DNA of 64,000 bases, taken from Granulicella arctica. GTDB taxonomy: Bacteria; Acidobacteriota; Terriglobia; Terriglobales; Acidobacteriaceae. Each line of letters opens with the position of its first letter. The stretch's first letter is position 1. Under the pieces are notes generated by a model. That model searched no databases and had not been told where the DNA came from. It was given only the letters and a program-made list of their open reading frames with translations. Where the stretch lies: contig NZ_JACCCW010000002.1 of NCBI RefSeq assembly GCF_013410065.1, forward strand, positions 62,001-126,000, given 5' to 3'. Below are positions 1 to 64,000 of the stretch, one piece after another. Both the position numbers and the translations under genes were made by a program.

Positions 1-2
1 TC

Positions 3-1004
3 GCCATCGAGCATCAGTTGCCAAGGGGCGTCGATGTGCGCATCGGCTATGTTGGGCAGCATAATCTGAAGCAGAACAACTATGGCGGACCCGGATCAAC
101 ACCTGGCAGCAGCGTTAGTGGCCCGAATCTCAATCTGCCGTCCCAGCCGGTGCTGATTGCCAACGGATCAGCAACAGTACAGAGCACCTATCTCGTCCAG
201 CCGTTCGCCACCATCAACAACAGTATGGCCCCGATGTTCCACAGCAACATGAACTCACTCCAAATCGGCGTTCATAAGCAGTACAGCCACGGCCTTGCCT
301 TTGGTGCTGAGTATCAATGGACCCGCGTTCTCGGGACCGAGAATATAGAGAATCCTTCCGGTTCAACCCCCAACGACTCCTACGGGCCGATCTCCGGACT
401 CACGCCACAGGTGCTCACGGTCAACTACTCCTACTTGCTCCCATTTGGTAAGGGGCAGGCGTTCCTGGGAAGCGCAGGCAATCTGGTCGACAAGATCGTC
501 AGTGGTTGGCAGATCTCGGGGATCAGCACCTTCCAGACCGGACAGCCGTTCTCCGTCACCTACACTGCGCCTGGCAAATACCAACTCAACTCAACAACGA
601 CCTACAGTAACCTGGTCAGTGGCCGAGCCAACAGGGTTCCTGGAGCATCTATTTATCCGTCCCGCAAAACGAAGGCAGAGTGGTTCAACCCAACGGCTTT
701 TACTGCTCCGACTAATGCTGCCGGTGTCAAGGGTGGCGCATACGGAAACTCGGGATATGACATGCTCCGCGGGCCTGGTTTTCAGAACTGGGACATGAAC
801 TTGCAGAAGAATATCTCCTTCAAGGAACGGTACAAGCTTCAGCTTCGCGCCGATTCCTTCAACGTCTTCAACCACCCTAACTTCACCGTCGGCACGTCAA
901 ACGCATCTTTGACCAGCAGCAGCGTCGGAACGATCACATCTACCACCACTACGCCCTCGTATGAAGCGCGCACCGTGGAGTTTGCTGCGAAGTTCAGCTT
1001 TTAG
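3..1004 (+). CDS. TonB-dependent receptor, Oar-like, C-terminal part (5' end outside window)
   Basis: The frame is open from the window edge and encodes about the last 333 residues of an outer-membrane beta-barrel. Alternating aromatic/polar strands, a segment with TVNYSYLLPFGKG and GWQISGISTFQTGQPFSV, and a late RADSFNVFNHPNF motif are typical of the C-terminal barrel of the large Oar/carboxypeptidase-regulatory-like TonB receptors of acidobacteria (usually about 1,100 residues). The protein ends in Phe (AAKFSF), the usual outer-membrane assembly signal. The substrate cannot be told from this part. The family assignment is firm; the upstream two thirds are not in the window. Confidence 0.9.
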   Translation, partial: AIEHQLPRGVDVRIGYVGQHNLKQNNYGGPGSTPGSSVSGPNLNLPSQPVLIANGSATVQSTYLVQPFATINNSMAPMFHSNMNSLQIGVHKQYSHGLAFGAEYQWTRVLGTENIENPSGSTPNDSYGPISGLTPQVLTVNYSYLLPFGKGQAFLGSAGNLVDKIVSGWQISGISTFQTGQPFSVTYTAPGKYQLNSTTTYSNLVSGRANRVPGASIYPSRKTKAEWFNPTAFTAPTNAAGVKGGAYGNSGYDMLRGPGFQNWDMNLQKNISFKERYKLQLRADSFNVFNHPNFTVGTSNASLTSSSVGTITSTTTTPSYEARTVEFAAKFSF

Positions 1005-1035
1005 CTGAATCAGCTGTAGATTCCTTGTGTTTCCA

Positions 1036-1065
1036 CGGGGGTCTGCTCAGCATGGCAGATCCCCG
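1036..1065 (+). terminator. Hairpin after the TonB receptor gene
   Basis: An 11-bp stem (1036-1046 with 1055-1065, one G-T pair) and an 8-nt loop lie 32 nt after the receptor stop codon. The position suits a transcription terminator, but no clear T-run follows, so this is a structural guess. Confidence 0.4.
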
Positions 1066-1344
1066 AATAACTCTACTGTGCAGCGCGTTTTCTTGGCGAG
1101 CGACGTAGCAAGAGCGAAGCTCCATCTTCTTATGGTGACTCCTGATGGCACAGTGCATATCGAGCCAGGAGATGTTGTGACCAACCCGAGCCTGCGGAGT
1201 GCCTCCGCAAACCAGACTCTTCCTCGCGGGCGATGTCTGCTCTAGCTCGATGTGTTGCGTGGCCTTCGGGCTCTCCGGCCAATCTTCATTTGATGATGGA
1301 ACGAAGATATTGTGTATAAAAAATGTAGTCCGAAGGTGATCGGA
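1066..1344. other. Intergenic stretch, no gene recognised
   Basis: No frame here resembles a known protein. The 3' part should hold the promoter of the following secreted protein, but no convincing -35/-10 pair was picked out. A GTG at 1312 could extend the next gene by 11 residues. Confidence 0.4.
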
Positions 1345-2922
1345 ATGAAGCGAAGGATCTGGATTATATGTTTCTGGATGGGGATGAGCTGCGGCTTAGG
1401 CCTGGCACAACTAGCTCCAACGCTCCACTCAGAACTTAATCCTTCGTCGAAAAATACCCGCGAGCTCTTCGATGAATCGATGCGCTTGTTCGACGCAAGC
1501 TACGATTCCCACGTGCATCTGGTCCTGCGTCCGCACGACGGCGGCACTCATGTGCGTGCACATTATATGGTTCGTGAGTCGAGCTGGTATGCGCTGGGTC
1601 TGATGATGCGCGCCCGCTCCAATAACCGACCAGCCGATGTCGAGCGGGCATCTCAAATTCTCGGAACGGTGCTGGACCAGCAGTATCTCGATCCGAATAT
1701 GAAGTGCTATGGCACCTTCAAACGTTCTCCAGAAGAGCCCGGTCCCGCCGATCACGATCTTGCTTTTACTTCTTACGATCCCAACTGGCGGCAGTTCATC
1801 GGAACCACGCTAGAGATCATCCTGATTGAATTTCCGGGGCGGCTTCCGACTGAACTGGAGACGCGTATGTACCGCGCCATTGATGCAGCCGTTTCCGGCG
1901 AGATGCAGGATGGGCGCCTGGTTCCGTCCTACAGCAACATCGCGCTTATGTATGGCTCGTTGTGGGACTTTGCGGCGGTCCATGACAACAATATGGATTG
2001 GCGTTCCCGCTCGCAGGCCTGGACTGAGGCTATCTATGGCTTGTTCCGGCAGCACTGCACCTTTAATGAATACAACGCGCCGACTTACTACGGAGTGGAC
2101 CTTTATGGGCTCGCTCTGTGGCGCGAATATGGGTCGACGCAGCGTATGCGCAGACTTGGCCGTATGTTGGAGGCTGCACTTTGGAACGATCTTGCCAACT
2201 TTTATCAACCGGAGTTGCGCAACATCGCGGGTCCCTATGACCGGTCCTATGGCATGGATATGTCGAGTTACGTGACCGTGACCGGCGTATGGATGCGAAC
2301 GGTATTGGATGCAGCCCATGCTCCGCTGCCGGCGAAGGCTACGCTAACGACTTCACAGGTTGCCGATATATGGTTCGCACCGCATGTCACCCTTCTCGGT
2401 ACCCACATTCCGAACTCTGCCCTGATAAAATTCCGCAGATTTATTGGGCCGCATATGGTGCATCGGCGCATCGACCCATTGCGGGTGGCAACCTCCTGGG
2501 TCGGTGATCGTGCCATGTGGGGGGGTGAGTTTACCAGCATGACCAAAGACTCCGGCGGCAAGACACAGTTTCACCCCGTTACTGTGCAGTGGAGCATGCC
2601 CGGGGGGGCGATCGGCTGGATCAAGGTGATACGCTCTCCTAATATCGATGCCATTGCCGATCCAGAGGGCATAACCATCGCGACCCATGGAGATGTCTCT
2701 TTCCGCGTTTTTACGGGAAAGAGGCAGTCCAAGATCAGCAAGGCTTCATGGGTTCTTCCCGGGTTTATCGCCGAGATTCAAACCAACGCCAAGAGCTTCT
2801 CAACAAGCCAGCCAACAGACTGTGGAGATTGCGAAGATATGCTTTACTCCGGCGTGCGATCTATCCGCATGGAACTCCATCCGGATAGACCGCATACCTC
2901 TGACAGGAGTGCAGCTGATTAA
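1345..2922 (+). CDS. Secreted protein of unknown function, possibly an (alpha/alpha)-toroid glycan-active protein
   Basis: 525 residues from the ATG at 1345, which begins directly with a signal peptide (MKRRIWIICF..., cleavage probably after GLGLAQ); the in-frame GTG at 1312 would put eleven extra residues before it. The middle has repeated aromatic-rich helices (YNAPTYYGVDLYGLALW, GPYDRSYGMDMSSY), and the last third looks beta-rich (WSMPGGAIGWIKV). Helical toroid followed by beta-sandwich is the layout of several polysaccharide lyases and hydrolases, so a carbohydrate role is plausible. I recognise no catalytic signature and assign no family. The stop codon lies inside a strong terminator hairpin. 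Confidence 0.8.
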   Translation: MKRRIWIICFWMGMSCGLGLAQLAPTLHSELNPSSKNTRELFDESMRLFDASYDSHVHLVLRPHDGGTHVRAHYMVRESSWYALGLMMRARSNNRPADVERASQILGTVLDQQYLDPNMKCYGTFKRSPEEPGPADHDLAFTSYDPNWRQFIGTTLEIILIEFPGRLPTELETRMYRAIDAAVSGEMQDGRLVPSYSNIALMYGSLWDFAAVHDNNMDWRSRSQAWTEAIYGLFRQHCTFNEYNAPTYYGVDLYGLALWREYGSTQRMRRLGRMLEAALWNDLANFYQPELRNIAGPYDRSYGMDMSSYVTVTGVWMRTVLDAAHAPLPAKATLTTSQVADIWFAPHVTLLGTHIPNSALIKFRRFIGPHMVHRRIDPLRVATSWVGDRAMWGGEFTSMTKDSGGKTQFHPVTVQWSMPGGAIGWIKVIRSPNIDAIADPEGITIATHGDVSFRVFTGKRQSKISKASWVLPGFIAEIQTNAKSFSTSQPTDCGDCEDMLYSGVRSIRMELHPDRPHTSDRSAAD

Positions 2923-2944
2923 TCTAAATCAGCTGCACTCCTGT
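2903..2944 (+). terminator. Perfect 18-bp terminator hairpin overlapping the stop codon
   Basis: 2903-2920 and 2927-2944 are perfect reverse complements (18 bp) around a 6-nt loop. The TAA stop (2920-2922) sits at the top of the stem. The T-run is short (TTT at 2944-2946). The stem is strong enough to stop transcription and may act in both directions toward the convergent gene cluster. Confidence 0.8.
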
Positions 2945-3055
2945 TTGCAACGGTGGCAGGTCGCTCGTGACGGTCACCGCTGGGATGAAAGAACTGATCT
3001 TCAATTGGAGATTCACTCTTTGTGAGATATTTTTTAGTATCTCTATGCCTCTTAC

Positions 3056-3190
3056 GGAAGAGGAGCAAAGCTTTGCGTCGAAGCACTGATCTGATAGGCG
3101 CCAGAGTTCAGACCGTTGACAATATAAATGCCTTCCCACATTACTCGTAGCGTCTCGCTCCACGCCCGTGGCGACGTTCGTGCCTTGACT
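3056..3190 (-). pseudogene. Relic of an Oar-like TonB receptor N-terminal domain
   Basis: Reading the minus strand from about 3183, one frame gives TNVATGVERDATSNVG and the next frame continues IYIVNGLNSGAYQISA and then STQSFAPL. This is the pattern of the carboxypeptidase-regulatory-like fold at the N-terminus of Oar-type TonB receptors (TNxATGVxRxATTN...GxYxxxxLxxGxYxxxxxxxGF). A one-base insertion near 3145-3150 breaks the frame and no flanking receptor sequence follows, so this is a short decayed fragment. Confidence 0.5.
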
Positions 3191-3286
3191 GCTGCTCACT
3201 CTGTATAGCCGCGTCGACTTGGACGACGCGTTTTTGTCATTCTTCCTTCTCAATGCCTCTGACTGATTGGCACTGCTGCTGTTGAG

Positions 3287-3925
3287 CTATTGCTGAGAAG
3301 CTGGAGCGGGGCCTTGTCGACCGCCCTGAGGGGAAAATCCTCGATCCATCGATCCTCTTCTTTCTCCCCTAAAACCTTCCGTATCGTGGATACCACGGTG
3401 CAGGGCTTGCAGTTTGGTCCACTGATCTGCATTGAGTACGCCGCGGATGCTGAGCAGCATCTTAGCGTTGGCCTTCTCAAGGTCGGCTCGAGTGTCGGCG
3501 ATTTTGTCTATTTGCGCGAGTGCCTTGCCCTGGTCGACAGGATTGGCATTCAGCAGGGGCTCGAGCAATAGTTGCTCTTCTTCGAGTGAGGCGTGTGTGT
3601 GGATGAGTTGCATACGACTCTGTAGGAACAGGTCTTCTATCCGCTTCTGCTGATCGACCGTCAGACCAATACGGGCCGTGACCTCGGGACTCCTCCACCA
3701 CGTACCCGGAGGTAGCAGGTCATCACCGGGCCTGCGCATTTCACCATGATCTATGCCGCGTCCAGGCCCTATATCGTGTTTCATCCCTCTACCATGCATC
3801 GGAGATGGAGGGGCCACCGGGGTGCTTTGAGAGTTCGGCACGGGAGCAGGTCCAGCGGCGTTCTGTGCGTAAGCTAGAGGAGTGGAGAGGAGAAGCGAGG
3901 TTACAAGAAGAAGACTAGGGGGCAT
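3287..3925 (-). CDS. Periplasmic CpxP/Spy-like (heavy-metal-resistance type) protein
   Basis: 212 residues with a clear signal peptide (cleavage after about residue 20, TPLAYAQ). A Pro/Gly/His-rich linker with several Met and His is followed by a long helical hairpin (about 75-170: ITVDQQKRIEDLF-like start, then HASLEEEQLLLEPLL and DQGKALAQIDKI). This matches the LTxxQ/Spy-CpxP-CnrX superfamily of periplasmic chaperone/sensor proteins. Its start codon overlaps the anti-sigma stop codon by one base (TAATG), so it is translationally coupled and is probably the envelope-stress output or sensor of the sigma/anti-sigma pair. Confidence 0.75.
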   Translation of the reverse strand: MPPSLLLVTSLLLSTPLAYAQNAAGPAPVPNSQSTPVAPPSPMHGRGMKHDIGPGRGIDHGEMRRPGDDLLPPGTWWRSPEVTARIGLTVDQQKRIEDLFLQSRMQLIHTHASLEEEQLLLEPLLNANPVDQGKALAQIDKIADTRADLEKANAKMLLSIRGVLNADQWTKLQALHRGIHDTEGFRGERRGSMDRGFSPQGGRQGPAPASQQ

Positions 3926-4398
3926 TAGTTTTTCCTTGAGTTACCGGTCGGTTGCGTTATGGAGGTGTAGGTGGAGGTCGCGACGAGCGGAAGCATCGGC
4001 TCCGGGACCGAAGAAGAGAGGTCGTTCTGAATACTGCTCAAGAGTGCCTCATCCAAGATCTTTGCTTGTGCTTGTTCCGAGGGAACTGTGATTTCTACTG
4101 GGATGGCTCGTTTGTGATAGACAGCCAGTGGTGCCACGATGCAAGCCAAGGTTGCGGCGATAGCAAGCGTCCAGGCTAAGCGGGGGGAGCGATGGTGATG
4201 GACGGCCAGAACTGCCTTGCACCGGTGATGTTCAGCACAAGCTATTGCGGAGGTGCGCAATTCGTCGAGCGCTGCCAGCAGGAATGCAACCTCCGCGGAG
4301 CACTGCGGACAGGTCGACAGGTGAAGAGGTGTTTCCGCAAGCGGAGCGTCTGAAAGCAACGCTTCCATTTGTTCGCTACTTAGGTGATGACTGCTCAT
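3925..4398 (-). CDS. Zinc-finger anti-sigma factor, membrane-anchored
   Basis: 157 residues. The N-terminus carries H26-x3-C30-x2-C33, the zinc-binding anti-sigma signature that holds an ECF sigma factor. A single membrane segment follows at about 75-93 (WTLAIAATLACIVAPLAVY), then a roughly 65-residue extracytoplasmic tail without a recognisable sensor domain. It overlaps the sigma factor gene by 4 nt (ATGA), the usual arrangement for a cognate pair. The inducing signal is unknown. Confidence 0.85.
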   Translation of the reverse strand: MSSHHLSSEQMEALLSDAPLAETPLHLSTCPQCSAEVAFLLAALDELRTSAIACAEHHRCKAVLAVHHHRSPRLAWTLAIAATLACIVAPLAVYHKRAIPVEITVPSEQAQAKILDEALLSSIQNDLSSSVPEPMLPLVATSTYTSITQPTGNSRKN

Positions 4399-4994
4399 CC
4401 TCGATCTCTCTTTCCAGCACTTGCGGTATGGCTCGCGCGGACACGGTCCAGCGCTCGATACAGATGGCTCTTTACCGTGGGCAGCGCCATGCTCATGGCC
4501 TGTGCAATCTCGAGTAGTTCCAGCTCATCGACAAAACGCAGGAGGAAGATGCTGCGCTGCTGAGGTGAGAGTTTTTCTACTGTTTTCCATATTTGCGCGA
4601 GTTTTTCCCGCGCGATCAGGGTAGATTCGGCTGAGCGTACAGGGTGAGGAAGATGAGACGATAGAGAGTCCACATCGATGGCCGTTGCGTTTGCACGCTT
4701 CCAGAAACGGAAGGTATTGGTCCGCGTTTGATCACGAAGCAGGTTGACGGCGATGCGCGTGAGCCATGTGGCGATAGAGCATTCGCCCCGAAAGCTGTCT
4801 CGCGAACGCCATGCGTTCAGAAAAGTATCCTGTGTGAGCGAGAGCGCAATATCGCGGTTGCGCACAGAGAGCAACAAAAAACGGAAGATGCGTGCTTCGT
4901 AGAGGCTATGTACTGTAGCAATATCGTCAAAAGGCGATACGTACTGTTCGTCCCCTTGAGTCAGTTCACCGGGTTGGAGAGTCTGTTGGAACAT
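4395..4994 (-). CDS. ECF (RpoE-type) RNA polymerase sigma factor
   Basis: 199 residues. Region 2 spans about 30-95 (SLYEARIFRFLL, DIALSLTQDTFLNAWRS, STATWL-like SIATWLTRIAVN), and region 4 about 145-190 (LSPQQRSIFLLRFVDELELLEIAQAM followed by the TVKSHLYRALDRVR helix). It heads a three-gene operon with its anti-sigma factor and a CpxP-like protein, so autoregulation is likely. No upstream in-frame start exists before a stop at 5007-5009, so the ATG at 4994 is used although the ribosome site is weak. Confidence 0.92.
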   Translation of the reverse strand: MFQQTLQPGELTQGDEQYVSPFDDIATVHSLYEARIFRFLLLSVRNRDIALSLTQDTFLNAWRSRDSFRGECSIATWLTRIAVNLLRDQTRTNTFRFWKRANATAIDVDSLSSHLPHPVRSAESTLIAREKLAQIWKTVEKLSPQQRSIFLLRFVDELELLEIAQAMSMALPTVKSHLYRALDRVRASHTASAGKRDRG

Positions 4995-5430
4995 AACACG
5001 TCGGTCTTATCTTGAACAGACGCTCCTTATACGAAAAAGACTACGTATATGGAATTTTTTGCGAATTAGCTCGACATGCTGCTCGTAATTTTTAGGGAAA
5101 GCTTTATGCGATTGCGTGAAGATCATGAAAGATTACATGCGTCAAGGGAGTGTTTGGTGAGGAGAAAATCATCGTTGAACGTGTTGGGGTCATTTTCATT
5201 TCGCCAGAGATTATCGGTGTTGTCCCGCGACAATTCGCCGTGCTAAAGAATGGCTTTAGGAATACGGTCGGATTTGGTCAGTAACTTGCCATGTCTTATT
5301 TTCTCTCCCGCTTATACCTAGGTAGGTGTGAGATGGAGAGCAGGCTAAATATACCTTCCATGAAAATGATCTGACCGATACATAGTTAGAAGCTGGCGGG
5401 AGTCTTGTCCGCATTCCAGTCATGAGAGGG
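4995..5430. other. Intergenic region upstream of the ECF operon and downstream of the GH79 gene
   Basis: This 436-nt stretch should contain the sigma-operon promoter (minus strand). I see no gene, no convincing terminator for the hydrolase, and only a weak 7-bp inverted pair (5305-5311 / 5396-5402) separated by 84 nt. Confidence 0.4.
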
Positions 5431-6981
5431 TCAATATATTTGGAGAAGGACTGCGGAGATGGCCGGGACGAAGCAGGAAACCTTGGAGCCTGAGATATTT
5501 GCAGGTGCATAGGGAGTGCCCAGCGTGATTGATCCATCGGTGACTACTGTCGCGCCTTGTAGAGTCTGTCCCGTGGTGGCACTGAGGGATGTGCCACGTA
5601 GTTCGAACAACTCAGCGGCGAGAACGGTTCTTCCGCAGTCGATGGTGAGATTGAGGCTCTGATAGACCTCTTTGTTAACGATGACGATGTTGGTGATGCC
5701 TGCGCCGGTGAGCACCGCGTAGATTGTCGCGTTGAAGTTGCTGGTGGAGAGAGTGGCCTGTAGAAGAGTTCCTTGGCCTACAAGGGAGAAGAGCAAAAGT
5801 CCGTAGTACTCCGGCGCTGCTCCGAGGATAGTGGCCCCGTTGTTTTCAATAGGTGTGTAATAGCCGATGTCTCCGCCTTGCACGTTGACGCCGCTGCCTC
5901 CGCCGAGCGCAATATGGAAGAGATGGTCGATGACCCAGAGTGCGGAAGCATAGGCATTACTGACTCCCGGAGATCCGCCGTATAGATAAGAATTTGTTTC
6001 GGAGAAGCGGAAAGGGATGTCCAGCGCAGATGCTGCGGATTGGAGGGCGGCACAATCTGCGATGATATTGGGGTCTGCTGAGACGAGATTCTTAGCGGTC
6101 GCATTGGCGGAGTGGCCGTTGCCGCGATAGTAGTGCTGGGTAAGGAGCGAGATGAGCTTACCAGTGGGATCTTTGGCGAAGGGTATGGTCCAGGTGGTGA
6201 CGTTGCCTCCAGAGGCGGGGCCGGTGAGGATGGCTGATGGCGTGACAGCGAGAATGGCTGAGCGGAACTGTTGCCAGAGCGTTTCAAAGGTTGCGAGATC
6301 CCATCCAGTAGGGAAATAGCTCAGTGAGTATTCGTCGGGCTCGTTGCCTATCTCAAAGCCTATGAGGGAAGAGCCGAGCTTGGCCTGGACGTAGGCGACC
6401 TCTGCCGCTGCGAGGGTGGGTGTTGATGTCCCCATATTAACGCCATAGAGAACCTTCCAATTGGTGAGGGGAAGGAAGGTTGCGAGGTTATCGACATCGA
6501 CAGGAGAGACTTGTCCAGTAGTGTTGCCGGAGCCGTTGGGGGTCCAGAGAGTGGTGTCGACGCTGTTGCCACCTAGGCGCAGGACGCCGTTGCCGAGGCG
6601 ATTGAATAGGCCGGCGAGTGATGTATTGGCAGAAGTGAAGAGCGACTCGGACACGAAGTCTCCCTTCTCGTAGGAGAGCCCCATGAAGTAATCGGGGAGG
6701 GTTCCGACGGCGGAGGAGATAGTAGCGGTGGCCACGGTTTGGACTGCAGCGGGTACAGGTTGAGGTATGGTGTCTAACTCCAACTGGCATCCCTCTAAGA
6801 AAGAGGACAAAGGAAGCAGTGGAAGTGCCATGCTTGCGCCGAGGCCGCTAAGAAGTGATCTGCGGGAGGTCTGATAGGGCCGGCGAGAGTGAGTTGGTCT
6901 GGGTACAGCTTTGAACTCTGAAGAGGTTCCCGATTTGTCCAAGAGGGTTGTGCTCCTTTTGTTGGGCAGTATGCGTCCCAT
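5431..6981 (-). CDS. Glycoside hydrolase family 79-like (beta-glucuronidase/heparanase type), Tat-exported
   Basis: 516 residues. A twin-arginine signal (TSRRSLLSGLGA, residues 39-50) sits after an unusually long N-terminal stretch and is followed by a hydrophobic segment and a Cys (LEGC) that could be lipidated. The catalytic core has GNEPDE with the proposed acid/base Glu214 and FSETNS with the proposed nucleophile Glu328, as in clan GH-A retaining hydrolases of GH79. A C-terminal beta domain follows. It is transcribed away from the EPS operon with which it shares an upstream region. A role in trimming a glucuronate-containing polymer is inferred. Family membership is likely but other GH-A families remain possible. 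Confidence 0.75.
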   Translation of the reverse strand: MGRILPNKRSTTLLDKSGTSSEFKAVPRPTHSRRPYQTSRRSLLSGLGASMALPLLPLSSFLEGCQLELDTIPQPVPAAVQTVATATISSAVGTLPDYFMGLSYEKGDFVSESLFTSANTSLAGLFNRLGNGVLRLGGNSVDTTLWTPNGSGNTTGQVSPVDVDNLATFLPLTNWKVLYGVNMGTSTPTLAAAEVAYVQAKLGSSLIGFEIGNEPDEYSLSYFPTGWDLATFETLWQQFRSAILAVTPSAILTGPASGGNVTTWTIPFAKDPTGKLISLLTQHYYRGNGHSANATAKNLVSADPNIIADCAALQSAASALDIPFRFSETNSYLYGGSPGVSNAYASALWVIDHLFHIALGGGSGVNVQGGDIGYYTPIENNGATILGAAPEYYGLLLFSLVGQGTLLQATLSTSNFNATIYAVLTGAGITNIVIVNKEVYQSLNLTIDCGRTVLAAELFELRGTSLSATTGQTLQGATVVTDGSITLGTPYAPANISGSKVSCFVPAISAVLLQIY

Positions 6982-7314
6982 AGATTAGTCAACAATTGGA
7001 CCCTTTCTTAGGGCGTTTTCGGAGCATAGAGAGCACCAAATATTATTACTTGCCACGAAGAAAACCTTTGCTATGAGCAGGCTCCGGCTGCACCAATTCA
7101 ATGATCTTTGCTGTGTGACGCCCTAGAATAGAATAGCGCTAGCCTAAAAAATGTATCTAGCCTAGGCTATGAGGATTTTTTAGGCCGGCATATAGGACTT
7201 TAGTATTAAGACTTCGAGGTCATTTTCGGCATTGATGAACTTGCTGAAATGAATGTGGCTGCGAGCAATCATTGTTTTTCCATGACATAGCCAGCGGAAC
7301 ATTGACTGCTATAG
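6982..7314. other. Divergent regulatory region between the GH79 gene and the EPS operon
   Basis: No gene is seen. The region carries the nested palindromes at 7142-7185 and leads into the EPS promoter module at 7315-7375. Confidence 0.5.
7142..7185. promoter_or_regulatory. Nested inverted repeats upstream of the EPS operon
   Basis: A perfect 11-bp inverted repeat (7142-7152 and 7175-7185) encloses a perfect 12-nt palindrome TAGCCTAGGCTA (7158-7169). The AGCCTA motif also occurs in the left outer arm. The site lies about 170 nt before the mapped promoter module. It could be an operator or a cruciform; no known regulator is implied. Confidence 0.5.
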
Positions 7315-7375
7315 GAAGTATGGTTCCAGTACTTATCTTCATTGCCGGGAATATTCGAAGAACCTAATATCGTGC
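7315..7375 (+). promoter_or_regulatory. EPS promoter module, copy A
   Basis: This 61-bp segment aligns without gaps to 26876-26936 with 44 identities by eye. It contains GAAGTATGGT-N11-TCTTCATTG, then a sigma70-like TTGCCG (7342-7347), a 17-nt spacer and TAATAT (7365-7370). The conserved block lies just upstream of and partly over the -35, where an activator would bind. The expected transcript start is about 20 nt before the wecG-like ATG. Confidence 0.7.
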
Positions 7376-7396
7376 TCGAAAGCCCAATTCAAAGCC

Positions 7397-8302
7397 ATGT
7401 GCGTGTTCGAAACCACATCTCCTCTTCGCAAAGCAAACGGCAGTTACGAGACCGATGCGCCCAGAACTAGTCAATTCAATTCGAGTCCTTTTGATTCTGG
7501 ATGGCAAGAAGCCAATCGAGAGGTTTCTTTTTTGGGGTTGACCATGCAACCTAAGTCCATGTCGGAGTTGAATGCTTTGGTGGAGCAGGGGATTGCGGAG
7601 GGCAGGAAGTGGATCATTACGAACCACAACCTACATAGCCTATACCTGTTGCACCGATGGCCTAAGTTGCGCAAATTTTATGCGGATGCACACTGGACGT
7701 TCATCGATGGAATGCCGCTGGTGGCATTGGGCCGGCTCTATGGCTATTCGCTTCAACGCGAGCATCGAGTGACACTGGCAGATTGGCTTCAACCTCTGAT
7801 GGAATTAGCTGCCAGTAAGGGATGGCGCGTCTTCAATCTCGGGTCGCCAAAGGGTGTAGGAGAGAAAGCTGCAGCAGAACTCCGCAAGCAATATCCCGCG
7901 CTACAAATCGAGGTAAATGATGGATACTTTGACGCGCGGCATGGTAGCCCGGAGAGCGAAGCGGTGATCGAACGTATCAATGCCTACCGGCCTGATTTAT
8001 TGATGGTGGGAATGGGTATGCCGCGGCAAGAGTATTGGACTCACGAAAATTTTGCACGGCTCGACGCATGCATAATCATGTCTTCAAACGGCGCTGCCAT
8101 GGATTACATTGCCGGTACGGTGCCGACACCGCCACGATGGGCTGGCAGGCTGGGACTGGAGTGGGCTTTTCGGCTATTGAATGAGCCACGTAGGCTTTTT
8201 GGACGTTATCTGGTGGAGCCTTGGTACATCCTAATGTTGCTGTCAATAGATTACTTGCGGACGGGTGGTCGATTGAAAGCAAGGGAGCCGCGAAAAATTT
8301 GA
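7397..8302 (+). CDS. WecG/TagA/CpsF family glycosyltransferase (GT26)
   Basis: 301 residues. The GT26 core runs from about residue 40 to 270: FLGLTMQPKS, ITNHNLHSLYLLHR, the FIDGMPLVALGRLYG stretch, a Rossmann-like WRVFNLGSPKGVGEKAA, then PDLLMVGMGMPRQEYW and a C-terminal PPRWAGRLGLEWAFRLLNEPRRLF region that docks on the membrane. These enzymes transfer a sugar to a lipid-linked monosaccharide at the cytoplasmic membrane. As the first gene behind the EPS promoter it probably adds the second or a later sugar of the repeat unit. The N-terminal 40 residues are not conserved, so the true start could be internal. Confidence 0.88.
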   Translation: MCVFETTSPLRKANGSYETDAPRTSQFNSSPFDSGWQEANREVSFLGLTMQPKSMSELNALVEQGIAEGRKWIITNHNLHSLYLLHRWPKLRKFYADAHWTFIDGMPLVALGRLYGYSLQREHRVTLADWLQPLMELAASKGWRVFNLGSPKGVGEKAAAELRKQYPALQIEVNDGYFDARHGSPESEAVIERINAYRPDLLMVGMGMPRQEYWTHENFARLDACIIMSSNGAAMDYIAGTVPTPPRWAGRLGLEWAFRLLNEPRRLFGRYLVEPWYILMLLSIDYLRTGGRLKAREPRKI

Positions 8303-8426
8303 GAGAAGAGTTGTGGTCACGCTTTTAGTAAGAGTGTTTGTTCTAGCTTCTTCAAAATTATGTTCAGGTTTGATGCACCATAGCTTGTTTCGGCGGACTG
8401 CACAAGCACTATAGGAGAGCATAGCA

Positions 8427-9527
8427 ATGAACCGCAGAGACTTCCTGACAGCGTTGGGCGCGACGGTAGCGACGAAGTGGATGTCGCTTGAAGTCACCGC
8501 GCAGGCTGCGGCTGCTCCTCTGAAGCAGTTGGCTGCTCAAAAAGGGTTAATGTTCGGCTCCTCTCTTGCTATGAAGTACTTCGATCAGTTATCTGCTTAC
8601 AAGCAGTTATTTGTGTCGCAGTGCGATATCGCGACTCCAGAGTTTCAAATGAAGTGGAACTCGCTGAGTCGTCAGCCTGGGGTATATGACTTTGCTGCTG
8701 CTGACCAATTTGTAGCATTTTGTGTGGCGAACCATATTAAGGTGCGCGGGCACACGCTGGTGTGGCACGATTCGATGCCTGCATGGGTTCCAGGACAGCT
8801 TTCGCCGACAACCGCTAGGGCTGTCATGTTGGACCACATCCGTGTGGTCGCTGAACACTTCGCGGGCAAACTGTACTCCTGGGATGTGGTAAACGAGGTG
8901 CTCGATCCAGGGAGTCAGCGGCCCGATGGGCTCCGGGCTAGTCCCTGGCTGAAGAATATTGGTGTCGACTATATCGAACAAGCATTTCGTGCAACTGCAG
9001 CGGCAGATCCGAAAGCTCTTCTCGTATGGAACGAAAACTACCTCGAAGTATCCAACGGATTCGGTGATGCGAAGCGGAAGGCGATGCTCATACAACTTGA
9101 CACTATGCTCGCGCGAAGCGTTCCGATTCATGGAATCGGATTAGAAGCACATCTGCGTGGCGACCAAGCAAATGTATTGGGCGATGCAAGTTACGAAGTA
9201 TTTCTCGATGAGTTGGCGAAACGTGGAATGAAGATTTTCATCACGGAATTGGACATACAAGACGCTAGTTTTTCCGCGGATTTCAGAATGCGTGACAAAG
9301 AGGTTGCTGATGTTTATGGGAAATTTCTTACTGCTAGCCTGCGGCAGCCGGCGGTAAAAGGAGTCGTCACGTGGGGGCTTTCGGATTCCTTCAGTTGGAT
9401 CTCAGGATACCGTCCGCGCAAAGATGGTCTGCCGGTACGGCCTCTGGCATTCGACGTGAATTGTCAGCCTAAGCCGGCATACTATGCCATTGCTGAGTCG
9501 CTTGAGAAGGCTCCTCGGCGTGGTTGA
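8427..9527 (+). CDS. Endo-1,4-beta-xylanase-like GH10 hydrolase, Tat-exported
   Basis: 366 residues starting with a Tat signal (MNRRDFLTALGA). The GH10 fold is clear: VRGHTLVWHDSMPAWV, WDVVNEVLD with acid/base Glu157, FITELDIQD with nucleophile Glu274, and the late VVTWGLSDSFSW. No carbohydrate-binding module is attached. It sits between two glycosyltransferase genes in the EPS operon, so its target is more likely the nascent polymer than plant xylan: it may trim, release or clear polysaccharide in the periplasm. GH10 genes inside EPS loci are known in other bacteria; the in vivo role here is inferred. Confidence 0.92.
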   Translation: MNRRDFLTALGATVATKWMSLEVTAQAAAAPLKQLAAQKGLMFGSSLAMKYFDQLSAYKQLFVSQCDIATPEFQMKWNSLSRQPGVYDFAAADQFVAFCVANHIKVRGHTLVWHDSMPAWVPGQLSPTTARAVMLDHIRVVAEHFAGKLYSWDVVNEVLDPGSQRPDGLRASPWLKNIGVDYIEQAFRATAAADPKALLVWNENYLEVSNGFGDAKRKAMLIQLDTMLARSVPIHGIGLEAHLRGDQANVLGDASYEVFLDELAKRGMKIFITELDIQDASFSADFRMRDKEVADVYGKFLTASLRQPAVKGVVTWGLSDSFSWISGYRPRKDGLPVRPLAFDVNCQPKPAYYAIAESLEKAPRRG

Positions 9528-9589
9528 TCTGGTTATTTTTAGAAGCCTAACGCGGTATCGTAAGCGGAAGGCCCGAAGGAGTTTCAGCT

Positions 9590-10546
9590 ATGGTTCTTGT
9601 CTCGACTGTGATTCCAACGCGTGGACGACCGGAGCTCTTGCTACGTGCAGTGAACAGTGTCCTAGCCCAGACGCTGAGAGAGATCGAAGTGGTGATAGTC
9701 ATCGATGGAGAGGATCGAGCTACAGAACTCGCATTGGAGCGGCTGGTCCGAGAAGACAGACGAGTGAACGTTGTCGCACTGGGTAGTAGTGTTGGAGGAT
9801 CTGATGCGCGTAATCGCGGAGTGGATGCCGCTTCCGGTGAATGGATTGCATTCCTTGATGATGACGATGAATGGCTTCCCGGTAAACTCCAGGCTCAACT
9901 TGAGGCGGTTACGGCGTCTACTGCTCCGGTGGTAATTGGCACCTGCAAGATCATCGCGCGTACGCCGGGTAACGACTATGTGTGGCCACGACGCCTGCCG
10001 AAACAGGGCGAGCCAATTTGTGAGTATCTGTTGGCGCGCCGTACGCTTTCACGCGGTGAAGGATCGATCCAAACGTCGACGTTTTTCGTGCGCCGTGCAT
10101 TGATGAAAGATCAACCATTCAAGAGCGGACAATTGAAGCATCAGGATACAGAATGGTTGCTGCGGGTAGGACAATTGCCGGGAGCAGAAGCTGTGTTCGT
10201 AAACGATGTTATGGCGATTCATTACATCGAAGAGGAACGTGTTTCGGTAAGTAGCAAGGCCAACTGGCGCTACTCTCTCGAATGGGTGCGCCGCGATCGA
10301 CACCTTTTTACGCCACGCGCATTGACTGGGTTTGTCTTGCACCAAATCGCTCCAGAGGCATCGGAGCAAGGAGAATGGCGCGCCTTTCCTATGTTGTTCT
10401 TCGATGTTTTGCGCCATGGCAAGAGCGAAGCCCGCGACTTTGCGATCTTTTTGGCAATGTGGTTGCTGCCCCGTCGTCGCCGCCGTCGCTTGCGCGACTG
10501 GATGGCACGACGACCGGCACTGCGTCCTTTGGTGCACTCGCGATGA
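9590..10546 (+). CDS. Family 2 glycosyltransferase
   Basis: 318 residues. GT-A fold with VSTVIPTRGRPELLLRAVNSVLAQTL at the N-terminus, the sugar-nucleotide/metal motif FLDDDDEWLPGKL at about 90-102, and HQDTEWLLRVGQL in the acceptor half. The C-terminus is strongly basic (RRRRRRLRDW), consistent with attachment to the inner membrane. Its TGA overlaps the next ATG by 4 nt, so it is coupled to the following transferase. Donor and acceptor are unknown. Confidence 0.92.
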   Translation: MVLVSTVIPTRGRPELLLRAVNSVLAQTLREIEVVIVIDGEDRATELALERLVREDRRVNVVALGSSVGGSDARNRGVDAASGEWIAFLDDDDEWLPGKLQAQLEAVTASTAPVVIGTCKIIARTPGNDYVWPRRLPKQGEPICEYLLARRTLSRGEGSIQTSTFFVRRALMKDQPFKSGQLKHQDTEWLLRVGQLPGAEAVFVNDVMAIHYIEEERVSVSSKANWRYSLEWVRRDRHLFTPRALTGFVLHQIAPEASEQGEWRAFPMLFFDVLRHGKSEARDFAIFLAMWLLPRRRRRRLRDWMARRPALRPLVHSR

Positions 10547-11679
10547 AGATTCTTCAATTGACGCGGCAGTTTCTTCCTTCCGAGGGGGGCATAGAGAGTG
10601 TCGTCGAGGGGTTGAGTTGCGCCCTACAGCAGAGGGGGCACACCGTGCAAGTGGTCACACTCCGATCGCTGTTTGCGAGCGGCACGATGGCCCCTATGGA
10701 GTCTGTTGAAGCTGGGGTGGCAGTGCGCCGCATGCGGCACTGGGGACCGCGTCGTTATCCCGTAGCACCGGCAGCGCTTGCGGAGATTAGCGGCTACGAC
10801 TTGGTGCATATTCATGCTATTGACTTCTTTGTGGACTACTTGAGTCTGTTGCGCTTGCTGCATCGCATTCCTTTAGTGGTCAGCACGCATGGAGGTATCT
10901 TTCACACGCAATGGGCAAACCATTTCAAGAAGTTGTACTTTGCGACCGTGACTCGCATGTCGCTGGGTGGAGTGGGAGCAGTGGTGTGCGTGAGTCAGCA
11001 GGACCGTGAAAAATTTGAGGAGATCGTCCCGAAGCAGCGTATTCGGCTCATTGAGAATGGTGCCAACATTGATCGTTTCTGGAGTCTGCGGAAAAAGATA
11101 GAGCCCGGCCTGATGTTAGGCATCTCGCGACTGGCGGAGAACAAGTGCATTCATAAGGTTTTGGAAGCAATGGCTCCTTTGAAAGATCGATATCCGCAGA
11201 TGCGGCTTGAGTGGATCGGAGCAGACTTTGCTGCGTTGCGTTCCTCACTGGAGCGTCGCGCTGTTGAGCTTGGGTTGGGAGGCCGTGTACGTTTTCATGG
11301 AGCAACCAGTCGTGAACAGTTATACCGCTTATTGGAGCGGGCTCACCTATTTGTGTCGGCTTCGGCGTACGAAGGATTTGGGTTGTCGACGATTGAAGCT
11401 ATGAGCGCGGCGACGGTTCCCGTGGTGACCTCCGTAGGAGCACATCCTGACGTGATAGAAGACGGAGTAAGTGGTTTCTTGACGGATGCATATGCGACGG
11501 AGCTTTCGGCGCATATGGAGCGTGTGTTGGTGATGCCATTGGAAAAAATTGCGATTATGGGAGAGGCTGCACGTGCGTCGACACGACGATTCTCCTGGAC
11601 TGAAATCGCGCCTCAGTATGAGCAACTCTATAGTCAGGTATTAGGGGCTGGACGCAATGCCAGTGTGTGGTCGCTATGA
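10543..11679 (+). CDS. Family 4 glycosyltransferase
   Basis: 378 residues from the ATG at 10543, chosen because it gives the canonical GT-B start MKILQLTRQFLPSEGGIES and a 4-nt ATGA overlap with the preceding gene. Further motifs are HGGIFHTQWA, CVSQQDREKFEE, GISRLAENKCIHKVLEAM and the donor-binding EGFGLSTIEAMSA (E-x7-E). Retaining GT4 enzymes of this type commonly transfer mannose, glucose or related sugars during repeat-unit assembly. The exact sugar cannot be told from sequence. It is coupled to the next gene by another ATGA. Confidence 0.92.
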   Translation: MKILQLTRQFLPSEGGIESVVEGLSCALQQRGHTVQVVTLRSLFASGTMAPMESVEAGVAVRRMRHWGPRRYPVAPAALAEISGYDLVHIHAIDFFVDYLSLLRLLHRIPLVVSTHGGIFHTQWANHFKKLYFATVTRMSLGGVGAVVCVSQQDREKFEEIVPKQRIRLIENGANIDRFWSLRKKIEPGLMLGISRLAENKCIHKVLEAMAPLKDRYPQMRLEWIGADFAALRSSLERRAVELGLGGRVRFHGATSREQLYRLLERAHLFVSASAYEGFGLSTIEAMSAATVPVVTSVGAHPDVIEDGVSGFLTDAYATELSAHMERVLVMPLEKIAIMGEAARASTRRFSWTEIAPQYEQLYSQVLGAGRNASVWSL

Positions 11680-12974
11680 GCGAAGCAATTGTAATCTTCC
11701 GCATTCAGCTGCTACCACGTTCGGAGACGTTTATCGTCAAGCAGGCTGAGGCAATGCGACGGTTCGAGCCGTACTTCGTTGGTTGGCGCAGGGTGGTTGG
11801 ATTGGAGGTGCCTAAGTACAAAAGTTGGACGGCCGATGACGGTGGACTGCGAGGAAAACTACGGGAGTTACGGTTCCGTTATCTAGGCCCCACCTCCAGT
11901 GAGATTGCCCGATTACGGCTACAATCGCCTCGTCTTGTCTATGCACATTTTGCCTTGGACGGCTATGCGGCGATGGAGCTTGCAAAACAGCTCGGAGTGC
12001 CACTTGTAACTGCATTACACGGCTATGACGTGACCATGAGCGACGAAGCGATAGGTGCAACGCGGCTAGGACGCGAGTATCTGAAGGGGCGCACAAGGCT
12101 CCAGAAGGAAGGCGCGCTCTTTGTAGCATGTTCGGCATACGTGCGCTCGCGAGCGATCGAGCGCGGATATCCAGCGGAGCGCACGATTGTTCGCTTCATC
12201 GGGGTAGATATAGCTCGTTTCGAGCCGCCCCCAACGCGACGTCACGAGCAGGTTGTTTTATTCGTTGGGCGTCTGGTTGAGAAGAAAGGTTGCAAGGATT
12301 TAATCGAAGCGATGGTGGAGGTGCAACGTCGCTGCGCGGAAGCGCAGTTGATTGTTATCGGGGATGGCCCATTGCGCGCGAGCTGTGAGGCGGCGGCTGC
12401 AACTAAGCGCGTACGATGCCGCTTCTTGGGAGCACAGTCATCTGCGGTGGTGAAGGACTGGATGATGCGTGCAACGGTCTTCTGTGTGCCCAGTGTGGTT
12501 GCAACCTCTGGCGATGCGGAGGGTTTCGGCATAGTGTTTATCGAGGCGCAGGCCATGGGACTGCCTGTTGTCAGTACGAGAAGTGGGGGGATTCCTGAGG
12601 CGGTGGATGATGGGAATACTGGACTGTTGGTTGCAGAGGGAGATCAGCGAGGACTGGCAGAGGCAATACTCGTGCTGTTACAAAACAACGAACTGTGGCA
12701 GCGTTTCAGCGTGGCCGGACGTGAGCGCGTCGTGGAGCACTTCAATCTGGAGCGACAGACCCAGCGTCTAGAGGATGTTTTTGACGAGGTGTTGTTGTCG
12801 CATAAATCGTTTATCGAGGACGACAAGATAAGGTCTGCGGTAAGCAGTGTGTCTATCAGTAGCGCGTCCAATGGTTCTCTGAAGTTAACGCAGAATATTT
12901 CTTATTCTGAATCACTAAGCCAATGGGCTGCGAAATGCGATGGAAGGAGCGTAGACCATGAGTCTCTCAACTGA
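11676..12974 (+). CDS. Family 4 glycosyltransferase
   Basis: 432 residues from the ATG at 11676 (4-nt overlap with the previous stop). GT-B enzyme with LHGYDVTMSDE, a VLFVGRLVEKKGCKDLIEAM linker strand, VIGDGPLRASCEAAA, and the donor-site DAEGFGIVFIEAQAMGLPVVST. A roughly 50-residue Ser-rich tail follows the GT-B fold, and the gene overlaps the acyltransferase start by 17 nt. This is one of three GT4 genes in the locus. Sugar specificity is unknown. Confidence 0.92.
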   Translation: MSEAIVIFRIQLLPRSETFIVKQAEAMRRFEPYFVGWRRVVGLEVPKYKSWTADDGGLRGKLRELRFRYLGPTSSEIARLRLQSPRLVYAHFALDGYAAMELAKQLGVPLVTALHGYDVTMSDEAIGATRLGREYLKGRTRLQKEGALFVACSAYVRSRAIERGYPAERTIVRFIGVDIARFEPPPTRRHEQVVLFVGRLVEKKGCKDLIEAMVEVQRRCAEAQLIVIGDGPLRASCEAAAATKRVRCRFLGAQSSAVVKDWMMRATVFCVPSVVATSGDAEGFGIVFIEAQAMGLPVVSTRSGGIPEAVDDGNTGLLVAEGDQRGLAEAILVLLQNNELWQRFSVAGRERVVEHFNLERQTQRLEDVFDEVLLSHKSFIEDDKIRSAVSSVSISSASNGSLKLTQNISYSESLSQWAAKCDGRSVDHESLN

Positions 12975-14109
12975 GGTCATAAACGAGGTAGCGCCATCGA
13001 GAGCGTCGGTCACGAACCGCTTCTACCAGCCAGAACTAGACGGCTTGCGATTCTATGCGTTCCTTGGTGTTTTCGTGTGTCATACCCTGCCGTTTGAGAC
13101 GTCATTTTATAGAAGTTTCCATCTCCCACTCCCGTGGCTGTGGGGTGCGGTAGTAAAAGCGGGAGCTGCGGGTGTAGATCTATTCTTCGCGTTGAGCGCA
13201 TTCTTGATTACTTCGCTCTTGTTAAAAGAGCGGCTGGAGACGGGTGGAATTTCACTCAAACTCTTCTATGCCCGGCGAGTTTTGCGTATCTGGCCACTCT
13301 ATTTCCTGGTGATTGCGTTAGGGATAGTGCTCTCACATACGATGTCGAACCAAAATCTGCCATGGTTCTACGTCGCGGGGTATCTTCTTTTTGTTGGCAA
13401 CTGGGTACATGCCGTATTCGGGCGGCCAGAGTCGATTGCCTTTCCATTGTGGACGGTTTCGATCGAAGAACAGTTCTATCTAATCTGGCCGCTACTGGTA
13501 AAAAAATTCGAACGTCGCGGCTTGATCATATCGGGGATAGTCATGTTCTTGCTCGCTACGGCGTGTCGTGTCGGACTTGTACTTGCGGGTGTTAGTGGAG
13601 GGTATATCTACTATGGCAGCACAGCACGTTGTGACTCGATTGCTCTTGGGAGTTTGATGGCACTATTTGCGGATCGTCTGCCAAGGCTTACGAGTGGTAC
13701 TCGGTTGCTTTTGGTGGGCGGTGGTCTCATGGGATGGATCGTCTCTTCGGCCTGGCTTACTGATCAGCCCGGCCCGATCAGTATGCGTGAGGTGTCGGGA
13801 CGTTTGATCATTTCGCTTGCTGCAGGAGCAATTCTATATGGCTGCCTTTACAGTCGCACCAAGCTTCTTACAGGCCCTTGGTTCGTGAGTTTGGGTAAAG
13901 TTAGTTATGGGCTCTATCTGCTTCATCTCGTGGGACTGCTTATTGCTAAGAGCCTTATTCACCCTATTTCCGGGATGGCGCTGCTCGGAACGAAAGCAAT
14001 TGGGTTTGTTGTGACTCTTATTCTAGCGTTTGCATCATACCGTTGGGTCGAATCGCCGTTCTTACGATTGAAGGATCGATTTGCCAGAGTTCTTAGTAGG
14101 CCAGTTTGA
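12958..14109 (+). CDS. Acyltransferase family 3 (OafA/YrhL-type) membrane protein
   Basis: 383 residues, about ten membrane helices. The N-terminal FYQPELDGLRFYAFLGVFVCH motif and DLFFALSAFLITSLLLKERLETGG are hallmarks of the acyl_transf_3 family, followed by LRIWPLYF and a WTVSIEEQFYLIWPLL stretch. These enzymes move acetyl or other acyl groups across the inner membrane onto sugars of O-antigens and EPS. It is the fourth gene of the overlapping run, so it probably acetylates this polymer. Confidence 0.92.
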   Translation: MSLSTEVINEVAPSRASVTNRFYQPELDGLRFYAFLGVFVCHTLPFETSFYRSFHLPLPWLWGAVVKAGAAGVDLFFALSAFLITSLLLKERLETGGISLKLFYARRVLRIWPLYFLVIALGIVLSHTMSNQNLPWFYVAGYLLFVGNWVHAVFGRPESIAFPLWTVSIEEQFYLIWPLLVKKFERRGLIISGIVMFLLATACRVGLVLAGVSGGYIYYGSTARCDSIALGSLMALFADRLPRLTSGTRLLLVGGGLMGWIVSSAWLTDQPGPISMREVSGRLIISLAAGAILYGCLYSRTKLLTGPWFVSLGKVSYGLYLLHLVGLLIAKSLIHPISGMALLGTKAIGFVVTLILAFASYRWVESPFLRLKDRFARVLSRPV

Positions 14110-14294
14110 AGTCTATTTCTCCACTAATATCTCGTATCGTTCGTTGTAGTAATGAAATATAGCCATATAAAATAGGTGTTTTGTAAATATTGGAGACATA
14201 TGAAGTTCATGAAAAACAGAAGATACCTTATCCCTTGACTTAGCTCATAGCTTCCTGCCATTAATTCTATATTCGCTCTATAAGGAAGGCTCAT

Positions 14295-16589
14295 TTGGAT
14301 AAGCTTGCACTTCAATCATCAGGTGTTGTTATTGCAGCGGGTTCGTCTTCACCCGAACTCACACTTCGTGAAATATGGATGATGCTGTGGCGTCGACGCC
14401 ACATTATTTACGGCAGCATAGCAGTGTGCTTTATGCTTGCTCTTCTTTTACTTACGATCTCAACGCGTCGCTATCGGTCCATTGGAGAGATTCAAGTCCT
14501 AAAGGACTCCGGGACCTCGCTCGGCTTGCAGACAGATAGTACGGATACTCCCTCCGATGCTCTTGAAGAGAATATGATTCTTCAAACGCAAGCGAAAATT
14601 CTACAGTCGGACTCGCTGGCTCTGCGTGTAATCAATGAACTCCACCTTGAGCAAACGGACGATTATAAAGAGAAGTGGAGTCCGATTGGCTGGGTGTTTG
14701 CGCTTATAAGTCCAAAAGGGAGACCCGATCCAAAAGGCGCGTCACTTGAAGACTCACCTCACCGCCGAGTGCAGGTTCTGAATATCTTTCGTAAAAAACT
14801 AACAGTGAAGGTGGTCGATGGGACGCGTCTTATTGATGTGGAATATCTAAGTCCTGATCCACAACTAGCGGCGGCAGTCGTGAATCGTATGCTTCAAGGG
14901 CTAATTGAGGCAGGATTTCAGGCGCGCTATGACGCGACGACCCAGGCGTCGTCATGGTTGAATGGACAGCTTGGGGATCTGCGGGTGCAAACTCAGGCGT
15001 TACAGGCGAAAGTTGTCAAGCTGCGGCAAGGGTCTGGAGTCTATGCTCTGGGTGAGGTTGATCGAGAGGGTAAGGATCAGGTTTACAGTCCGACGCTCGA
15101 CAAGCTACAGATAGCGACTCAAGCGGTGGCGCAGGCAGAGTCGAATCGCATTTTGAAAGGTGCAATTTACGATGTTGTTAAGACGGGAAATCCTGAGCTG
15201 ATCTCGGGATTGAGCGGAAATACAATTTTGGCAAGCTCATCTTCAGGCATTGGCAGCTCGCTAACGCTCATACAGAACCTGCGGTTACAAGAAGCCACTC
15301 TTCAAGGACAAGTGCAAGAGCTTTCCGCAAAGTTTGGTCCCGCCTATCCAAAACTCGCCGAAATTCACGGCAATCTGGATGCGGTGCAAGGAGCGATTCG
15401 AGCTGAGGTGGATCGAGTCGCTGGACGCGCACGTAATGACTTTGTGGTAGCGGAGCAAACAGAACAGAATACGCGTAAGACTTTTGAAGCTGATAAAAGT
15501 CAGGCTGAGACACTCAACAACAGGACTATTGAATATCAGATGGCACGGCAAGAAGCCGACCAGACCCGTTCGCTCTATGACGATCTTTTGCGGCGGCTCA
15601 AGGAGTCGGGACTACTGGCAGGCTTGCGCTCAACTAACATAACCATTGTTGATCCGGGGCGGGCGACCGATAAACCTGCCAAGCCTGTTGCTCTACTCTA
15701 TTTGTTCGGGTCGATCGTAGTGGGATTGTCTGTTGGCTCTGCAGCGGCTCTACTGCGTGATGTGACTGACATTAAGATTCAGGACGTGCGGGAGATCGCT
15801 CGGGAGTTGGGGGCTACTCCGCTTTGCGTGCTGCCCTATCAGAATGAGCGTGCAGCTCTACCTGCAAGCTCCATAGCGAGTTATCCGCTTGTATTGCTTC
15901 CAGTTCTCGACAGCCCGCGCTCCATCTTTGTGGAGTCACTCCGCTCGCTTCGGACCTCTCTGATGCTGTCTCGGAGCGGAGCACCTCCGCGATCAGTCCT
16001 AGTGACGAGCCCCTTGGCGGGAGAGGGGAAAAGTTATATAAGCTGGAATCTTGCAATTCTCTTTGCCCAACAAGGGAAGCGAGTATTGTTATGCGATGCG
16101 GATCTGCGCAAGGCGAGGTTGCATAAGGATTTACTGTTGGATCCGAAGACTGGGTTGAGCACAGTATTGACTGGACTTTCTGGAGATTACGGTGCCTCTG
16201 CAATGATTCCGGTGACCGCGGTTCCGGGACTGGATCTTATGCCAGCAGGACCTACGCCGCCATATCCTGCAGAACTGCTGTCGTCAGATCATATGGCGAA
16301 GCTATTGAAGGTCTGGGAGTCACAATACGACCTCGTACTTTTGGATGCTCCCCCGGTACTGCCGGTGACGGACTCGGTCGTTCTGAGCTCGTTCGTCGAC
16401 TCGGTCCTGCTCATTGCCCGGCATCAGAAGACACCTCTTTCAGCACTTGAAAAGAGTTATCAAATGCTGGAAGCAGTGCAGTCGGAGAGCGATAGCAAAA
16501 TCAACGTCTTGGTCAATGGGGTGCGTGAGCAGCCTGCTGCGGGACATGCATTTTACGAATATCTCGGAAGAGAGTCTGTGAGGGGATAG
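14295..16589 (+). CDS. Wzc-type polysaccharide co-polymerase with BY-kinase domain
   Basis: 764 residues from a TTG at 14295, supported by AAGGAAGG 5-6 nt upstream. It has a Wzz-like membrane domain (about 22-110, first membrane helix ~33-55), a long coiled-coil periplasmic region (~200-440), a second membrane helix near 460, and a cytoplasmic BY-kinase domain from about 540. That domain has Walker A (GEGKS, ~575), A' (VLLCDADLRKARLH) and Walker B (LVLLDAPP, ~680). It controls chain length and export together with the Wza-like protein that follows. Only two Tyr (YEY) are near the C-terminus, fewer than the usual Tyr cluster. Confidence 0.9.
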   Translation: MDKLALQSSGVVIAAGSSSPELTLREIWMMLWRRRHIIYGSIAVCFMLALLLLTISTRRYRSIGEIQVLKDSGTSLGLQTDSTDTPSDALEENMILQTQAKILQSDSLALRVINELHLEQTDDYKEKWSPIGWVFALISPKGRPDPKGASLEDSPHRRVQVLNIFRKKLTVKVVDGTRLIDVEYLSPDPQLAAAVVNRMLQGLIEAGFQARYDATTQASSWLNGQLGDLRVQTQALQAKVVKLRQGSGVYALGEVDREGKDQVYSPTLDKLQIATQAVAQAESNRILKGAIYDVVKTGNPELISGLSGNTILASSSSGIGSSLTLIQNLRLQEATLQGQVQELSAKFGPAYPKLAEIHGNLDAVQGAIRAEVDRVAGRARNDFVVAEQTEQNTRKTFEADKSQAETLNNRTIEYQMARQEADQTRSLYDDLLRRLKESGLLAGLRSTNITIVDPGRATDKPAKPVALLYLFGSIVVGLSVGSAAALLRDVTDIKIQDVREIARELGATPLCVLPYQNERAALPASSIASYPLVLLPVLDSPRSIFVESLRSLRTSLMLSRSGAPPRSVLVTSPLAGEGKSYISWNLAILFAQQGKRVLLCDADLRKARLHKDLLLDPKTGLSTVLTGLSGDYGASAMIPVTAVPGLDLMPAGPTPPYPAELLSSDHMAKLLKVWESQYDLVLLDAPPVLPVTDSVVLSSFVDSVLLIARHQKTPLSALEKSYQMLEAVQSESDSKINVLVNGVREQPAAGHAFYEYLGRESVRG

Positions 16590-17480
16590 ATGAAGAATTC
16601 AAAATTGGTTGGTACGCTGCTATCCCTTATTCTCGGCATCACGATGAACTCACTAGCCCAAAAGGAAAGTCTGCTGATTGGGCACGGTGATGTACTGCAC
16701 ATTCAAGTCTACGATACGCCAGAAATGGAGCAGCGTGCCCGCGTAACTGATTCAGGCGATATTCCGCTGAGTTTTCTAGGAAACGTGAAGGTAGTCGGCA
16801 TGACACCGGGCGGGGCAGCCGATGAGATTGAGCATCGACTTATTGCAGCAGCCATCATGTTGCACCCTCAGGTAACGGTGCGCGTGGATGAATATGCAAC
16901 CCAGAACGCCTCAGTAATGGGGCAGGTGGTGAAACCAGGGCCGTACGAAATCGATACACGCCGGAAGGTAATTGATGTACTTGCGTTAGCTGGGGGATTG
17001 ACGGATATTGCAGATCGTCACATTACGATTGAGCGGTATGGCGATCCAAGCCAGAAGATCGAGTACTACTATTCCAACGTAGCCGGAGCAGCGTTACAAG
17101 ATGACCCCATGGTCTACCCTGGTGATACGGTGGTCGTGCCAAAAGCTGCGGTTGTATATGTACTCGGCGATGTTTTAAAGCCAGGAGGTTATCCTATCAA
17201 CACCAACAACTCGAAGATGACTGTGTTGCAGGCGATTGCGCTCGCGGGTTATGCGAACCATACAGCAGCGGTTGGTAAATCGAAGCTTGTTCGTAAGACT
17301 CCGACAGGTGTGGAACAGATCGACCTGCCTGTGGGCGCGATGCAAAAAGGAAAAACACAGGATATTGCACTCATGCCAGACGACGTGGTCTATGTCCCGT
17401 TTAGCTTTATGCGCAACGTGGTGGTGAATGGTTCATCAATTTTAGCTTCGGCCACTTCCGCCGCCATATATATACACTAA
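16590..17480 (+). CDS. Polysaccharide export protein (Wza-like, SLBB domains)
   Basis: 296 residues, beginning directly after the kinase stop codon. The signal peptide (about 1-23) lacks a lipobox Cys, unlike classical Wza. The Poly_export domain (LLIGHGDVLHIQVYDTPEM..., ~27-105) is followed by two SLBB segments (VMGQVVKPGPYEI and VLGDVLKPGGYPI, each with VxxALAxAGG-like helices). It should form or cap the outer-membrane exit channel for the EPS. The short C-terminus without a clear amphipathic helix suggests it may need a separate outer-membrane partner. Confidence 0.88.
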   Translation: MKNSKLVGTLLSLILGITMNSLAQKESLLIGHGDVLHIQVYDTPEMEQRARVTDSGDIPLSFLGNVKVVGMTPGGAADEIEHRLIAAAIMLHPQVTVRVDEYATQNASVMGQVVKPGPYEIDTRRKVIDVLALAGGLTDIADRHITIERYGDPSQKIEYYYSNVAGAALQDDPMVYPGDTVVVPKAAVVYVLGDVLKPGGYPINTNNSKMTVLQAIALAGYANHTAAVGKSKLVRKTPTGVEQIDLPVGAMQKGKTQDIALMPDDVVYVPFSFMRNVVVNGSSILASATSAAIYIH

Positions 17481-17506
17481 ACCTATCCTGCAAATTAGGA
17501 GTTTGT

Positions 17507-18847
17507 TTGGCAACCTCCCAAATTTTGAGACCAGCCGCGATCGTTGATGATTCAAAAAAAACGGTGCATACCACCAAAGAATTAAACAGCTTCTGGAGCC
17601 GTGCTTCGACCTGGGGTCTTTTACTGCCGCTACTTTATTTTGCTCTTGATGGTGTCTCCCCGTTCGTCAACAGCGGGGTCGCTATGCGAGCGGTTTCGAC
17701 GAGTTCGTCAGGTGGTGTCCTTATGGACCGCCTCAGCAATGTGCTGATTTTTGGCAGTTGTATGTATTTTGTTATTCGGCGGCATCGATCTGTTCGACTG
17801 CTCAGCTTTCAGATGAAGCTGGTGAGCATCTTTCCGATTCTCGTGCTCTTTCTCTCTCCTGTTTCGCAACAAATCACGCGAACGCTCAGCTCTGGCATAG
17901 TGCTGCTAGGAGGCGTTCTGCTCATCTTCTACATTATGTCTCGATATACATTTAACGAGATGCTTGAGCTGCTTCTTGTTCTTGGAACAGGAACAATCAT
18001 GGCGAGTATTCTATTTGCCATTGCTCTGCCGCAATACGGTCTTGATTTGATGGGTGGGCACTCCACAGCATGGAAAGGTATCTTCAGCGCTAAAAATTAT
18101 CTTGGCAACATGGCGCTATTTTTTTTAACAGTGGCGGTCTCTTATCGCCCGCGCACCAATTTTCTTAAATCGCTAAGATCTTCGCAAATACTCTTCTGCC
18201 TAATAGCAATTGCTTTTTCGCATGCAGCAACGGGTTATATGTTGACTGTAGTCTATATTGTCTATGCAGTGACCTTGAAAACGGTACGTGATTTTCGGAA
18301 AAAAGACTATTTCGTCGCATTTATTTTGCTGTTTGTAGCTTTCGCTGCGGTAATAGCGGTGATCATATTACAGCCCGATTTCCTGTTCAAGCTGCTTGGG
18401 AAAGACGCGACCTTAACTGGACGCACCGAAATATGGGAGGCGGTTCTGGGTTCGATTGCCAAGCGGCCGCTCTTCGGCTATGGATACCAGGCGTTCTGGC
18501 TAGGTTTCAAAGGAGAGTCCTATCGCATCATCCTTACGGTGACGTGGGCTCTAGCACAGGCACAGAACGGATTTCTCGATGTCTTGCTCGAATTAGGTAT
18601 CGCAGGATTGTCCATCGTATTGCTTCTCTTTGGCTTTGCTTTCCGAGATGGAATCACTTGCCTTTTACGTTCATATGACGAAGAGCACCTCCGAGCAGTA
18701 GAGTGGTACCTTGCAATCATAATTCTTACCCTGATCTACAACTTGGATGAAAGCTTTCTCTTCGAGCCGAGGCATCTTGGCTCAATGATGTTTGTAATTG
18801 CCTGTGTGGGACTGAAGATGGAGCATATGCACCTACGGCCAGTTTAA
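17507..18847 (+). CDS. Wzy-type O-antigen/EPS polymerase
   Basis: 446 residues from a TTG at 17507 with TAGGAG 6 nt upstream. About ten to twelve membrane helices surround a large periplasmic loop. The loop holds TGRTEIWEAVLGSIAKRPLFGYGYQAFW, the signature of the Wzy_C/O-antigen ligase family. It polymerises lipid-linked repeat units on the periplasmic face. Its position after the co-polymerase and export genes, and convergent with a flippase, fits a Wzx/Wzy-dependent pathway. Confidence 0.88.
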   Translation: MATSQILRPAAIVDDSKKTVHTTKELNSFWSRASTWGLLLPLLYFALDGVSPFVNSGVAMRAVSTSSSGGVLMDRLSNVLIFGSCMYFVIRRHRSVRLLSFQMKLVSIFPILVLFLSPVSQQITRTLSSGIVLLGGVLLIFYIMSRYTFNEMLELLLVLGTGTIMASILFAIALPQYGLDLMGGHSTAWKGIFSAKNYLGNMALFFLTVAVSYRPRTNFLKSLRSSQILFCLIAIAFSHAATGYMLTVVYIVYAVTLKTVRDFRKKDYFVAFILLFVAFAAVIAVIILQPDFLFKLLGKDATLTGRTEIWEAVLGSIAKRPLFGYGYQAFWLGFKGESYRIILTVTWALAQAQNGFLDVLLELGIAGLSIVLLLFGFAFRDGITCLLRSYDEEHLRAVEWYLAIIILTLIYNLDESFLFEPRHLGSMMFVIACVGLKMEHMHLRPV

Positions 18848-18939
18848 GCGGACAAAGTGTATAGCTAGGGGTATCTTCCGTTACACCATAGTCGATATGT
18901 TGAGGAAGGCAACAGATTAATAATCCTGGGGCCGTACGA

Positions 18940-20223
18940 TCAGGCAGGCTGTGTCGAGAGGACAGCGGCTTGCTCGCGACGACGAAGGCAGAAGAGCACA
19001 GCCCAGGTAAGTACGGCAAGACCTCCATCCGTCAGCAGGCTCGCAATCGCAGCGCCGAGCCATGAATAGTGTGGAATTAGATATAGGTTTAAAGCGAAAT
19101 TAAAGCCGGCAGCAAAGAGTTGGCAGAGTAGGCGTAATTTTTGTTGGCCTACACCAGCAATTGCATCGCCTGCACACAGATGGAAGCTGCGAAATAATGG
19201 AATCAGGCAAAGCCATCGCAGAGCGCTCACACTTGGCGAAAAACCTTTTCCGATAAAAAATGGAATAATTGGCGCAAAAAAAAACATGCCAATCGCTGCA
19301 GCGAGGCCAAGTATTACGGTGCGCTTCAGGATCTTGACAGCGAGTGGTTCAACCGCAGCCATGCCTTTGGCTCCTTCGCGAAAGAAGCGAGGGAACGCCG
19401 CTGCCTCAATGGATTGGATGGGCATGGTTGCAATGTTGATGATGCGATATGCCATTGAGTAGATGCCGTTGGCAACGGTCATCCCGTAGTGCCCAAGCAT
19501 GACCTTATCAAAGTCGTTGTAGGCTGCGGTTGTAGAGCTCGACATGGCGAAGACGAAACCTTCTGGGCCGCGCGTTAAAAGAAGTTTTGGTTCGAAGCGA
19601 GGCCAGCCAAAGCGGCGCGTGACGACGGCGAAGGCAGTGCACGCAGCGCCGATGGAGACAACCAACATGGCGACTGCCCACTGCTTAGCTACGGCATGGT
19701 GCATTATGAACAGCATGGAGCAGGCAAGGAGAAGACGAAACGAGCTCGTAAGCATATTGAGGGTAGCAGTTAACCTCATGCGCTCAAAGGATTGAAATAC
19801 TTGTGCAGCACATGTACTTAGCTGTCCACAGATGCAGTCAGAGAATGCGATGAGAGTTAAGAGCGAGGCACTTTCTTTACCGACTAGCCAGCGTCCGGAG
19901 AAGTGCAAGAGCAATACGATGAGAGAACCGTAGAAAGCCGTCGACATCAGTACGTTGCCCCAATACTTTGGGAATTGCTTTGGGTCTTGGCTGACATATC
20001 TGAGTAGAGTCAAACCCGATCCCATCGTACTGTACTGGCTTACGACCGTGACTAAAGCCACTGCGCCTGCCAGAACGCCGTATTGCGTCGCATTAAGTAG
20101 ACGCGCAAGAAAGACGAAATATAGTGCCTGAATAACGAAAGAGAGACCTTGACCCGCGAACATCCAAGCTGCATTGCGAGCGAGAGTACTTTGACGCAGA
20201 CGTTTGATAGGGTCTGAAATCAT
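18940..20223 (-). CDS. Polysaccharide flippase (Wzx/MATE-like)
   Basis: 427 residues from the ATG at 20223, chosen because it makes a 4-nt ATGA overlap with the upstream GT4 gene. Twelve or more predicted membrane helices, with the family opening LARNAAWMFAGQGLSFVIQALYF and the internal STTAAYNDFDKVMLGHYGM helix pair. It moves the undecaprenyl-linked repeat unit to the periplasm for the polymerase encoded convergently. No strong terminator is seen in the 92 nt between the two genes. Confidence 0.9.
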   Translation of the reverse strand: MISDPIKRLRQSTLARNAAWMFAGQGLSFVIQALYFVFLARLLNATQYGVLAGAVALVTVVSQYSTMGSGLTLLRYVSQDPKQFPKYWGNVLMSTAFYGSLIVLLLHFSGRWLVGKESASLLTLIAFSDCICGQLSTCAAQVFQSFERMRLTATLNMLTSSFRLLLACSMLFIMHHAVAKQWAVAMLVVSIGAACTAFAVVTRRFGWPRFEPKLLLTRGPEGFVFAMSSSTTAAYNDFDKVMLGHYGMTVANGIYSMAYRIINIATMPIQSIEAAAFPRFFREGAKGMAAVEPLAVKILKRTVILGLAAAIGMFFFAPIIPFFIGKGFSPSVSALRWLCLIPLFRSFHLCAGDAIAGVGQQKLRLLCQLFAAGFNFALNLYLIPHYSWLGAAIASLLTDGGLAVLTWAVLFCLRRREQAAVLSTQPA

Positions 20224-21344
20224 ATGGAGAATGATTGGTAAATTTCTTGAACTTGTGAACGGACGACGGGCCACGTGAAATGTTTGTGGAACGTGGCATA
20301 ACCCTGTTTGCCGAAAAGGGACCGAAGCTCTGTATCTTCTGCGAGTTGACGTAAAGCAACGGCAAGCTGTTCTACAGATCCGCGCTCCACAAGAATGCCA
20401 CCACCGTTTGCAAAAATCTCTAAAGCCCCTCCTCCGCGTGTGCTGATGACCGGCAGACCAGAGGCAAACGCCTCTACATTGACGAGGCCGAATGGCTCAT
20501 CCCATATTGAGGGGGAACAAAACATATCTACCTCTCGAAAAAGATCTCCTAAAGCAACGCCACTGCGATAGGGAAGAAAAGTTATAGTTGCCGGTGCATT
20601 AGCTTTAAGTTGGGTGATATAGTCCGTCTCGCGGCTATTTCCAAAATTAGAAGACCCAACAATGCGCAATTGAAGGCGAACGCCCTGTTGTGCAAGAATT
20701 TTCATGGCATCCACTAAAATATGAACGCCCTTATCTTTGACAAGCCGTCCTGCGAAAAGAACGATTGGGATGCTTGGTCTCTTTTCGGGATCGGAGGCGG
20801 GATAGAAGATCGTTTCATCGGCTCCGTTGTACAGCACAGAACAGGCCCCGAGTGATGGGAACTTGTGTCGAGCCTGTTTCAGTAAAAACTCACTTACGAA
20901 GATAAGTCTATCTACATGAACTTGCCGCATCAATGTGTAAGGCCAGTCGATCAAATGAGCGTTGTGCATATGAAGAATAACTCGACCGCCGGCACGATGA
21001 ATATGTGGTGTGAGTGCGATGGCGAAGTCAGGCCGATTGTGAATCCATATGACATCACCTGGCTGCAAGCGCTTGAGAAGGGGATCGAAGATTCGCTCGA
21101 GAAGCGCACGATGCAGCGCCCAGGGAAGGCGAGAAATATAGCGCCGAAAGCGACTATAGCGAGTCAAACTTGGGAGTATGAAAATAGCCTCAGGGGAAAA
21201 CTTCCAAGTGCTATCGGCGGACGGACAAACTACGACTGCTGTTGTTGTCCGGAGTACATTTGCAGCCCAGCGCGAGATCGCACCTCCGTGAAACTCGGAG
21301 AAGGCCTCGGCCTCGGTCAAGAGATGATAGGCAACAGTAGACAC
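20220..21344 (-). CDS. Family 4 glycosyltransferase
   Basis: 374 residues. GT-B fold with a His-rich acceptor segment (IHNRPDFAIALTPHIH, ILHMHNAHLID), the hinge VLFAGRLVKDKGVHILVDAM, and the donor site EPFGLVNVEAFASGLPVIST (E-x7-E). It is co-transcribed with the flippase. It belongs to the minus-strand half of the EPS locus together with the nucleotide-sugar genes. Specificity unknown. Confidence 0.92.
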   Translation of the reverse strand: MSTVAYHLLTEAEAFSEFHGGAISRWAANVLRTTTAVVVCPSADSTWKFSPEAIFILPSLTRYSRFRRYISRLPWALHRALLERIFDPLLKRLQPGDVIWIHNRPDFAIALTPHIHRAGGRVILHMHNAHLIDWPYTLMRQVHVDRLIFVSEFLLKQARHKFPSLGACSVLYNGADETIFYPASDPEKRPSIPIVLFAGRLVKDKGVHILVDAMKILAQQGVRLQLRIVGSSNFGNSRETDYITQLKANAPATITFLPYRSGVALGDLFREVDMFCSPSIWDEPFGLVNVEAFASGLPVISTRGGGALEIFANGGGILVERGSVEQLAVALRQLAEDTELRSLFGKQGYATFHKHFTWPVVRSQVQEIYQSFSI

Positions 21345-21431
21345 AACAACTCCACAAGATCAAACGTTGAAATATAGGTACTCCAGTTCGTAATAATTCG
21401 GATAGTTCTAGAATTAAGCTATTGGCCTTTA

Positions 21432-22389
21432 TTACGCTTTCAGTGTCGATCCTTTGTCCAGTGAAGCCTGAAAATAGGGAAACGGCAATTGCAAGCCTTG
21501 ACTCAGCTTGATTTGTGGCTGCCATCCGAGGAGGGCTTTCGCCCTGCTGATATCGGGTCTGCACCGTGTTGGATCATCTTGTGGAAGTGGCATAAAAATA
21601 ATTTTTCTGTCGAAGCCGGTAACCGTTAGGATCTCTATGGCGCACTCGAGAATCGTCCATTCTTCTTGATTGCCTATATTTAGAGGAGAGTGTTCCTCTG
21701 AACTCGACAGAGCAAGAATGCCTTCGACTAAATCGTACACATAACAAAAACTGCGTGTCTGCGAGCCACCGCCATAGATGGTAAGCGGTTCTCCAGAGAA
21801 CTTGTGCCATAAAATTTGAAATCACTCGGCCATCATTGATTTGCAAACCAGGTCCATACATATTAAAGATTCGGACCAAATGAGTATTTACACGATGGTA
21901 GCGATAAAAAGCCATAACCGCCGCCTCGGAAAATCTCTTGGCCTCGTCGTAAACGGAACGCGGCCCAACTGGATTGACGTTGCCCCAATATGTTTCAGGC
22001 TGCGGATGAGCCTCGGGGTCTCCATAGCACTCCGAAGTAGATGCATGAAAATAGCCAGCGCAATACTTTTTCGCAATCTCAAGGGTATTTAGCGTTTTAG
22101 ACGAACCCACAAGCAAGGTCCCGATACCAAGGCGCGTATAGTCTACAGGGCTTGCTGGTGAAGCGAAGTTGAAGACAAAGTCCACGGGGCCAACGTCAAA
22201 AGGCTGGCAGATGTCCTGTTGAACAAAGTCAAACCGGTTTTCTCTGGATAGATGAGCCAGATTGATGTCACTGCCTGTGCTGAGATTGTCAATACCGATC
22301 ACATGATTCCCTGCGTTGAGCAAGGAATCACGCAAATGAGAGCCAAGAAAAACAGCCGTTCCAGTAAAGAGAATTCTCTTGGAGTTCAT
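21432..22389 (-). pseudogene. UDP-glucuronate decarboxylase-like (UXS) gene with frameshift
   Basis: Two frames together give a complete SDR-family UDP-GlcA decarboxylase of about 318 residues. From the ATG at 22389 (AAGG upstream) the first frame carries FNFASPASP, STSECYGDP and the catalytic YDEAK. It loses register at 21793-21799, after SNFMAQVL; the second frame resumes SGEPLTIYGGGSQTRSFCYV and continues to 21432. Restoring two bases at the CTCTGG site would rebuild the normal family length. The nucleotide-binding motif is also altered (GTAVFLG instead of GGAGFLG), which suggests real decay rather than only a sequencing error. If functional it would make UDP-xylose from the product of the adjacent dehydrogenase. 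Confidence 0.85.
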
Positions 22390-22489
22390 ACCCACCTTGG
22401 AAAATTAAGCTGATGATGTGTCTCTCTAAAGTCGAAAACAGATTACAGATGTGAATCATGCTAGTATCTAACATCCAGCAATATAAGTA

Positions 22490-23902
22490 TTAGTGAGATC
22501 CTACAGTTGCAAACTCTTGTACATGATGTTTTGTAGGTCTTCCTACACTGAAATAAGAGATTCCATTCTCCAGCATCAAATTCGGATCGTAGAGATTACG
22601 GCCGTCCACGACAATGGGATAGCGCATCAATCTATTAATACGTTGCAAGTCTAGGTGAGAAAACTCCGCCCAATCGGTAAGAATGAGTAAAGCATCGACA
22701 TCTTTGGCAGCTTCGTATGCATCTTGCATATATTGCAGATTCGGACCAGAAAGCAGTACTTGTTCAGCCCGTGCCATTGCAGCCGGATCAAAAGCCTGAA
22801 TCGAGCAACCCTCAGTAATTAGCATTTGGATGAGTTCGATCGCTGGCGATTCGCGTATATCATCTGTTCCTCCCTTAAAGGCAAGGCCGAGTACTCCAAG
22901 CTTCTTACCGCGGAGTGTCCAAAGTGCTGAGCGCACTTTGTCGAGAAAGCGTGTTTTTTGAGATGCATTGATGGTCTCTACTTCAGACAATAGAGCAAAA
23001 TCAACTCCAAGTTGCTCCGCGACGCATCGGAATGCCGCAACATCTTTCGGAAAGCATGACCCGCCATATCCGATACCGGGCCGTAAGAATCTGGGACCGA
23101 TGCGACTATCCATTCCCATTCCTTGAGCGACCTGCTCGACGTCGGCATTTGCCGCCTCACAGAGGTTTGACACAGCATTAATGAAAGATATCTTTAGTGC
23201 AAGAAATGCATTAGAAGCATGCTTGATAATTTCCGCACTTTTCGTTGATGTCAATAGCAGGGGCGGTGGTTTGTGCGAAGTGCAGAAGCCGTCAATCGCA
23301 TCTGGCTGTTTATAGTAGCTGCCATCCGTCAACGGTTCGTAAATCTTCGATAGCACCATAGCAGCACGTTCACTATCTGTTCCGACTACAATTCGATCGG
23401 GATGGAGAAAATCGCGAACGGCTGTTCCTTCTCTCAAAAACTCCGGATTCGATACAATATCGAAGAGATTTTGTGAAACACCATTGCGTTCCATTACTTT
23501 CCGTATCCACTCATTTGTGTACACAGGAACCGTACTTTTTTCGACGATAACTGTATAGGTTGTAAGTGATCGAGCAATCTCACTAGCTACTGCTTCAACA
23601 TAAGAAAGATCGGCAATCCCTGACCCGCTTTGAGGGGTTCCGACTGCGATGAAAATTGCTTCTGCTTCGCGTGTCGCTTCGGCGAGGTCACTTGTAAAAC
23701 GCACCCTGGAATTTCTATACCGCTCGAGGAGCTCGGGCAGATAGTTCTCATGGATCAAGCAATTTCCACCTCGCAAAGCGTCAACTTTCTGTTGGTCATT
23801 ATCCACACATACGACACTATGGCCCATCTCTGCGAAGCAAACGGCGGCTACCAGTCCGACGTATCCAGAACCAACTACCACAATTCGAATTGTATCGTTC
23901 AT
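22490..23902 (-). CDS. ugd: UDP-glucose 6-dehydrogenase
   Basis: 470 residues. N-terminal Rossmann domain (IRIVVVGSGYVGLVAAVCFAEMGH), catalytic EGTAVRDFLHPDRIVVG region, the active-site Cys283 in GYGGSCFPKD, and a C-terminal UDP-binding domain (GLAFKGGTDDIRESPA). It oxidises UDP-glucose to UDP-glucuronate with two NAD+. A 15-residue insert (GFCTSHKPPPLLLTS) occurs where the NAD-binding and central helical domains join. It lies just upstream of the decarboxylase-like gene on the same strand and is the obvious source of glucuronate for the EPS. Confidence 0.95.
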   Translation of the reverse strand: MNDTIRIVVVGSGYVGLVAAVCFAEMGHSVVCVDNDQQKVDALRGGNCLIHENYLPELLERYRNSRVRFTSDLAEATREAEAIFIAVGTPQSGSGIADLSYVEAVASEIARSLTTYTVIVEKSTVPVYTNEWIRKVMERNGVSQNLFDIVSNPEFLREGTAVRDFLHPDRIVVGTDSERAAMVLSKIYEPLTDGSYYKQPDAIDGFCTSHKPPPLLLTSTKSAEIIKHASNAFLALKISFINAVSNLCEAANADVEQVAQGMGMDSRIGPRFLRPGIGYGGSCFPKDVAAFRCVAEQLGVDFALLSEVETINASQKTRFLDKVRSALWTLRGKKLGVLGLAFKGGTDDIRESPAIELIQMLITEGCSIQAFDPAAMARAEQVLLSGPNLQYMQDAYEAAKDVDALLILTDWAEFSHLDLQRINRLMRYPIVVDGRNLYDPNLMLENGISYFSVGRPTKHHVQEFATVGSH

Positions 23903-23965
23903 AGAGATTTCACCGGCCTCATTGTTTTATGAAAGTTGAGTTGTGCGCAGTCGTTTGGCCGATCT

Positions 23966-24721
23966 CTATCCGGTTTTGATCATCCGGATTTTGCTAGATG
24001 CTACTTTGCTTGTCGGGGCAACGGGCGCAGGTAGAGTATTGCGAGGAGTGAGCGCGTATAAGACTGCCTCCATTCTGTTTGATACACCGAGCTTGTCGTA
24101 TATTCGGAAGAGATGATTCTTTACGGTGTGCTCGCTGAGTCTCAACATTGTGGCTAATTCATGATTGCTCATCCCATCTGCCAGTAGATGTAGGACTTGT
24201 TGCTCCCGAGTTGTGAGTAGAGGCCTTCCATGGGAATCGGTAACATCCGTTGACTTCGGACGAGACACGGAAGATACAAGGTGACCCAACTGCTCATTGC
24301 TGGCCCATATTTGCCCCTCATGGACGCGCCGAATACTTTTGCAGAGCATATTGAACTGTAGATTGGAGCTGCAAAAAATCCCCCTCACTCCGGCCCGAAA
24401 CAAAGAGATAACTTCGGCATAACCAGGTCTCTGTGTGAGGACTATCACTTTTGCGTCCTTGTAGCATTCTGGTAAAGCGTCAATTATGGCTACAGCACTG
24501 AAAATATTCTCCACCCGCGAAGACCCGAGAAGAATTATGTCTGCGGTTCCCTTTTTTGAAATATCTAAAAGTTGCTGTACATCATTGATCGGCTCGACAA
24601 TCTGTATATCAGGGACCTGCGCGAATGCACTTCGTAAGAGATCGCAAACCATTATTGGAAGATTGGCCATCAAGAGTCTAATGCCAAGTGCTGATCTTTT
24701 TTCTTCGATGATTCCCGCCAT
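23966..24721 (-). CDS. LuxR/NarL-type regulator with degenerate receiver domain
   Basis: 251 residues from the ATG at 24721, preceded by GGAGGT at ideal spacing. The receiver-like domain (12-120) has Ala19-Asn20 in place of the acidic pair, Gly66 at the phospho-acceptor position, and Cys117-Ser118 where the conserved Lys should be, so phosphorylation is not expected. The DNA-binding LuxR helix-turn-helix is intact at about 168-225 (LTTREQQVLHLLADGMSNHELA, TVKNHLFRIYDKLGV). It is next to the ugd gene and is the only regulator inside the EPS locus, which makes it the candidate activator of the EPS promoters. Confidence 0.88.
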   Translation of the reverse strand: MAGIIEEKRSALGIRLLMANLPIMVCDLLRSAFAQVPDIQIVEPINDVQQLLDISKKGTADIILLGSSRVENIFSAVAIIDALPECYKDAKVIVLTQRPGYAEVISLFRAGVRGIFCSSNLQFNMLCKSIRRVHEGQIWASNEQLGHLVSSVSRPKSTDVTDSHGRPLLTTREQQVLHLLADGMSNHELATMLRLSEHTVKNHLFRIYDKLGVSNRMEAVLYALTPRNTLPAPVAPTSKVASSKIRMIKTG

Positions 24722-24867
24722 GAATACCTCCGGTACTGAGATTGTGGTCTTTGAGCGAGATAGCTTTCGCTCTGAAGGCTGTCGGTTCAGATTCAAGGGG
24801 ATCGCGTCTGGAGCAATTAGCAAAATCCTAGGGGTGTCAGGCCAGGATGTATAGAGTGTAATTGTAT

Positions 24868-24883
24868 TAGTACTTAAGTACTA
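24868..24883. promoter_or_regulatory. 16-nt perfect palindrome upstream of the LuxR-type regulator
   Basis: TAGTACTTAAGTACTA is its own reverse complement. It lies about 150 nt before the regulator start codon. The half-site AGTACTTA also occurs at 7329-7336 inside EPS promoter copy A. An operator for the neighbouring regulator is a reasonable guess. Confidence 0.45.
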
Positions 24884-25016
24884 TTGTTATACGGGCCTTG
24901 GTTGAGACCGTCTGCACCTCATTTAGCTATCGTTTACTTCAGAAACGCATGAGAATCAACGGCATCAATGGAGTTTGACTGGACGAATATGTGAACACTC
25001 ATTCTCTTCGGCATCT

Positions 25017-25776
25017 CTCGAGGCTGTTATGTCTTTCATCCCAGTTCTTTGGTCGTGCGGGCGATCATGATGCATGCGAAAGCGATGTAGTGGAAGGCTT
25101 TGAGGCTTGTATCGAGGCGTTCGTAGTCTCGAGCGAGTCTTCGGAAGCGCGCAGCCCAGGCGAAGCTTCTCTCCACCACCCATCGTTTTGGTAGCAGGAC
25201 GAAGCCCCTTTTCGCCATCGGATGCTTGACGACGCTGAGCCGGATGCCATGTTCTTGCGCGGCCAACGCAGCGTTCTGTCCGGTGTAGCCCTGATCCACA
25301 TAGGCAAGCTCAACCGAGTTGCCGGTCACCTGCTGCACCTCCTGGGCCAACGCGGCGACCTGGCTGCGGTCACCTTCAGAAGCTGCCGTGACCTTGAGCG
25401 CCATCAGGTGCCCCAGCGTGTCCACCGCGATATGGACCTTCGATCCCTTTTTCGCTTGGCTCCGTCATAGCCAGCGCGAGCGCCGCATCTGCTGATAAAC
25501 CGCAGGCCAGGGAGGCAGATCGTTCGGCATGAACCGCCACTGGTTGCCCGTTCGCACGATGTACCGCACACCGTTGAACAACTCCCGAAGACTGTGCCTC
25601 CGGCTCCGGCTGTCCTCGCGACTCAACAACAGATACGGCAAGACAAACGCCCACTCCTCATCCGTTACATCCTGCGGGTAAGACTTCCGCTTCACCTCAG
25701 ACATAACTCTATGCGGAACAAAAACAATCCTTCAGCAAAGTAGCCAATCAGGTCCAAAAGACATAACAGCCTCGAG
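25017..25776 (-). mobile_element. IS5-family element, internally deleted
   Basis: Perfect 20-bp terminal inverted repeats at 25017-25036 and 25757-25776 flank a broken IS5-type transposase. The element is 760 bp, shorter than the roughly 850 bp expected. No target-site duplication is obvious outside the repeats (left flank GCATCT, right flank GCAGCG). Confidence 0.88.
25036..25704 (-). pseudogene. IS5-family transposase, deletion plus frameshift
   Basis: The N-terminal part (YPQDVTDEEWAFVLPYL... to VYQQMRR) is joined at about 25481 directly to ARAGYDGAKRKKGSK in another frame, then AVDTLGHLMAL, AYVDQGYTG and KRWVVERSFAW. About 60 residues are missing, including the segment that carries the first catalytic Asp (the LDSRTLQST-type motif). 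The second Asp and the Glu remain. The protein cannot be active. Confidence 0.88.
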
Positions 25777-25855
25777 GCAGCGGTTAGGTTGGATTTTCAA
25801 GAAGCCTACTGTAGTGCAGCCAAAATCGGTTGCTGAGACATATGGGAGGCTCCTA

Positions 25856-26712
25856 GAGACTGTTATGAAGTTGTAACCGAGCTAGATTTTTTGCTAGGCG
25901 GCATTTTCTTTAGAGCATGAAGGCATGGCGAGAGTTTGCCAGCAGGGTTATTCGAGCTATATGACGGGTGAAAAGTGTGGTTTGTGTTGCCGTATCTGCT
26001 GCTGTGCCGGGAGAACAGCGCCCATCGGGAGCACGATCTGCGGGAGGTGTTCAACGCACTTCGTTATGTGGCGAAGACAGGGATGCCTGTGGTGTTGGGC
26101 TCTGCGTGATCTTCCTCTGTGGCCAACGGTTTCTCGGCAGATGCAATATTGGCTGTCGGCAGGCTGTTTTGAGCCCCCGGCTGTAGGCTTACTGTCGATT
26201 TTGTGCGAGTGTGCAGGTCGAAAGGCCAGTCGATCGCAGTTTGCCCTGGTAAGTTGTGCACTGTAGTCAATTCCGGAGTTCGGTGTGCGGGACGGTTATG
26301 ATGGAGCCAACCGCAGGAAGGGCTAGAAAGTCCACATCGCGGTTGATACGCTGGGCCACTTGTTGCCCTAAAGATCAGGGCGGCAGATGAGAACAACAGG
26401 AGCCAGGTCACCGGGCTGCTGAAGAAGTGCAACAGGTCATCCGGTAGGGCTGGCTTATGTCGATCAGGACTATATCAGGCTGAGCGCCGTCGAGGCTGTA
26501 CTGTAGCACTGTATCCGGCTCGAAGTTGTCAAAGGGGGCTTCGTGCTCTAGCCGAAATGCTGGGCCGTCGAACGAAGCTCCGCTCGGGTCGCCCGTTTCC
26601 GACACCTCGCCAGAGACCATGGTCGACTCGACAACACGCTCATAGGATCGCCTTGCGATCCTCGTGGCCACAAAACTCATCAACTCAATATCTGCAAACT
26701 CATAACAACACC
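25856..26712 (+). mobile_element. Second IS5-family element, near full length but heavily decayed
   Basis: Imperfect end repeats around TGTTATGA (25856-25868 and the reverse complement at 26698-26712) bound about 857 bp. Reading several frames in turn gives FVLPYLLLCRENSAHREHD, LREVFNALRYVAKTG, LPLWPTVSRQMQYWLSAGCFE, GYDGANRRKG, KVHIAVDTLGHLL, GLAYVDQDY, ERSSARVARFRHLARD and AILVATKLINSI. At least six frame changes and several stops are present. It differs from the neighbouring copy, so it is an independent and older insertion in the opposite orientation. Confidence 0.8.
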
Positions 26713-26824
26713 TGCGCTAAATAATAACGTTCACAATAATTTGAGAGTCTTTAGGTGCTTTTTTCGACAGATGCCTATCTGTTTATCTTGCCTAATGTGT
26801 AATAGAACGCTAGCTATCACTTGT

Positions 26825-26844
26825 AGAGTATTCGAGAGTATTCA
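26825..26844. repeat. Tandem 10-bp repeat upstream of the priming sugar transferase
   Basis: AGAGTATTCG is followed directly by AGAGTATTCA. Two copies at one helical-turn spacing, 31 nt before the promoter module, could be paired binding sites for a regulator. Confidence 0.4.
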
Positions 26845-26875
26845 GATGGCAGTATTAGCCTAGACCTGCATATGA

Positions 26876-26936
26876 GAAGTATGGTGTAGCTACTTTTCTT
26901 CATTGTCTGGGGCATTCCTAGGCCCTATTATCATGC
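26876..26936 (+). promoter_or_regulatory. EPS promoter module, copy B
   Basis: Gapless counterpart of 7315-7375. GAAGTATGGT-N11-TCTTCATTG is identical in both, followed by TTGTCT (26903-26908), a 17-nt spacer and TATTAT (26926-26931). It would drive the priming sugar transferase with a leader of about 74 nt. Confidence 0.7.
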
Positions 26937-27011
26937 CCAGTCGTCAATTCCATTGCTTTACTCCAAAGCTTAAAGCAATCAGAAGACGCAAGCAGATAAG
27001 AGGTCATCCTT

Positions 27012-28463
27012 ATGACACCAGCAAACAGAAAGTCAATTCTAGAGTTAGTTAAAATTGGTGATATAGGTCTACTATTTTTATGCCTCAGTATTGCTTATCT
27101 ACTAGCATCGCATCGTCAAGTCTTCGACCTTTTGAATTCTCTAGAGACACGCCATCCGATTCAGGTATTTATTGCAACAATTTTATTGGCATTTGCATGG
27201 TATAGGGCGCTTCTCTTGAATGGGTTCTACACTTCCCGGAGATTGGAGGGGCATCTCAAAGAGGTACTGGATATTGGCTCTGCTAGTTCGCTATCGGCTC
27301 TGTTTTGTTTTGTATGGCTTTGGCTAATATCATTTAATTCTAATCGCAGCCTCGCAGAATTGATTACCATCAGTATTATTTTCGGTATTTTGAGTTTTTC
27401 AATTCTTCTTCTTACCCGTCTAATTGGACGAGCTACAATGTATGCATTTCGCTCGCGTGGACATAATCTCAGACACATATTAATCGTGGGTACCAACCGT
27501 CGGGCAATTAGCTTTGCCCAAGGTATCGATTTTCATCCGGAATGGGGTTATCGGTTACAAGGCTTCGTCGATACCCAGTGGTGGGATGAACAATCAAGCC
27601 ACTCCACTTCAAAAAACTTACTTGGTGATTTCGGTGCGATACCATCTCTGCTCCGAAGTCTTCCTGTTGATGAAGTCGTCGTGGCGCTCCCACTAGCTTC
27701 TTTTTACCAACAAATAGCCGAGATAGTCGTACTATGCAGGCACCACGGTATTGTTGTCCGTTCTATCGGAACGTTTTTTAACCAAGAACAGGCGAAGGGG
27801 ACTGAATTTGTGAGGGAGGCTGTAACCTCAATCACGCTACATGATGAATCTTGGGATGAGCGAGCTTCCATGATAAAACGTTCGGCAGATATCGTTGTTT
27901 CATCGATCTTGCTTCTCGCACTCGCCCCGCTTCTTCTGACTATTGCAATATTGATTAAATTTACTTCTACTGGACCTGTTTTATTTAGTCAAACTAGAGT
28001 GGGGTATGGTAAGCGGCCTTTTCAGATCCGAAAATTTCGCACGATGGTTCAAGATGCTGAAAAGCTCATTTCGCAAGTGGAGCACCTCAACGAGACTCAA
28101 GGTCCGACCTTTAAATTGAAAAATGATCCGCGTATAACGCCTTTTGGCAAGTTCTTGCGGAAGACTAGCCTCGACGAACTTCCACAGCTTATTAATGTGC
28201 TAATAGGTGATATGAGTTTGGTCGGCCCACGGCCGCTTCCTTTGCGTGATTATCAAGGATTCTCGCAAGATTCACATCGACGACGGTTCAGCGTAAAGCC
28301 CGGTATAACTTGCCTTTGGCAAGTTATGGGGCGAAGCTCGATTGGTTTTGATGAATGGATGGATTTGGATATTCGGTATATCGATCAGTGGTCAGTATGG
28401 CTTGATATCAAAATACTATTCCAAACAATCCCTGCGGTCTTCCGAGGCTCTGGGGCAGTCTAG
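27012..28463 (+). CDS. Undecaprenyl-phosphate hexose-1-phosphate transferase (WcaJ/GumD-type priming enzyme)
   Basis: 483 residues. Four N-terminal membrane helices (about 15-140), a CoA-binding-like Rossmann domain ([18 protein letters not shown], ~150-250), a re-entrant helix (~290-310) and the catalytic bacterial sugar transferase domain. That domain includes [56 protein letters not shown] and [15 protein letters not shown]. It starts repeat-unit synthesis on the lipid carrier. It is separated from the rest of the EPS locus by decayed insertion sequences but shares its promoter type, so it belongs to the same pathway. Confidence 0.93.
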
Positions 28464-28529
28464 TAGGCCAGATCGCGAAACTTCTTGTGGTGCTAAAGTT
28501 TAGTGGCTGCCCTAGATAATTACTTGGGA

Positions 28530-29090
28530 TGATTTGTAGTCTATTGAACCAATTGGGCTGCTGGCGTTTTGATTGGGGGGGGACGTCCTCGCACTTCTTC
28601 AAAAGAGGTGGAAGTGGGGCGCTGGGATGCAGTTGAAGCGGCACATTTGACGCTTGACCTGATTAATTCGGTAGTGCTTGAAGTTCGATACGTCGAGAAC
28701 GTTCTAAGAACTAAAAGTGTTGGAGTAGGCGATGCTATCGGGCACGACCCTGGTATCGATCCTCGCCTTCAGTGTCTTTTGCTTCTTGCATCCGGAATGA
28801 GCTTGGCATAGGCCTTGCAACCGGATTTTAGAGGGCCAAACACAGGAACATTGCCGCCAGCTACACGGTCGCCCTGCTCTTGCAATAATCGCGGATTAGC
28901 TATTATCGACCTGATCTCACCGAATAGAGGACTGCACCTTCGCTCTTTTGGGCGATGATCTCGCGCGGAGGCTAGAGGCAAAACGCAGCCGTACCCTTGT
29001 TCATGCCGATCAGAGAGGCCGCTGTGCGAGCCATGGTCCAAGACACGAAATGCACTATCAAGCGTTTCTACACTGCCCACGCCAATCAAC
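28530..29090 (-). pseudogene. Remnant of an IS1595-type (ISXO2-like) transposase
   Basis: Minus-strand frames read in turn give HFVSWTMARTAASLIGMNK, LREIIAQ-like REIIAQKSE, VPVFGPLKSGCKAYAKLIPDA, RVVPDSIAYSN, NVLDVSNFKHYRIN, then after a deletion QVKRQMCRFNCIPAPHFHLF and LLKKCEDVPPQSKRQQ. This order matches the IS1595-family DDE/HTH-free transposase (GKVPVFGLLKRGG, DVLDVSEFKHYRINHSK, AKRHLRKFNGIP, LKECEWRFN). The segment with the catalytic Asn-His-Ile-Glu block is deleted. Ends of the element could not be placed. Confidence 0.75.
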
Positions 29091-29193
29091 TCTTTCGATC
29101 CTGAAACCGGCCTAGTTCATCCCTGATGAGAAGCAGGTATCTAGGACAGCCCTTTCTTCTATTGCTTGGCATCATGTCAGACGACCAATCGGC

Positions 29194-30093
29194 TTGCCAA
29201 GTATGCCACTTGACGATTATTTCAATGCTTTGCTTTCTAATGGCGATATGCAGTATTTATTTTTCTACCGGGCACAAAATGGATATTACCGCGCATCTCG
29301 ATTTGATAGGTCGGGTATTGTCGGGTGTGGTTCGTACAGCGGTCATACATTTTTCGGTGAATGGTCCCACAACTACGATCCACTGGCAAACAATTCGATT
29401 ACGGGTCCGGTGGAAGAGTTCCATTCGGATGATGGAGGAGCTCTTGGCTGCAATGAAGTCAGGCCAAGAGGACTCTTCGTCAGGCTAGGATTTGGTGTTT
29501 TTAGAAAGATCGAAACTTTCTTGTAGCCTCCGCTATCTCTATCCTTTATTGATTCTGAGAAGTGGACTGTTCATTTAAAGCGTCGTTCTTTTTTACGCAG
29601 GAGCTTCAGCGGCCAAGCGGAATCGGCTATGTGTATAAGAAGCCCCGGACGTTTGAAAGGCACTGCGGGGCGCTACTCTTATCAGTACAGCTTAAAAATA
29701 TTGGACATACGGTTATTGATGGCAATGTCTACGAGCATGATTTTTTCATGCTTCACGAAGAATGACTGGAATTAAGCATGGTCGTCCATTTTCCTTCGAC
29801 ATTAAAGCCGATTCTTCCCCAGATACAGCTGCGAAGATCGAGACGAAGGAGAATGCCTTATAAAAGAGCTGGCAACCAGTGAGGCCTTTGCTGTCTATCT
29901 CAAGGGTTATTTCAGCATGCGTTACGAATATGCTCTTACGGCAGTGGATCGAACTACGAGGATGTGCATTGAGCGGTCTTCAACCGTGCCAATAGTCAAA
30001 CTCTATTTTGGATCGATTTGTTCTACGAGTTCTCTTGAGGTATACATTCCCCTCAATATCGCTCTAGGATCGAGCAAAAGTTGGACGATTTGA
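29194..30093 (+). pseudogene. Decayed conserved protein, carbohydrate-related family suspected
   Basis: Consecutive frames read as one protein: QYLFFYRAQNGYYRASRFDR, GHTFFGEWSHNYDPL, SITGPVEEFHSDDGGALG, GLFVRLGFGVFRK, then FFTQELQRPSGIGYVYKK, HTVIDGNVYEHDFFM, PFSFDIKADSSPDTAAKIE, and finally ELATSEAFAVYLKGY and EVYIPLNIA up to a stop at 30091-30093. At least three frame breaks and stops occur. The pattern resembles beta-sandwich mutarotase-like hypothetical proteins common near acidobacterial glycan genes, but I cannot name the family. The order is collinear, so this is one gene decaying in place. Confidence 0.6.
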
Positions 30094-30217
30094 CACCGTT
30101 TTTTGGCCCTTTAGGGGTGACGTCCCATGCTGATTGACAATCTTAGATGAGATCTAACGACGTCAGGAAGTACACTCCGTCTTGGAAGCTCTGTACGATA
30201 GTGCTTCAGGGGGATGT

Positions 30218-31228
30218 ATGGCTGTCCGGTTGAAAGATATTGCACGCGACCTGGGAGTTTCGGTCGTGACCGTCTCTAAGGTTCTGCGAGGCAACACAGA
30301 TATTAGTGATGAGACTCGCCAGCGGGTGCTGAAACGGATGAAAGATCTGAACTATCAGCCCAACATGATGGCGCGGGGACTCGCGAGTGGGCGCACCTAC
30401 ACAGTAGGTCTCGTAGTCCCGGATTTGGTGCATCCGTTTTTTGCTGAGTTTGCGAAGGCTCTTAGTGCAGTGTTGCGCACGTCTAACCGGGCGCTGATTC
30501 TGGCGTCTTCTGAGGAAGATCCTGATATTGAGCAAAATGAAATTCGAATGTTGCTTCGGCGAGGGGTCGATATTCTTCTCATCGCATCATGCCAGGCAAG
30601 TCTACGCAATTTTTACGATTTGGGGGATCAGCGTACGCCGTACTTGTTGTTTGACAGGAACTTCCCCCATCTCGCGGCGCACTTCGTAGGATCAGATGAC
30701 GTTCGGGTGGGAGAACTTGCTACAAAACATTTGCTCGAGCTCGGGCGGAGACGCATTGCACATATAGGAGGAAAGAATACCAGCCCGTCATTCGATAGAC
30801 TGAGAGGCTTTAGGAACGTGATGGAGGAGGCGCGACTGCCTATCCCTGAGGGGTATGTAGTAATTCGCGATCGAGTTGAAGAGGTGGGCGATACCGTGGG
30901 ATATCAGGCAATGCAGCAACTACTACAGATGGAACCCTCTCCGGATGCGGTTTTTTGTTACAACGATCTAACGGCTGTTGGTGCCATTGAGGCAATCATT
31001 GAGAGAGGGTTGCGGGTTCCGGAGGACGTAGCGGTGATCGGTTGCGGCAACTTTCGTTATGCAAAATATCTCAAAGTGCCGCTGAGTTCTATCGATCACG
31101 GAACTGCGGAGCTTGGAAGAATTGCAGGCGAATTTGCGCTGGACCTGTTGCAAACCCCCGAGCAACAGCCTAAGAGTATTTTGCTAGAGCCTACTCTTGT
31201 GATTCGGAGATCTACAGGAGGGGTGTAG
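30218..31228 (+). CDS. LacI-family transcriptional regulator
   Basis: 336 residues from the ATG at 30218 (CAGGGGGA upstream). The LacI helix-turn-helix is at the very start (VRLKDIARDLGVSVVTVSKVLRG) with a hinge helix (NMMARGLASGRT) and a periplasmic-binding-protein-like ligand domain (TVGLVVPDLVHPFFAE... CYNDLTAVGAIEAI). It lies upstream of myo-inositol oxygenase, and the two LacI-like operators around that gene (31350-31365 and 32521-32536) are its probable targets. The effector is likely an inositol- or uronate-related sugar; this is inferred from context only. Confidence 0.93.
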   Translation: MAVRLKDIARDLGVSVVTVSKVLRGNTDISDETRQRVLKRMKDLNYQPNMMARGLASGRTYTVGLVVPDLVHPFFAEFAKALSAVLRTSNRALILASSEEDPDIEQNEIRMLLRRGVDILLIASCQASLRNFYDLGDQRTPYLLFDRNFPHLAAHFVGSDDVRVGELATKHLLELGRRRIAHIGGKNTSPSFDRLRGFRNVMEEARLPIPEGYVVIRDRVEEVGDTVGYQAMQQLLQMEPSPDAVFCYNDLTAVGAIEAIIERGLRVPEDVAVIGCGNFRYAKYLKVPLSSIDHGTAELGRIAGEFALDLLQTPEQQPKSILLEPTLVIRRSTGGV

Positions 31229-31349
31229 GCAGGTCTGGGGCCCATTGGTTGGCCGTAAAAACGTTTATATGCTTGCGCAGTATTTTTGGGAATGGAACAA
31301 GATGGATTAATTACAAAATTATCTATCTTGATGAGGGTTTGAAGATGTA

Positions 31350-31365
31350 TAGTTACCGGTAACGT
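31350..31365. promoter_or_regulatory. LacI-type operator 1, before myo-inositol oxygenase
   Basis: TAGTTACCGGTAACGT contains the perfect palindrome GTTACCGGTAAC (31352-31363), 44 nt before the oxygenase start. It overlaps a possible -10 (TATAGT, 31348-31353). It is 13-14 of 16 identical to 32521-32536. Confidence 0.75.
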
Positions 31366-31407
31366 AATTAGCGCAAGATGTATTGCGCTCTGAATCAGGA
31401 GTTTCCG

Positions 31408-32259
31408 ATGGCTACGACGATTGACGCACCACTGAAGGACATGGATGAGTGGGACGATTTTCTGACGGGTCGGTACCAAGAGGGCAAGACAGAGGATCAG
31501 TTCCGCCAGTACGACTCTCAGGTAAACCCAGGTGTGGCCGAATTCTATCGCCTCAACCATGAATTTCAGACTCTGGACTATGTGCTAGCCAAAGAGAAGC
31601 AGTATTTTGGCTTGGACAAGGGGCTAAAGAGCATTTGGGAGGCGGCGGAATTTCTGAACACGCTGGTGGATGATAGCGATCCTGATACTGATCTGACACA
31701 AATTGAGCATTTGCTTCAGACTTCGGAGGCGATTCGCCGGGACGGCCATCCGCGCTGGTTTGTGCTGACGGGCTTTATTCATGATCTCGGGAAGGTGTTG
31801 TGCCTTTGGGGTGAGCCGCAGTGGGGTGTGGTAGGCGACACATTTCCGGTTGGTTGTGCCTACTCGAAGGACATTGTCTTCCCGGAGTATTTCGAGGCGA
31901 ATCCGGACATCAAGAACCCGCTATATCAGACGAAATATGGCATCTATGAGCCAAATTGCGGGTTGGAGAAAGTACATCTGTCGTTTGGTCACGATGGCTA
32001 CATCGGCGAGGTAATGAAGAATTACATGCCGGAAGAGTCGCTGTATATGCTGCGGTACCACTCGTTCTATTCGGCGCACCGACACGGCGCATATAGGCAC
32101 CTGATGAGCAAGCACGATCTCGAGATGTTGGAATGGGTGAACAAGTTCAATGTGTACGATCTGTACTCCAAGGGCCATACCAAGCCGAATGTGGATGAGT
32201 TGAGACCGTACTATGATGATCTATTCGCCGAATTCTTCCCGCAGAAGATTGCCTGGTAA
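31408..32259 (+). CDS. Myo-inositol oxygenase (MIOX)
   Basis: 283 residues from the ATG at 31408 (CAGGAG six nt upstream). The enzyme is close in length and motifs to animal and plant MIOX, a di-iron oxygenase that turns myo-inositol into D-glucuronate. Iron ligands are visible by comparison with the human enzyme: His101, His125-Asp126 (GFIHDLGK), His195 (SFGHDGYI), His218 (LRYHSFYS) and Asp251. The gene sits between two LacI-like operators. No uronate isomerase or inositol transporter is in the window, so the product's fate is unclear; conversion to the EPS precursor or catabolism are both possible. Confidence 0.95.
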   Translation: MATTIDAPLKDMDEWDDFLTGRYQEGKTEDQFRQYDSQVNPGVAEFYRLNHEFQTLDYVLAKEKQYFGLDKGLKSIWEAAEFLNTLVDDSDPDTDLTQIEHLLQTSEAIRRDGHPRWFVLTGFIHDLGKVLCLWGEPQWGVVGDTFPVGCAYSKDIVFPEYFEANPDIKNPLYQTKYGIYEPNCGLEKVHLSFGHDGYIGEVMKNYMPEESLYMLRYHSFYSAHRHGAYRHLMSKHDLEMLEWVNKFNVYDLYSKGHTKPNVDELRPYYDDLFAEFFPQKIAW

Positions 32260-32364
32260 CATGCTCATCCTCGATTGATAAATCTCATTCTGCCGTGAGC
32301 GCACAAGTTTTTCTTCACCGACAAATAAGAGTACCAATGTCAGAAAGTTAAAGTGGGTCTTCTG

Positions 32365-32398
32365 GCAATTGTGCTCCCCCGCCTTGGAGCACAGTTGC
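32365..32398 (+). terminator. Hairpin after the MIOX gene
   Basis: 13-bp stem (32365-32377 with 32386-32398, one G-T pair) with an 8-nt loop, 105 nt after the stop codon. A T-run is absent, so it may be a terminator or an mRNA-stabilising structure. Confidence 0.55.
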
Positions 32399-32892
32399 TA
32401 CGGGGAGGATATATCTTCACGCGTGTGTAATCTTTTATTCAGATCTGATAAATAAAAGACCTGCGATTCTTCGGATGACATCTAAAAGATTTCAATATTT
32501 TCAACTTGAAAGGATGTTTATAGTTAGCGATAACGTCGTCATCGTTGACCGATCATTTGTGCGCACGCAATCTTCCCGGCACGCCGAACGACGTCTAGGA
32601 TAGGTCGCTGAATCTACGATCTGGTTGCGTTCGTAACGAGCTGTGGATTTATGAAAAAATATGCGAAGTAGTAAATCGAAGGCCATAAATCCGTAACGCG
32701 CTGCTTGACAATACAAAAGATATTGATAAATTCGAAGTTTTTGTCGTGATGGCACTACTGAAGCAACTACAAAATATTTGGCTAACGATGCCAGCAGCGG
32801 AAGTCTCAGTCAGATATTCACTTCTTGGATTATTGCTCGCATGGATAATAGAACTCGCACTCAAGTTGAAGTTTTAATCGAAGGAAAATCAG
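32399..32892. other. Intergenic region before the phosphoesterase gene
   Basis: Holds LacI-type operator 2 and an unusually long leader (about 355 nt) before the next gene. A possible 42-residue reading frame with one hydrophobic segment lies at 32749-32877 (MALLKQLQN... ending LALKLKF), but its ribosome site is weak and it resembles nothing I know. Confidence 0.35.
32521..32536. promoter_or_regulatory. LacI-type operator 2
   Basis: TAGTTAGCGATAACGT, with half-sites GTTA/TAAC at the same spacing as operator 1 and the same TATAGTTA context (TATAGT at 32519-32524). The upstream GGATGT/GATGT context is also alike, so the two promoters look related. Confidence 0.7.
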
Positions 32893-33840
32893 ATGGCAAT
32901 GGATCGCAGGCAGTTCGCCGCTCTTGGGGCCACTTCGTTCGCAAGCCTGCTTGCCCAGAAACTCTGGGCGGAGCAGGTACGAGCGATTGCTTCTCCGGAT
33001 AAATTTTATTTTGCACTTCTCGCCGACTCTCACATCATTGATGATTTTTATGTCAAAGGAAGCGAGAATGGGATAGAGGATAATCAGAGCATCCTGCTTA
33101 CAACCCCTCGCTTGATCTCAGCACGAGACCTCATCAATAGTCTCACCCCTTCAATTGAGCAGGTTTTTTTGATTGGCGATTACTTTCACAATTACCCATC
33201 GACGGATTACGATTTTTACTTCAAGAACACTACCCGGTTGGATAATGCGAAAGCAATCACTGATGGTTTTAAGATGCCCGTCCATATCGGTTTCGGAAAC
33301 CACGACTATGATGTGCGGAAGGTCTCTCGTGAGATGAGCCATCGCCTTTTCGCGACTAAGTTCAACGCTCAGCCTTATTCAGTAGTGGACTATAAGGGCT
33401 TCAAATTTGTTCACCTCAATAATTTTCTAGGAAGTACGCAGAGTAAGATCTCATCCGACTTCAATCCTGGTATTGGTTCACTTGGTGAAGAACAACTCCA
33501 CTGGTTCGAGGGGCAGCTCCAACAGCACAAGCCAACCTTCGTTTTTATCCACTACCCGCTCATTCAGAACACTCCCACCGAGTTTGCCGACTATGGACTT
33601 CTACCGCTCCTGCGTCGCTACCAAGAGACTATTCAACTAGTTGTATCAGGGCACATGCACAAGTGGATCGACTTCGCCCACACGTATGGCCCGCAACACT
33701 ATGTCATGGCAGCTACACGCTATGACCCTAACGCCTATATGTTGATGGAAGTCGATACAAAGCGTGTCACTTGGCGATTCATGAATGCAAGTCTTATCGA
33801 GTGGTCCACACACTATAGCAAGCCATACCGCGCGATCTAA
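32893..33840 (+). CDS. Tat-exported calcineurin-like metallophosphoesterase
   Basis: 315 residues. Tat signal MDRRQFAALGATSF with hydrophobic stretch, then the metallophosphoesterase motifs in order: LADSHI, FLIGDYFHN, GFGNHDYD, FIHYPLI and SGHMHKW, which supply the two-metal site. Substrate unknown; this clade includes nucleotidases and phosphodiesterases of the periplasm. It lies downstream of operator 2, suggesting co-regulation with inositol oxygenase, for example release of phosphate from inositol phosphates or glycerophospho-inositol. That link is inference. Confidence 0.88.
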   Translation: MAMDRRQFAALGATSFASLLAQKLWAEQVRAIASPDKFYFALLADSHIIDDFYVKGSENGIEDNQSILLTTPRLISARDLINSLTPSIEQVFLIGDYFHNYPSTDYDFYFKNTTRLDNAKAITDGFKMPVHIGFGNHDYDVRKVSREMSHRLFATKFNAQPYSVVDYKGFKFVHLNNFLGSTQSKISSDFNPGIGSLGEEQLHWFEGQLQQHKPTFVFIHYPLIQNTPTEFADYGLLPLLRRYQETIQLVVSGHMHKWIDFAHTYGPQHYVMAATRYDPNAYMLMEVDTKRVTWRFMNASLIEWSTHYSKPYRAI

Positions 33841-34005
33841 GCAGCAGGAATTTGATTTCCGTTTTAACTGCTTTAGCTAACTCGAAAAGAAATTGACTTG
33901 TTTCTCGCGATAGTTTGTGGGAAGTGCACGCTAAATCGAGTTTGAGAAATAATTGGAGAAGCTTCTATGGTGATAATGTAACTCGCGTTTATCCTTTGGA
34001 GACTA

Positions 34006-36291
34006 CTATTGTGCAGCACTACAGAGAGGCGCAGCGGGATCGGATAATGACGGAGGAGGGACAGTCTTTCCCCATCCTGTAGGAGCGGACCCCATGGTAA
34101 AGACAAGGGTGCCACCCTCGGCTATTTGGCTATGGCGGAACCACGCACGATCAAGTGGGATGCCATTGAGAGTTGCAGACTGGATATAGCGGTTGATGTG
34201 TTCGCTATCCATGTTATGCGCGATGAGGTGTAGGACTTTTCCAGAGGATAGAGTGATATCTGCTTCTGGAAAGCTAGGCGTGCCGATGAGATACATATCT
34301 TGCCCAGCATTGGGATAGAAGCCGAGCGACTGAAAGATAAACCAACTGGACATAGCACCCGAGTCATCATTGCCAGGTATGCCGCTGCGCTGGTCAGTGA
34401 AAGCTTTCTCTAGTAGTGCGTTTACGACCTCTGCGGTTTTATCCGGTCGCCCAGCCCAGTCGTAGAGTAATGGAATGAGGAAGCCTGGCTCATTGGTAAC
34501 GTCAAAGTGCTGCTTGTAGAAGATGTTGTCGAGACGGTGGACAAAGGTCTCATTGCCGCCTGCTAGCGCTATGAGTTTGCGCACATCCTGCGGTGCATAC
34601 AGAGAGTATGTCCAGAGATCGCCTTCATAGAAGAAGTCAGGCCATGTGCCGCGCACCAGCATGTTCGGAGTGGCCCAGCTTCCGTTGGGATTGCGAGGGC
34701 GCAGAAAGCCTTTGAAACCTTCGACGGCAAGGTCCTTGTCCCAGAGGTTCTCCCAGTTATGAGCGCGGGCAGCGAAGAGCTTTGCCTCGGCGGGGCGGTT
34801 GAGGCCGCAGGCTACTTCGGCGATCGCATAGTCGTCGTACGCGTATTCAACCGTGCGGGAGCCAGAGCGCTCGTCGGCGAGGGTAACATAGCCTTTAGCG
34901 TTGTAGTCGAGGATTCCGCCCCGCCCTTCCTTCTGTGCGTTTGCTGGTGGAACTGAGGCATCTTTCAACATCGCTTCGAAGGCGGTTCGGTAGTCGATAC
35001 CTGTGAGGCCTTTCACATATGCATCTGCGACGACAACATCAGCGTTGCTGCCTCCCTGGGTTCGTCCGTTATCGTTGCCGCTGCGCGCATCAGGCATATA
35101 ACCTGTGTGACGATAGATGTCGATGAGAGACCGAATGAGATCGCGTTGTCTGTTTGGTGCTATCAGGGTGAGCAATGGTCCCGAGCTGCGGAAGGTGTCC
35201 CAGATGGCGTAGTAGTCATCATAGTAGGGCTCCGTCGACTGCCAGTTGGGATTCTCTTCTGTGCGATCGGAAGGCATCAGCATCGTGTGATACATGGCGG
35301 TGTAGAACTGAATACGTTTTGAGTCTGCCTCGCCATGGAGCTGAATCTTCGAGAGCGCTTGATCCCACATGCTGACGGAAGACCTGCGGACCTGATCGAA
35401 GCCCCATGCTGGGGTCTCCTGCTGCACATTCTCGCGGGCCTGTTGCGTACTGATGAAGGAGATGCCCACCTTTGCCTGCACTATCTGTCCAGTACGTGTA
35501 TGGAAGTTGAAGGCTGCTCCGATAGGGTGGTCACCGTCGATGGAGGCATCGGTCGCCGGTGAGAGTGTATCGCCACTCCACGTCTGTGTGCTGGAGGCGG
35601 GGGTATCCAGCACCATATAGAAATAGATCTTATATTCTCCACCCTTGTTCCAGCCGCCAGCATAACGACCAACCCCTTCGACATCATAATTGGAAAGGAC
35701 GTGAAGCTCACCACCGAGGAAGCGTTGCGACTCTGTCCCGGTTCCCTTGTTGAGGCAGTGTGCAATGTTGAGGGTAAGGTGCGACTCATCGGACGAGGGA
35801 AAGGTGTAGCGATGGATACCGACGCGCCGCGTAGAGGTCAACTCAGCCCGGACGTTATAGCGAGTTAGCTTTGCGGCATAATAGCCAGGGCGATTGGTCT
35901 CGTCCGTCCGTGGTGATTTGATGTCAGTGAGATCGAGCGGACCGGTGACAGGAGCGACAAGGATGTTGCCGTATTTACCTGCTGCCCCGCTGAGGTGAAG
36001 ATGGCTGAACCCCAGAATGCGACCTCCGCTCATGTAGCCAAATTTGGATGGCTGGGAGTCGAAGCTCTCCATGTCCGGACCGAGTTTCACCATTCCAAAG
36101 GGAACCGCCGAGCCGACGAACGTGTTGCCCCCCCAATCGACGCCGAGAAACGGATAGACGCTCTGCACGTAATCTGACGCAGCATCTACAGGCTTGTGGA
36201 TTGCAGCATGACTGGGGAGAGAACAGGCCGAGATGAAGCAACTGAGCCATGACAAAACGATCTTTGAACTGTACCTGACACCAACCGACAC
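34006..36291 (-). CDS. GH92 family alpha-mannosidase, probable lipoprotein
   Basis: 761 residues. Lipobox ISAC with Cys23 at the end of the signal peptide. The N-terminal beta-sandwich (VDYVQ-like YVQSVYPFLGVDWGGNTFVGSAVPFGMVKLGPD, GFSHLHLSGAAG) and C-terminal (alpha/alpha)6 domain (YYAIWDTFRSSGPLLTL, GGSNADVVVADAYVKGL, GNDDSGAMSSWFIFQSLGFYP) match GH92 exo-alpha-mannosidases, which are calcium-dependent and inverting. It would remove mannose from N-glycan-like or fungal mannans outside the cell. The DeoR gene 161 nt upstream is on the same strand and probably its regulator. Confidence 0.95.
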   Translation of the reverse strand: MSVGVRYSSKIVLSWLSCFISACSLPSHAAIHKPVDAASDYVQSVYPFLGVDWGGNTFVGSAVPFGMVKLGPDMESFDSQPSKFGYMSGGRILGFSHLHLSGAAGKYGNILVAPVTGPLDLTDIKSPRTDETNRPGYYAAKLTRYNVRAELTSTRRVGIHRYTFPSSDESHLTLNIAHCLNKGTGTESQRFLGGELHVLSNYDVEGVGRYAGGWNKGGEYKIYFYMVLDTPASSTQTWSGDTLSPATDASIDGDHPIGAAFNFHTRTGQIVQAKVGISFISTQQARENVQQETPAWGFDQVRRSSVSMWDQALSKIQLHGEADSKRIQFYTAMYHTMLMPSDRTEENPNWQSTEPYYDDYYAIWDTFRSSGPLLTLIAPNRQRDLIRSLIDIYRHTGYMPDARSGNDNGRTQGGSNADVVVADAYVKGLTGIDYRTAFEAMLKDASVPPANAQKEGRGGILDYNAKGYVTLADERSGSRTVEYAYDDYAIAEVACGLNRPAEAKLFAARAHNWENLWDKDLAVEGFKGFLRPRNPNGSWATPNMLVRGTWPDFFYEGDLWTYSLYAPQDVRKLIALAGGNETFVHRLDNIFYKQHFDVTNEPGFLIPLLYDWAGRPDKTAEVVNALLEKAFTDQRSGIPGNDDSGAMSSWFIFQSLGFYPNAGQDMYLIGTPSFPEADITLSSGKVLHLIAHNMDSEHINRYIQSATLNGIPLDRAWFRHSQIAEGGTLVFTMGSAPTGWGKTVPPPSLSDPAAPLCSAAQ

Positions 36292-36452
36292 CGTTTCATC
36301 TCCTTAGTATTTTATTGCAAGGCAAATTATGGTAACGGATCAATATAGCGAGGTGACATGCACATCCTGCAAGGGGGCCTTGTGAAGGGTTCGATCGGTT
36401 GCATGCCGCGACTGGCTCAAAGGTAGTAGATTCTTCATGGGATTGTACTAAG

Positions 36453-37238
36453 CTAAACAACGAGCACGCGGACCTGCTGCCGTTGAAATATATCGACCAG
36501 TTCTGGCTCGATGCTGTCATCAGTAATGATGGTGTGAATCTGTGAGGTGGAGCAGACATTATTCGCACTGATCATGCCTATCTTACTGGCATCTGCGACG
36601 GCGACTACCTGCCGTGCATGTTTAACCATCTCTCCAAGGATCAAGGCTTCGTCAGATTCGATGACGGTCAAACCATGCTCTGGATGGATGCCGCAAGCAC
36701 CCATGAAAACTTTGTCGAAATGTAATTTTTGAAGAGAATGAAATGCTGTTGCACCCACCATCGAGAAGGATCCGGGCCAGCGTATAGAGCCACCTGTTAG
36801 AGTTACCTTCGCATTCGGCTGGCTTGAGAGTTCCATCCCAATATTTACGGCACTTGTGATGATATGGATGCCCTCCCGATGACGGAGACTGCGTGCAACC
36901 TGCGTGGTTGTTGTGCCTGGCGAAAGTGCGATCGTGTCGCCTTCTGCCACCATCTCGGCCGCAGCCATGGCAATACGGCGCTTTTCGTCTGCGAAGCGTT
37001 CTTCCCTAAGAGGGAAGGCCGCATCAAAACGAAAGGGCTCGTAGGTAAGCTTGCCCGCGAGCTCCACACTTCCGTGTGCACGGTTTACTAGACCACGCTG
37101 CTCCAATTTGATTAGATCGCGTCTCACACTCGCAGTGGAGGCACCTGTCATGGATGCAAGATCTTCCACGCAGCTAGAGCCCTTCTGAAGTAGAAGATGA
37201 AGAATCTGGTTGACACGATCCTGGTTCTTCGCCGTCAC
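36453..37238 (-). CDS. DeoR-family transcriptional regulator
   Basis: 261 residues. N-terminal DeoR helix-turn-helix (QDRVNQILHLLLQKGSSCVEDLASMTGASTASVRRDL, residues 6-42) and a DeoRC sugar-phosphate sensor domain (FADEKRRIAMAAAEMVAEGDTIALSPGTTTTQVARSL, TGGSIRWPG, FMGACGIHPEHGLT, VADASKIG). Usually a repressor released by a sugar phosphate. Its location upstream of the GH92 gene suggests control of mannose-related uptake or hydrolysis. Confidence 0.93.
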   Translation of the reverse strand: MTAKNQDRVNQILHLLLQKGSSCVEDLASMTGASTASVRRDLIKLEQRGLVNRAHGSVELAGKLTYEPFRFDAAFPLREERFADEKRRIAMAAAEMVAEGDTIALSPGTTTTQVARSLRHREGIHIITSAVNIGMELSSQPNAKVTLTGGSIRWPGSFSMVGATAFHSLQKLHFDKVFMGACGIHPEHGLTVIESDEALILGEMVKHARQVVAVADASKIGMISANNVCSTSQIHTIITDDSIEPELVDIFQRQQVRVLVV

Positions 37239-38102
<864 letters not shown>

Positions 38103-38161
38103 TAAACCTAAGAAACCGAAGGGTTTATGGCAATGATAGCTTCTTTCATATTGCCTCCGAA

Positions 38162-38185
38162 GGTGCTGAAGCACCCCCCTTTTTA
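38162..38185 (+). terminator. Intrinsic terminator downstream of tRNA-Asp
   Basis: GGTGC-TGAA-GCACC (38162-38175) followed by CCCCTTTTT. A second 9-bp pair (38100-38108 with 38122-38130) overlaps the CCA end and may help processing or termination. Confidence 0.65.
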
Positions 38186-38240
38186 AAGTAGACCTCGGAA
38201 GGCTAAATCCTGAGCCACTCGTTTCTCCTTTCCCACAGCT

Positions 38241-39271
38241 TACTACCTGTTTAGTCCCGGCCTTTGATGGATTGGATTGAGGGTAAATCTGTCTGGGGTT
38301 TGAGTCCAGAGTTTACAGAGGTATTCGTAGGGCGTGAGTCCTTTGAGGGTCTTGAGTCTACGGGCGAAGTTGTAGACTCTGAGGAAGTCGTTCAAGTGCG
38401 CTTTGAGTTGGTTGTGGGTGTCGTAGAAGTATCGCTTGACGGTAGCGTCCTTGATGGTGCGATTCATGCGTTCGACCTGCCCGTTTGTCCATGGATGGTT
38501 GGGCTTGGTGAGGCGGTGTTCGATTCCATGAACGAAGCAGAGCCGGTCGAAGGGGTGTCCGCGGAAGCGTGCCGTTGGTCCCTGGCGGTTCTTCGGCAGA
38601 TCGGCGAACTGGATGCCGTTGTCGGTGAGCACGGTGTGGATGCGATACGGAACGGCCTCGACGAGTGCTTCAAGGAACGCTGCCGCAGCTCGCATATCTG
38701 CCTTCTCGACGAGCTCGACGACAGCGAACTTCGAGGTACGGTCGATGGCCACGAACAGGTAGAGCTTGCCTTCCGCGGTTCTTACCTCGGCCAGGTCGAT
38801 GTGGAAGAAGCCGATCGGATAGGTGTCGAACTTCTTCCTCCTGGGCTTGTCGCCTTCAACATCAGGCAGCCGGCTGATACCGTGACGCTCCAAACACCGA
38901 TGAAGGGAAGAGCGAGTGAGCTGAGGGATCGTAGCTTGGAGAGCATAAAGGCAGTCGTCGAGCGGCAGCAGCGTGTGCTTGCGAAACGCTACGATGATCG
39001 CTTCCTGTTCGACGGACAGAACGGTCGATCTCGGTACGGTTGGGCCGGCGCGGCGATCCGCCGTGGTCTCGCGCTTCTTCCACTTGGCGACCGTCTTCGG
39101 GTTGATGCCGTGACGCTGGGCTAAAGCCCTCATGCTCTCTTGACTATGTTGTATCGCTCGACGGACCGCCTCTGTCGTTGTGGCGCTCCGGTGTAGAAGC
39201 TGTCCCATAGTGCCTCCTTCTCACGCTCAGAAAAGTATGCACCATCAAAGGCCGGGGCTAAACACCTAGTA
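38241..39271 (-). mobile_element. IS481-type insertion sequence, apparently intact
   Basis: Inverted ends at 38241-38270 and 39242-39271 match in 27 of 30 positions (core TGTTTAG.CCCGGCCTTTGATGG). They enclose one transposase gene. Length about 1,031 bp fits the family. No target-site duplication is evident. The right end abuts the integrase remnant, so it probably inserted there. Confidence 0.88.
38243..39208 (-). CDS. IS481-family DDE transposase
   Basis: 321 residues. N-terminal helix-turn-helix (MRALAQRHGINPKTVAKWKKR, ~26-46) and an rve-type catalytic core with Asp138 (FFHIDLAEV), Asp196 (VLTDNGIQF) and Glu246 (NGQVERMNRT). A roughly 15-residue insert separates the second Asp and the Glu, as in some IS481 subgroups. 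The stop codon lies within the outer part of the left inverted repeat. No disruption is seen, so the element may still move. Confidence 0.93.
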   Translation of the reverse strand: MGQLLHRSATTTEAVRRAIQHSQESMRALAQRHGINPKTVAKWKKRETTADRRAGPTVPRSTVLSVEQEAIIVAFRKHTLLPLDDCLYALQATIPQLTRSSLHRCLERHGISRLPDVEGDKPRRKKFDTYPIGFFHIDLAEVRTAEGKLYLFVAIDRTSKFAVVELVEKADMRAAAAFLEALVEAVPYRIHTVLTDNGIQFADLPKNRQGPTARFRGHPFDRLCFVHGIEHRLTKPNHPWTNGQVERMNRTIKDATVKRYFYDTHNQLKAHLNDFLRVYNFARRLKTLKGLTPYEYLCKLWTQTPDRFTLNPIHQRPGLNR

Positions 39272-39480
39272 GATCTCCAGTGTGATCCGGCTATTGTCAT
39301 GTTGTGATAGCTCCCGAGCCGTCTTGAGGTCAACCCCCTGCTGCCTGAGTATGGTTCTGAGCCATGGCCAGAAGGAGTGAAAACCGATCCGCTTCGTGAC
39401 CCCAATACGCTTCAGCGTTGGCCGAATATGACGTTTGAGAATCATGTCCGGTGAAATGGGTTGCCACGAATAGGCTAGAG
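39266..39480 (-). pseudogene. Tyrosine recombinase (integrase) C-terminal remnant
   Basis: The frame reads PDMILKRHIRPTLKRIGVTKRIGFHSFWPWLRTILRQQ, GVDLKTARELSQHDNSRITLEIY and then runs into the IS481 end. This is the C-terminal catalytic part of a phage-type integrase, but the HxxR box is destroyed (HSFWPWLRT instead of HSFRHGLGT-like), the later conserved His is changed (SQHDNS instead of RHANS), and the catalytic Tyr of EIY is the last residue before the IS. Upstream domains are missing. Confidence 0.75.
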
Positions 39481-39537
39481 CGTTCGGGAACGAACGTCTC
39501 TTGCACGGGAGGCTTCCGTTTGACAAGCGAGATGTCC

Positions 39538-41031
39538 TTATCGGTCGGAGACCGGTAGGCGGATCTCTGCTGAGCATCCCGTCAGACTTTCGCGATTACG
39601 AAGCGTGATGCTCCCCCTGTGCGCGGTAGCTATCTGTTGTGCTAGGACCAGCCCTACCCCAGTCCCACCTGGTTTGGTGGTGTAGAACGGAACGAAAAGG
39701 TTTGCCGTATTCAAAAGCCCAGGGCCATTGTCATCGATGCGTAGTACAGCCTGCGTCGCAGCGATCGTCCACTTAATTGCAACCCACGGGGTCCGATCTG
39801 TGCCTTCGGCCTCCGGGGCCAGCGCAGCGTCTGCTGCGTTGCGAATTAGATTGATGAGGAGTTGCTGTAATTGATCTGGATCAGCCTGCACGAGAACATC
39901 CGGACCTCCTTCAAGCTGCACTGGAAGCCTCGTCTCCAATTGAATGACCCGCGAGATGAGAGGCATGAGTTCTGTAGGCTGTAGATTGGGAGCAGGAAGT
40001 CGCGAGAGTTTCTGATAGGCCTGAAGAAAGCGGTTTAGAGAGTCTGCGCGATCCTCGATAACGGCCAGTCCTCGTTCGAACTCGCGCTGGCGCGATGCGT
40101 GCTCTGCATATCGCGACCCCTCTTCGAGATCGGTCGAAGGCATACGAGATCGCAAACTTCCTGCGATCGATTTAATCGGCGTAAGAGAATTGTTGATCTC
40201 GTGGCTGAGGACACGGATCAGTCGCTGCCACGCGAGGCGTTCCTCCTCGCGCAATGCCGCCCCTACATCGGCCAGCACAAACAGCGTATGCGGAACACCA
40301 TGCAGTCGGAAGCTGGTGCGATAGACGGACCAACGCCCACTGTCGGGAGATTCGGCGGAGTTCATTGTGTCTCGGCCTGAATCCCCTCCGTAAAGCTGCT
40401 GATCGGAAATCCTGACTAACGAGCTAAGGCCAAGCTCATCTGCCGTACACCCAATGGCACGCACACGCTGGAGTGAAAAAGCGCGCTCCGCCGCGGGGTT
40501 GAGCAAAAGAAGCACTGACGCGGCATCGAAGGCTAGCACAGGCGATTGCATGGACGTCATGACAAGTTCGACCAGCGTGAGCGCATCGACAGCCGTTGAT
40601 CGCTGATGCTGTAGGGTGCTGGCGAGCGCGTTGATCTCAAGCGCAAGATCGCCCAACGAATCCCCACGCCGCGCACCACGAGCGCGAAAGGTGAAATCAT
40701 CCTCTCGTAGTGCGGCAACCACGTTTGAGAGCGTCTGTAGCGGCCGCGTTATCTGCTCAAAGAACACCGATAGCATCACTGCACACACAGCCGAAGCCGC
40801 AATACCGGCAATGATTGTCACCCACGCAGAATCAGTGTGCTCAAAGACTAAGACAATGACTATCGCAATCGGCGGAAGCGCAAGAGCGATCATCCACAGT
40901 CGAAGTCGACGTTCGAAGCTGAGCAGTCGCGAGCGACCTCGTGATAGAGGAATACGTTTGGGCCGAACGATGGGTTGGCCTGCGAGTTCGGGGTGATCCG
41001 GTGAGGGAGTACGCTCGTCGCTAGAGGCCAT
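39538..41031 (-). CDS. NtrB-type sensor histidine kinase
   Basis: 497 residues. Two membrane helices (about 45-90), a HAMP linker (VFFEQITRPLQTLSNVV), a PAS domain (~150-260), then the HisKA box with His277 (VLSHEINNSLTPIKSIAG) and an HATPase domain (NLIRNAADAAL, DDNGPGLLN, GGTGVGLVLAQQIATAH). The periplasmic loop between the helices is very short, so it may sense the membrane itself or an internal signal. It overlaps the NtrC-type gene by 11 nt and closes the efflux operon. Confidence 0.93.
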   Translation of the reverse strand: MASSDERTPSPDHPELAGQPIVRPKRIPLSRGRSRLLSFERRLRLWMIALALPPIAIVIVLVFEHTDSAWVTIIAGIAASAVCAVMLSVFFEQITRPLQTLSNVVAALREDDFTFRARGARRGDSLGDLALEINALASTLQHQRSTAVDALTLVELVMTSMQSPVLAFDAASVLLLLNPAAERAFSLQRVRAIGCTADELGLSSLVRISDQQLYGGDSGRDTMNSAESPDSGRWSVYRTSFRLHGVPHTLFVLADVGAALREEERLAWQRLIRVLSHEINNSLTPIKSIAGSLRSRMPSTDLEEGSRYAEHASRQREFERGLAVIEDRADSLNRFLQAYQKLSRLPAPNLQPTELMPLISRVIQLETRLPVQLEGGPDVLVQADPDQLQQLLINLIRNAADAALAPEAEGTDRTPWVAIKWTIAATQAVLRIDDNGPGLLNTANLFVPFYTTKPGGTGVGLVLAQQIATAHRGSITLRNRESLTGCSAEIRLPVSDR

Positions 41032-42433
41032 ACTTCTCGATCCGACGGTACAGAGCGCCCCTGCTCAGACCAAGCGCTTCAGCTGCATGGCTGACATTGC
41101 CTGTCGAGCGAGCCAATGCTTTGCGAATAAGAATTGCCTCTACTGCCTCCAGGCTTAGTTCATCGAGACTCTGCGAAGCTGTACGCGTGCTGCTCAACCC
41201 CAGATCGGAGACGCCTATGCGGGGGGTGCGAGACATCAGGACCGCCCGTTCCATGGCGTGTTCTAGCTCACGTACATTGCCTGGCCACATATACGCAAGT
41301 AGAAGTTGCAGCGCTGTTGGATCAAAACCCTCCACCGCTCGCCTGTACCTCGTAGCGTAGCGGGAGAGGAAGTGCGCGGCTAGTGCGGGGATGTCCTCAC
41401 GGCGATCGCGTAGCGGTGGAAGTTTAATCTCAACTGTATTGAGGCGAAAAAGCAGGTCTTCGCGGAAGCGCCCGGCAGCGCATTCTGCGTGAAGATCGGC
41501 GTTGGTGGCCGAGAGCATGCGGACGTCGACCTTACGCGTTGTTGACGAACCCACGCGTTCTAACTCACCTGTTTCAAGCACACGCAGTAGCTTCGCTTGC
41601 TGCCGTGGCGGAATATTGGCGATTTCGTCGAGAAATAGAGTGCCGCCACTCGCCAACTCGAAACGACCTATACGGTCGGCCCGAGCATCCGTGAAGGCAC
41701 CCTTGACGTGCCCGAATAGCTCACTCTCAAAGATTCCTTCAGGCAACGCGCCTGTGTTGACTGCTACCAGGGCACGATGGGCACGATGCGAGAGTCGATG
41801 TAAGGTCTGTGTCACGATCTCTTTTCCCGTCCCGTGTTCGCCGGTGATCAGAACATTTGCGTCCGAGGGACCGATGCGGCTCATTAATTCAACAACTGGA
41901 TGCATGGATGGCGCTGTCGCGATGAAGTCTGGGGCTCCATCGGCACGTAGAATACGGTTTTCAGCCTCCAGCCACTCCGACCGTTTCTGCGCGCGATGCA
42001 GCTCAAGCTGCGTGCGCAGAATCGTCAACAGGCGTGGATTATCCCAGGGCTTTTGGATGAAATCATTTGCGCCGCGCCGCATCGCTTCTACTGCCAGGTC
42101 AACGTTGCCCCAGGCAGTCATTACGATTACCGGAATCTTCGAATCGCGTTCGCGAATCGAAGCCAAAAGATCCAATCCCTCTCGCCCCGAGGTTGTGTCA
42201 CGTGTGTAATTCAGGTCGATAAGGATGCCGTCGAACTCATTCGAGTTGAGACACTCGAGGACCAGAGCCGGCGTACGAAGGGTATCGAGCCGATACCCTT
42301 CTGGCGTCAGTAAGATCTCGAGCGCCTCGAGAATGGAGGGCTGATCGTCCGCGATCAAGAGGCGGCAGGAGCGGAGCGGGTTGGTAGCTGGATCCATGGT
42401 CATGGCGCTCTGTTGTGCAAGGACCACTGTCAT
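41021..42433 (-). CDS. NtrC-type sigma54-dependent response regulator
   Basis: 470 residues. Receiver domain with Asp29-Asp30, phospho-acceptor Asp73 and Lys128; AAA+ domain with Walker A GEHGTGKE (198-205), sigma54-contact loop GAFTDA (245-250) where most family members have GAFTGA, and Walker B LFLDE (268-271); C-terminal Fis helix-turn-helix (NVSHAAEALGLSRGALYRRIEKYGL). It should activate sigma54 promoters; a candidate lies before the first gene of this array. The GAFTDA loop may weaken or change sigma54 contact, though the variant is found in other activators. Confidence 0.93.
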   Translation of the reverse strand: MTVVLAQQSAMTMDPATNPLRSCRLLIADDQPSILEALEILLTPEGYRLDTLRTPALVLECLNSNEFDGILIDLNYTRDTTSGREGLDLLASIRERDSKIPVIVMTAWGNVDLAVEAMRRGANDFIQKPWDNPRLLTILRTQLELHRAQKRSEWLEAENRILRADGAPDFIATAPSMHPVVELMSRIGPSDANVLITGEHGTGKEIVTQTLHRLSHRAHRALVAVNTGALPEGIFESELFGHVKGAFTDARADRIGRFELASGGTLFLDEIANIPPRQQAKLLRVLETGELERVGSSTTRKVDVRMLSATNADLHAECAAGRFREDLLFRLNTVEIKLPPLRDRREDIPALAAHFLSRYATRYRRAVEGFDPTALQLLLAYMWPGNVRELEHAMERAVLMSRTPRIGVSDLGLSSTRTASQSLDELSLEAVEAILIRKALARSTGNVSHAAEALGLSRGALYRRIEKYGL

Positions 42434-42456
42434 AGCCCTGCCTAACGATAGTATCT

Positions 42457-44418
42457 CTATGGGACCGCCGTAGGTGGGTGGCTCTCGATACCGGTCCGTG
42501 CCGATTCTATCGATATAGAGTATGCATCAAGCGTACGTCCAACGGCCCGATCAACCTCGATCCGTGCCTTCTGGTTTGTTGTACGGGCTGCTACAAGGGC
42601 AGATTCGGCCGTAGCCAGGTCGTGCCGAGCGGTAAGGGTTTGAAGTGCGGAGCCTGCGCCAAGTTCCTGCTCTTTCGCAGTGATGTCGAAGGTCTTTGCT
42701 GAAAGATCGCGCGCCTTGGTCGCAGCGGTCACGCGCGCCTCGCTCTGCTGCAAAGCATACTGTGCGTTGCGGACCTCAATGCGGATCTGCTTCCGCAGTT
42801 GTTGCAGCCGAAGTTCAGCCTGACGCAATTCGAGCTCTGAGCGATATTGATCCGATTTCGCTACCCGGTTGCGGAGCGGAATATTCAGCGAGAGGCCCAC
42901 ATAATAGTCAGGGGCGGAGTTGTTGAATGCGTTGGCAAGCGCTCCTCCATAGCTGATGGGAGCCGTTGAGTTGACATTCGAAGCAGGATTGCCTGGCCCA
43001 CCCAACCCGGTGCCACCATAGTAGCCTGTAAGCGAGAGCGAAGGAAGAAGCGCGTTGCGAGCGGTGTCGCGGCTGATGAATCGATTTTGGAGATCGACAT
43101 CTGACTCGGAGAGCTCAATGCGCTCCTTTAGCGCCAGGTTGATTACATCCTCAGTCGAAGCGCTCGCAGCCATTGTGGAGTCGCGTGCGACCGTGCTCAG
43201 GTCCGTTGGTCTTACCGGCATCGCTTCGAGGATCGGATCATCGAGATTCTTGGTCAGAGCGTTCTTGATGAGCAATTCCTGAAACTGTAGCTGCGAACGA
43301 GCGATCGTCAAATCCTGCTCCCGGTTCGCTACCTCAACCTCATCTTTCATCACATCCAGCGCAGGAATTGCCTGTAGCTTCAACTGCTTGTGCGCAGTAT
43401 CGAGCGTCTGGTTGGCGAAGTCCAGCGAGTGGCTCTTCACCTGCTCGTCTTCATATGCGCTTACCAGGTCCCAGTACATATTAGCGACCTGCGTAATCGT
43501 AGTGATGACCTGTAGCTTGAACGCCGCGTCGGAGATCTTCTGATTATTCTTCGCAATGCGCAAATAACGCAGATTCGGCCCCAGCCCGAAACCAGCCAAC
43601 AGATCTTGCTGAAAGAGGACCCGATAAAACGTATCCAGTTCGGGGTTGAGATACGTATAGGGACTGTTATTCGTGGCGCGATCGTTGTTGAGTATAAAGG
43701 AGAATGTGGTCCCTGTCGGAAAGGCTTGTGAATAGCCGAAGTTGCCGGTAATTGTATTAGAGTGAAGCAACTGCACGCCGTAGATGGAGATATTCGAGAG
43801 CGGCTCTGTGAAGTGCTGCACGTTGACGTTGGCGGTAATCGTCGGGTCGTACGAGGAGACTGCGGTTCCGATCCCGAGAGTGGATTGCACTAGTCCCGAC
43901 GCTCCCGTGCCTGCCCCTCCCGCTCCTCCTGTCGTTCCGCCCGCGCCAGCCCCCGAAGAGCCGGACCCAAATCCTCCGATGCCGCCGCCCGGCGTATTCT
44001 GCACAACACCTGTATTGACTCCGCGAGTGCTACCACCTCCTTGTGTCCGAAGGATATCGGCGCGTGCAATCGGAATGTTGTACCGAGCGATCGCAAGGTC
44101 CAGGTTATTTTCGAGCGCCAGTGTGATCGCATCATGGAGCGAAAGCTCCAATACTCCATCATGGACGAGTGCATCGATTCGCGATGAGTTCGCGAGATTA
44201 GACTTGGGAACAAACGACGCGCGATAGGCATTAAAGGGATTCCACGAGTGGGGAATGTCAAGGCGAAGCGCCGGGTGCGTTCCAGCATCTGATGTCGCGC
44301 TTGACGTAGCAAGAATCGGGGCCCCTGTTGCCGGCAGAGAAGATTGAGCAACAACCTCCACTGAAGGAAGCAGCAAAAGCATAACGGTGGCAAGCGCGAA
44401 GCGTAAATTAGGGTTCAT
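42457..44418 (-). CDS. TolC-like outer-membrane efflux protein with Gly-rich insert
   Basis: 653 residues, longer than typical TolC (about 470-500). Signal peptide 1-24, then LSLHDAITLALENNLDLAIARYN, the usual start of the OEP fold, with two coiled-coil/barrel repeats later (LKLQAIPALDVMKDEVEVANREQDL, NIPLRNRVAKSDQYRSELELRQAELRLQQL). Between them, at about residues 130-180, is a low-complexity Gly/Ala/Ser/Thr stretch with little else. It is the exit duct for the fusion protein and permeases encoded upstream in the same array. Confidence 0.92.
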   Translation of the reverse strand: MNPNLRFALATVMLLLLPSVEVVAQSSLPATGAPILATSSATSDAGTHPALRLDIPHSWNPFNAYRASFVPKSNLANSSRIDALVHDGVLELSLHDAITLALENNLDLAIARYNIPIARADILRTQGGGSTRGVNTGVVQNTPGGGIGGFGSGSSGAGAGGTTGGAGGAGTGASGLVQSTLGIGTAVSSYDPTITANVNVQHFTEPLSNISIYGVQLLHSNTITGNFGYSQAFPTGTTFSFILNNDRATNNSPYTYLNPELDTFYRVLFQQDLLAGFGLGPNLRYLRIAKNNQKISDAAFKLQVITTITQVANMYWDLVSAYEDEQVKSHSLDFANQTLDTAHKQLKLQAIPALDVMKDEVEVANREQDLTIARSQLQFQELLIKNALTKNLDDPILEAMPVRPTDLSTVARDSTMAASASTEDVINLALKERIELSESDVDLQNRFISRDTARNALLPSLSLTGYYGGTGLGGPGNPASNVNSTAPISYGGALANAFNNSAPDYYVGLSLNIPLRNRVAKSDQYRSELELRQAELRLQQLRKQIRIEVRNAQYALQQSEARVTAATKARDLSAKTFDITAKEQELGAGSALQTLTARHDLATAESALVAARTTNQKARIEVDRAVGRTLDAYSISIESARTGIESHPPTAVP

Positions 44419-44437
44419 GGTCGAGGCTGGGCTCCGG

Positions 44438-45127
44438 CTATACAGTGAGATTTGGATTGGCGGTATCGCGGCTCAACCATCCGTCGCGAAGCTCGATGGT
44501 GCGCGTCCCGAAGCTCGCGTTAAGCTCCGAGTGAGTAACCTGGACTACAGTCGTTCCCTCTTCGTTGAGATGTCGGAAGAGCTGCATGACCTCAGCGGCC
44601 TGCGCTGAGTGAAGGTTGCCCGTCGGCTCGTCCGCCAATAGCAGCGATGGCTTGTGGATCACAGCCCGCGCAATACCGACGAGCTGTTGCTGGCCACCCG
44701 AGAGTTGTGACGGAAACAAGTCCTTCTTGCCCACAATGTTAAAACGATCCAGTGTGTCTGCCACCAGCGCCTGCCGCTCAGAGCGCGGAATGTTTTTGTA
44801 CGAGAGTGTTAGGTCGATGTTCTCGGCCACAGTCAGGTCATCGAGCAGATGGTAGCTCTGGAATACCATGCCGATGCTCTTGCGCGCGAGTTCGCTGCGC
44901 TGTTTGCGGCTGAGAGCATGCACAGCCGTATCGTCGAAGAAAAATTCACCTCGCCACTGGTCATCGAGCATTGCAAGCACATTCAGGAGCGACGACTTGC
45001 CCGCTCCTGATGGCCCCATGATCGTCAGAAACTCACCTTGTGCGAGAGAGAGGTTGATCCGGCGAAGCACGGAACACTCGGTATGCCCGGTCTTGTAGCT
45101 GCGTTCGAGATTGCGAAGGTCAATCAT
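44438..45127 (-). CDS. ABC transporter ATPase (LolD/MacB type)
   Basis: 229 residues from the ATG at 45127, which matches the normal start [14 protein letters not shown]; an upstream start would add 18 unrelated residues. Walker [10 protein letters not shown], signature LSGGQQQ, Walker [12 protein letters not shown] and switch His in VTHSEL are all present. It is the second ATPase of the array and most likely powers the second permease directly upstream. Confidence 0.92.
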
Positions 45128-45209
45128 GTGTTTGTCATTCCGTTCTAATGTGGTTGCATGGGATCGAGCGTGGCTGAGCATTCATCGTGATAAGTGCTCC
45201 TTCTGCGCT

Positions 45210-47750
45210 CTACTCCGTATGGAGAGCATCCATCGGATTAGTAGAAGATGCTCGATATGCCGGGAGCAGCGCAGCGACAAGTGCAACTCCGGCCACTAAC
45301 AGAATGGTCGTGGCTAGGGTAACCGGGTCGGCAGGAGAAACTCCGAAGAGCTGGCTGCGTAGAAGGTGACTCAACCCATACGCAAGAGGCAGTGCAATTG
45401 CTATTCCAACTCCTGCGAGTCGTAGTACATCGATCAATACAATGCGCGAAATAGCAAGTCGCGACGAACCCAGCGCTATACGAATGCCGATCTCCTTCGT
45501 CCGCTGCGCTGTAGAGTAAGCGAGCACACCGTACAGGCCAACCCCGGCAAGCAGCGTCGCCAGCACGCCAAAAGAGACCGCAAGCAGAGTGACGATGCTG
45601 TCATCGCGCAAGGCTTCATCGATCTGCTGATCCATAGTGTTCATTGTGTCGAAAGCCAGCGTTGGGTCGAGTTGCTGCATAGCGTGACGGATGGCTTGGA
45701 AGGAGTCCGCAGGTGCGGTTGCGGTCCGCAGATACAAATAGGTTTCGCGGACGGCTTGTGTGGGCGACTGCTTGAGAGGACGGTAGAGCGTAGGTTCCGG
45801 TAGGTCGCGGATGCCGGTATGTTTGTAGTCACGGACAACGCCGATGACTTCAGTATCGAAGACGAGCTTGGTTGGGTCCCCTTCGACAAGATGATGGCCG
45901 AGCGCATTCCGCACGCTGCCGAAGAAATGTCGTGCGAAGCTTTCATTGACGATCGCGACCTTCGGCGAGGTCTCACCGTCGGTCTCGGAAAAGGTACGGC
46001 CAGCAAGCAGAGGTACCTGCATGGTGGAGAAAAAAGCTGGATTGATGGCCGTCTTTTCGATGTCAATATCTTCATCTGGTGCCGGAGTATAGCCGTCGAT
46101 GCTGATGTTGCCGCCATGCGTAGAGCCGGTGAAAAGAGAATCATCGGTCGCCGCAACACCTTCGATTCCAGGAATCGCGGACAGCGTATCAACAATATGC
46201 TGTTGCAGTGCCGGTATCTTCTCCGGGGTATAGCCCGCGAGGTTCGGACGAATGCCGAAGCCCACGATATGGTTTGTGTTGAAGCCTACATCCACAGCGC
46301 GCAGCTTCTGCATCGTGCGAACGAAAAGCCCAGACGCAACCAATAGCAGAACGCTCAGACCGATCTGTAAGCAGACGATTACGCGACGCAGGCTCAGCAG
46401 ACCACCGGAGCCGGTGGAAGAACTTTCCCGTAGCGTTGTGGTAAGTTCCGGCCTGCGTAGTTGCAGCGCTGGCGCAAGACTGAAACAGAGGCTAACGACG
46501 ACCGCGGCCCCGAAGTTGAAGAGCAAAGTTCGTGTATCGAGTGCTGAGGAGAACGAATAAGAAGAATCACCAGGGCCGGAGAGGCGGTGTACCAGGACAC
46601 GTAAGGCGATCGGAGCAAGCAACAGGCCAACTGTGCCGCCGAGGACCCCAATCATTAGACCCTCCAGCAAAAGCTGTCCCACGATGCGCCCGTTGCGTGC
46701 CCCTAGCGCGACCCGCAGCGAAAACTCACGAACTCGCCCAGCCGAGCGGACCAGCAGCAGGCTCGCCACGTTGACGGAAGAAATCAACAACACAAGAATG
46801 GCCATCCCCATCACGACTAGCAGCGGCTCTTGCAGATCATCACGACTATACGAAAATCCACGTGCGCCGGGCAGTACAAGCATGCGGCTATTGGTAAGAA
46901 ATTCCAGTACGAAGCGCGGCGGCTCGTGTCCCAGGGCCTTCAATTCCTCGGCACGCAAAGCATGCCAAAGAGGAGCCATGGCGGCCTGTGCCTGCTCCGT
47001 CGATTCTCCCTCATGGAGACGTCCGAGAATATTGAGCCAGCGATCCTTGTGGTTGCTGAGCCGTTTATCTTGCCCTGGGATCACCTGTTCGAGCATGGAC
47101 ATTGGCACGAATAACTTTGGGGTCTCCCCCCACACCGCGCTATGAAAGCCCGGCGCCGCGATACCGATCACCTCGAAGGGATGACCATTGAGAGCCAGGC
47201 TCTGGCCAACTATATTCGTCTCCGCGCCCAGATGGTTTTTCCAAAAATCGTACGAGAGAACTGCAACTGGGTTAGCGCCGGGAGCACCATCGTCGGACTG
47301 GGTGAGTAACCTTCCCTTGTAAGCCTGTGCTCCGAGAACAGTGAAGTAATTGCCACTCACAATCTCGCTTGAAGCGATCTCCGCGGCATTGTGCCATGTC
47401 ATGCTCAGCTCCGACGGCGAGGTAGCGATCAATCCTTGAAAGGCTTTGTTCTGATCGCGCAGGTCGCTATACATCGGATACGAGAAATACGCTTCTTGAT
47501 CGCCTCCGTGGCTGCTACTGTGGCCCTCCCAGGCCTTGCCCGTCCCTTCGAGAACGACCAGCTGTTGCGGATCGCGCACTGGCAGCGAGCGCAACAATGC
47601 CTGATCAAGCAGGGAAAAGATTGCGGTATTTGCTCCTATCCCAAGCGCCAGCGTTAGGATCGCCGTCAGCGCAAAGCCCGGCGAACGCAGTAGCTGACGC
47701 GCCCCATATTGCGTGTCCTGAGCTACATTTTGAAGCCAAGAAAATTGCAT
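45210..47750 (-). CDS. MacB/FtsX-type large ABC permease (acidobacterial duplicated permease type), second copy
   Basis: 846 residues from the ATG at 47750, with AGGAGA in front and the canonical opening MQFSWLQNVAQDTQYGARQLLRSPGFALTAILTLALGIGANTAIF. Two MacB-PCD/FtsX modules, eight membrane helices in all, as in the duplicated permeases abundant in acidobacteria. These proteins drive MacB-like mechanotransmission rather than direct substrate passage. Here it is placed between the first permease (8 nt away) and an ATPase, unlike the usual orphan copies. Confidence 0.92.
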   Translation of the reverse strand: MQFSWLQNVAQDTQYGARQLLRSPGFALTAILTLALGIGANTAIFSLLDQALLRSLPVRDPQQLVVLEGTGKAWEGHSSSHGGDQEAYFSYPMYSDLRDQNKAFQGLIATSPSELSMTWHNAAEIASSEIVSGNYFTVLGAQAYKGRLLTQSDDGAPGANPVAVLSYDFWKNHLGAETNIVGQSLALNGHPFEVIGIAAPGFHSAVWGETPKLFVPMSMLEQVIPGQDKRLSNHKDRWLNILGRLHEGESTEQAQAAMAPLWHALRAEELKALGHEPPRFVLEFLTNSRMLVLPGARGFSYSRDDLQEPLLVVMGMAILVLLISSVNVASLLLVRSAGRVREFSLRVALGARNGRIVGQLLLEGLMIGVLGGTVGLLLAPIALRVLVHRLSGPGDSSYSFSSALDTRTLLFNFGAAVVVSLCFSLAPALQLRRPELTTTLRESSSTGSGGLLSLRRVIVCLQIGLSVLLLVASGLFVRTMQKLRAVDVGFNTNHIVGFGIRPNLAGYTPEKIPALQQHIVDTLSAIPGIEGVAATDDSLFTGSTHGGNISIDGYTPAPDEDIDIEKTAINPAFFSTMQVPLLAGRTFSETDGETSPKVAIVNESFARHFFGSVRNALGHHLVEGDPTKLVFDTEVIGVVRDYKHTGIRDLPEPTLYRPLKQSPTQAVRETYLYLRTATAPADSFQAIRHAMQQLDPTLAFDTMNTMDQQIDEALRDDSIVTLLAVSFGVLATLLAGVGLYGVLAYSTAQRTKEIGIRIALGSSRLAISRIVLIDVLRLAGVGIAIALPLAYGLSHLLRSQLFGVSPADPVTLATTILLVAGVALVAALLPAYRASSTNPMDALHTE

Positions 47751-47758
47751 CGACTCTC

Positions 47759-50302
47759 CTATTCCGTCCGTAAGGCTGTAACGGGATTCGTTGAAGCCGC
47801 CCGTTGCGACGGAATCAGCCCCGCAACGCATGCCGACGCCGCTAGAGCCAGCACCGCCGACCCCAACACCATCGCGTCGAAGCCGCCGACTTGATAAAGT
47901 TTTGCCTGCACAAACCGTACACACAACATAGCCACCGGTACTCCTAGCAAGAGGCCGATTCCCGCCTGCAACATCGCCCCACGCAGCACCATTCCCACGA
48001 CACTTCCGCGCCCCGCACCCAGTGCCATCCGTATTCCGATCTCAGACGTCCGTCGCGCAACGGTATACGCCGTCACTCCATACAGTCCCACTGACGCCAG
48101 TATCAGCGCTAACACTCCAAACAGCAGCGTCAATCGTGCAATCAGCCGGTCCTGATCGAACTGATCGCCGATCTGCTCGGCAAACGTGCTGAAGTCTATC
48201 ACCGTCAAATTCGGATTGATGCTCGCCAGAGTTTTCTGCACTTGCGACTCCAGACCTTCGACCGGAGCCTTCATCTGCAACATGATTGCCTTCGCATATA
48301 GCGACCGAGTGTCGCTCTCCGGCTTCGTACGCGCCACCTGTAGCAGCGGACGGAAGTACATCGGCCGCGTTACGTTACGCGGATCCACATACTTCACATC
48401 CGAGACCACGCCTACGATCTCGAAGTCGTTCGAGCTCTCCACGCCGGATACTCCAAAATGCGCCCCAATCGGATTTTCCCCCTTCGGAAAGAACCGTTTC
48501 ACAAACGTCTGGTTCACCACAGCAACAGGAAGCGACGTCGGCGTATCCTGCGCCGTGATCCCGCGCCCCCGCAATACCTGTTGCCCGATGATGTCGAAGA
48601 ACTCTGGACTTACACGATCCCAGGACGATCCAATCTGATCTCCATAGTGCGGCTCTGGCCTTCCCTGGATAAAGACAGGCTCACCCCAGTTGTCTCCCCC
48701 AAGTGGCGTGTACAGTGTCAAACCCGTCCGCGCTACCCCCGGCAGTGCTGTGAACTTCTGCTCCAGTTGGTCATACAGCGCCTGTAACTGTTCCGGTTTG
48801 TATCCCGCTGTCGCTGGGTTGATGTTCACCACAACACGGTTCTGCGTCTGCAAACCAAAGTCCTGATGCTCCAGCTTGTTCAGACTCTTCGAGAGCAGAC
48901 CGGCCCCTACCAACAGCACCAGAGATAACGTCGCCTGCAATACCACCAGCGACCTCTGCAACAGAGAAGACCCGTTTCGTGTTGAACGTCCTGCTCCACG
49001 TAATGCCTCCGCTGGTTCTGCATGCGACGTGATCCACGCTGGCGCAATCCCGAACAGCAGTCCGGTCAACAACGATAGTCCGAACGCAAAGCTCAGCACC
49101 ACGGGCGATGGATTCGCATGGATAGGCAGGTCTGGTGACATCGGAAATGCCAGCGTCAACAGCATCTTCGTCCCCGCATACGCCACCAACAACCCCGCCA
49201 ATCCACCCAGGCAAGCCAGAACAATACTTTCAGTCAGCATCTGCCGGATAATGCGTCGCCGCCCAGCACCCAGCGCCATGCGAATTGAGGTCTCCGTCCG
49301 CCGTGCCATCCCACGCACCAGCACCAGGTTCGCAATATTCGCGCACGCAATCAGCAGCACCAGCGCGGAGATACCCATCAGCAGATGCAGCCCGCTGCCA
49401 TACTCCTGCTGCATGTTCGCGATGCCCACCCCGCCAGGCGTCAGCACCACATGCGACTGCGCAAGCGACTTCTTAAAGTCTTCTTTCTGGTACATCTCCA
49501 ACTGAGCCAACCACTGCCGCAGGCGTCCACTCATCTTTTCTTGAAGAGGTCCCAGCTCCACTCCAGGTTTCACCCGTCCGAGAATGTACACCCAATTTGA
49601 CTCCTTCTCATGGAGCAGCGAATGCTCCGCCATGATCGGCTCCGATGAGAACGGAATGAAGAAATCTGCAGGCTCCGCGCGCATCCGGTCCCCGTAGAAC
49701 GAAGGCGGTGTAATCCCGATGATCGTCGTCGGATGGGTGTTCAACACAAACGTGCTCCCCACCACCGACGGCTCCAGCCCATAGTCCCTCTGCCATGTCC
49801 GGTACGACATCACCGCTACCAGCGGCGCACCATCCGCATCGTCCGGCGGAGCCATGAGGCGCCCCGCATACGGCATCAGGCCCAACGTCTGAAAGTAATT
49901 ACCTGAGACATACTCACCTCGTGACGGATGTGCCACAGCATCGGCCGTCTTACGCCGCACCGTCAATGAGCCCCCGTTGATCCCTGCTTGCATCGCCGCC
50001 AGTTGTTCGAACTCCGGAGAGCTATCCTTCAGATCCTTGTATAGGTCATACGCGAAGATGGAGTAGTCATCTTCATCTGGTGCCCCTCCATTCACGCAGC
50101 AGTGGTCCGTATCCCCCACACGTACCAGCATCTTCGGATCGGCCACCGGAAGGTTCCGCAGCAGTACCGCATGTACCAGCGTGAAAATCGCCGCGTTCGC
50201 ACCAATCCCAAGCGCCAGCGTCAACACCGCCGTCAGCGTAAACCCCGGCGCCTTCCGCAACTGCCGCAACGCGTACTGCACATCCTGGATCAGTCGGTTC
50301 AT
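47759..50302 (-). CDS. MacB/FtsX-type large ABC permease, first copy
   Basis: 847 residues from the ATG at 50302, chosen because it forms an ATGA overlap with the small upstream gene and gives the canonical MNRLIQDVQYALRQLRKAPGFTLTAVLTLALG start. Two FtsX modules with GRRRIIRQMLTESIVLACLGG in the middle and GLYGVTAYTVARRTSEIGIRMALGAG near the end. Clearly related to the downstream permease; the pair may form a heterodimer served by the two ATPases. Confidence 0.92.
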   Translation of the reverse strand: MNRLIQDVQYALRQLRKAPGFTLTAVLTLALGIGANAAIFTLVHAVLLRNLPVADPKMLVRVGDTDHCCVNGGAPDEDDYSIFAYDLYKDLKDSSPEFEQLAAMQAGINGGSLTVRRKTADAVAHPSRGEYVSGNYFQTLGLMPYAGRLMAPPDDADGAPLVAVMSYRTWQRDYGLEPSVVGSTFVLNTHPTTIIGITPPSFYGDRMRAEPADFFIPFSSEPIMAEHSLLHEKESNWVYILGRVKPGVELGPLQEKMSGRLRQWLAQLEMYQKEDFKKSLAQSHVVLTPGGVGIANMQQEYGSGLHLLMGISALVLLIACANIANLVLVRGMARRTETSIRMALGAGRRRIIRQMLTESIVLACLGGLAGLLVAYAGTKMLLTLAFPMSPDLPIHANPSPVVLSFAFGLSLLTGLLFGIAPAWITSHAEPAEALRGAGRSTRNGSSLLQRSLVVLQATLSLVLLVGAGLLSKSLNKLEHQDFGLQTQNRVVVNINPATAGYKPEQLQALYDQLEQKFTALPGVARTGLTLYTPLGGDNWGEPVFIQGRPEPHYGDQIGSSWDRVSPEFFDIIGQQVLRGRGITAQDTPTSLPVAVVNQTFVKRFFPKGENPIGAHFGVSGVESSNDFEIVGVVSDVKYVDPRNVTRPMYFRPLLQVARTKPESDTRSLYAKAIMLQMKAPVEGLESQVQKTLASINPNLTVIDFSTFAEQIGDQFDQDRLIARLTLLFGVLALILASVGLYGVTAYTVARRTSEIGIRMALGAGRGSVVGMVLRGAMLQAGIGLLLGVPVAMLCVRFVQAKLYQVGGFDAMVLGSAVLALAASACVAGLIPSQRAASTNPVTALRTE

Positions 50303-50697
50303 GCCGAGCCTCCACGGCGCGTGCCGCACGTTCGCTCTCCCCGCATCGGCTGGATTGTTTTCTCTAGGTGGGGCGTGCTGAAGTGATACCCGTGTCCAGG
50401 AAGCACCAGAGTCACGCCCAACCCCGGCCCACCGCAGTCTGCAACCGTAGTCCAGTGGACGCGGACACCGGACAAATCCTGAAGGCTCGCCATATGCACA
50501 TCGATCAGCATTTCCCCGCACTGCGCCACACCCAAGCGTGCTGTCTCAGCCGTAAGCTCCTGCTGAACCGCCGACGCTACCTGTGCCCCGTTGCCAAACA
50601 ACAGCCCCACTCCAAGCACCAACATCGCCGCCGCGACCATCTCCGATCGCCATAGCTCTCGTAGCGTCATCCGTATCTCGTCCAGCAGTTCCATCAT
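50299..50697 (-). CDS. Small single-pass membrane protein coupled to ATPase and permease
   Basis: 132 residues. The start (ATG at 50697) overlaps the ATPase stop by 4 nt and its stop overlaps the permease start by 4 nt, so translation is coupled on both sides. One membrane helix at about 20-44 (MVAAAMLVLGVGLLFGNGAQVASAV), and a mostly extracytoplasmic tail with three Cys (AQCGEML, VADCGGP, RTCGTRR). The N-terminus EIRMTLRELWRSEM resembles the first residues of MacB-type permeases, so it could be a truncated permease or a real accessory subunit. Confidence 0.7.
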   Translation of the reverse strand: MMELLDEIRMTLRELWRSEMVAAAMLVLGVGLLFGNGAQVASAVQQELTAETARLGVAQCGEMLIDVHMASLQDLSGVRVHWTTVADCGGPGLGVTLVLPGHGYHFSTPHLEKTIQPMRGERTCGTRRGGSA

Positions 50698-51425
50698 GAC
50701 TGCACCTCCGCCAACAGCCGTTGCAGCTCGCCCTCCGCCACTACCTTGCCATCGAACAGATGCACCAGCCGTTCGGCGTGTGCCGCAAAGCGAGGGTCGT
50801 GCGTGACCATGCAAATCGTCGCGCCTTCGTCGTGAAGCTCCTTCAGCAATCGCATCACGGCTTCGCCGTTCTTGCTGTCCAGGTTACCCGTCGGCTCGTC
50901 CGCGAGCAGGATCGACGGAGATCCCGCAAGCGCTCGTGCTACCGCCACGCGCTGCTGCTGTCCACCGGAGAGCTGCGCCGGATAATGCCGCATCCGATGC
51001 GCCATATTCACGCGTTCGAGGGATTGTTGCACGCGCTGCTTCCGCTCCGACGCCGCCATTCCAGCCCGGTATGTCAGCGGGAGCTCGACGTTCTCATATA
51101 CCGTTAGATCGCCAATCAGATTGAAGCTCTGGAAGATAAACCCGATCTCCTGGTTTCGTATCCGTGAACGGTCCGCGAAGTTCAGGTTTGCAACCTCCTT
51201 CCCGTTTAGCGTGTACTGTCCGCCCGTCGGCGTGTCCAGCAGCCCAAGAATCGAGAGCAGCGTCGACTTCCCGCATCCCGATGGTCCCGACATCGCAACA
51301 TACTCCCCGCGCGCAATCGACAGGTGGACGCCGGAGAGCGCATGCGTCTCAAGCTCATCCGTGTAAAAAACCTTGGTCAGCTCTTCGATATGGATGAGTG
51401 TGTTCGGTGAAACAGTGGTTGCCAT
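50694..51425 (-). CDS. ABC transporter ATPase (MacB/LolD type)
   Basis: 243 residues. Walker [12 protein letters not shown]-loop [20 protein letters not shown], signature [15 protein letters not shown], Walker [14 protein letters not shown] and switch VTHDPRF. Directly follows the fusion-protein gene and is coupled to the small membrane protein and first permease, the usual MacA-MacB order with the ATPase and permease split into separate genes. Confidence 0.94.
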
Positions 51426-51469
51426 GCGCTTTCTCCTTGATCCTGATTCGTATCGCTGTAAATCATTAG

Positions 51470-52726
51470 CTACGGTAGACGGACCCGATCAACTGAGTCC
51501 CATCGGGACATGTCCGACAGAATCACTGTGTCTCCGACGTTGAGGCCCTCAATCACCTGGATATTGTTGACAGAGGCACGTCCTACCTTTACCGGAACCC
51601 GCGTTGCCGTCTTTCCATCCGGAGACTCGCGGAACAGATTGATCGTCGAGTTTTCGTTCCCAAACGCTGGCCGACCCACATACAGCACATCGGACATTCG
51701 ATCCAGATCGATCGTGCCATCCACCGACAGGTCGGGGCGCGCACCCTGCGGCAGCGCTCCGGTCAACTCCACATCAACCGTCACAGTTCCGTTCTGCACC
51801 GCCGGATCGATCCGCATCACCTTGCCGTCGATAACGCCGTTATGCGTGTCGATCTCCGCCGGTTGGCCAATCTGAATATCCCGCGCCTGCGTCTCGGCAA
51901 TCTTCAGCGACGCCTTCAACTGATCCGGCTGTACCACTTTGGCTAGCGTCGTCCCCGGGTCGATATGTTCGCCCACCTGATGCGGCAGATCAACCAGCAC
52001 ACCAGAAATCCCGGCGCGGACACTCAACGCATCCTGCTGTTTCTGCCGTAGCGCCAGCATCGCCTCCGCCTGCTGCACTTTGGTCTGCTGCACGTCGAGC
52101 TGAGTCGCAATGGCCTTCTGGTTCAGGTCTAGCCGATCTCCTTCGATCCCGTTGCGCTGTGTCAACTCGTCGGCCTTACCCTTGGAGGCGCTATACGTCA
52201 GGCCGCTGATCACGCCCAGATCGTACAGGCTCTTGTCTGTCTGCGCCTGTAACTGAGCTTGCTTGTAATCTGCTCCTACCGTCGCCGCACCTGCCCGCTG
52301 ATTCATGAGATCACTCTGCAGGCGCGCTCGCGTGTTCACATAATCAGCTTGCGCTGCTTTCAGCTGTAGCTGCGCGTCGAGCATCTCCTGCTGCACCTCT
52401 GGAGCCACCAGGTCCATCACGATTGTGTCCGGTTCAACCTTTGCTCCTGGCAGCACGCGGATGCGCACTACTGTCGCCTCGGTCTCCGCCGGTATCAGCC
52501 GGATCTTGTCTTCGCGGGGAACCAACGTTCCCGGACCCCGCACCTGTCGCAGCAGAGGACCACGCTTCACTGTGTCGGTCCACACGGCGCTATCGACCGT
52601 TGGGATGGCTGGCTTGAGCCGCATTAGAAAGTAGCCGGCGACGCTGGCCAACAGCAAAATGACAATCGTGAGTGTCACGTTGCGACGGAGTTTGCGTTTC
52701 TTCAGATCTGGTCGAGAGATATCCAT
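51470..52726 (-). CDS. Membrane-fusion (HlyD/MacA-type) efflux subunit
   Basis: 418 residues from the ATG at 52726 (a GTG two codons earlier is possible). One N-terminal membrane anchor (NVTLTIVILLLASVAGYFLM), a lipoyl/barrel-sandwich split by a long coiled-coil hairpin (about 105-230, with QEMLDAQLQLKAAQADYVNTRARL and TQLDVQQTKVQQAEAMLALRQKQ), then beta-barrel and C-terminal domains. It bridges inner-membrane permeases and the TolC-like protein, and is the first gene of the array. Confidence 0.92.
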   Translation of the reverse strand: MDISRPDLKKRKLRRNVTLTIVILLLASVAGYFLMRLKPAIPTVDSAVWTDTVKRGPLLRQVRGPGTLVPREDKIRLIPAETEATVVRIRVLPGAKVEPDTIVMDLVAPEVQQEMLDAQLQLKAAQADYVNTRARLQSDLMNQRAGAATVGADYKQAQLQAQTDKSLYDLGVISGLTYSASKGKADELTQRNGIEGDRLDLNQKAIATQLDVQQTKVQQAEAMLALRQKQQDALSVRAGISGVLVDLPHQVGEHIDPGTTLAKVVQPDQLKASLKIAETQARDIQIGQPAEIDTHNGVIDGKVMRIDPAVQNGTVTVDVELTGALPQGARPDLSVDGTIDLDRMSDVLYVGRPAFGNENSTINLFRESPDGKTATRVPVKVGRASVNNIQVIEGLNVGDTVILSDMSRWDSVDRVRLP

Positions 52727-52741
52727 TCGCACGTGTATAAA

Positions 52742-52756
52742 GCACGTCGAATGCCA
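52742..52756 (-). promoter_or_regulatory. Candidate sigma54 (-24/-12) promoter of the efflux array
   Basis: On the minus strand TGGCATTCGACGTGC matches TGGCAC-N5-TTGC with the invariant GG and GC at the right spacing; two of the remaining positions differ. Transcription would begin within a few bases of the ATG at 52726, so the mRNA would be nearly leaderless or the true start lies further down. The NtrC-type gene in the same array makes the site plausible. Confidence 0.45.
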
Positions 52757-52959
52757 TCCAAAACAATACTGTTTCGCTGGCCTTTTCTTGCTTGCGGTGG
52801 ATATCTGCTACAGGCGCTTGTCCATTTTTGAAAGAAGCTGTCCATTCATGGACACTGCTCTATCTCTTAGCAGAGTAGTCACCAGCCCTGCCAGCAACTG
52901 ATCATGCAGCTTTGATCGTGCCTTGGGACGGGAATAATAGAGTAGTGAGCTGTCGTACA

Positions 52960-53003
52960 AACGGACTGGCAACCGTTTATCTCGATGCAGTTGCCAGTCC
53001 GTT
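52960..53003 (-). terminator. Hairpin after rseP
   Basis: 14-bp stem (52960-52973 with 52990-53003) and a 16-nt loop, starting 3 nt after the rseP stop. The following T-run is weak. It separates the housekeeping group from the efflux array. Confidence 0.6.
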
Positions 53004-53006
53004 CTG

Positions 53007-54374
53007 TTAGAGCTTGAGTTTGCTGAAGATGGTAAGTTTCGAGAGATCGTTGAAGATAACGAGTGCTCCAAAGATCAGCAGACAGACCAGGGCGACCTGC
53101 ATGATGCGCTCTTTGATCTCCTGATTGATGTCCCGACGGATAATGCTCTCGATGGCCAGGAAGCTGATCATCCCGCCGTCCAGGATGGGGAATGGCAACA
53201 GATTGAAGATGCCGAGATTGATACTGATGTAGGCCATGAGGCCGATGATCGGCATCCAGCCAGGCATCTCAACGGCCTGATGAACCTGCTGGCCGATGCC
53301 AATCGGTCCCGACAGGTTGCGAACGGAGACATGGCGGGTGAACATGCCTTTGACGACCTCGACAATGAGGGAGGCGTATTTAAGATTGACCTTCCATGAG
53401 GCGGCCATCGCCTTACCGAGGGGGAGCTTCTCCACCTTGACGGGCGGCTGCACGGGAAGGAAGCCGATGCGATAGCGGTCGGTTCCGTCGGAGGACTTGG
53501 CGAGCTGCGGCGTGAGTTGAACGGAGAGAGTCTGGGCGGGTGCGCCGTTGACGCCGGGCCGCAGAATGCTGAGCGCTGCAGGCTTGCCGGCCTGATCCTG
53601 AAGATAGGAGAGCAGGGCATCGACGGAGTGAAGCTGGAGGCCGTCGATGGTAGCGATCTCGTCCTTGGGTTGGAGTCCGGCATGGGCAGCAGGCATGTCC
53701 GGGTCAAGCTCGGCGACCTGCACCGGCGTATTCTGCGCGCGAGGAATAAGCCCGAGCTTTCCTGGGGAGAAGTTCTCCGCACCCTCCTTGGATTCAACAA
53801 AAAGAGTGGTGTCGGTGCGCTGGCCATCGTGGAGGAAAGAAAAGGGAACGTCCCGATTAAGGTTCAGCAGGGACCGAATGAGGACCTGATCCCAGGTGGG
53901 ATTCTCGATTGTGTCGTAGTGGACGATGAGGTCGCCTGAGTAAATACCGGTATGGGCAACCCGCGAGCTTGCCGGGACGTAGTCGGTCTGTGCCGGGCCG
54001 TCAATATACTCCTGCACCTCGTTATGGAGCATGGAGACACCCGTCATGAGGGCGAAGGCAAGAATGAAGTTGGCCACAGGACCTGCGAGGGCGATAATGA
54101 CGCGCTGCCAGCGAGGATGGGCGTTGAACTCGCCGGGATCGCCAGTGGTCGGTTCGCCGGGCGTGTCGCCAGCCATCTTGACATAGCCGCCGATGGGGAG
54201 AATGGAGAGACGGTAGTCCGTGTCGCCATGGCGGAATCCGAAGAGGCGCTTGCCCATGCCGACGGAAAAGGTTTCGACGCGAACACCGCAGAGTTTGGCT
54301 GCGGCGAAGTGGCCGAACTCATGTACCAAAACCATGATGCCAAGCACGATTGCCAGTTGAATGACGGTCGACAT
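53007..54374 (-). CDS. rseP: RIP metalloprotease RseP (site-2 protease)
   Basis: 455 residues. Zinc site HEFGH (18-22) in the first membrane helix, a PDZ region in the middle (VQVAELDPDMPAAHAGLQPKDEIATIDG), and the third zinc ligand in NLLPFPILDGG near residue 395. It cleaves membrane-anchored anti-sigma factors and signal-peptide remnants within the membrane. A membrane-anchored anti-sigma factor is encoded at 3925-4398 but a direct link is only possible. It is the last gene of the lipid/cell-envelope cluster. Confidence 0.95.
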   Translation of the reverse strand: MSTVIQLAIVLGIMVLVHEFGHFAAAKLCGVRVETFSVGMGKRLFGFRHGDTDYRLSILPIGGYVKMAGDTPGEPTTGDPGEFNAHPRWQRVIIALAGPVANFILAFALMTGVSMLHNEVQEYIDGPAQTDYVPASSRVAHTGIYSGDLIVHYDTIENPTWDQVLIRSLLNLNRDVPFSFLHDGQRTDTTLFVESKEGAENFSPGKLGLIPRAQNTPVQVAELDPDMPAAHAGLQPKDEIATIDGLQLHSVDALLSYLQDQAGKPAALSILRPGVNGAPAQTLSVQLTPQLAKSSDGTDRYRIGFLPVQPPVKVEKLPLGKAMAASWKVNLKYASLIVEVVKGMFTRHVSVRNLSGPIGIGQQVHQAVEMPGWMPIIGLMAYISINLGIFNLLPFPILDGGMISFLAIESIIRRDINQEIKERIMQVALVCLLIFGALVIFNDLSKLTIFSKLKL

Positions 54375-54412
54375 AGAAGGGCGGATACCTCGGAAGCTTA
54401 GGAGATCAGGGC

Positions 54413-55591
54413 TTATGCCCGTGTGCTGGTAGCTTGTTGGGCGATAACCTCGCGCGCGCAGGCTCTAGCGGCTTGGTCGACGGCGAGCACCTCCACGATA
54501 GACGAAGGTCTGGAGGTGAGAGTCAACGCGAGCACTCGTTCAATTGTACGTGGGATGCCAAGAAATGGGATATCTCCCGCAAGGAAGGCGGCGACAGCAA
54601 TCTCGTCGGCGGCGTTGAGGGCGATGCAGGCATTGCCCCCGGTGGCGGCAGCCTCATAGGCGAGCCGGAGACAGGGGAATTTGACGAGATCTGGCTGTGA
54701 AAAATCGAGATGACCAAGCGTGGCGAGATCAAACGTCAGATCGGACTGCACGCGTTCGGGATAGGCAAGCGCGTAGAGGATCGGGAGGCGCATGTCTGTG
54801 ACTGAGATCTGGGCAAGGATGCTGCCATCGATGAATTCGACGAGAGAGTGCACCGTCGATTGCGGGTGGACGGTGACCCGTACCTGCGCCGGAGGAAGAT
54901 CGAAGAGGCGGCAAGCCTCGATGACCTCGAAACCCTTATTCATCATCGTGGCGGAGTCAATAGTGATGCGCTGACCCATGACCCAGGTGGGGTGCTTGAG
55001 CGCCTGCTGAGGTGTAATGTGCTCGAAGTCCACGAGCGGAGTGTTGCGGAAAGGGCCACCAGAGGCAGTCAGCCAGATCCGCTTGACCTCGGTGGTCTTG
55101 CCTCCGCGCATGGCCTGATGGACGGCGTTGTGCTCGGAGTCGATCGGGAGCAAAGCGACGTTATGTTTTCGCGCAGCCTCGATGATCAGTTCTCCAGCGG
55201 CAACAAGGCACTCCTTGTTAGCCAGGCCGATGGTTTTGCCCGCACAGACAGCGGCATAGGTGGCCTCAAGCCCGGCAACACCGACGATGGCGGAGACAAC
55301 GAAGTCGACCTCAGGAAGGGTAGCAGCGTAGACGGTGCCAGCCGTCCCGTGAACCACTTCGATACCCGTGATTCCGGTGGCCTTGAGTCGATTGCTGAGG
55401 GCGGTAGCGAGCTCTTCGGTAGCAAGGGAGATCACCCTGGGCCGCCACCGCTCACACTGGGCGAAGGCGGTATCGAGATTCTGCCCAGCAGCGAGGGAGA
55501 TGACCTGATAACGGTCTGGGAAGGACTCGCAAATAGAGAGTGTGGAGTGTCCAATAGAGCCGGTGGAGCCTAAAATAGCAAGTTTTTTCAC
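54413..55591 (-). CDS. dxr: 1-deoxy-D-xylulose 5-phosphate reductoisomerase
   Basis: 392 residues. NADPH-binding LGSTGSIGHSTLSIC at the N-terminus, GLANKECLVAAGELI and PIDSEHNAVHQAM (metal and substrate site), TASGGPFRNTPL loop and the MMNKGFEVIEACRLF helix are all present. It makes methylerythritol phosphate, the first committed step of isoprenoid synthesis, which also feeds the undecaprenyl carrier used by the EPS pathway. Between rseP and cdsA, the common bacterial order. Confidence 0.97.
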   Translation of the reverse strand: MKKLAILGSTGSIGHSTLSICESFPDRYQVISLAAGQNLDTAFAQCERWRPRVISLATEELATALSNRLKATGITGIEVVHGTAGTVYAATLPEVDFVVSAIVGVAGLEATYAAVCAGKTIGLANKECLVAAGELIIEAARKHNVALLPIDSEHNAVHQAMRGGKTTEVKRIWLTASGGPFRNTPLVDFEHITPQQALKHPTWVMGQRITIDSATMMNKGFEVIEACRLFDLPPAQVRVTVHPQSTVHSLVEFIDGSILAQISVTDMRLPILYALAYPERVQSDLTFDLATLGHLDFSQPDLVKFPCLRLAYEAAATGGNACIALNAADEIAVAAFLAGDIPFLGIPRTIERVLALTLTSRPSSIVEVLAVDQAARACAREVIAQQATSTRA

Positions 55592-55607
55592 GTATATATT
55601 CCCGATT

Positions 55608-56471
55608 CTAAAAGCGGCCGAGGCCGAAATAGTCCTTCATGAGGAGGATGTACCAGAGCACGGGAGCCGCGACGAGGAGCGCATCGATGCGGTCGAGAAT
55701 ACCACCATGGCCGGGCAGCATAGTCCCGGAGTCCTTGACGCCCGCACCACGCTTGATGGCTGATTCCAGAAGATCGCCGGCCTGCGCAGCGATGTTGAGC
55801 TGGATAGCGAGCAGGATGGACTGCCAGACGGGTTGCGCAATGTGAAGAATGAGATTGCCGCGAGCAGTAAGAACATCGCTGATCCAGACGACAGCCATGC
55901 CTGCAATGACGCTACCCAACACAGAGGCAATCGCTCCCTCCCAGGTCTTACCCGGGCTTAGCCGTGGCGCCATCTTATGCTTGCCAAAGTTCTTCCCGAT
56001 ATAGAGAGCGGCAATATCGCCACACCAAACGCAGACCATAAGGAAAAGTAAGAGCGCTGGACCGTCCTCTTGCTTCCACATCAGCGGAACAAGGGTAAGC
56101 GGATAAGCAATATAGAGGAGGCCGAAGAGACCTTGGGCTGTATCGGGGAGCACCTGGATGAGCGGTGCTCGGAAGCCGTTCCATGCGAAGAGCGCGAGTG
56201 TAAGCGCGCTGAGAACAGGGAGTTGAGCCTCCACGGGGAAGTTAGGCAGGGTGACGACGAAGGCGAGAGCAGTGCCGAGCGTCATCCACCAGACCGGAAT
56301 GCGGAGCTTCGCGCCGTGGACCTCCGCGCCGACCGAGGCAAGTTGCAGGTACTCATAGGCCGCAAGCTCGGCGACGAGCGCAGCGCAGAGAGTGATCATC
56401 CAGAGTTTGCCAAAGAAGATAAGGGCAAAGACAACAGCAATCAGGACGACAGCGGTGAGGATACGTTTCAT
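55608..56471 (-). CDS. cdsA: Phosphatidate cytidylyltransferase
   Basis: 287 residues, about eight membrane helices. The CDP-alcohol signature is at the C-terminal end (SAIKRGAGVKDSGTMLPGHGGILDRIDALL), and KLSPGKTWEGAIA-like LSPGKTWEGAIASVLGS precedes it. Makes CDP-diacylglycerol from phosphatidate and CTP at the inner membrane. Sixteen nt upstream of dxr. Confidence 0.95.
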   Translation of the reverse strand: MKRILTAVVLIAVVFALIFFGKLWMITLCAALVAELAAYEYLQLASVGAEVHGAKLRIPVWWMTLGTALAFVVTLPNFPVEAQLPVLSALTLALFAWNGFRAPLIQVLPDTAQGLFGLLYIAYPLTLVPLMWKQEDGPALLLFLMVCVWCGDIAALYIGKNFGKHKMAPRLSPGKTWEGAIASVLGSVIAGMAVVWISDVLTARGNLILHIAQPVWQSILLAIQLNIAAQAGDLLESAIKRGAGVKDSGTMLPGHGGILDRIDALLVAAPVLWYILLMKDYFGLGRF

Positions 56472-56544
56472 AAGGACTTAGACAGAATATATGGGTTCTC
56501 GATAGGAAGTATTCAGGCTATTCCGATAATAGTCTTGACGTATA

Positions 56545-56556
56545 AAGATATATCTT
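56545..56556. promoter_or_regulatory. Palindrome before the PadR gene, probable operator
   Basis: AAGATATATCTT is a perfect 12-nt palindrome, 14 nt before the PadR start and inside the cdsA/padR divergent region. PadR proteins bind AT-rich palindromes in their own promoters, so autorepression is likely. Confidence 0.5.
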
Positions 56557-56570
56557 GATACGATTTTGTT

Positions 56571-57179
56571 ATGAGAAACCTACACGAACATTTCAGAGGG
56601 CTTTGCGGCAGGGACAATCACCGCGAAGCAAGACACAGGGACGATCAACATCGCGGCGGGCACCACAGTGCCTTCGGCGAGTTTGGCGAAGGACGCCGCG
56701 GATTTCGCGGAGGCAGGGGCGGTCCGATGCGGCTCTTCGGGGCCGGTGATCTGCGATACGTGATTCTGCAACTGATCGCGGAGAAACCCAGCTACGGCTA
56801 CGAGATCATCAAGTCGATCCAGGAACGGCTGGGCGGAAGCTATGCGCCAAGTCCGGGAGTCGTGTATCCGATGTTGACGATGCTAGAGGAGATGGGCCAC
56901 GCAACGGTCGTCTCGGAAGGCGCACGCAAGCTGTACACGATCACCGAGGAGGGTTCGATGTCGCTGGCCGAGAACAAGGCAATTGTCGATGCTATTTTTG
57001 CGCGGATTGACCGGGTGCGCGGCGAACAGACGAGCGAAGGCGCACAGCAGATCGAGCGCGCTGTCGCAAACTTCCGAATGGCGCTACGGATGCGGACGGG
57101 AAAGCTGACGACAGAGCAGGTTCATGCGATCACCGACATCATCGATGCGGCGGCGAAGCAGATCGAGAGGCTGGTATGA
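56571..57179 (+). CDS. PadR-family transcriptional regulator with His/Gly/Arg-rich N-terminus
   Basis: 202 residues. The PadR winged helix lies at about 60-140 (LRYVILQLIAEKPSYGYEIIKSIQERLGGSYAPSPGVVYPMLTMLEEMG), followed by a helical dimerisation tail. The first 50 residues carry many His, Gly and Arg (HREARHRDDQHRGGHH), suggesting metal or nucleic-acid contact. It overlaps the DUF3861 gene by 4 nt. The pair lies on the plus strand between uppS and cdsA, which are on the minus strand. Confidence 0.9.
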   Translation: MRNLHEHFRGLCGRDNHREARHRDDQHRGGHHSAFGEFGEGRRGFRGGRGGPMRLFGAGDLRYVILQLIAEKPSYGYEIIKSIQERLGGSYAPSPGVVYPMLTMLEEMGHATVVSEGARKLYTITEEGSMSLAENKAIVDAIFARIDRVRGEQTSEGAQQIERAVANFRMALRMRTGKLTTEQVHAITDIIDAAAKQIERLV

Positions 57180-57490
57180 ACTCGTACCGCTATCGCATTA
57201 CGGTCGACGCGCTGACCGATGCGAAAGGAGAACCCGTACAGGGCCGCACTCTCATCTTCGAGGCGATGAACCATGACGACATCCTGACGATCGTAGACCG
57301 AATGCGTGCTCGTCTGCCGTTTGATGGAGTTACCGTCGCCTCGCTGGCAGTTGGGTTGAAGCTCTTCTCAGAGGTCGCGCTGACGCACCGAGAGGATCCG
57401 ATCTTTGCGAAGATTCGGCCAGCTTTGAGCGAGTTTATTGGCGAACTCAAGCAGAGGCTGGCTGAACTGGCTTCGATCGAGCAGAACTAG
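57176..57490 (+). CDS. DUF3861 family protein
   Basis: 104 residues. Matches the small DUF3861 family (SYRYRITVDALTD..., FEAMNHDDILTIVDRMR, ALTHREDPIFAKIRPALSEFIGELKQ). Function unknown; proteins of this family often sit next to PadR regulators. The 3' 44 nt overlap the convergent uppS gene. Confidence 0.85.
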   Translation: MNSYRYRITVDALTDAKGEPVQGRTLIFEAMNHDDILTIVDRMRARLPFDGVTVASLAVGLKLFSEVALTHREDPIFAKIRPALSEFIGELKQRLAELASIEQN

Positions 57491-58418
57491 GGCGGGTCAG
57501 TTCAGTCTCGATCTCGTGGGCGACCTCGTCTGCCGGCTCGAGATTATCGAGGTCTTCATCGGTGAAGCTCTCACCGAGGCCGCCGAAACGACGTTCACGG
57601 TGCTGGTAGTTAGCAATGGCTTCGAGCAGGTGAAGGCCGCGGAAGTCGGGCCAGAGGCGGTCGGTGATGAAGATCTCCGAGTACGCTATCTGCCAGAGAA
57701 GGAAGTTCGAGATCCGTTGCTCGCCCGAGGTGCGGATGACGAGGTCTGGGTCAGGCATGTGCGCAGTGTAAAGGCCGCCGGTAAGATGATGCTCGTCGAC
57801 ACGGGACTCGATCCCATCGACCTGAAGCAGATCTTCGAGAGAGCAACCACGTTGGTGGGCCTCAGCGATCAACGAGGTAAGCAGGGCACGGGTAGAGTCC
57901 ACAATCTCCGAGCGTGAGCCGTAGTTGAGCGCCAGCGTTAGAGTCGTGCCGGTATTTTTGGCTGTTTCTTCAGCCGCCCACTGCATGGTCTCCTGTACCT
58001 CAGTAGGGAGCTCATGGGTGCGGCCGATATAAGTCATGCGGACGTTATTGTCGTTCATCCGCTGCACATTGCCCGTGAGGTAATTGCGCAGGAGCTTCAT
58101 GAGGAAGCTGACTTCGGACTTGGGGCGGCGCAGATTGTTTTCCAGAGAGAACGCATACAGCGTAAGCCACGGAAGATCGATACGGGAGGCCGTCTCGACG
58201 ACAAATTGAACAGACTCAGCGCCTTGCTGGTGGCCAAGGAAGCGCTTGAGCATACGCTTGCCGGCCCAGCGGCCGTTCCCGTCCATGATGATAGCAACGT
58301 GCGCGGGGATTCTGACTGGATCGAGCTGCCGGTAGACACTCTGCTCCTCAGGAGAGAGCTCATGAACGCGGCTTGGTGTAGTTGCTCGCAAAGCGACCTC
58401 GAAGACTGACGCTAACAC
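57447..58418 (-). CDS. uppS: Isoprenyl transferase (undecaprenyl diphosphate synthase)
   Basis: 323 residues from a GTG at 58418. The Z-type prenyltransferase core starts at PAHVAIIMDGNGRWAGKR and includes ESVQFVVETASRIDLPWLTLYAFSLENN and the C-terminal DLVIRTSGEQRISNFLLWQIAYSEI. Makes the C55 lipid carrier for peptidoglycan and EPS. The N-terminal 40 residues and the roughly 40-residue tail are beyond the usual length of about 250. The start is uncertain. Gene order uppS-cdsA-dxr-rseP is retained apart from the inserted PadR pair. Confidence 0.93.
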   Translation of the reverse strand: MLASVFEVALRATTPSRVHELSPEEQSVYRQLDPVRIPAHVAIIMDGNGRWAGKRMLKRFLGHQQGAESVQFVVETASRIDLPWLTLYAFSLENNLRRPKSEVSFLMKLLRNYLTGNVQRMNDNNVRMTYIGRTHELPTEVQETMQWAAEETAKNTGTTLTLALNYGSRSEIVDSTRALLTSLIAEAHQRGCSLEDLLQVDGIESRVDEHHLTGGLYTAHMPDPDLVIRTSGEQRISNFLLWQIAYSEIFITDRLWPDFRGLHLLEAIANYQHRERRFGGLGESFTDEDLDNLEPADEVAHEIETELTRPSSARSKPVQPASA

Positions 58419-58535
58419 ACCGATCTGAACTTCGCGATGAAAGCGAAGCCGACATGACCGGGCGCGAATATCAGTTTACAGCGCGGCGAGCCACCGTGCT
58501 GTGCTCGCGGGCCGATTGCCGACGACAGCCCGATT

Positions 58536-59069
58536 TCAGGCGGTGCGACGGTGACCGGCCGCGAGCTCGCGGACGTGGTTGAGGAAGATCGATTTCTGTA
58601 GGTCGTCGAGCTGTGCCGTATACATGGCGATCTCGGCAAGGAACGGGTCGGCCATTAGGACAGCGGTCTCGTCATGGTGCCGGGTCTTCGCGTCGCGCAG
58701 CAGGGCAGAGATATCGACCTGGAGAGCGCGAGCGAGGCGATCGAGTGAGGACAAGGTCGGCATCGCCTTGCCATTTTCGATCTTTGAGATGTAGGTACGC
58801 GGCACGTTCATCCGCGCAGCAAGCTGACGCTGCGAGAGATTGCGGACGTGACGCAGATCGCGAACGGCAGTCGCAACCTGAAGACCGCCCTCTGGAGTTG
58901 GCTGAGCTGCAACTAGAGTAAGCGGTGCTGGAGTCGGTTCAGGCTCCTCGACCTCGAGGGATTTGTGGCAGCGTCGGCATAGTGCGTTTGCCGTCCGAAA
59001 CTGCACCAGGTTGCATTTGTCACAACGCAGAACTTCACGCTGCTCGACTGACGCCATCATGGTTGCCAT
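58536..59069 (-). CDS. XRE-family regulator with N-terminal zinc ribbon
   Basis: 177 residues from the ATG at 59069. Four-Cys ribbon (CDKCNLVQFRTANALCRRC) followed by a Pro-rich linker and an XRE helix-turn-helix (LRHVRNLSQRQLAARMNVPRTYISKIENGKAMPTLSSL). A C-terminal helical part (about 120-177) may dimerise. Divergent from the HD-domain gene. Target unknown. Confidence 0.88.
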   Translation of the reverse strand: MATMMASVEQREVLRCDKCNLVQFRTANALCRRCHKSLEVEEPEPTPAPLTLVAAQPTPEGGLQVATAVRDLRHVRNLSQRQLAARMNVPRTYISKIENGKAMPTLSSLDRLARALQVDISALLRDAKTRHHDETAVLMADPFLAEIAMYTAQLDDLQKSIFLNHVRELAAGHRRTA

Positions 59070-59255
59070 AAGTTGTCTGTAGCGGAAGGACCCAGAGCAA
59101 GGACCTTCGTCCCATGTCCGATAACGGATCATGTGACGTGCCTAGCTTGACACTGGGGTAACTGTGAAGTCAAGAGGAAACCCGTTGATTATTATCGAAA
59201 TGCCTAAAATAACCTAAATTGAACCAAGGTAGTAACTTGTTTGGGAGAGACGAGT

Positions 59256-59870
59256 ATGAGCGAGATGTACACCAAGGAGCGGGCGCGGGTCCTGCTAGAG
59301 GAGTGGACGAAGGGCGAGAGCCTGCGGAAGCATGGACTGGCGGTTTCGATCTGCACGGAGTCGTACGGCAGACTGGAGGCAGAGCGGCTTGGGATGAGCG
59401 GTGTTGAGGCGGAGTCGTTTGTCGAGGCGTATGCATGTGCCGGGCTGCTTCACGATATGGACTATGAACGGCATCCGTCGCTTGAGGAGCATCCGTTCGT
59501 AGGTGTGACGTTTCTTCGCGGGCAGGGATGGCCAGAGGAGGTGCTGCATGCGATCCTGGCGCACGCGGACTATTCAGGTACTCCGCGGGAGACACATCTG
59601 GATAAGGCACTGTTCGCCTGCGACGAGCTGGCAGGATTTCTAACGGCGTGCTCGCTGGTGAAGCCGACCAAGTCGGTGCTGGATGTTGAGGTAAAGGGTG
59701 TGCTCAAGAAGATGAAGGATAAGGCGTTCGCCCGCGCAGTGCTGCGGGAGGATATTACCGGCGGCGCGGCGCTGCTGGGGCTGAGCGTCGAGGAGCATGT
59801 GGAAAACTGCCTGCGGGCGATGCAAACTCATGCAGCGGAGCTCGGGTTGGGCGGAAGTTCAACCGAGTAG
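59256..59870 (+). CDS. HD-domain phosphohydrolase
   Basis: 204 residues from the ATG at 59256 with a GGGAGAG ribosome site. Metal-binding residues in the HD pattern: KHGLAVSIC, AGLLHDMDYERHP, ILAHADYSG and the final Asp in ACDELAGF. Single-domain HD proteins of this type act on nucleotides or phosphomonoesters; substrate unknown. The 3' end overlaps the convergent pncA gene by 12 nt. Confidence 0.88.
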   Translation: MSEMYTKERARVLLEEWTKGESLRKHGLAVSICTESYGRLEAERLGMSGVEAESFVEAYACAGLLHDMDYERHPSLEEHPFVGVTFLRGQGWPEEVLHAILAHADYSGTPRETHLDKALFACDELAGFLTACSLVKPTKSVLDVEVKGVLKKMKDKAFARAVLREDITGGAALLGLSVEEHVENCLRAMQTHAAELGLGGSSTE

Positions 59871-60491
59871 ATCGTTCGAGTGAATGCGCGGTACTCCTGC
59901 GGCGGCAAGGTCGGCGTCGGTCGCTTCGACGGAGCCTGGCAAGCCGACGGGACGAGTCGCGTCTTCGAGGACGTGGCACTCAAAGCCGAGGGCTTTGCCG
60001 TCGAGAGCGGAGAAGCGGACGCAGAAGTCATAGGCGAGGCCGCAGAGGAAGAGCCGCGTGAGGCCGCGATCGCGCAGGTAGCCTGCAAGTCCGGTTGGCG
60101 TGCGGTGATCGTTCTCGAGGAAGGCGGAGTAGGAGTCGATCTCGCGGCGGAAGCCCTTTCTCAGGATGAGTTCGGCGTGGGGAAGGTCGAGTGCCGGATG
60201 GAAGGCTGCACCTTCGCTGTGCTGGAGGCAGTGCTCGGGCCAGAGCGTCTGCGGTCCGTAGGGCGCGGTGATGGTCTCGAAGGGCTGCTTCCCTTGATGG
60301 CTGCTTGCGAAGGAGATGTGTCCTGTTGGGTGCCAATCCTGGGTCAGCAGAACGTGGTCGAAGCGCTGTGCGAGGGCGTTGATGGTGGGGATAATCGCGT
60401 CGCCATCGGTGACGGCCAGTGCTCCGCCGGGGCAGAAATCGTTCTGAAGGTCGATGACGAGAAGGGCGTCGGTCGCAAGTGGCCCGTGCAT
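59859..60491 (-). CDS. pncA: Nicotinamidase/pyrazinamidase
   Basis: 210 residues. Catalytic triad Asp14 (VIDLQNDF), Lys112 (LRKGF) and Cys157 (AYDFCV); metal ligands in QDWHP (Asp52, His54) and WPEHC. Deaminates nicotinamide to nicotinate for NAD salvage. Divergent from the acyl-CoA carboxylase operon with about 39 nt between starts, so both promoters overlap. Confidence 0.95.
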   Translation of the reverse strand: MHGPLATDALLVIDLQNDFCPGGALAVTDGDAIIPTINALAQRFDHVLLTQDWHPTGHISFASSHQGKQPFETITAPYGPQTLWPEHCLQHSEGAAFHPALDLPHAELILRKGFRREIDSYSAFLENDHRTPTGLAGYLRDRGLTRLFLCGLAYDFCVRFSALDGKALGFECHVLEDATRPVGLPGSVEATDADLAAAGVPRIHSNDLLG

Positions 60492-60530
60492 GCCGACAGT
60501 ATGACACTGTATCGTGCTTGCGAGGACAAG

Positions 60531-62252
60531 ATGACGGACGAGACGAAGATTCTGGACTCTGGGATAGCGAGCAGGATGGATACGAAGACGACGCGGTTTG
60601 CGACAAATCGGGCCGCGATGCTGACTCTGTTAGTGACGCAGCGGGCGGAAGAGGATGTGATCCGCGCTGGCGGCGGCGCGAAGGCGGCCGAGGCGCAGCG
60701 GGCGAAGGGACGGCTGACGGTGCGCGAGCGGCTGGCGCTGCTGCTCGATGAGGGAACCGAGCTGCTGGAGCTGGGTCTCTATGCTGCGCATGGGATGTAT
60801 ACAGAATGGGGCGGAGCTCCGGCAGCGGGCGTCGTTACGGGACTTGGACGGGTGAGCGGGCGGCTGTGCATGATCGTTGCGAACGATGCGACGGTGAAGG
60901 CGGGAGCGTTCTTTCCGGCGACGGCGAAGAAGGTGTTGCGGGCCCAGACGATTGCGCTTGAGAACCGGATTCCGACGCTGTATCTGGTGGATTCGGCGGG
61001 CGTCTTTCTGCCGTTGCAGGAGGATGTGTTTCCGGATACGGACGACTTCGGGCGCGTCTTTCGGAATAACGCTGTGATGAGCTCGCTGGGCATTCCGCAG
61101 ATCACGGCGATCATGGGAATGTGCGTCGCGGGCGGCGCGTATCTGCCGGTGATGACGGACACGGTGCTGATGACCGAGGGTTCGGGGCTGTTTCTGGCTG
61201 GACCGGCGCTGGTGCAAGCGGCGATTGGGCAGAAGACGAGCGCCGAGGAGCTGGGCGGCGCGGCGATGCACGCGGAGATCTCGGGAACGGTAGACTTCAA
61301 GGAGGCGAATGATCATCTATGCCTTGCGCGATTACGTTCCCTTGTAGGCAAGCTTGGGGCTCCGCAGAAGGCTCCGTTTAATGTCGCGAAGTATGACGCA
61401 GGGAAGGATGCTCCGCGGTATGCGGCGGAGGATTTATACGGGTTGATTGATCCGGAGCCAGGCACGAGCAACATCTACGACATGCGTGAGGTGATTGCGC
61501 GGATTGTGGATCGCAGCGAATTCGATGAGTACAAGGCGGACTTCGGACGGACAGTCTTGTGCGGATATGCGCGGATCGGCGGACGCGCTGTGGGGATTGT
61601 CGCCAATCAGAAGACCAACAAGTCGCAGACCGTCGCGATGGGGCCGCAAGCGGGGACGAAGCGCACGGAGTTCGGCGGAGTGATCTATACGGAGAGCGCG
61701 CAGAAGGCGGCGCGGTTCATCATGGACTGCAATCAGGGGTTGGTGCCGCTGGTGTTTCTGCACGATGTGAACGGCTTCATGGTGGGTAAGGATGCAGAGT
61801 GGAGCGGCATTATCCGCGCTGGAGCGAAGATGGTCTCGGCTGTCTCGACGAGCGTCGTGCCAAAGATCACGGTGATCGTCGGTGGGAGCTTTGGCGCGGG
61901 ACACTATGCGATGTGCGGGAAGGCTTATGATCCGCGATTTCTCTTCGCGTGGCCGACGGCGCGCTACGCGGTGATGAGCGGCGCGAGCGCGGCGGGAACA
62001 CTGGTGGAAATCAAGGTGAAGCAGATGGAGCGTGGCGGAAAGACGATCTCGGACGAGGAGCGGAAGGTACTCTACGAGGAGATTCGGGCGCAGTATGAGG
62101 CGCAGGCTGATCCTCGCTATGGTGCAGCGCGAGGGTGGATTGATGCGATTATTGATCCTGCGCAGACGAGGCAGATGTTAATAACGGCGCTCGAGGCCTG
62201 CGCTCTGAATCCAGAGGTGGCGAAGTTTAATCCGGGAGTATTGCAGACATGA
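60531..62252 (+). CDS. Acyl-CoA carboxylase carboxyltransferase, methylcrotonyl-CoA carboxylase beta type
   Basis: 573 residues from the ATG at 60531 (GAGGACAAG in front); the much longer open frame upstream runs antisense through pncA and is discarded. Two crotonase-fold carboxyltransferase halves: GRLTVRERLALLLDEGT and VTGLGRVSGRLCMIVANDATVKAGAFFP, then GGVIYTESAQKAARFIMDC and VIVGGSFGAGHYAMCGKAYDPRFLFAWPTARYAVM. It transfers CO2 from carboxybiotin to an acyl-CoA, most likely methylcrotonyl-CoA given the next two genes. The biotin-carrying alpha subunit is not in the window. Four-nt overlap with the next gene. Confidence 0.92.
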   Translation: MTDETKILDSGIASRMDTKTTRFATNRAAMLTLLVTQRAEEDVIRAGGGAKAAEAQRAKGRLTVRERLALLLDEGTELLELGLYAAHGMYTEWGGAPAAGVVTGLGRVSGRLCMIVANDATVKAGAFFPATAKKVLRAQTIALENRIPTLYLVDSAGVFLPLQEDVFPDTDDFGRVFRNNAVMSSLGIPQITAIMGMCVAGGAYLPVMTDTVLMTEGSGLFLAGPALVQAAIGQKTSAEELGGAAMHAEISGTVDFKEANDHLCLARLRSLVGKLGAPQKAPFNVAKYDAGKDAPRYAAEDLYGLIDPEPGTSNIYDMREVIARIVDRSEFDEYKADFGRTVLCGYARIGGRAVGIVANQKTNKSQTVAMGPQAGTKRTEFGGVIYTESAQKAARFIMDCNQGLVPLVFLHDVNGFMVGKDAEWSGIIRAGAKMVSAVSTSVVPKITVIVGGSFGAGHYAMCGKAYDPRFLFAWPTARYAVMSGASAAGTLVEIKVKQMERGGKTISDEERKVLYEEIRAQYEAQADPRYGAARGWIDAIIDPAQTRQMLITALEACALNPEVAKFNPGVLQT

Positions 62253-63118
62253 GTACGGTGAAGATCATTGAGTGTCCGCGGGATGCGTGGCAAGGGTTGC
62301 CGAAGGCGATGCCGGCCGAGGTGAAGGCGGACTATTTGCGGACGCTGGTTGCGGCGGGATTCAAGCATATCGATGCGGTGAGCTTTGTGTCGCGGACAGC
62401 GGTGCCGCAGATGGCGGATGCGGAGCTGGTGCTCGAGTATCTCGATCCGCCGGACGATGTGGAGATCATCGGCATCGTCGTGAACACGAAGGGCGCGGAG
62501 CGGGCGGTGAAGACGGGAAGCGTGCAAACACTGGGGTTTCCGTACTCGATCTCGGAGACGTTCCTGAAGCGCAATCAGAACCAGACGCCTGAGGAGTCGC
62601 TGGAGGCGTTGGAAGAGATTGGCACGCTCGCGTACAAGGGCGGGCTCGAGGTGGTTGCGTACCTGTCGATGGCGTTCGGGAATCCTTATGGCGAGCCTTG
62701 GGATATCGACGAGGTTGTGGCCGCGTGCGATCTGCTGGTGGATTCGGGCGTGACGCAGATCTCGCTTGCGGACACGGTGGGAATGGCGACGCCGAAGCAG
62801 ATCGCGGATGTTGTGTCGGATGTGCTTGCGGTGCATGATGGCCTGGAGATTGGCGTGCATCTGCATGCGCGACCGCAGGATGCGGCGGCGAAGGTGCGCG
62901 CGGCGTATGAGGCTGGATGCAGGCGGTTCGATGTGGCGCTGGGTGGATTGGGCGGATGTCCGTTCGCGCAGGATGCTCTGGTGGGGAATCTGGCGACAGA
63001 GGTGTTGCTGGCGGAGCTGAAGGCACTTGGCGCGGAGCTGCCTGAGATGAGGCCACTCGATGGGTTGCTGCATGCGAGCCGGGAGATTGAGCGGAAGTAC
63101 GGAGTGCGCGTGCAATGA
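62249..63118 (+). CDS. Hydroxymethylglutaryl-CoA lyase
   Basis: 289 residues of HMGL-type TIM barrel. N-terminal ECPRDAWQGLPK in place of the usual E-x-x-RDGxQ; VSFVSRTAVPQMADAE; catalytic Cys near residue 237 in GGLGGCPFAQDALVGNLATE; HLHARPQDA replaces the common HxHDTxG metal motif, a subgroup feature I have seen as HFHSTP-like in related bacteria. It splits HMG-CoA to acetyl-CoA and acetoacetate, the end of leucine breakdown. Overlaps both neighbours by 4 nt. Confidence 0.88.
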   Translation: MSTVKIIECPRDAWQGLPKAMPAEVKADYLRTLVAAGFKHIDAVSFVSRTAVPQMADAELVLEYLDPPDDVEIIGIVVNTKGAERAVKTGSVQTLGFPYSISETFLKRNQNQTPEESLEALEEIGTLAYKGGLEVVAYLSMAFGNPYGEPWDIDEVVAACDLLVDSGVTQISLADTVGMATPKQIADVVSDVLAVHDGLEIGVHLHARPQDAAAKVRAAYEAGCRRFDVALGGLGGCPFAQDALVGNLATEVLLAELKALGAELPEMRPLDGLLHASREIERKYGVRVQ

Positions 63119-63894
63119 GTTATGAAACCGTTCTGGTTACAGATGACGATGGAGTGCGGACGATTACGCTGAACCGGCCGGAGCGGCGGAATGCGATGAC
63201 TCCGCTGATGCAGGGAGAGCTGCTTGCGGCGATGCGCGATGCGGCTGCGAGTGACTGTCGCGTGGTGGTGTTTCGCGGCGCTGGCGAGGCGTTTTGTGCG
63301 GGGCTCGATCTGAGTGCGTTGCAGGGGATGAACGATCGTTCTCCGGAGGAACATGCGGCGGATGCGGAGCGGATTGCGCTGCTGTTTCGGACGCTGTATG
63401 AGCTTCCGAAGCCGACGATTGCGGCGGTGCAAGGCGCGGCGATTGCGGGAGGAACTGGACTGGCGACGATCTGCGATTTTACGCTGGCGGTTCCGGCGGC
63501 TCGGTTTGGATATAGCGAGGTGCGGATCGGGTTTGTGCCTGCGGTGGTTTCGGCTTATCTGACGTTGCAGATCGGGGATAAGAGGGCGCGTGCGTTGCTG
63601 TTGACAGGCAAGGTGTTCGATGCGGATGAGGCTTTGCGGCTTGGGCTGGTGAGCGAGATTGTGGATGCGGAGCGGCTGGATACTCGGGTGATGGAGATTG
63701 CGGCGGTGCTGAAGGCGAACAGTCCTGAGTCGCTGGCAGCGACGAAGCGGCTGTTGGCGGCGCAGAACGCGGTGTGGCTCGATGCGGCGATTGCCGCGGC
63801 GATGGCGGCGAATGCGGAGGCTCGGGGAACGCATGACTTTCGCGAAGGTGTTGCAGCGTTTTTGGAGAAGCGGAAGCCGGTTTGGCGTGGGTAA
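63115..63894 (+). CDS. Enoyl-CoA hydratase/isomerase family, probable methylglutaconyl-CoA hydratase
   Basis: 259 residues of crotonase fold. ITLNRPERRNAMTP, the oxyanion segments AGEAFCAGLDLSAL and QGAAIAGGTGLATICDFTLA, and SEVRIGFVPAVVS with a Glu in the active-site region. Together with the preceding carboxylase and lyase the order matches the liu leucine/isovalerate cluster, so hydration of methylglutaconyl-CoA is the likely step. ATGA overlap with the lyase. Confidence 0.88.
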   Translation: MSYETVLVTDDDGVRTITLNRPERRNAMTPLMQGELLAAMRDAAASDCRVVVFRGAGEAFCAGLDLSALQGMNDRSPEEHAADAERIALLFRTLYELPKPTIAAVQGAAIAGGTGLATICDFTLAVPAARFGYSEVRIGFVPAVVSAYLTLQIGDKRARALLLTGKVFDADEALRLGLVSEIVDAERLDTRVMEIAAVLKANSPESLAATKRLLAAQNAVWLDAAIAAAMAANAEARGTHDFREGVAAFLEKRKPVWRG

Positions 63895-63903
63895 ACTGAA
63901 GAG

Positions 63904-64000
63904 ATGAGCGATGCGAAGGTGATTGAGGCGCGGGTTCGCGTGCGGTACGCGGAGACCGACCAGATGGGCGTGGTGTATCACGCGAACTATCTGGTGTGGT
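63904..64000 (+). CDS. Acyl-CoA thioesterase, YbgC/4-hydroxybenzoyl-CoA thioesterase type (cut by window end)
   Basis: The first 32 residues are visible. RVRVRYAETDQMGVVYHANYLVW is the hot-dog-fold motif with the catalytic Asp of the YbgC family. It starts 9 nt after the hydratase stop, so it is probably the fourth gene of the operon. The rest lies outside. Confidence 0.85.
   Translation, partial: MSDAKVIEARVRVRYAETDQMGVVYHANYLVW

Follow-up and report, generated by a model that had tools for sequence, protein, structure and literature searches.

A Proposed Two-Promoter EPS Regulon in Granulicella arctica with a Dyad Operator and a Linked LuxR/NarL-Type Regulator as Its Likely Activator

Introduction

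Two similar 61-bp sequences lie about 20 kb apart in an EPS locus of Granulicella arctica, which raises the question whether they are promoters of one regulon and, if so, which protein reads them. Acidobacteria are soil bacteria noted for EPS, and none of the matches listed from the open-licence literature described a defined EPS operator in this phylum. We analyzed a stretch of 64,000 nucleotides (contig NZ_JACCCW010000002.1, positions 62,001 to 126,000), here called the window. The explanation that we favor, with a probability of roughly 0.7, is that the copies are sigma-70-type promoters with dyad operators, which together form a two-promoter EPS regulon under a linked LuxR/NarL-type dimer that likely acts as an activator.

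Gene Organization of the EPS Locus

The gene map made with Pfam and TIGR profiles agrees with the original prediction that the copies precede a wecG-like gene and a priming sugar transferase gene. The wecG-like glycosyltransferase gene (7397..8302, forward strand; PF03808) is the first gene of a unit wecG-GH10-GT2-GT4-GT4-acyltransferase-wzc-wza-wzy (7397-18847, forward strand), for which the extent of the operon is predicted from the PF03808 match and the neighboring genes. The reverse strand encodes a LuxR/NarL-type regulator of 251 aa (23966..24721, ATG at 24721, although the mechanical ORF extends to 24823) and downstream of it a wzx flippase, a GT4, an epimerase and a UDP-sugar dehydrogenase (ugd; 18940..23902). 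The gene sugT (27012..28463, forward strand) encodes the priming polyprenyl glycosylphosphotransferase (PF02397; TIGR03025, 395 bits against a cutoff of 296). Between luxR and copy B lies an insertion sequence (25017..25776, no strand assigned) bounded by 20-bp terminal inverted repeats that match perfectly; its DDE transposase reading frame is short (129 aa) and probably broken. The separation of the copies by insertion-sequence debris was overstated in the original prediction, since such material was seen only in about 25017-26504 and the 20 kb consists mainly of the EPS gene cluster.

Match and Exclusiveness of the Two Copies

The predicted gapless pair, copy A at 7315-7375 and copy B at 26876-26936, was recovered with 44 of 61 bases equal, and elsewhere in the window either copy reaches at most 32 of 61. 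When the two upstream regions were compared along their best 61-base diagonal, dinucleotide-shuffled pairs had a mean of 30.3 and a maximum of 36 equal bases, and none of 1000 reached the observed 44. The window contains just two occurrences of the motif GAAGTATGGT-N11-TCTTCATTG, against 0.01 expected from shuffling. A complete scan of the 4,305,353-base genome at up to three mismatches found copies A and B only (reversed-pattern control: 0), so that the motif shows no excess of unrelated occurrences, and a profile-model search found two sites among the best 150 of 895 first-look candidates. Among 100 genomes (own and 99 relatives), a somewhat extended version of the motif, again at up to three mismatches, matched only in the own genome and in G034. 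The exact letters first proposed are therefore specific to the lineage, and the underlying element is more widely spread. Weak members can escape the model searches, in which a subset of the first-look candidates was scored (85 per genome in the genus, 17 per genome in the class and 150 of 895 in the own genome).

Architecture of the Putative Operator and Core Promoter

The original prediction located the motif correctly, but its borders were slightly off: the element begins three bases higher, with TGAGAA at 26873, and the N11 stretch is no free spacer because it contains TACTT, the inner part of the inverted half-site. In both copies, the element takes the form of a dyad with half-site TGAGAA[G/A], a predicted operator, placed immediately above the -35 of a putative sigma-70-like promoter. 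The copy B operator before sugT (26873..26898, forward strand) has TGAGAA (26873-26878) as left and TTTTC (26894-26898) as right half-site, followed by TTCATTG. The copy A operator before wecG (7312..7337, forward strand) has TAGGAA (7312-7317), a decayed form of TGAGAA, and TTATC (7333-7337), also followed by TTCATTG; a model trained without copy A found it in the own genome with an E-value of 6.5e-6. The two copies have 13 bp between heptamers, compared with 2 bp in a NarL-type 7-2-7 arrangement. A Lux-box core AAGTA-N9-TACTT was rejected, as relatives conserve the outer GAGAA/TTCTC letters and the inner letters vary, and no element matching a sigma-54 promoter was seen by eye.

The core promoters, both on the forward strand, are TTGCCG and TAATAT (7365-7370) for copy A (7342..7370, predicted start near 7377) and TTGTCT and TATTAT (26926-26931) for copy B (26903..26931, predicted start near 26938), with a spacer of 17 nt in each, where sigma-70-type hexamers lie 16-18 nt apart. 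These putative hexamers are weak by consensus: a consensus promoter scan of -35/-10 hexamers found copy B (9/12, 0.8 expected in shuffles) and missed copy A. Their support comes from conservation across species rather than from consensus, as the position of the copy B core promoter is conserved in relatives and the copy A core promoter can be aligned in three.

Conservation of the Element in Relatives

The element lies 136-148 bp ahead of the sugT start in all 23 sugT copies of at least 65% identity, which are spread over 14 of 62 genus genomes, the own genome included. It was not found before four further sugT-like copies (E up to 1e-100, 43-48% identity). Three of the four close wecG genes, in the own genome, Edaphobacter aggregans and strain KBS 89, are also preceded by the element, and the pair of sugT and wecG promoters is therefore also present in the latter two. 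Upstream of the fourth wecG, in dw_53, the matrix gives 1.4 bits and the model does not find the element, which appears to be weak or lost there. Conservation is sharply bounded: across six sugT promoters of the window's lineage and strain L60, identity averaged over pairs in 10-base bins is 0.53-0.81 over the operator and the -35, against 0.19-0.32 in the 60 bases upstream. Bases near the start codon in the sugT leader are conserved as well.

Among the best 85 candidates per genome in the 62 genus genomes, model matches with E < 1e-7 occur only in the 14 genomes that carry the regulator, and for regulon members outside EPS loci only weak model matches were obtained. In 299 class genomes (best 17 candidates per genome, E up to 0.01), two matches were found outside the genus. 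Both were taken as chance: the match in G255 lies at the start of a reading frame that presumably encodes a small membrane protein, and in G189 none of the EPS proteins of the window was matched. In a further genome, G027 (regulator 46%, sugT 47%), a stretch resembling TGAGAA...TTCATTG lies inside overlapping mechanical ORFs, some 3.4 kb away from sugT; the model does not find it, and it was counted as chance. With two genomic sites and the pair present in relatives, the comparative evidence points to what had been proposed, a small regulon of its own whose regulator would bind immediately upstream of the -35.

The Linked LuxR/NarL-Type Regulator

The likeliest regulator of both copies, which the original prediction left unnamed, is the LuxR/NarL-type gene at 23966-24721. 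Its orthologs of at least 60% identity occur in 14 of 62 genomes, exactly those with the element. Since sugT, luxR and the element co-distribute perfectly, co-occurrence alone cannot pick out luxR. The protein combines a degenerate receiver with a C-terminal GerE helix-turn-helix (PF00196, 66.3 bits, cutoff 23.5). Pfam gave no match to a receiver domain, despite a receiver fold by profile and structure model: the profile aligns with NarL residues 6-207, the sequence matches NarL, DevR and VpsT over the full length, and the predicted structure has an alternating strand/helix order, in which the receiver matches the VraR N-terminal domain (TMt 0.86). At full length the structural agreement is poor, with query TM-scores of 0.34-0.49 among the full-length matches listed. 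The phospho-acceptor aspartate has no counterpart, as LLD of NarL aligns with LLG in the family profile and G100 is invariant in 13 of 13 sequences. With glycine in place of aspartate, the protein is at most an atypical, orphan-type member of the NarL/FixJ family.

We propose that this regulator binds the operator as a dimer, the copy B promoter driving the priming enzyme SugT and the copy A promoter the wecG-to-wzy unit. Lacking a phosphorylatable aspartate, it would act alone or together with another signal. Activation is the most likely mode, because the half-sites sit at about -62 and -42 relative to the predicted start and the -35/-10 hexamers are weak. The linked regulator could instead bind and repress, with the operator blocking RNA polymerase at both EPS promoters: 4 bp separate the right half-site from the -35, near enough for occlusion. 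The entire site is nonetheless upstream of the -35, and weak core hexamers suit activation, so that we regard repression as unlikely.

Dyads in Sister and Distant Lineages

The same half-sites, as NarL-like TGAGAA-N4-TTCTC dyads, are present upstream of the regulator gene in sister species (clade B) and in some distant Acidobacteria. The nine clade B genomes have 73 exact strand matches against 21 for the reversed control, compared with 75 against 71 in 48 genomes outside clade B and clade A, the window's lineage. Counted by hand, the 73 matches fall into 54 distinct places; luxR, sugT1 and sugT2 account for 30 of these (one in the sugT1-ugd gap), and two exact dyads about 205 bp apart precede luxR in six of the nine genomes. 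Of the spacings from 0 to 20 in the close group, 4 is by far the commonest, with 14 sites where no other spacing has more than 2. In 29 distant acidobacterial homolog loci, four exact GAGAA-N4-TTCTC sites were found within 700 bp upstream of the regulator, where 0.07 were expected from the remainder of these loci; 25 of the 29 had none within that distance, and 40 lower-ranked loci had none upstream. The 7-2-7 geometry, with heptamers 2 bp apart, is seen in the clade B sites and in five sites of the 29 distant loci. GAGAA-N19-TTCTC was observed upstream of three distant homologs. The window's genome has no exact TGAGAA-N4-TTCTC and is at control level at up to two mismatches (76 versus 75 per strand), and clade A genomes are not enriched (8 strand matches versus 18 in the control), so the NarL parallel applies to this genome indirectly. 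Before luxR, clade A yielded no exact second site besides the shared one.

These dyads also bear on a second alternative, that the promoters are truly regulated but bound by a different, unlinked regulator, the LuxR-type gene being a mere passenger of the EPS cluster. The identical distributions of sugT, luxR and the element in 62 genomes leave linkage alone undecisive, and the regulator, counting itself, has 10 matches in the own genome at E <= 0.001. However, the half-sites precede the regulator's own gene in six of nine clade B genomes and also some distant homologs, and we consider an unlinked regulator rather improbable. There is little to recommend a function of the conserved block as RNA (leader, riboswitch or small RNA): the conserved sugT leader bases would agree with it, but the operator lies upstream of the predicted transcript start and Rfam at gathering thresholds found only a tRNA in the whole window. 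A duplicated mobile or repeat remnant, such as element ends without regulatory function, is hardly credible despite the insertion-sequence relics near copy B, given just two genomic copies at up to three mismatches and, in 14 of 62 genomes, orthologous copies whose distance from sugT hardly varies and whose upstream flanks are not conserved.

The two lineages differ in operator spacing: relative to the sister lineage, the second half-site of the window's lineage is displaced downstream by 11 bp, one helical turn. One orphan regulator might read the same half-site at two spacings one turn apart, a suggestion that we regard as tentative. The spacings would be GAGAA-N4-TTCTC for the sister and GAGAA-N15-TTCTC for the window's lineage, and in orthologous promoters the second half-site would have come 11 bp closer to the -35, with the first half-site and the -35 keeping their positions. 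Such a shift would imply that the architecture of the operator evolved by whole helical turns. Its direction does not follow from the LuxR and sugT trees.

Comparison with Known Systems

RcsAB has a role in colanic acid control, and its box differs in sequence and spacing from the TGAGAA dyad. The box of the NtrC-type protein VpsR is TTCTCA-N10-TGAGAA; its six-letter half-site is identical to ours and the half-sites have the opposite orientation. The c-di-GMP motif of VpsT is W[FLM][TS]R, which is not present in the regulator family (WASN, WAKN or WANS at that position). EpsA (XrtB/PEP-CTERM-associated regulator, TIGR03020) is likewise a LuxR-type gene product of an EPS cluster with a matching helix-turn-helix, but our regulator scores far under the TIGR03020 cutoff (56.8 bits versus 170) and the match is confined to the HTH region.

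RcsB/RcsAB resembles our system in that a regulator with receiver and GerE domains controls a polysaccharide locus (PMC5829831). VpsT, the EPS/biofilm regulator of Vibrio cholerae, is also a receiver plus GerE regulator of EPS promoters and matches ours in structure and sequence, but by eye the TGAGAA dyad does not resemble its T-box (consensus W R [CG] Y W W R [GC] Y W; PMC8754643). NarL binds 7-2-7 inverted heptamers, the geometry of TGAGAAN-NN-NTTCTCA in clade B and some distant homologs; in contrast, its half-site differs, it is phosphorylated where our regulator has glycine for aspartate, and clade A has 13 bp between heptamers (PMC4549865). BldM of Streptomyces, an atypical orphan response regulator like ours, has a group I operator that is a 16-bp palindrome, TCACcCgnncGgGTGA, equal in length to TGAGAANNNNTTCTCA; it differs in half-site, phylum and its role in development, compared with an EPS regulon and wider spacing in the window's lineage (PMC4125116).

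Implications

The element pair and its linked regulator appear to be a new example of a familiar type of switch. They provide a concrete operator, a candidate regulator and, with E. aggregans, a named species for testing. If the half-site shift holds, the orthologous promoters would offer a ready-made series in which the rewiring of dimer spacing can be studied.

Locus organization and the two element copies

The genome consists of three contigs and belongs to an Edaphobacter/Granulicella-type acidobacterium. The plus-strand part of the EPS cluster starts from copy A of the element (7315-7375), a predicted dyad operator with half-site TGAGAA above a -35/-10 promoter, and runs wecG-GH10-GT2-GT4-GT4-acyltransferase-wzc-wza-wzy. 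The genes wzx, GT4, epimerase, ugd and luxR lie on the minus strand, with luxR first in transcription order, and the priming sugar transferase gene sugT starts from copy B (26876-26936) on the plus strand. E. aggregans and KBS 89 have an identical gene order with an element copy at both ends. The GH10 gene within the EPS unit (8427-9527) is kept in both at 77-83% identity. The stretch between luxR and copy B contains IS material. One element (25017-25776) is bounded by perfect 20-bp terminal inverted repeats and carries a short DDE transposase frame of 129 aa; repeat-like ends further on, at 25854 and 26490, suggest a second, older IS relic. A separate cluster at 39538-50521 encodes a sensor kinase, a sigma-54-type response regulator, an outer membrane efflux protein, an ABC ATPase and two tandem MacB/FtsX permeases.

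The original prediction of a gapless alignment between copies A and B was confirmed, with 44 of 61 bases identical versus a best match of 36 (mean 30.3) in 1000 dinucleotide-shuffled pairs of both upstream regions. Its two-part motif with an N11 gap occurs twice in the window, and the genome-wide search it proposed returned 2 sites in 4,305,353 bases at up to 3 mismatches. The sequence-only model R1, trained on 13 sugT promoters with copy A excluded, recovered copy A (E 6.5e-6) as well as copy B, a training member; nothing beyond these two was found in this genome at E ≤10 among the 150 of 895 first-look candidates scored.

Conservation across the genus

Clade A comprises this genome, G034 (E. 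aggregans), G036 (dw_53), G053 (KBS 89) and the named strain S156; G052 (L60), less close, was grouped with it. Clade B comprises G025, G014, G101, G032, G029, G100, G002, G048 and G042. A search of 62 genus genomes at E 1e-100 gave 27 sugT-like genes spread over 17 genomes. The element was present upstream of all 23 that were at least 65% identical (14 genomes), at a near-constant 136-148 bp from the sugT start (136-147 bp in one measurement; 141-148 bp in another of 13 promoters including S156, which also has the element at sugT). The second sugT copies of G042 and G100 had a matrix score of -6.2 because of changes near the -35, yet they carry TGAGAA-N4-TTCTC at the expected place, and low scores at two other of these promoters result from one inserted base. 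For the four remaining copies (43-48% identity) the best locus score was at most -9.2, with no model match at E ≤10. Four wecG genes were at least 65% identical; the element precedes wecG at 34-43 bits in this genome, E. aggregans and KBS 89, and in dw_53 what can be aligned is at most a degenerate version, which scores 1.4 bits and escapes the model.

Averaged over all pairs of the six sugT promoters (clade A plus L60), identity was 0.19-0.32 upstream of the element, rose to 0.53-0.81 over the bins of operator and -35, dropped to 0.32 in the spacer and reached 0.58 at the -10, followed by 0.48 and 0.36 over the next 20 bases and then 0.23-0.29. Among the close strains of clade B the downstream sequence is conserved as well (0.48-0.82). 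In the sugT leader (26985-27012), AGAAGG and GAAGGGGCTTC-like letters beside the start codon are conserved among relatives and may form a hairpin that covers the ribosome-binding site.

Operator architecture

Invariant letters in the 13 sugT promoters were TGAGAA with the preceding T (columns 3-8 of the operator alignment) and TCATTG (columns 30-35). Half-sites were tabulated for 22 of 28 sites, namely every sugT site of clade A and L60 (6 in number), 4 of 4 wecG, 5 of 9 clade B first copies (sugT1) and 7 of 9 second copies (sugT2); sugT1 of G101, G032, G100 and G042 and sugT2 of G101 and G100 were omitted, two being one base longer and the others near-copies. The inverted partner TTCTC occupies columns 24-28 in the 10 sites of clade A and L60, where on average 4.3 of 5 letters match compared with 1.6 at columns 13-17, and in clade B it falls at columns 13-17 (5.0 of 5 in sugT1, 4.71 of 5 in sugT2), an offset of 11 bp for the second half-site. 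TTTTC at columns 24-28 is also retained in 4 of 5 clade B sugT1 sites, and L60 is a poor match at either position (3 of 5 letters at each).

The candidate regulator and proposed mechanism

The luxR product P0023 (23966-24721, minus strand; 251 residues, ATG start) contains a GerE domain and has full-length profile matches to NarL, DevR and VpsT. Its structure model (pLDDT 76.8, pTM 0.59) shows a receiver fold and a helix-turn-helix fold, but how the two domains are oriented is uncertain. By sequence and fold it is of the NarL/FixJ kind without the phosphorylation site: the phospho-acceptor has been lost, as LLD of NarL stands opposite LLG in the profile alignment. Orthologues of at least 60% identity and the element occur in the identical set of 14 of 62 genomes.

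The half-sites would lie near -62 and -42 relative to the expected transcript starts, and this region is the usual place of activator contact with RNA polymerase. Because the hexamers are weak, we favour the luxR product as an activator, and since the aspartate is gone, control is probably exerted via its amount, a ligand or a partner protein rather than phosphorylation. The closest counterparts of the system are BldM, an atypical response regulator of the orphan type that acts on a 16-bp palindrome (PMC4125116), and NarL with its 7-2-7 sites (PMC4549865), and by analogy it would work like these. The VpsT T-box (PMC8754643) is by eye unlike the operator. No earlier description of operator or regulon was found among the open-licence literature matches listed, and as far as these go both are new.

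Distribution of the dyad

Exact TGAGAA-N4-TTCTC gave 73 strand hits in clade B versus 21 for the reversed control, 8 versus 18 in clade A with L60, and 75 versus 71 in the remaining 48 genomes. When up to 2 mismatches were allowed, the dyad was at control level in the genome holding the window. By hand count, the 73 clade B hits represent 54 distinct places, 30 of them at luxR, sugT1 (including one in the gap between sugT1 and ugd) or sugT2. Granulicella sp. S190 (L154 3013) has an additional such dyad between sugT and ugd. In six of nine clade B genomes luxR is preceded by a pair of exact dyads at a distance of 205-207 bp from each other; extra exact dyads before luxR were looked for in clade A and not found. 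The 29 distant acidobacterial loci hold five exact GAGAA-N4-TTCTC sites, four of them within the 700 bp that precede the estimated start of the regulator gene; no upstream site turned up in the 40 loci of lower rank, most of which come from other phyla. Three of the 29 distant loci (L160-L188) have GAGAA-N19-TTCTC upstream of the regulator, and it occurs nowhere else in these loci. Lastly, 7 of 9 clade B genomes (L082-L088) have a second sugT with its own element copy near a separate wzc/wza cluster, so two EPS loci seem to share a single type of operator.
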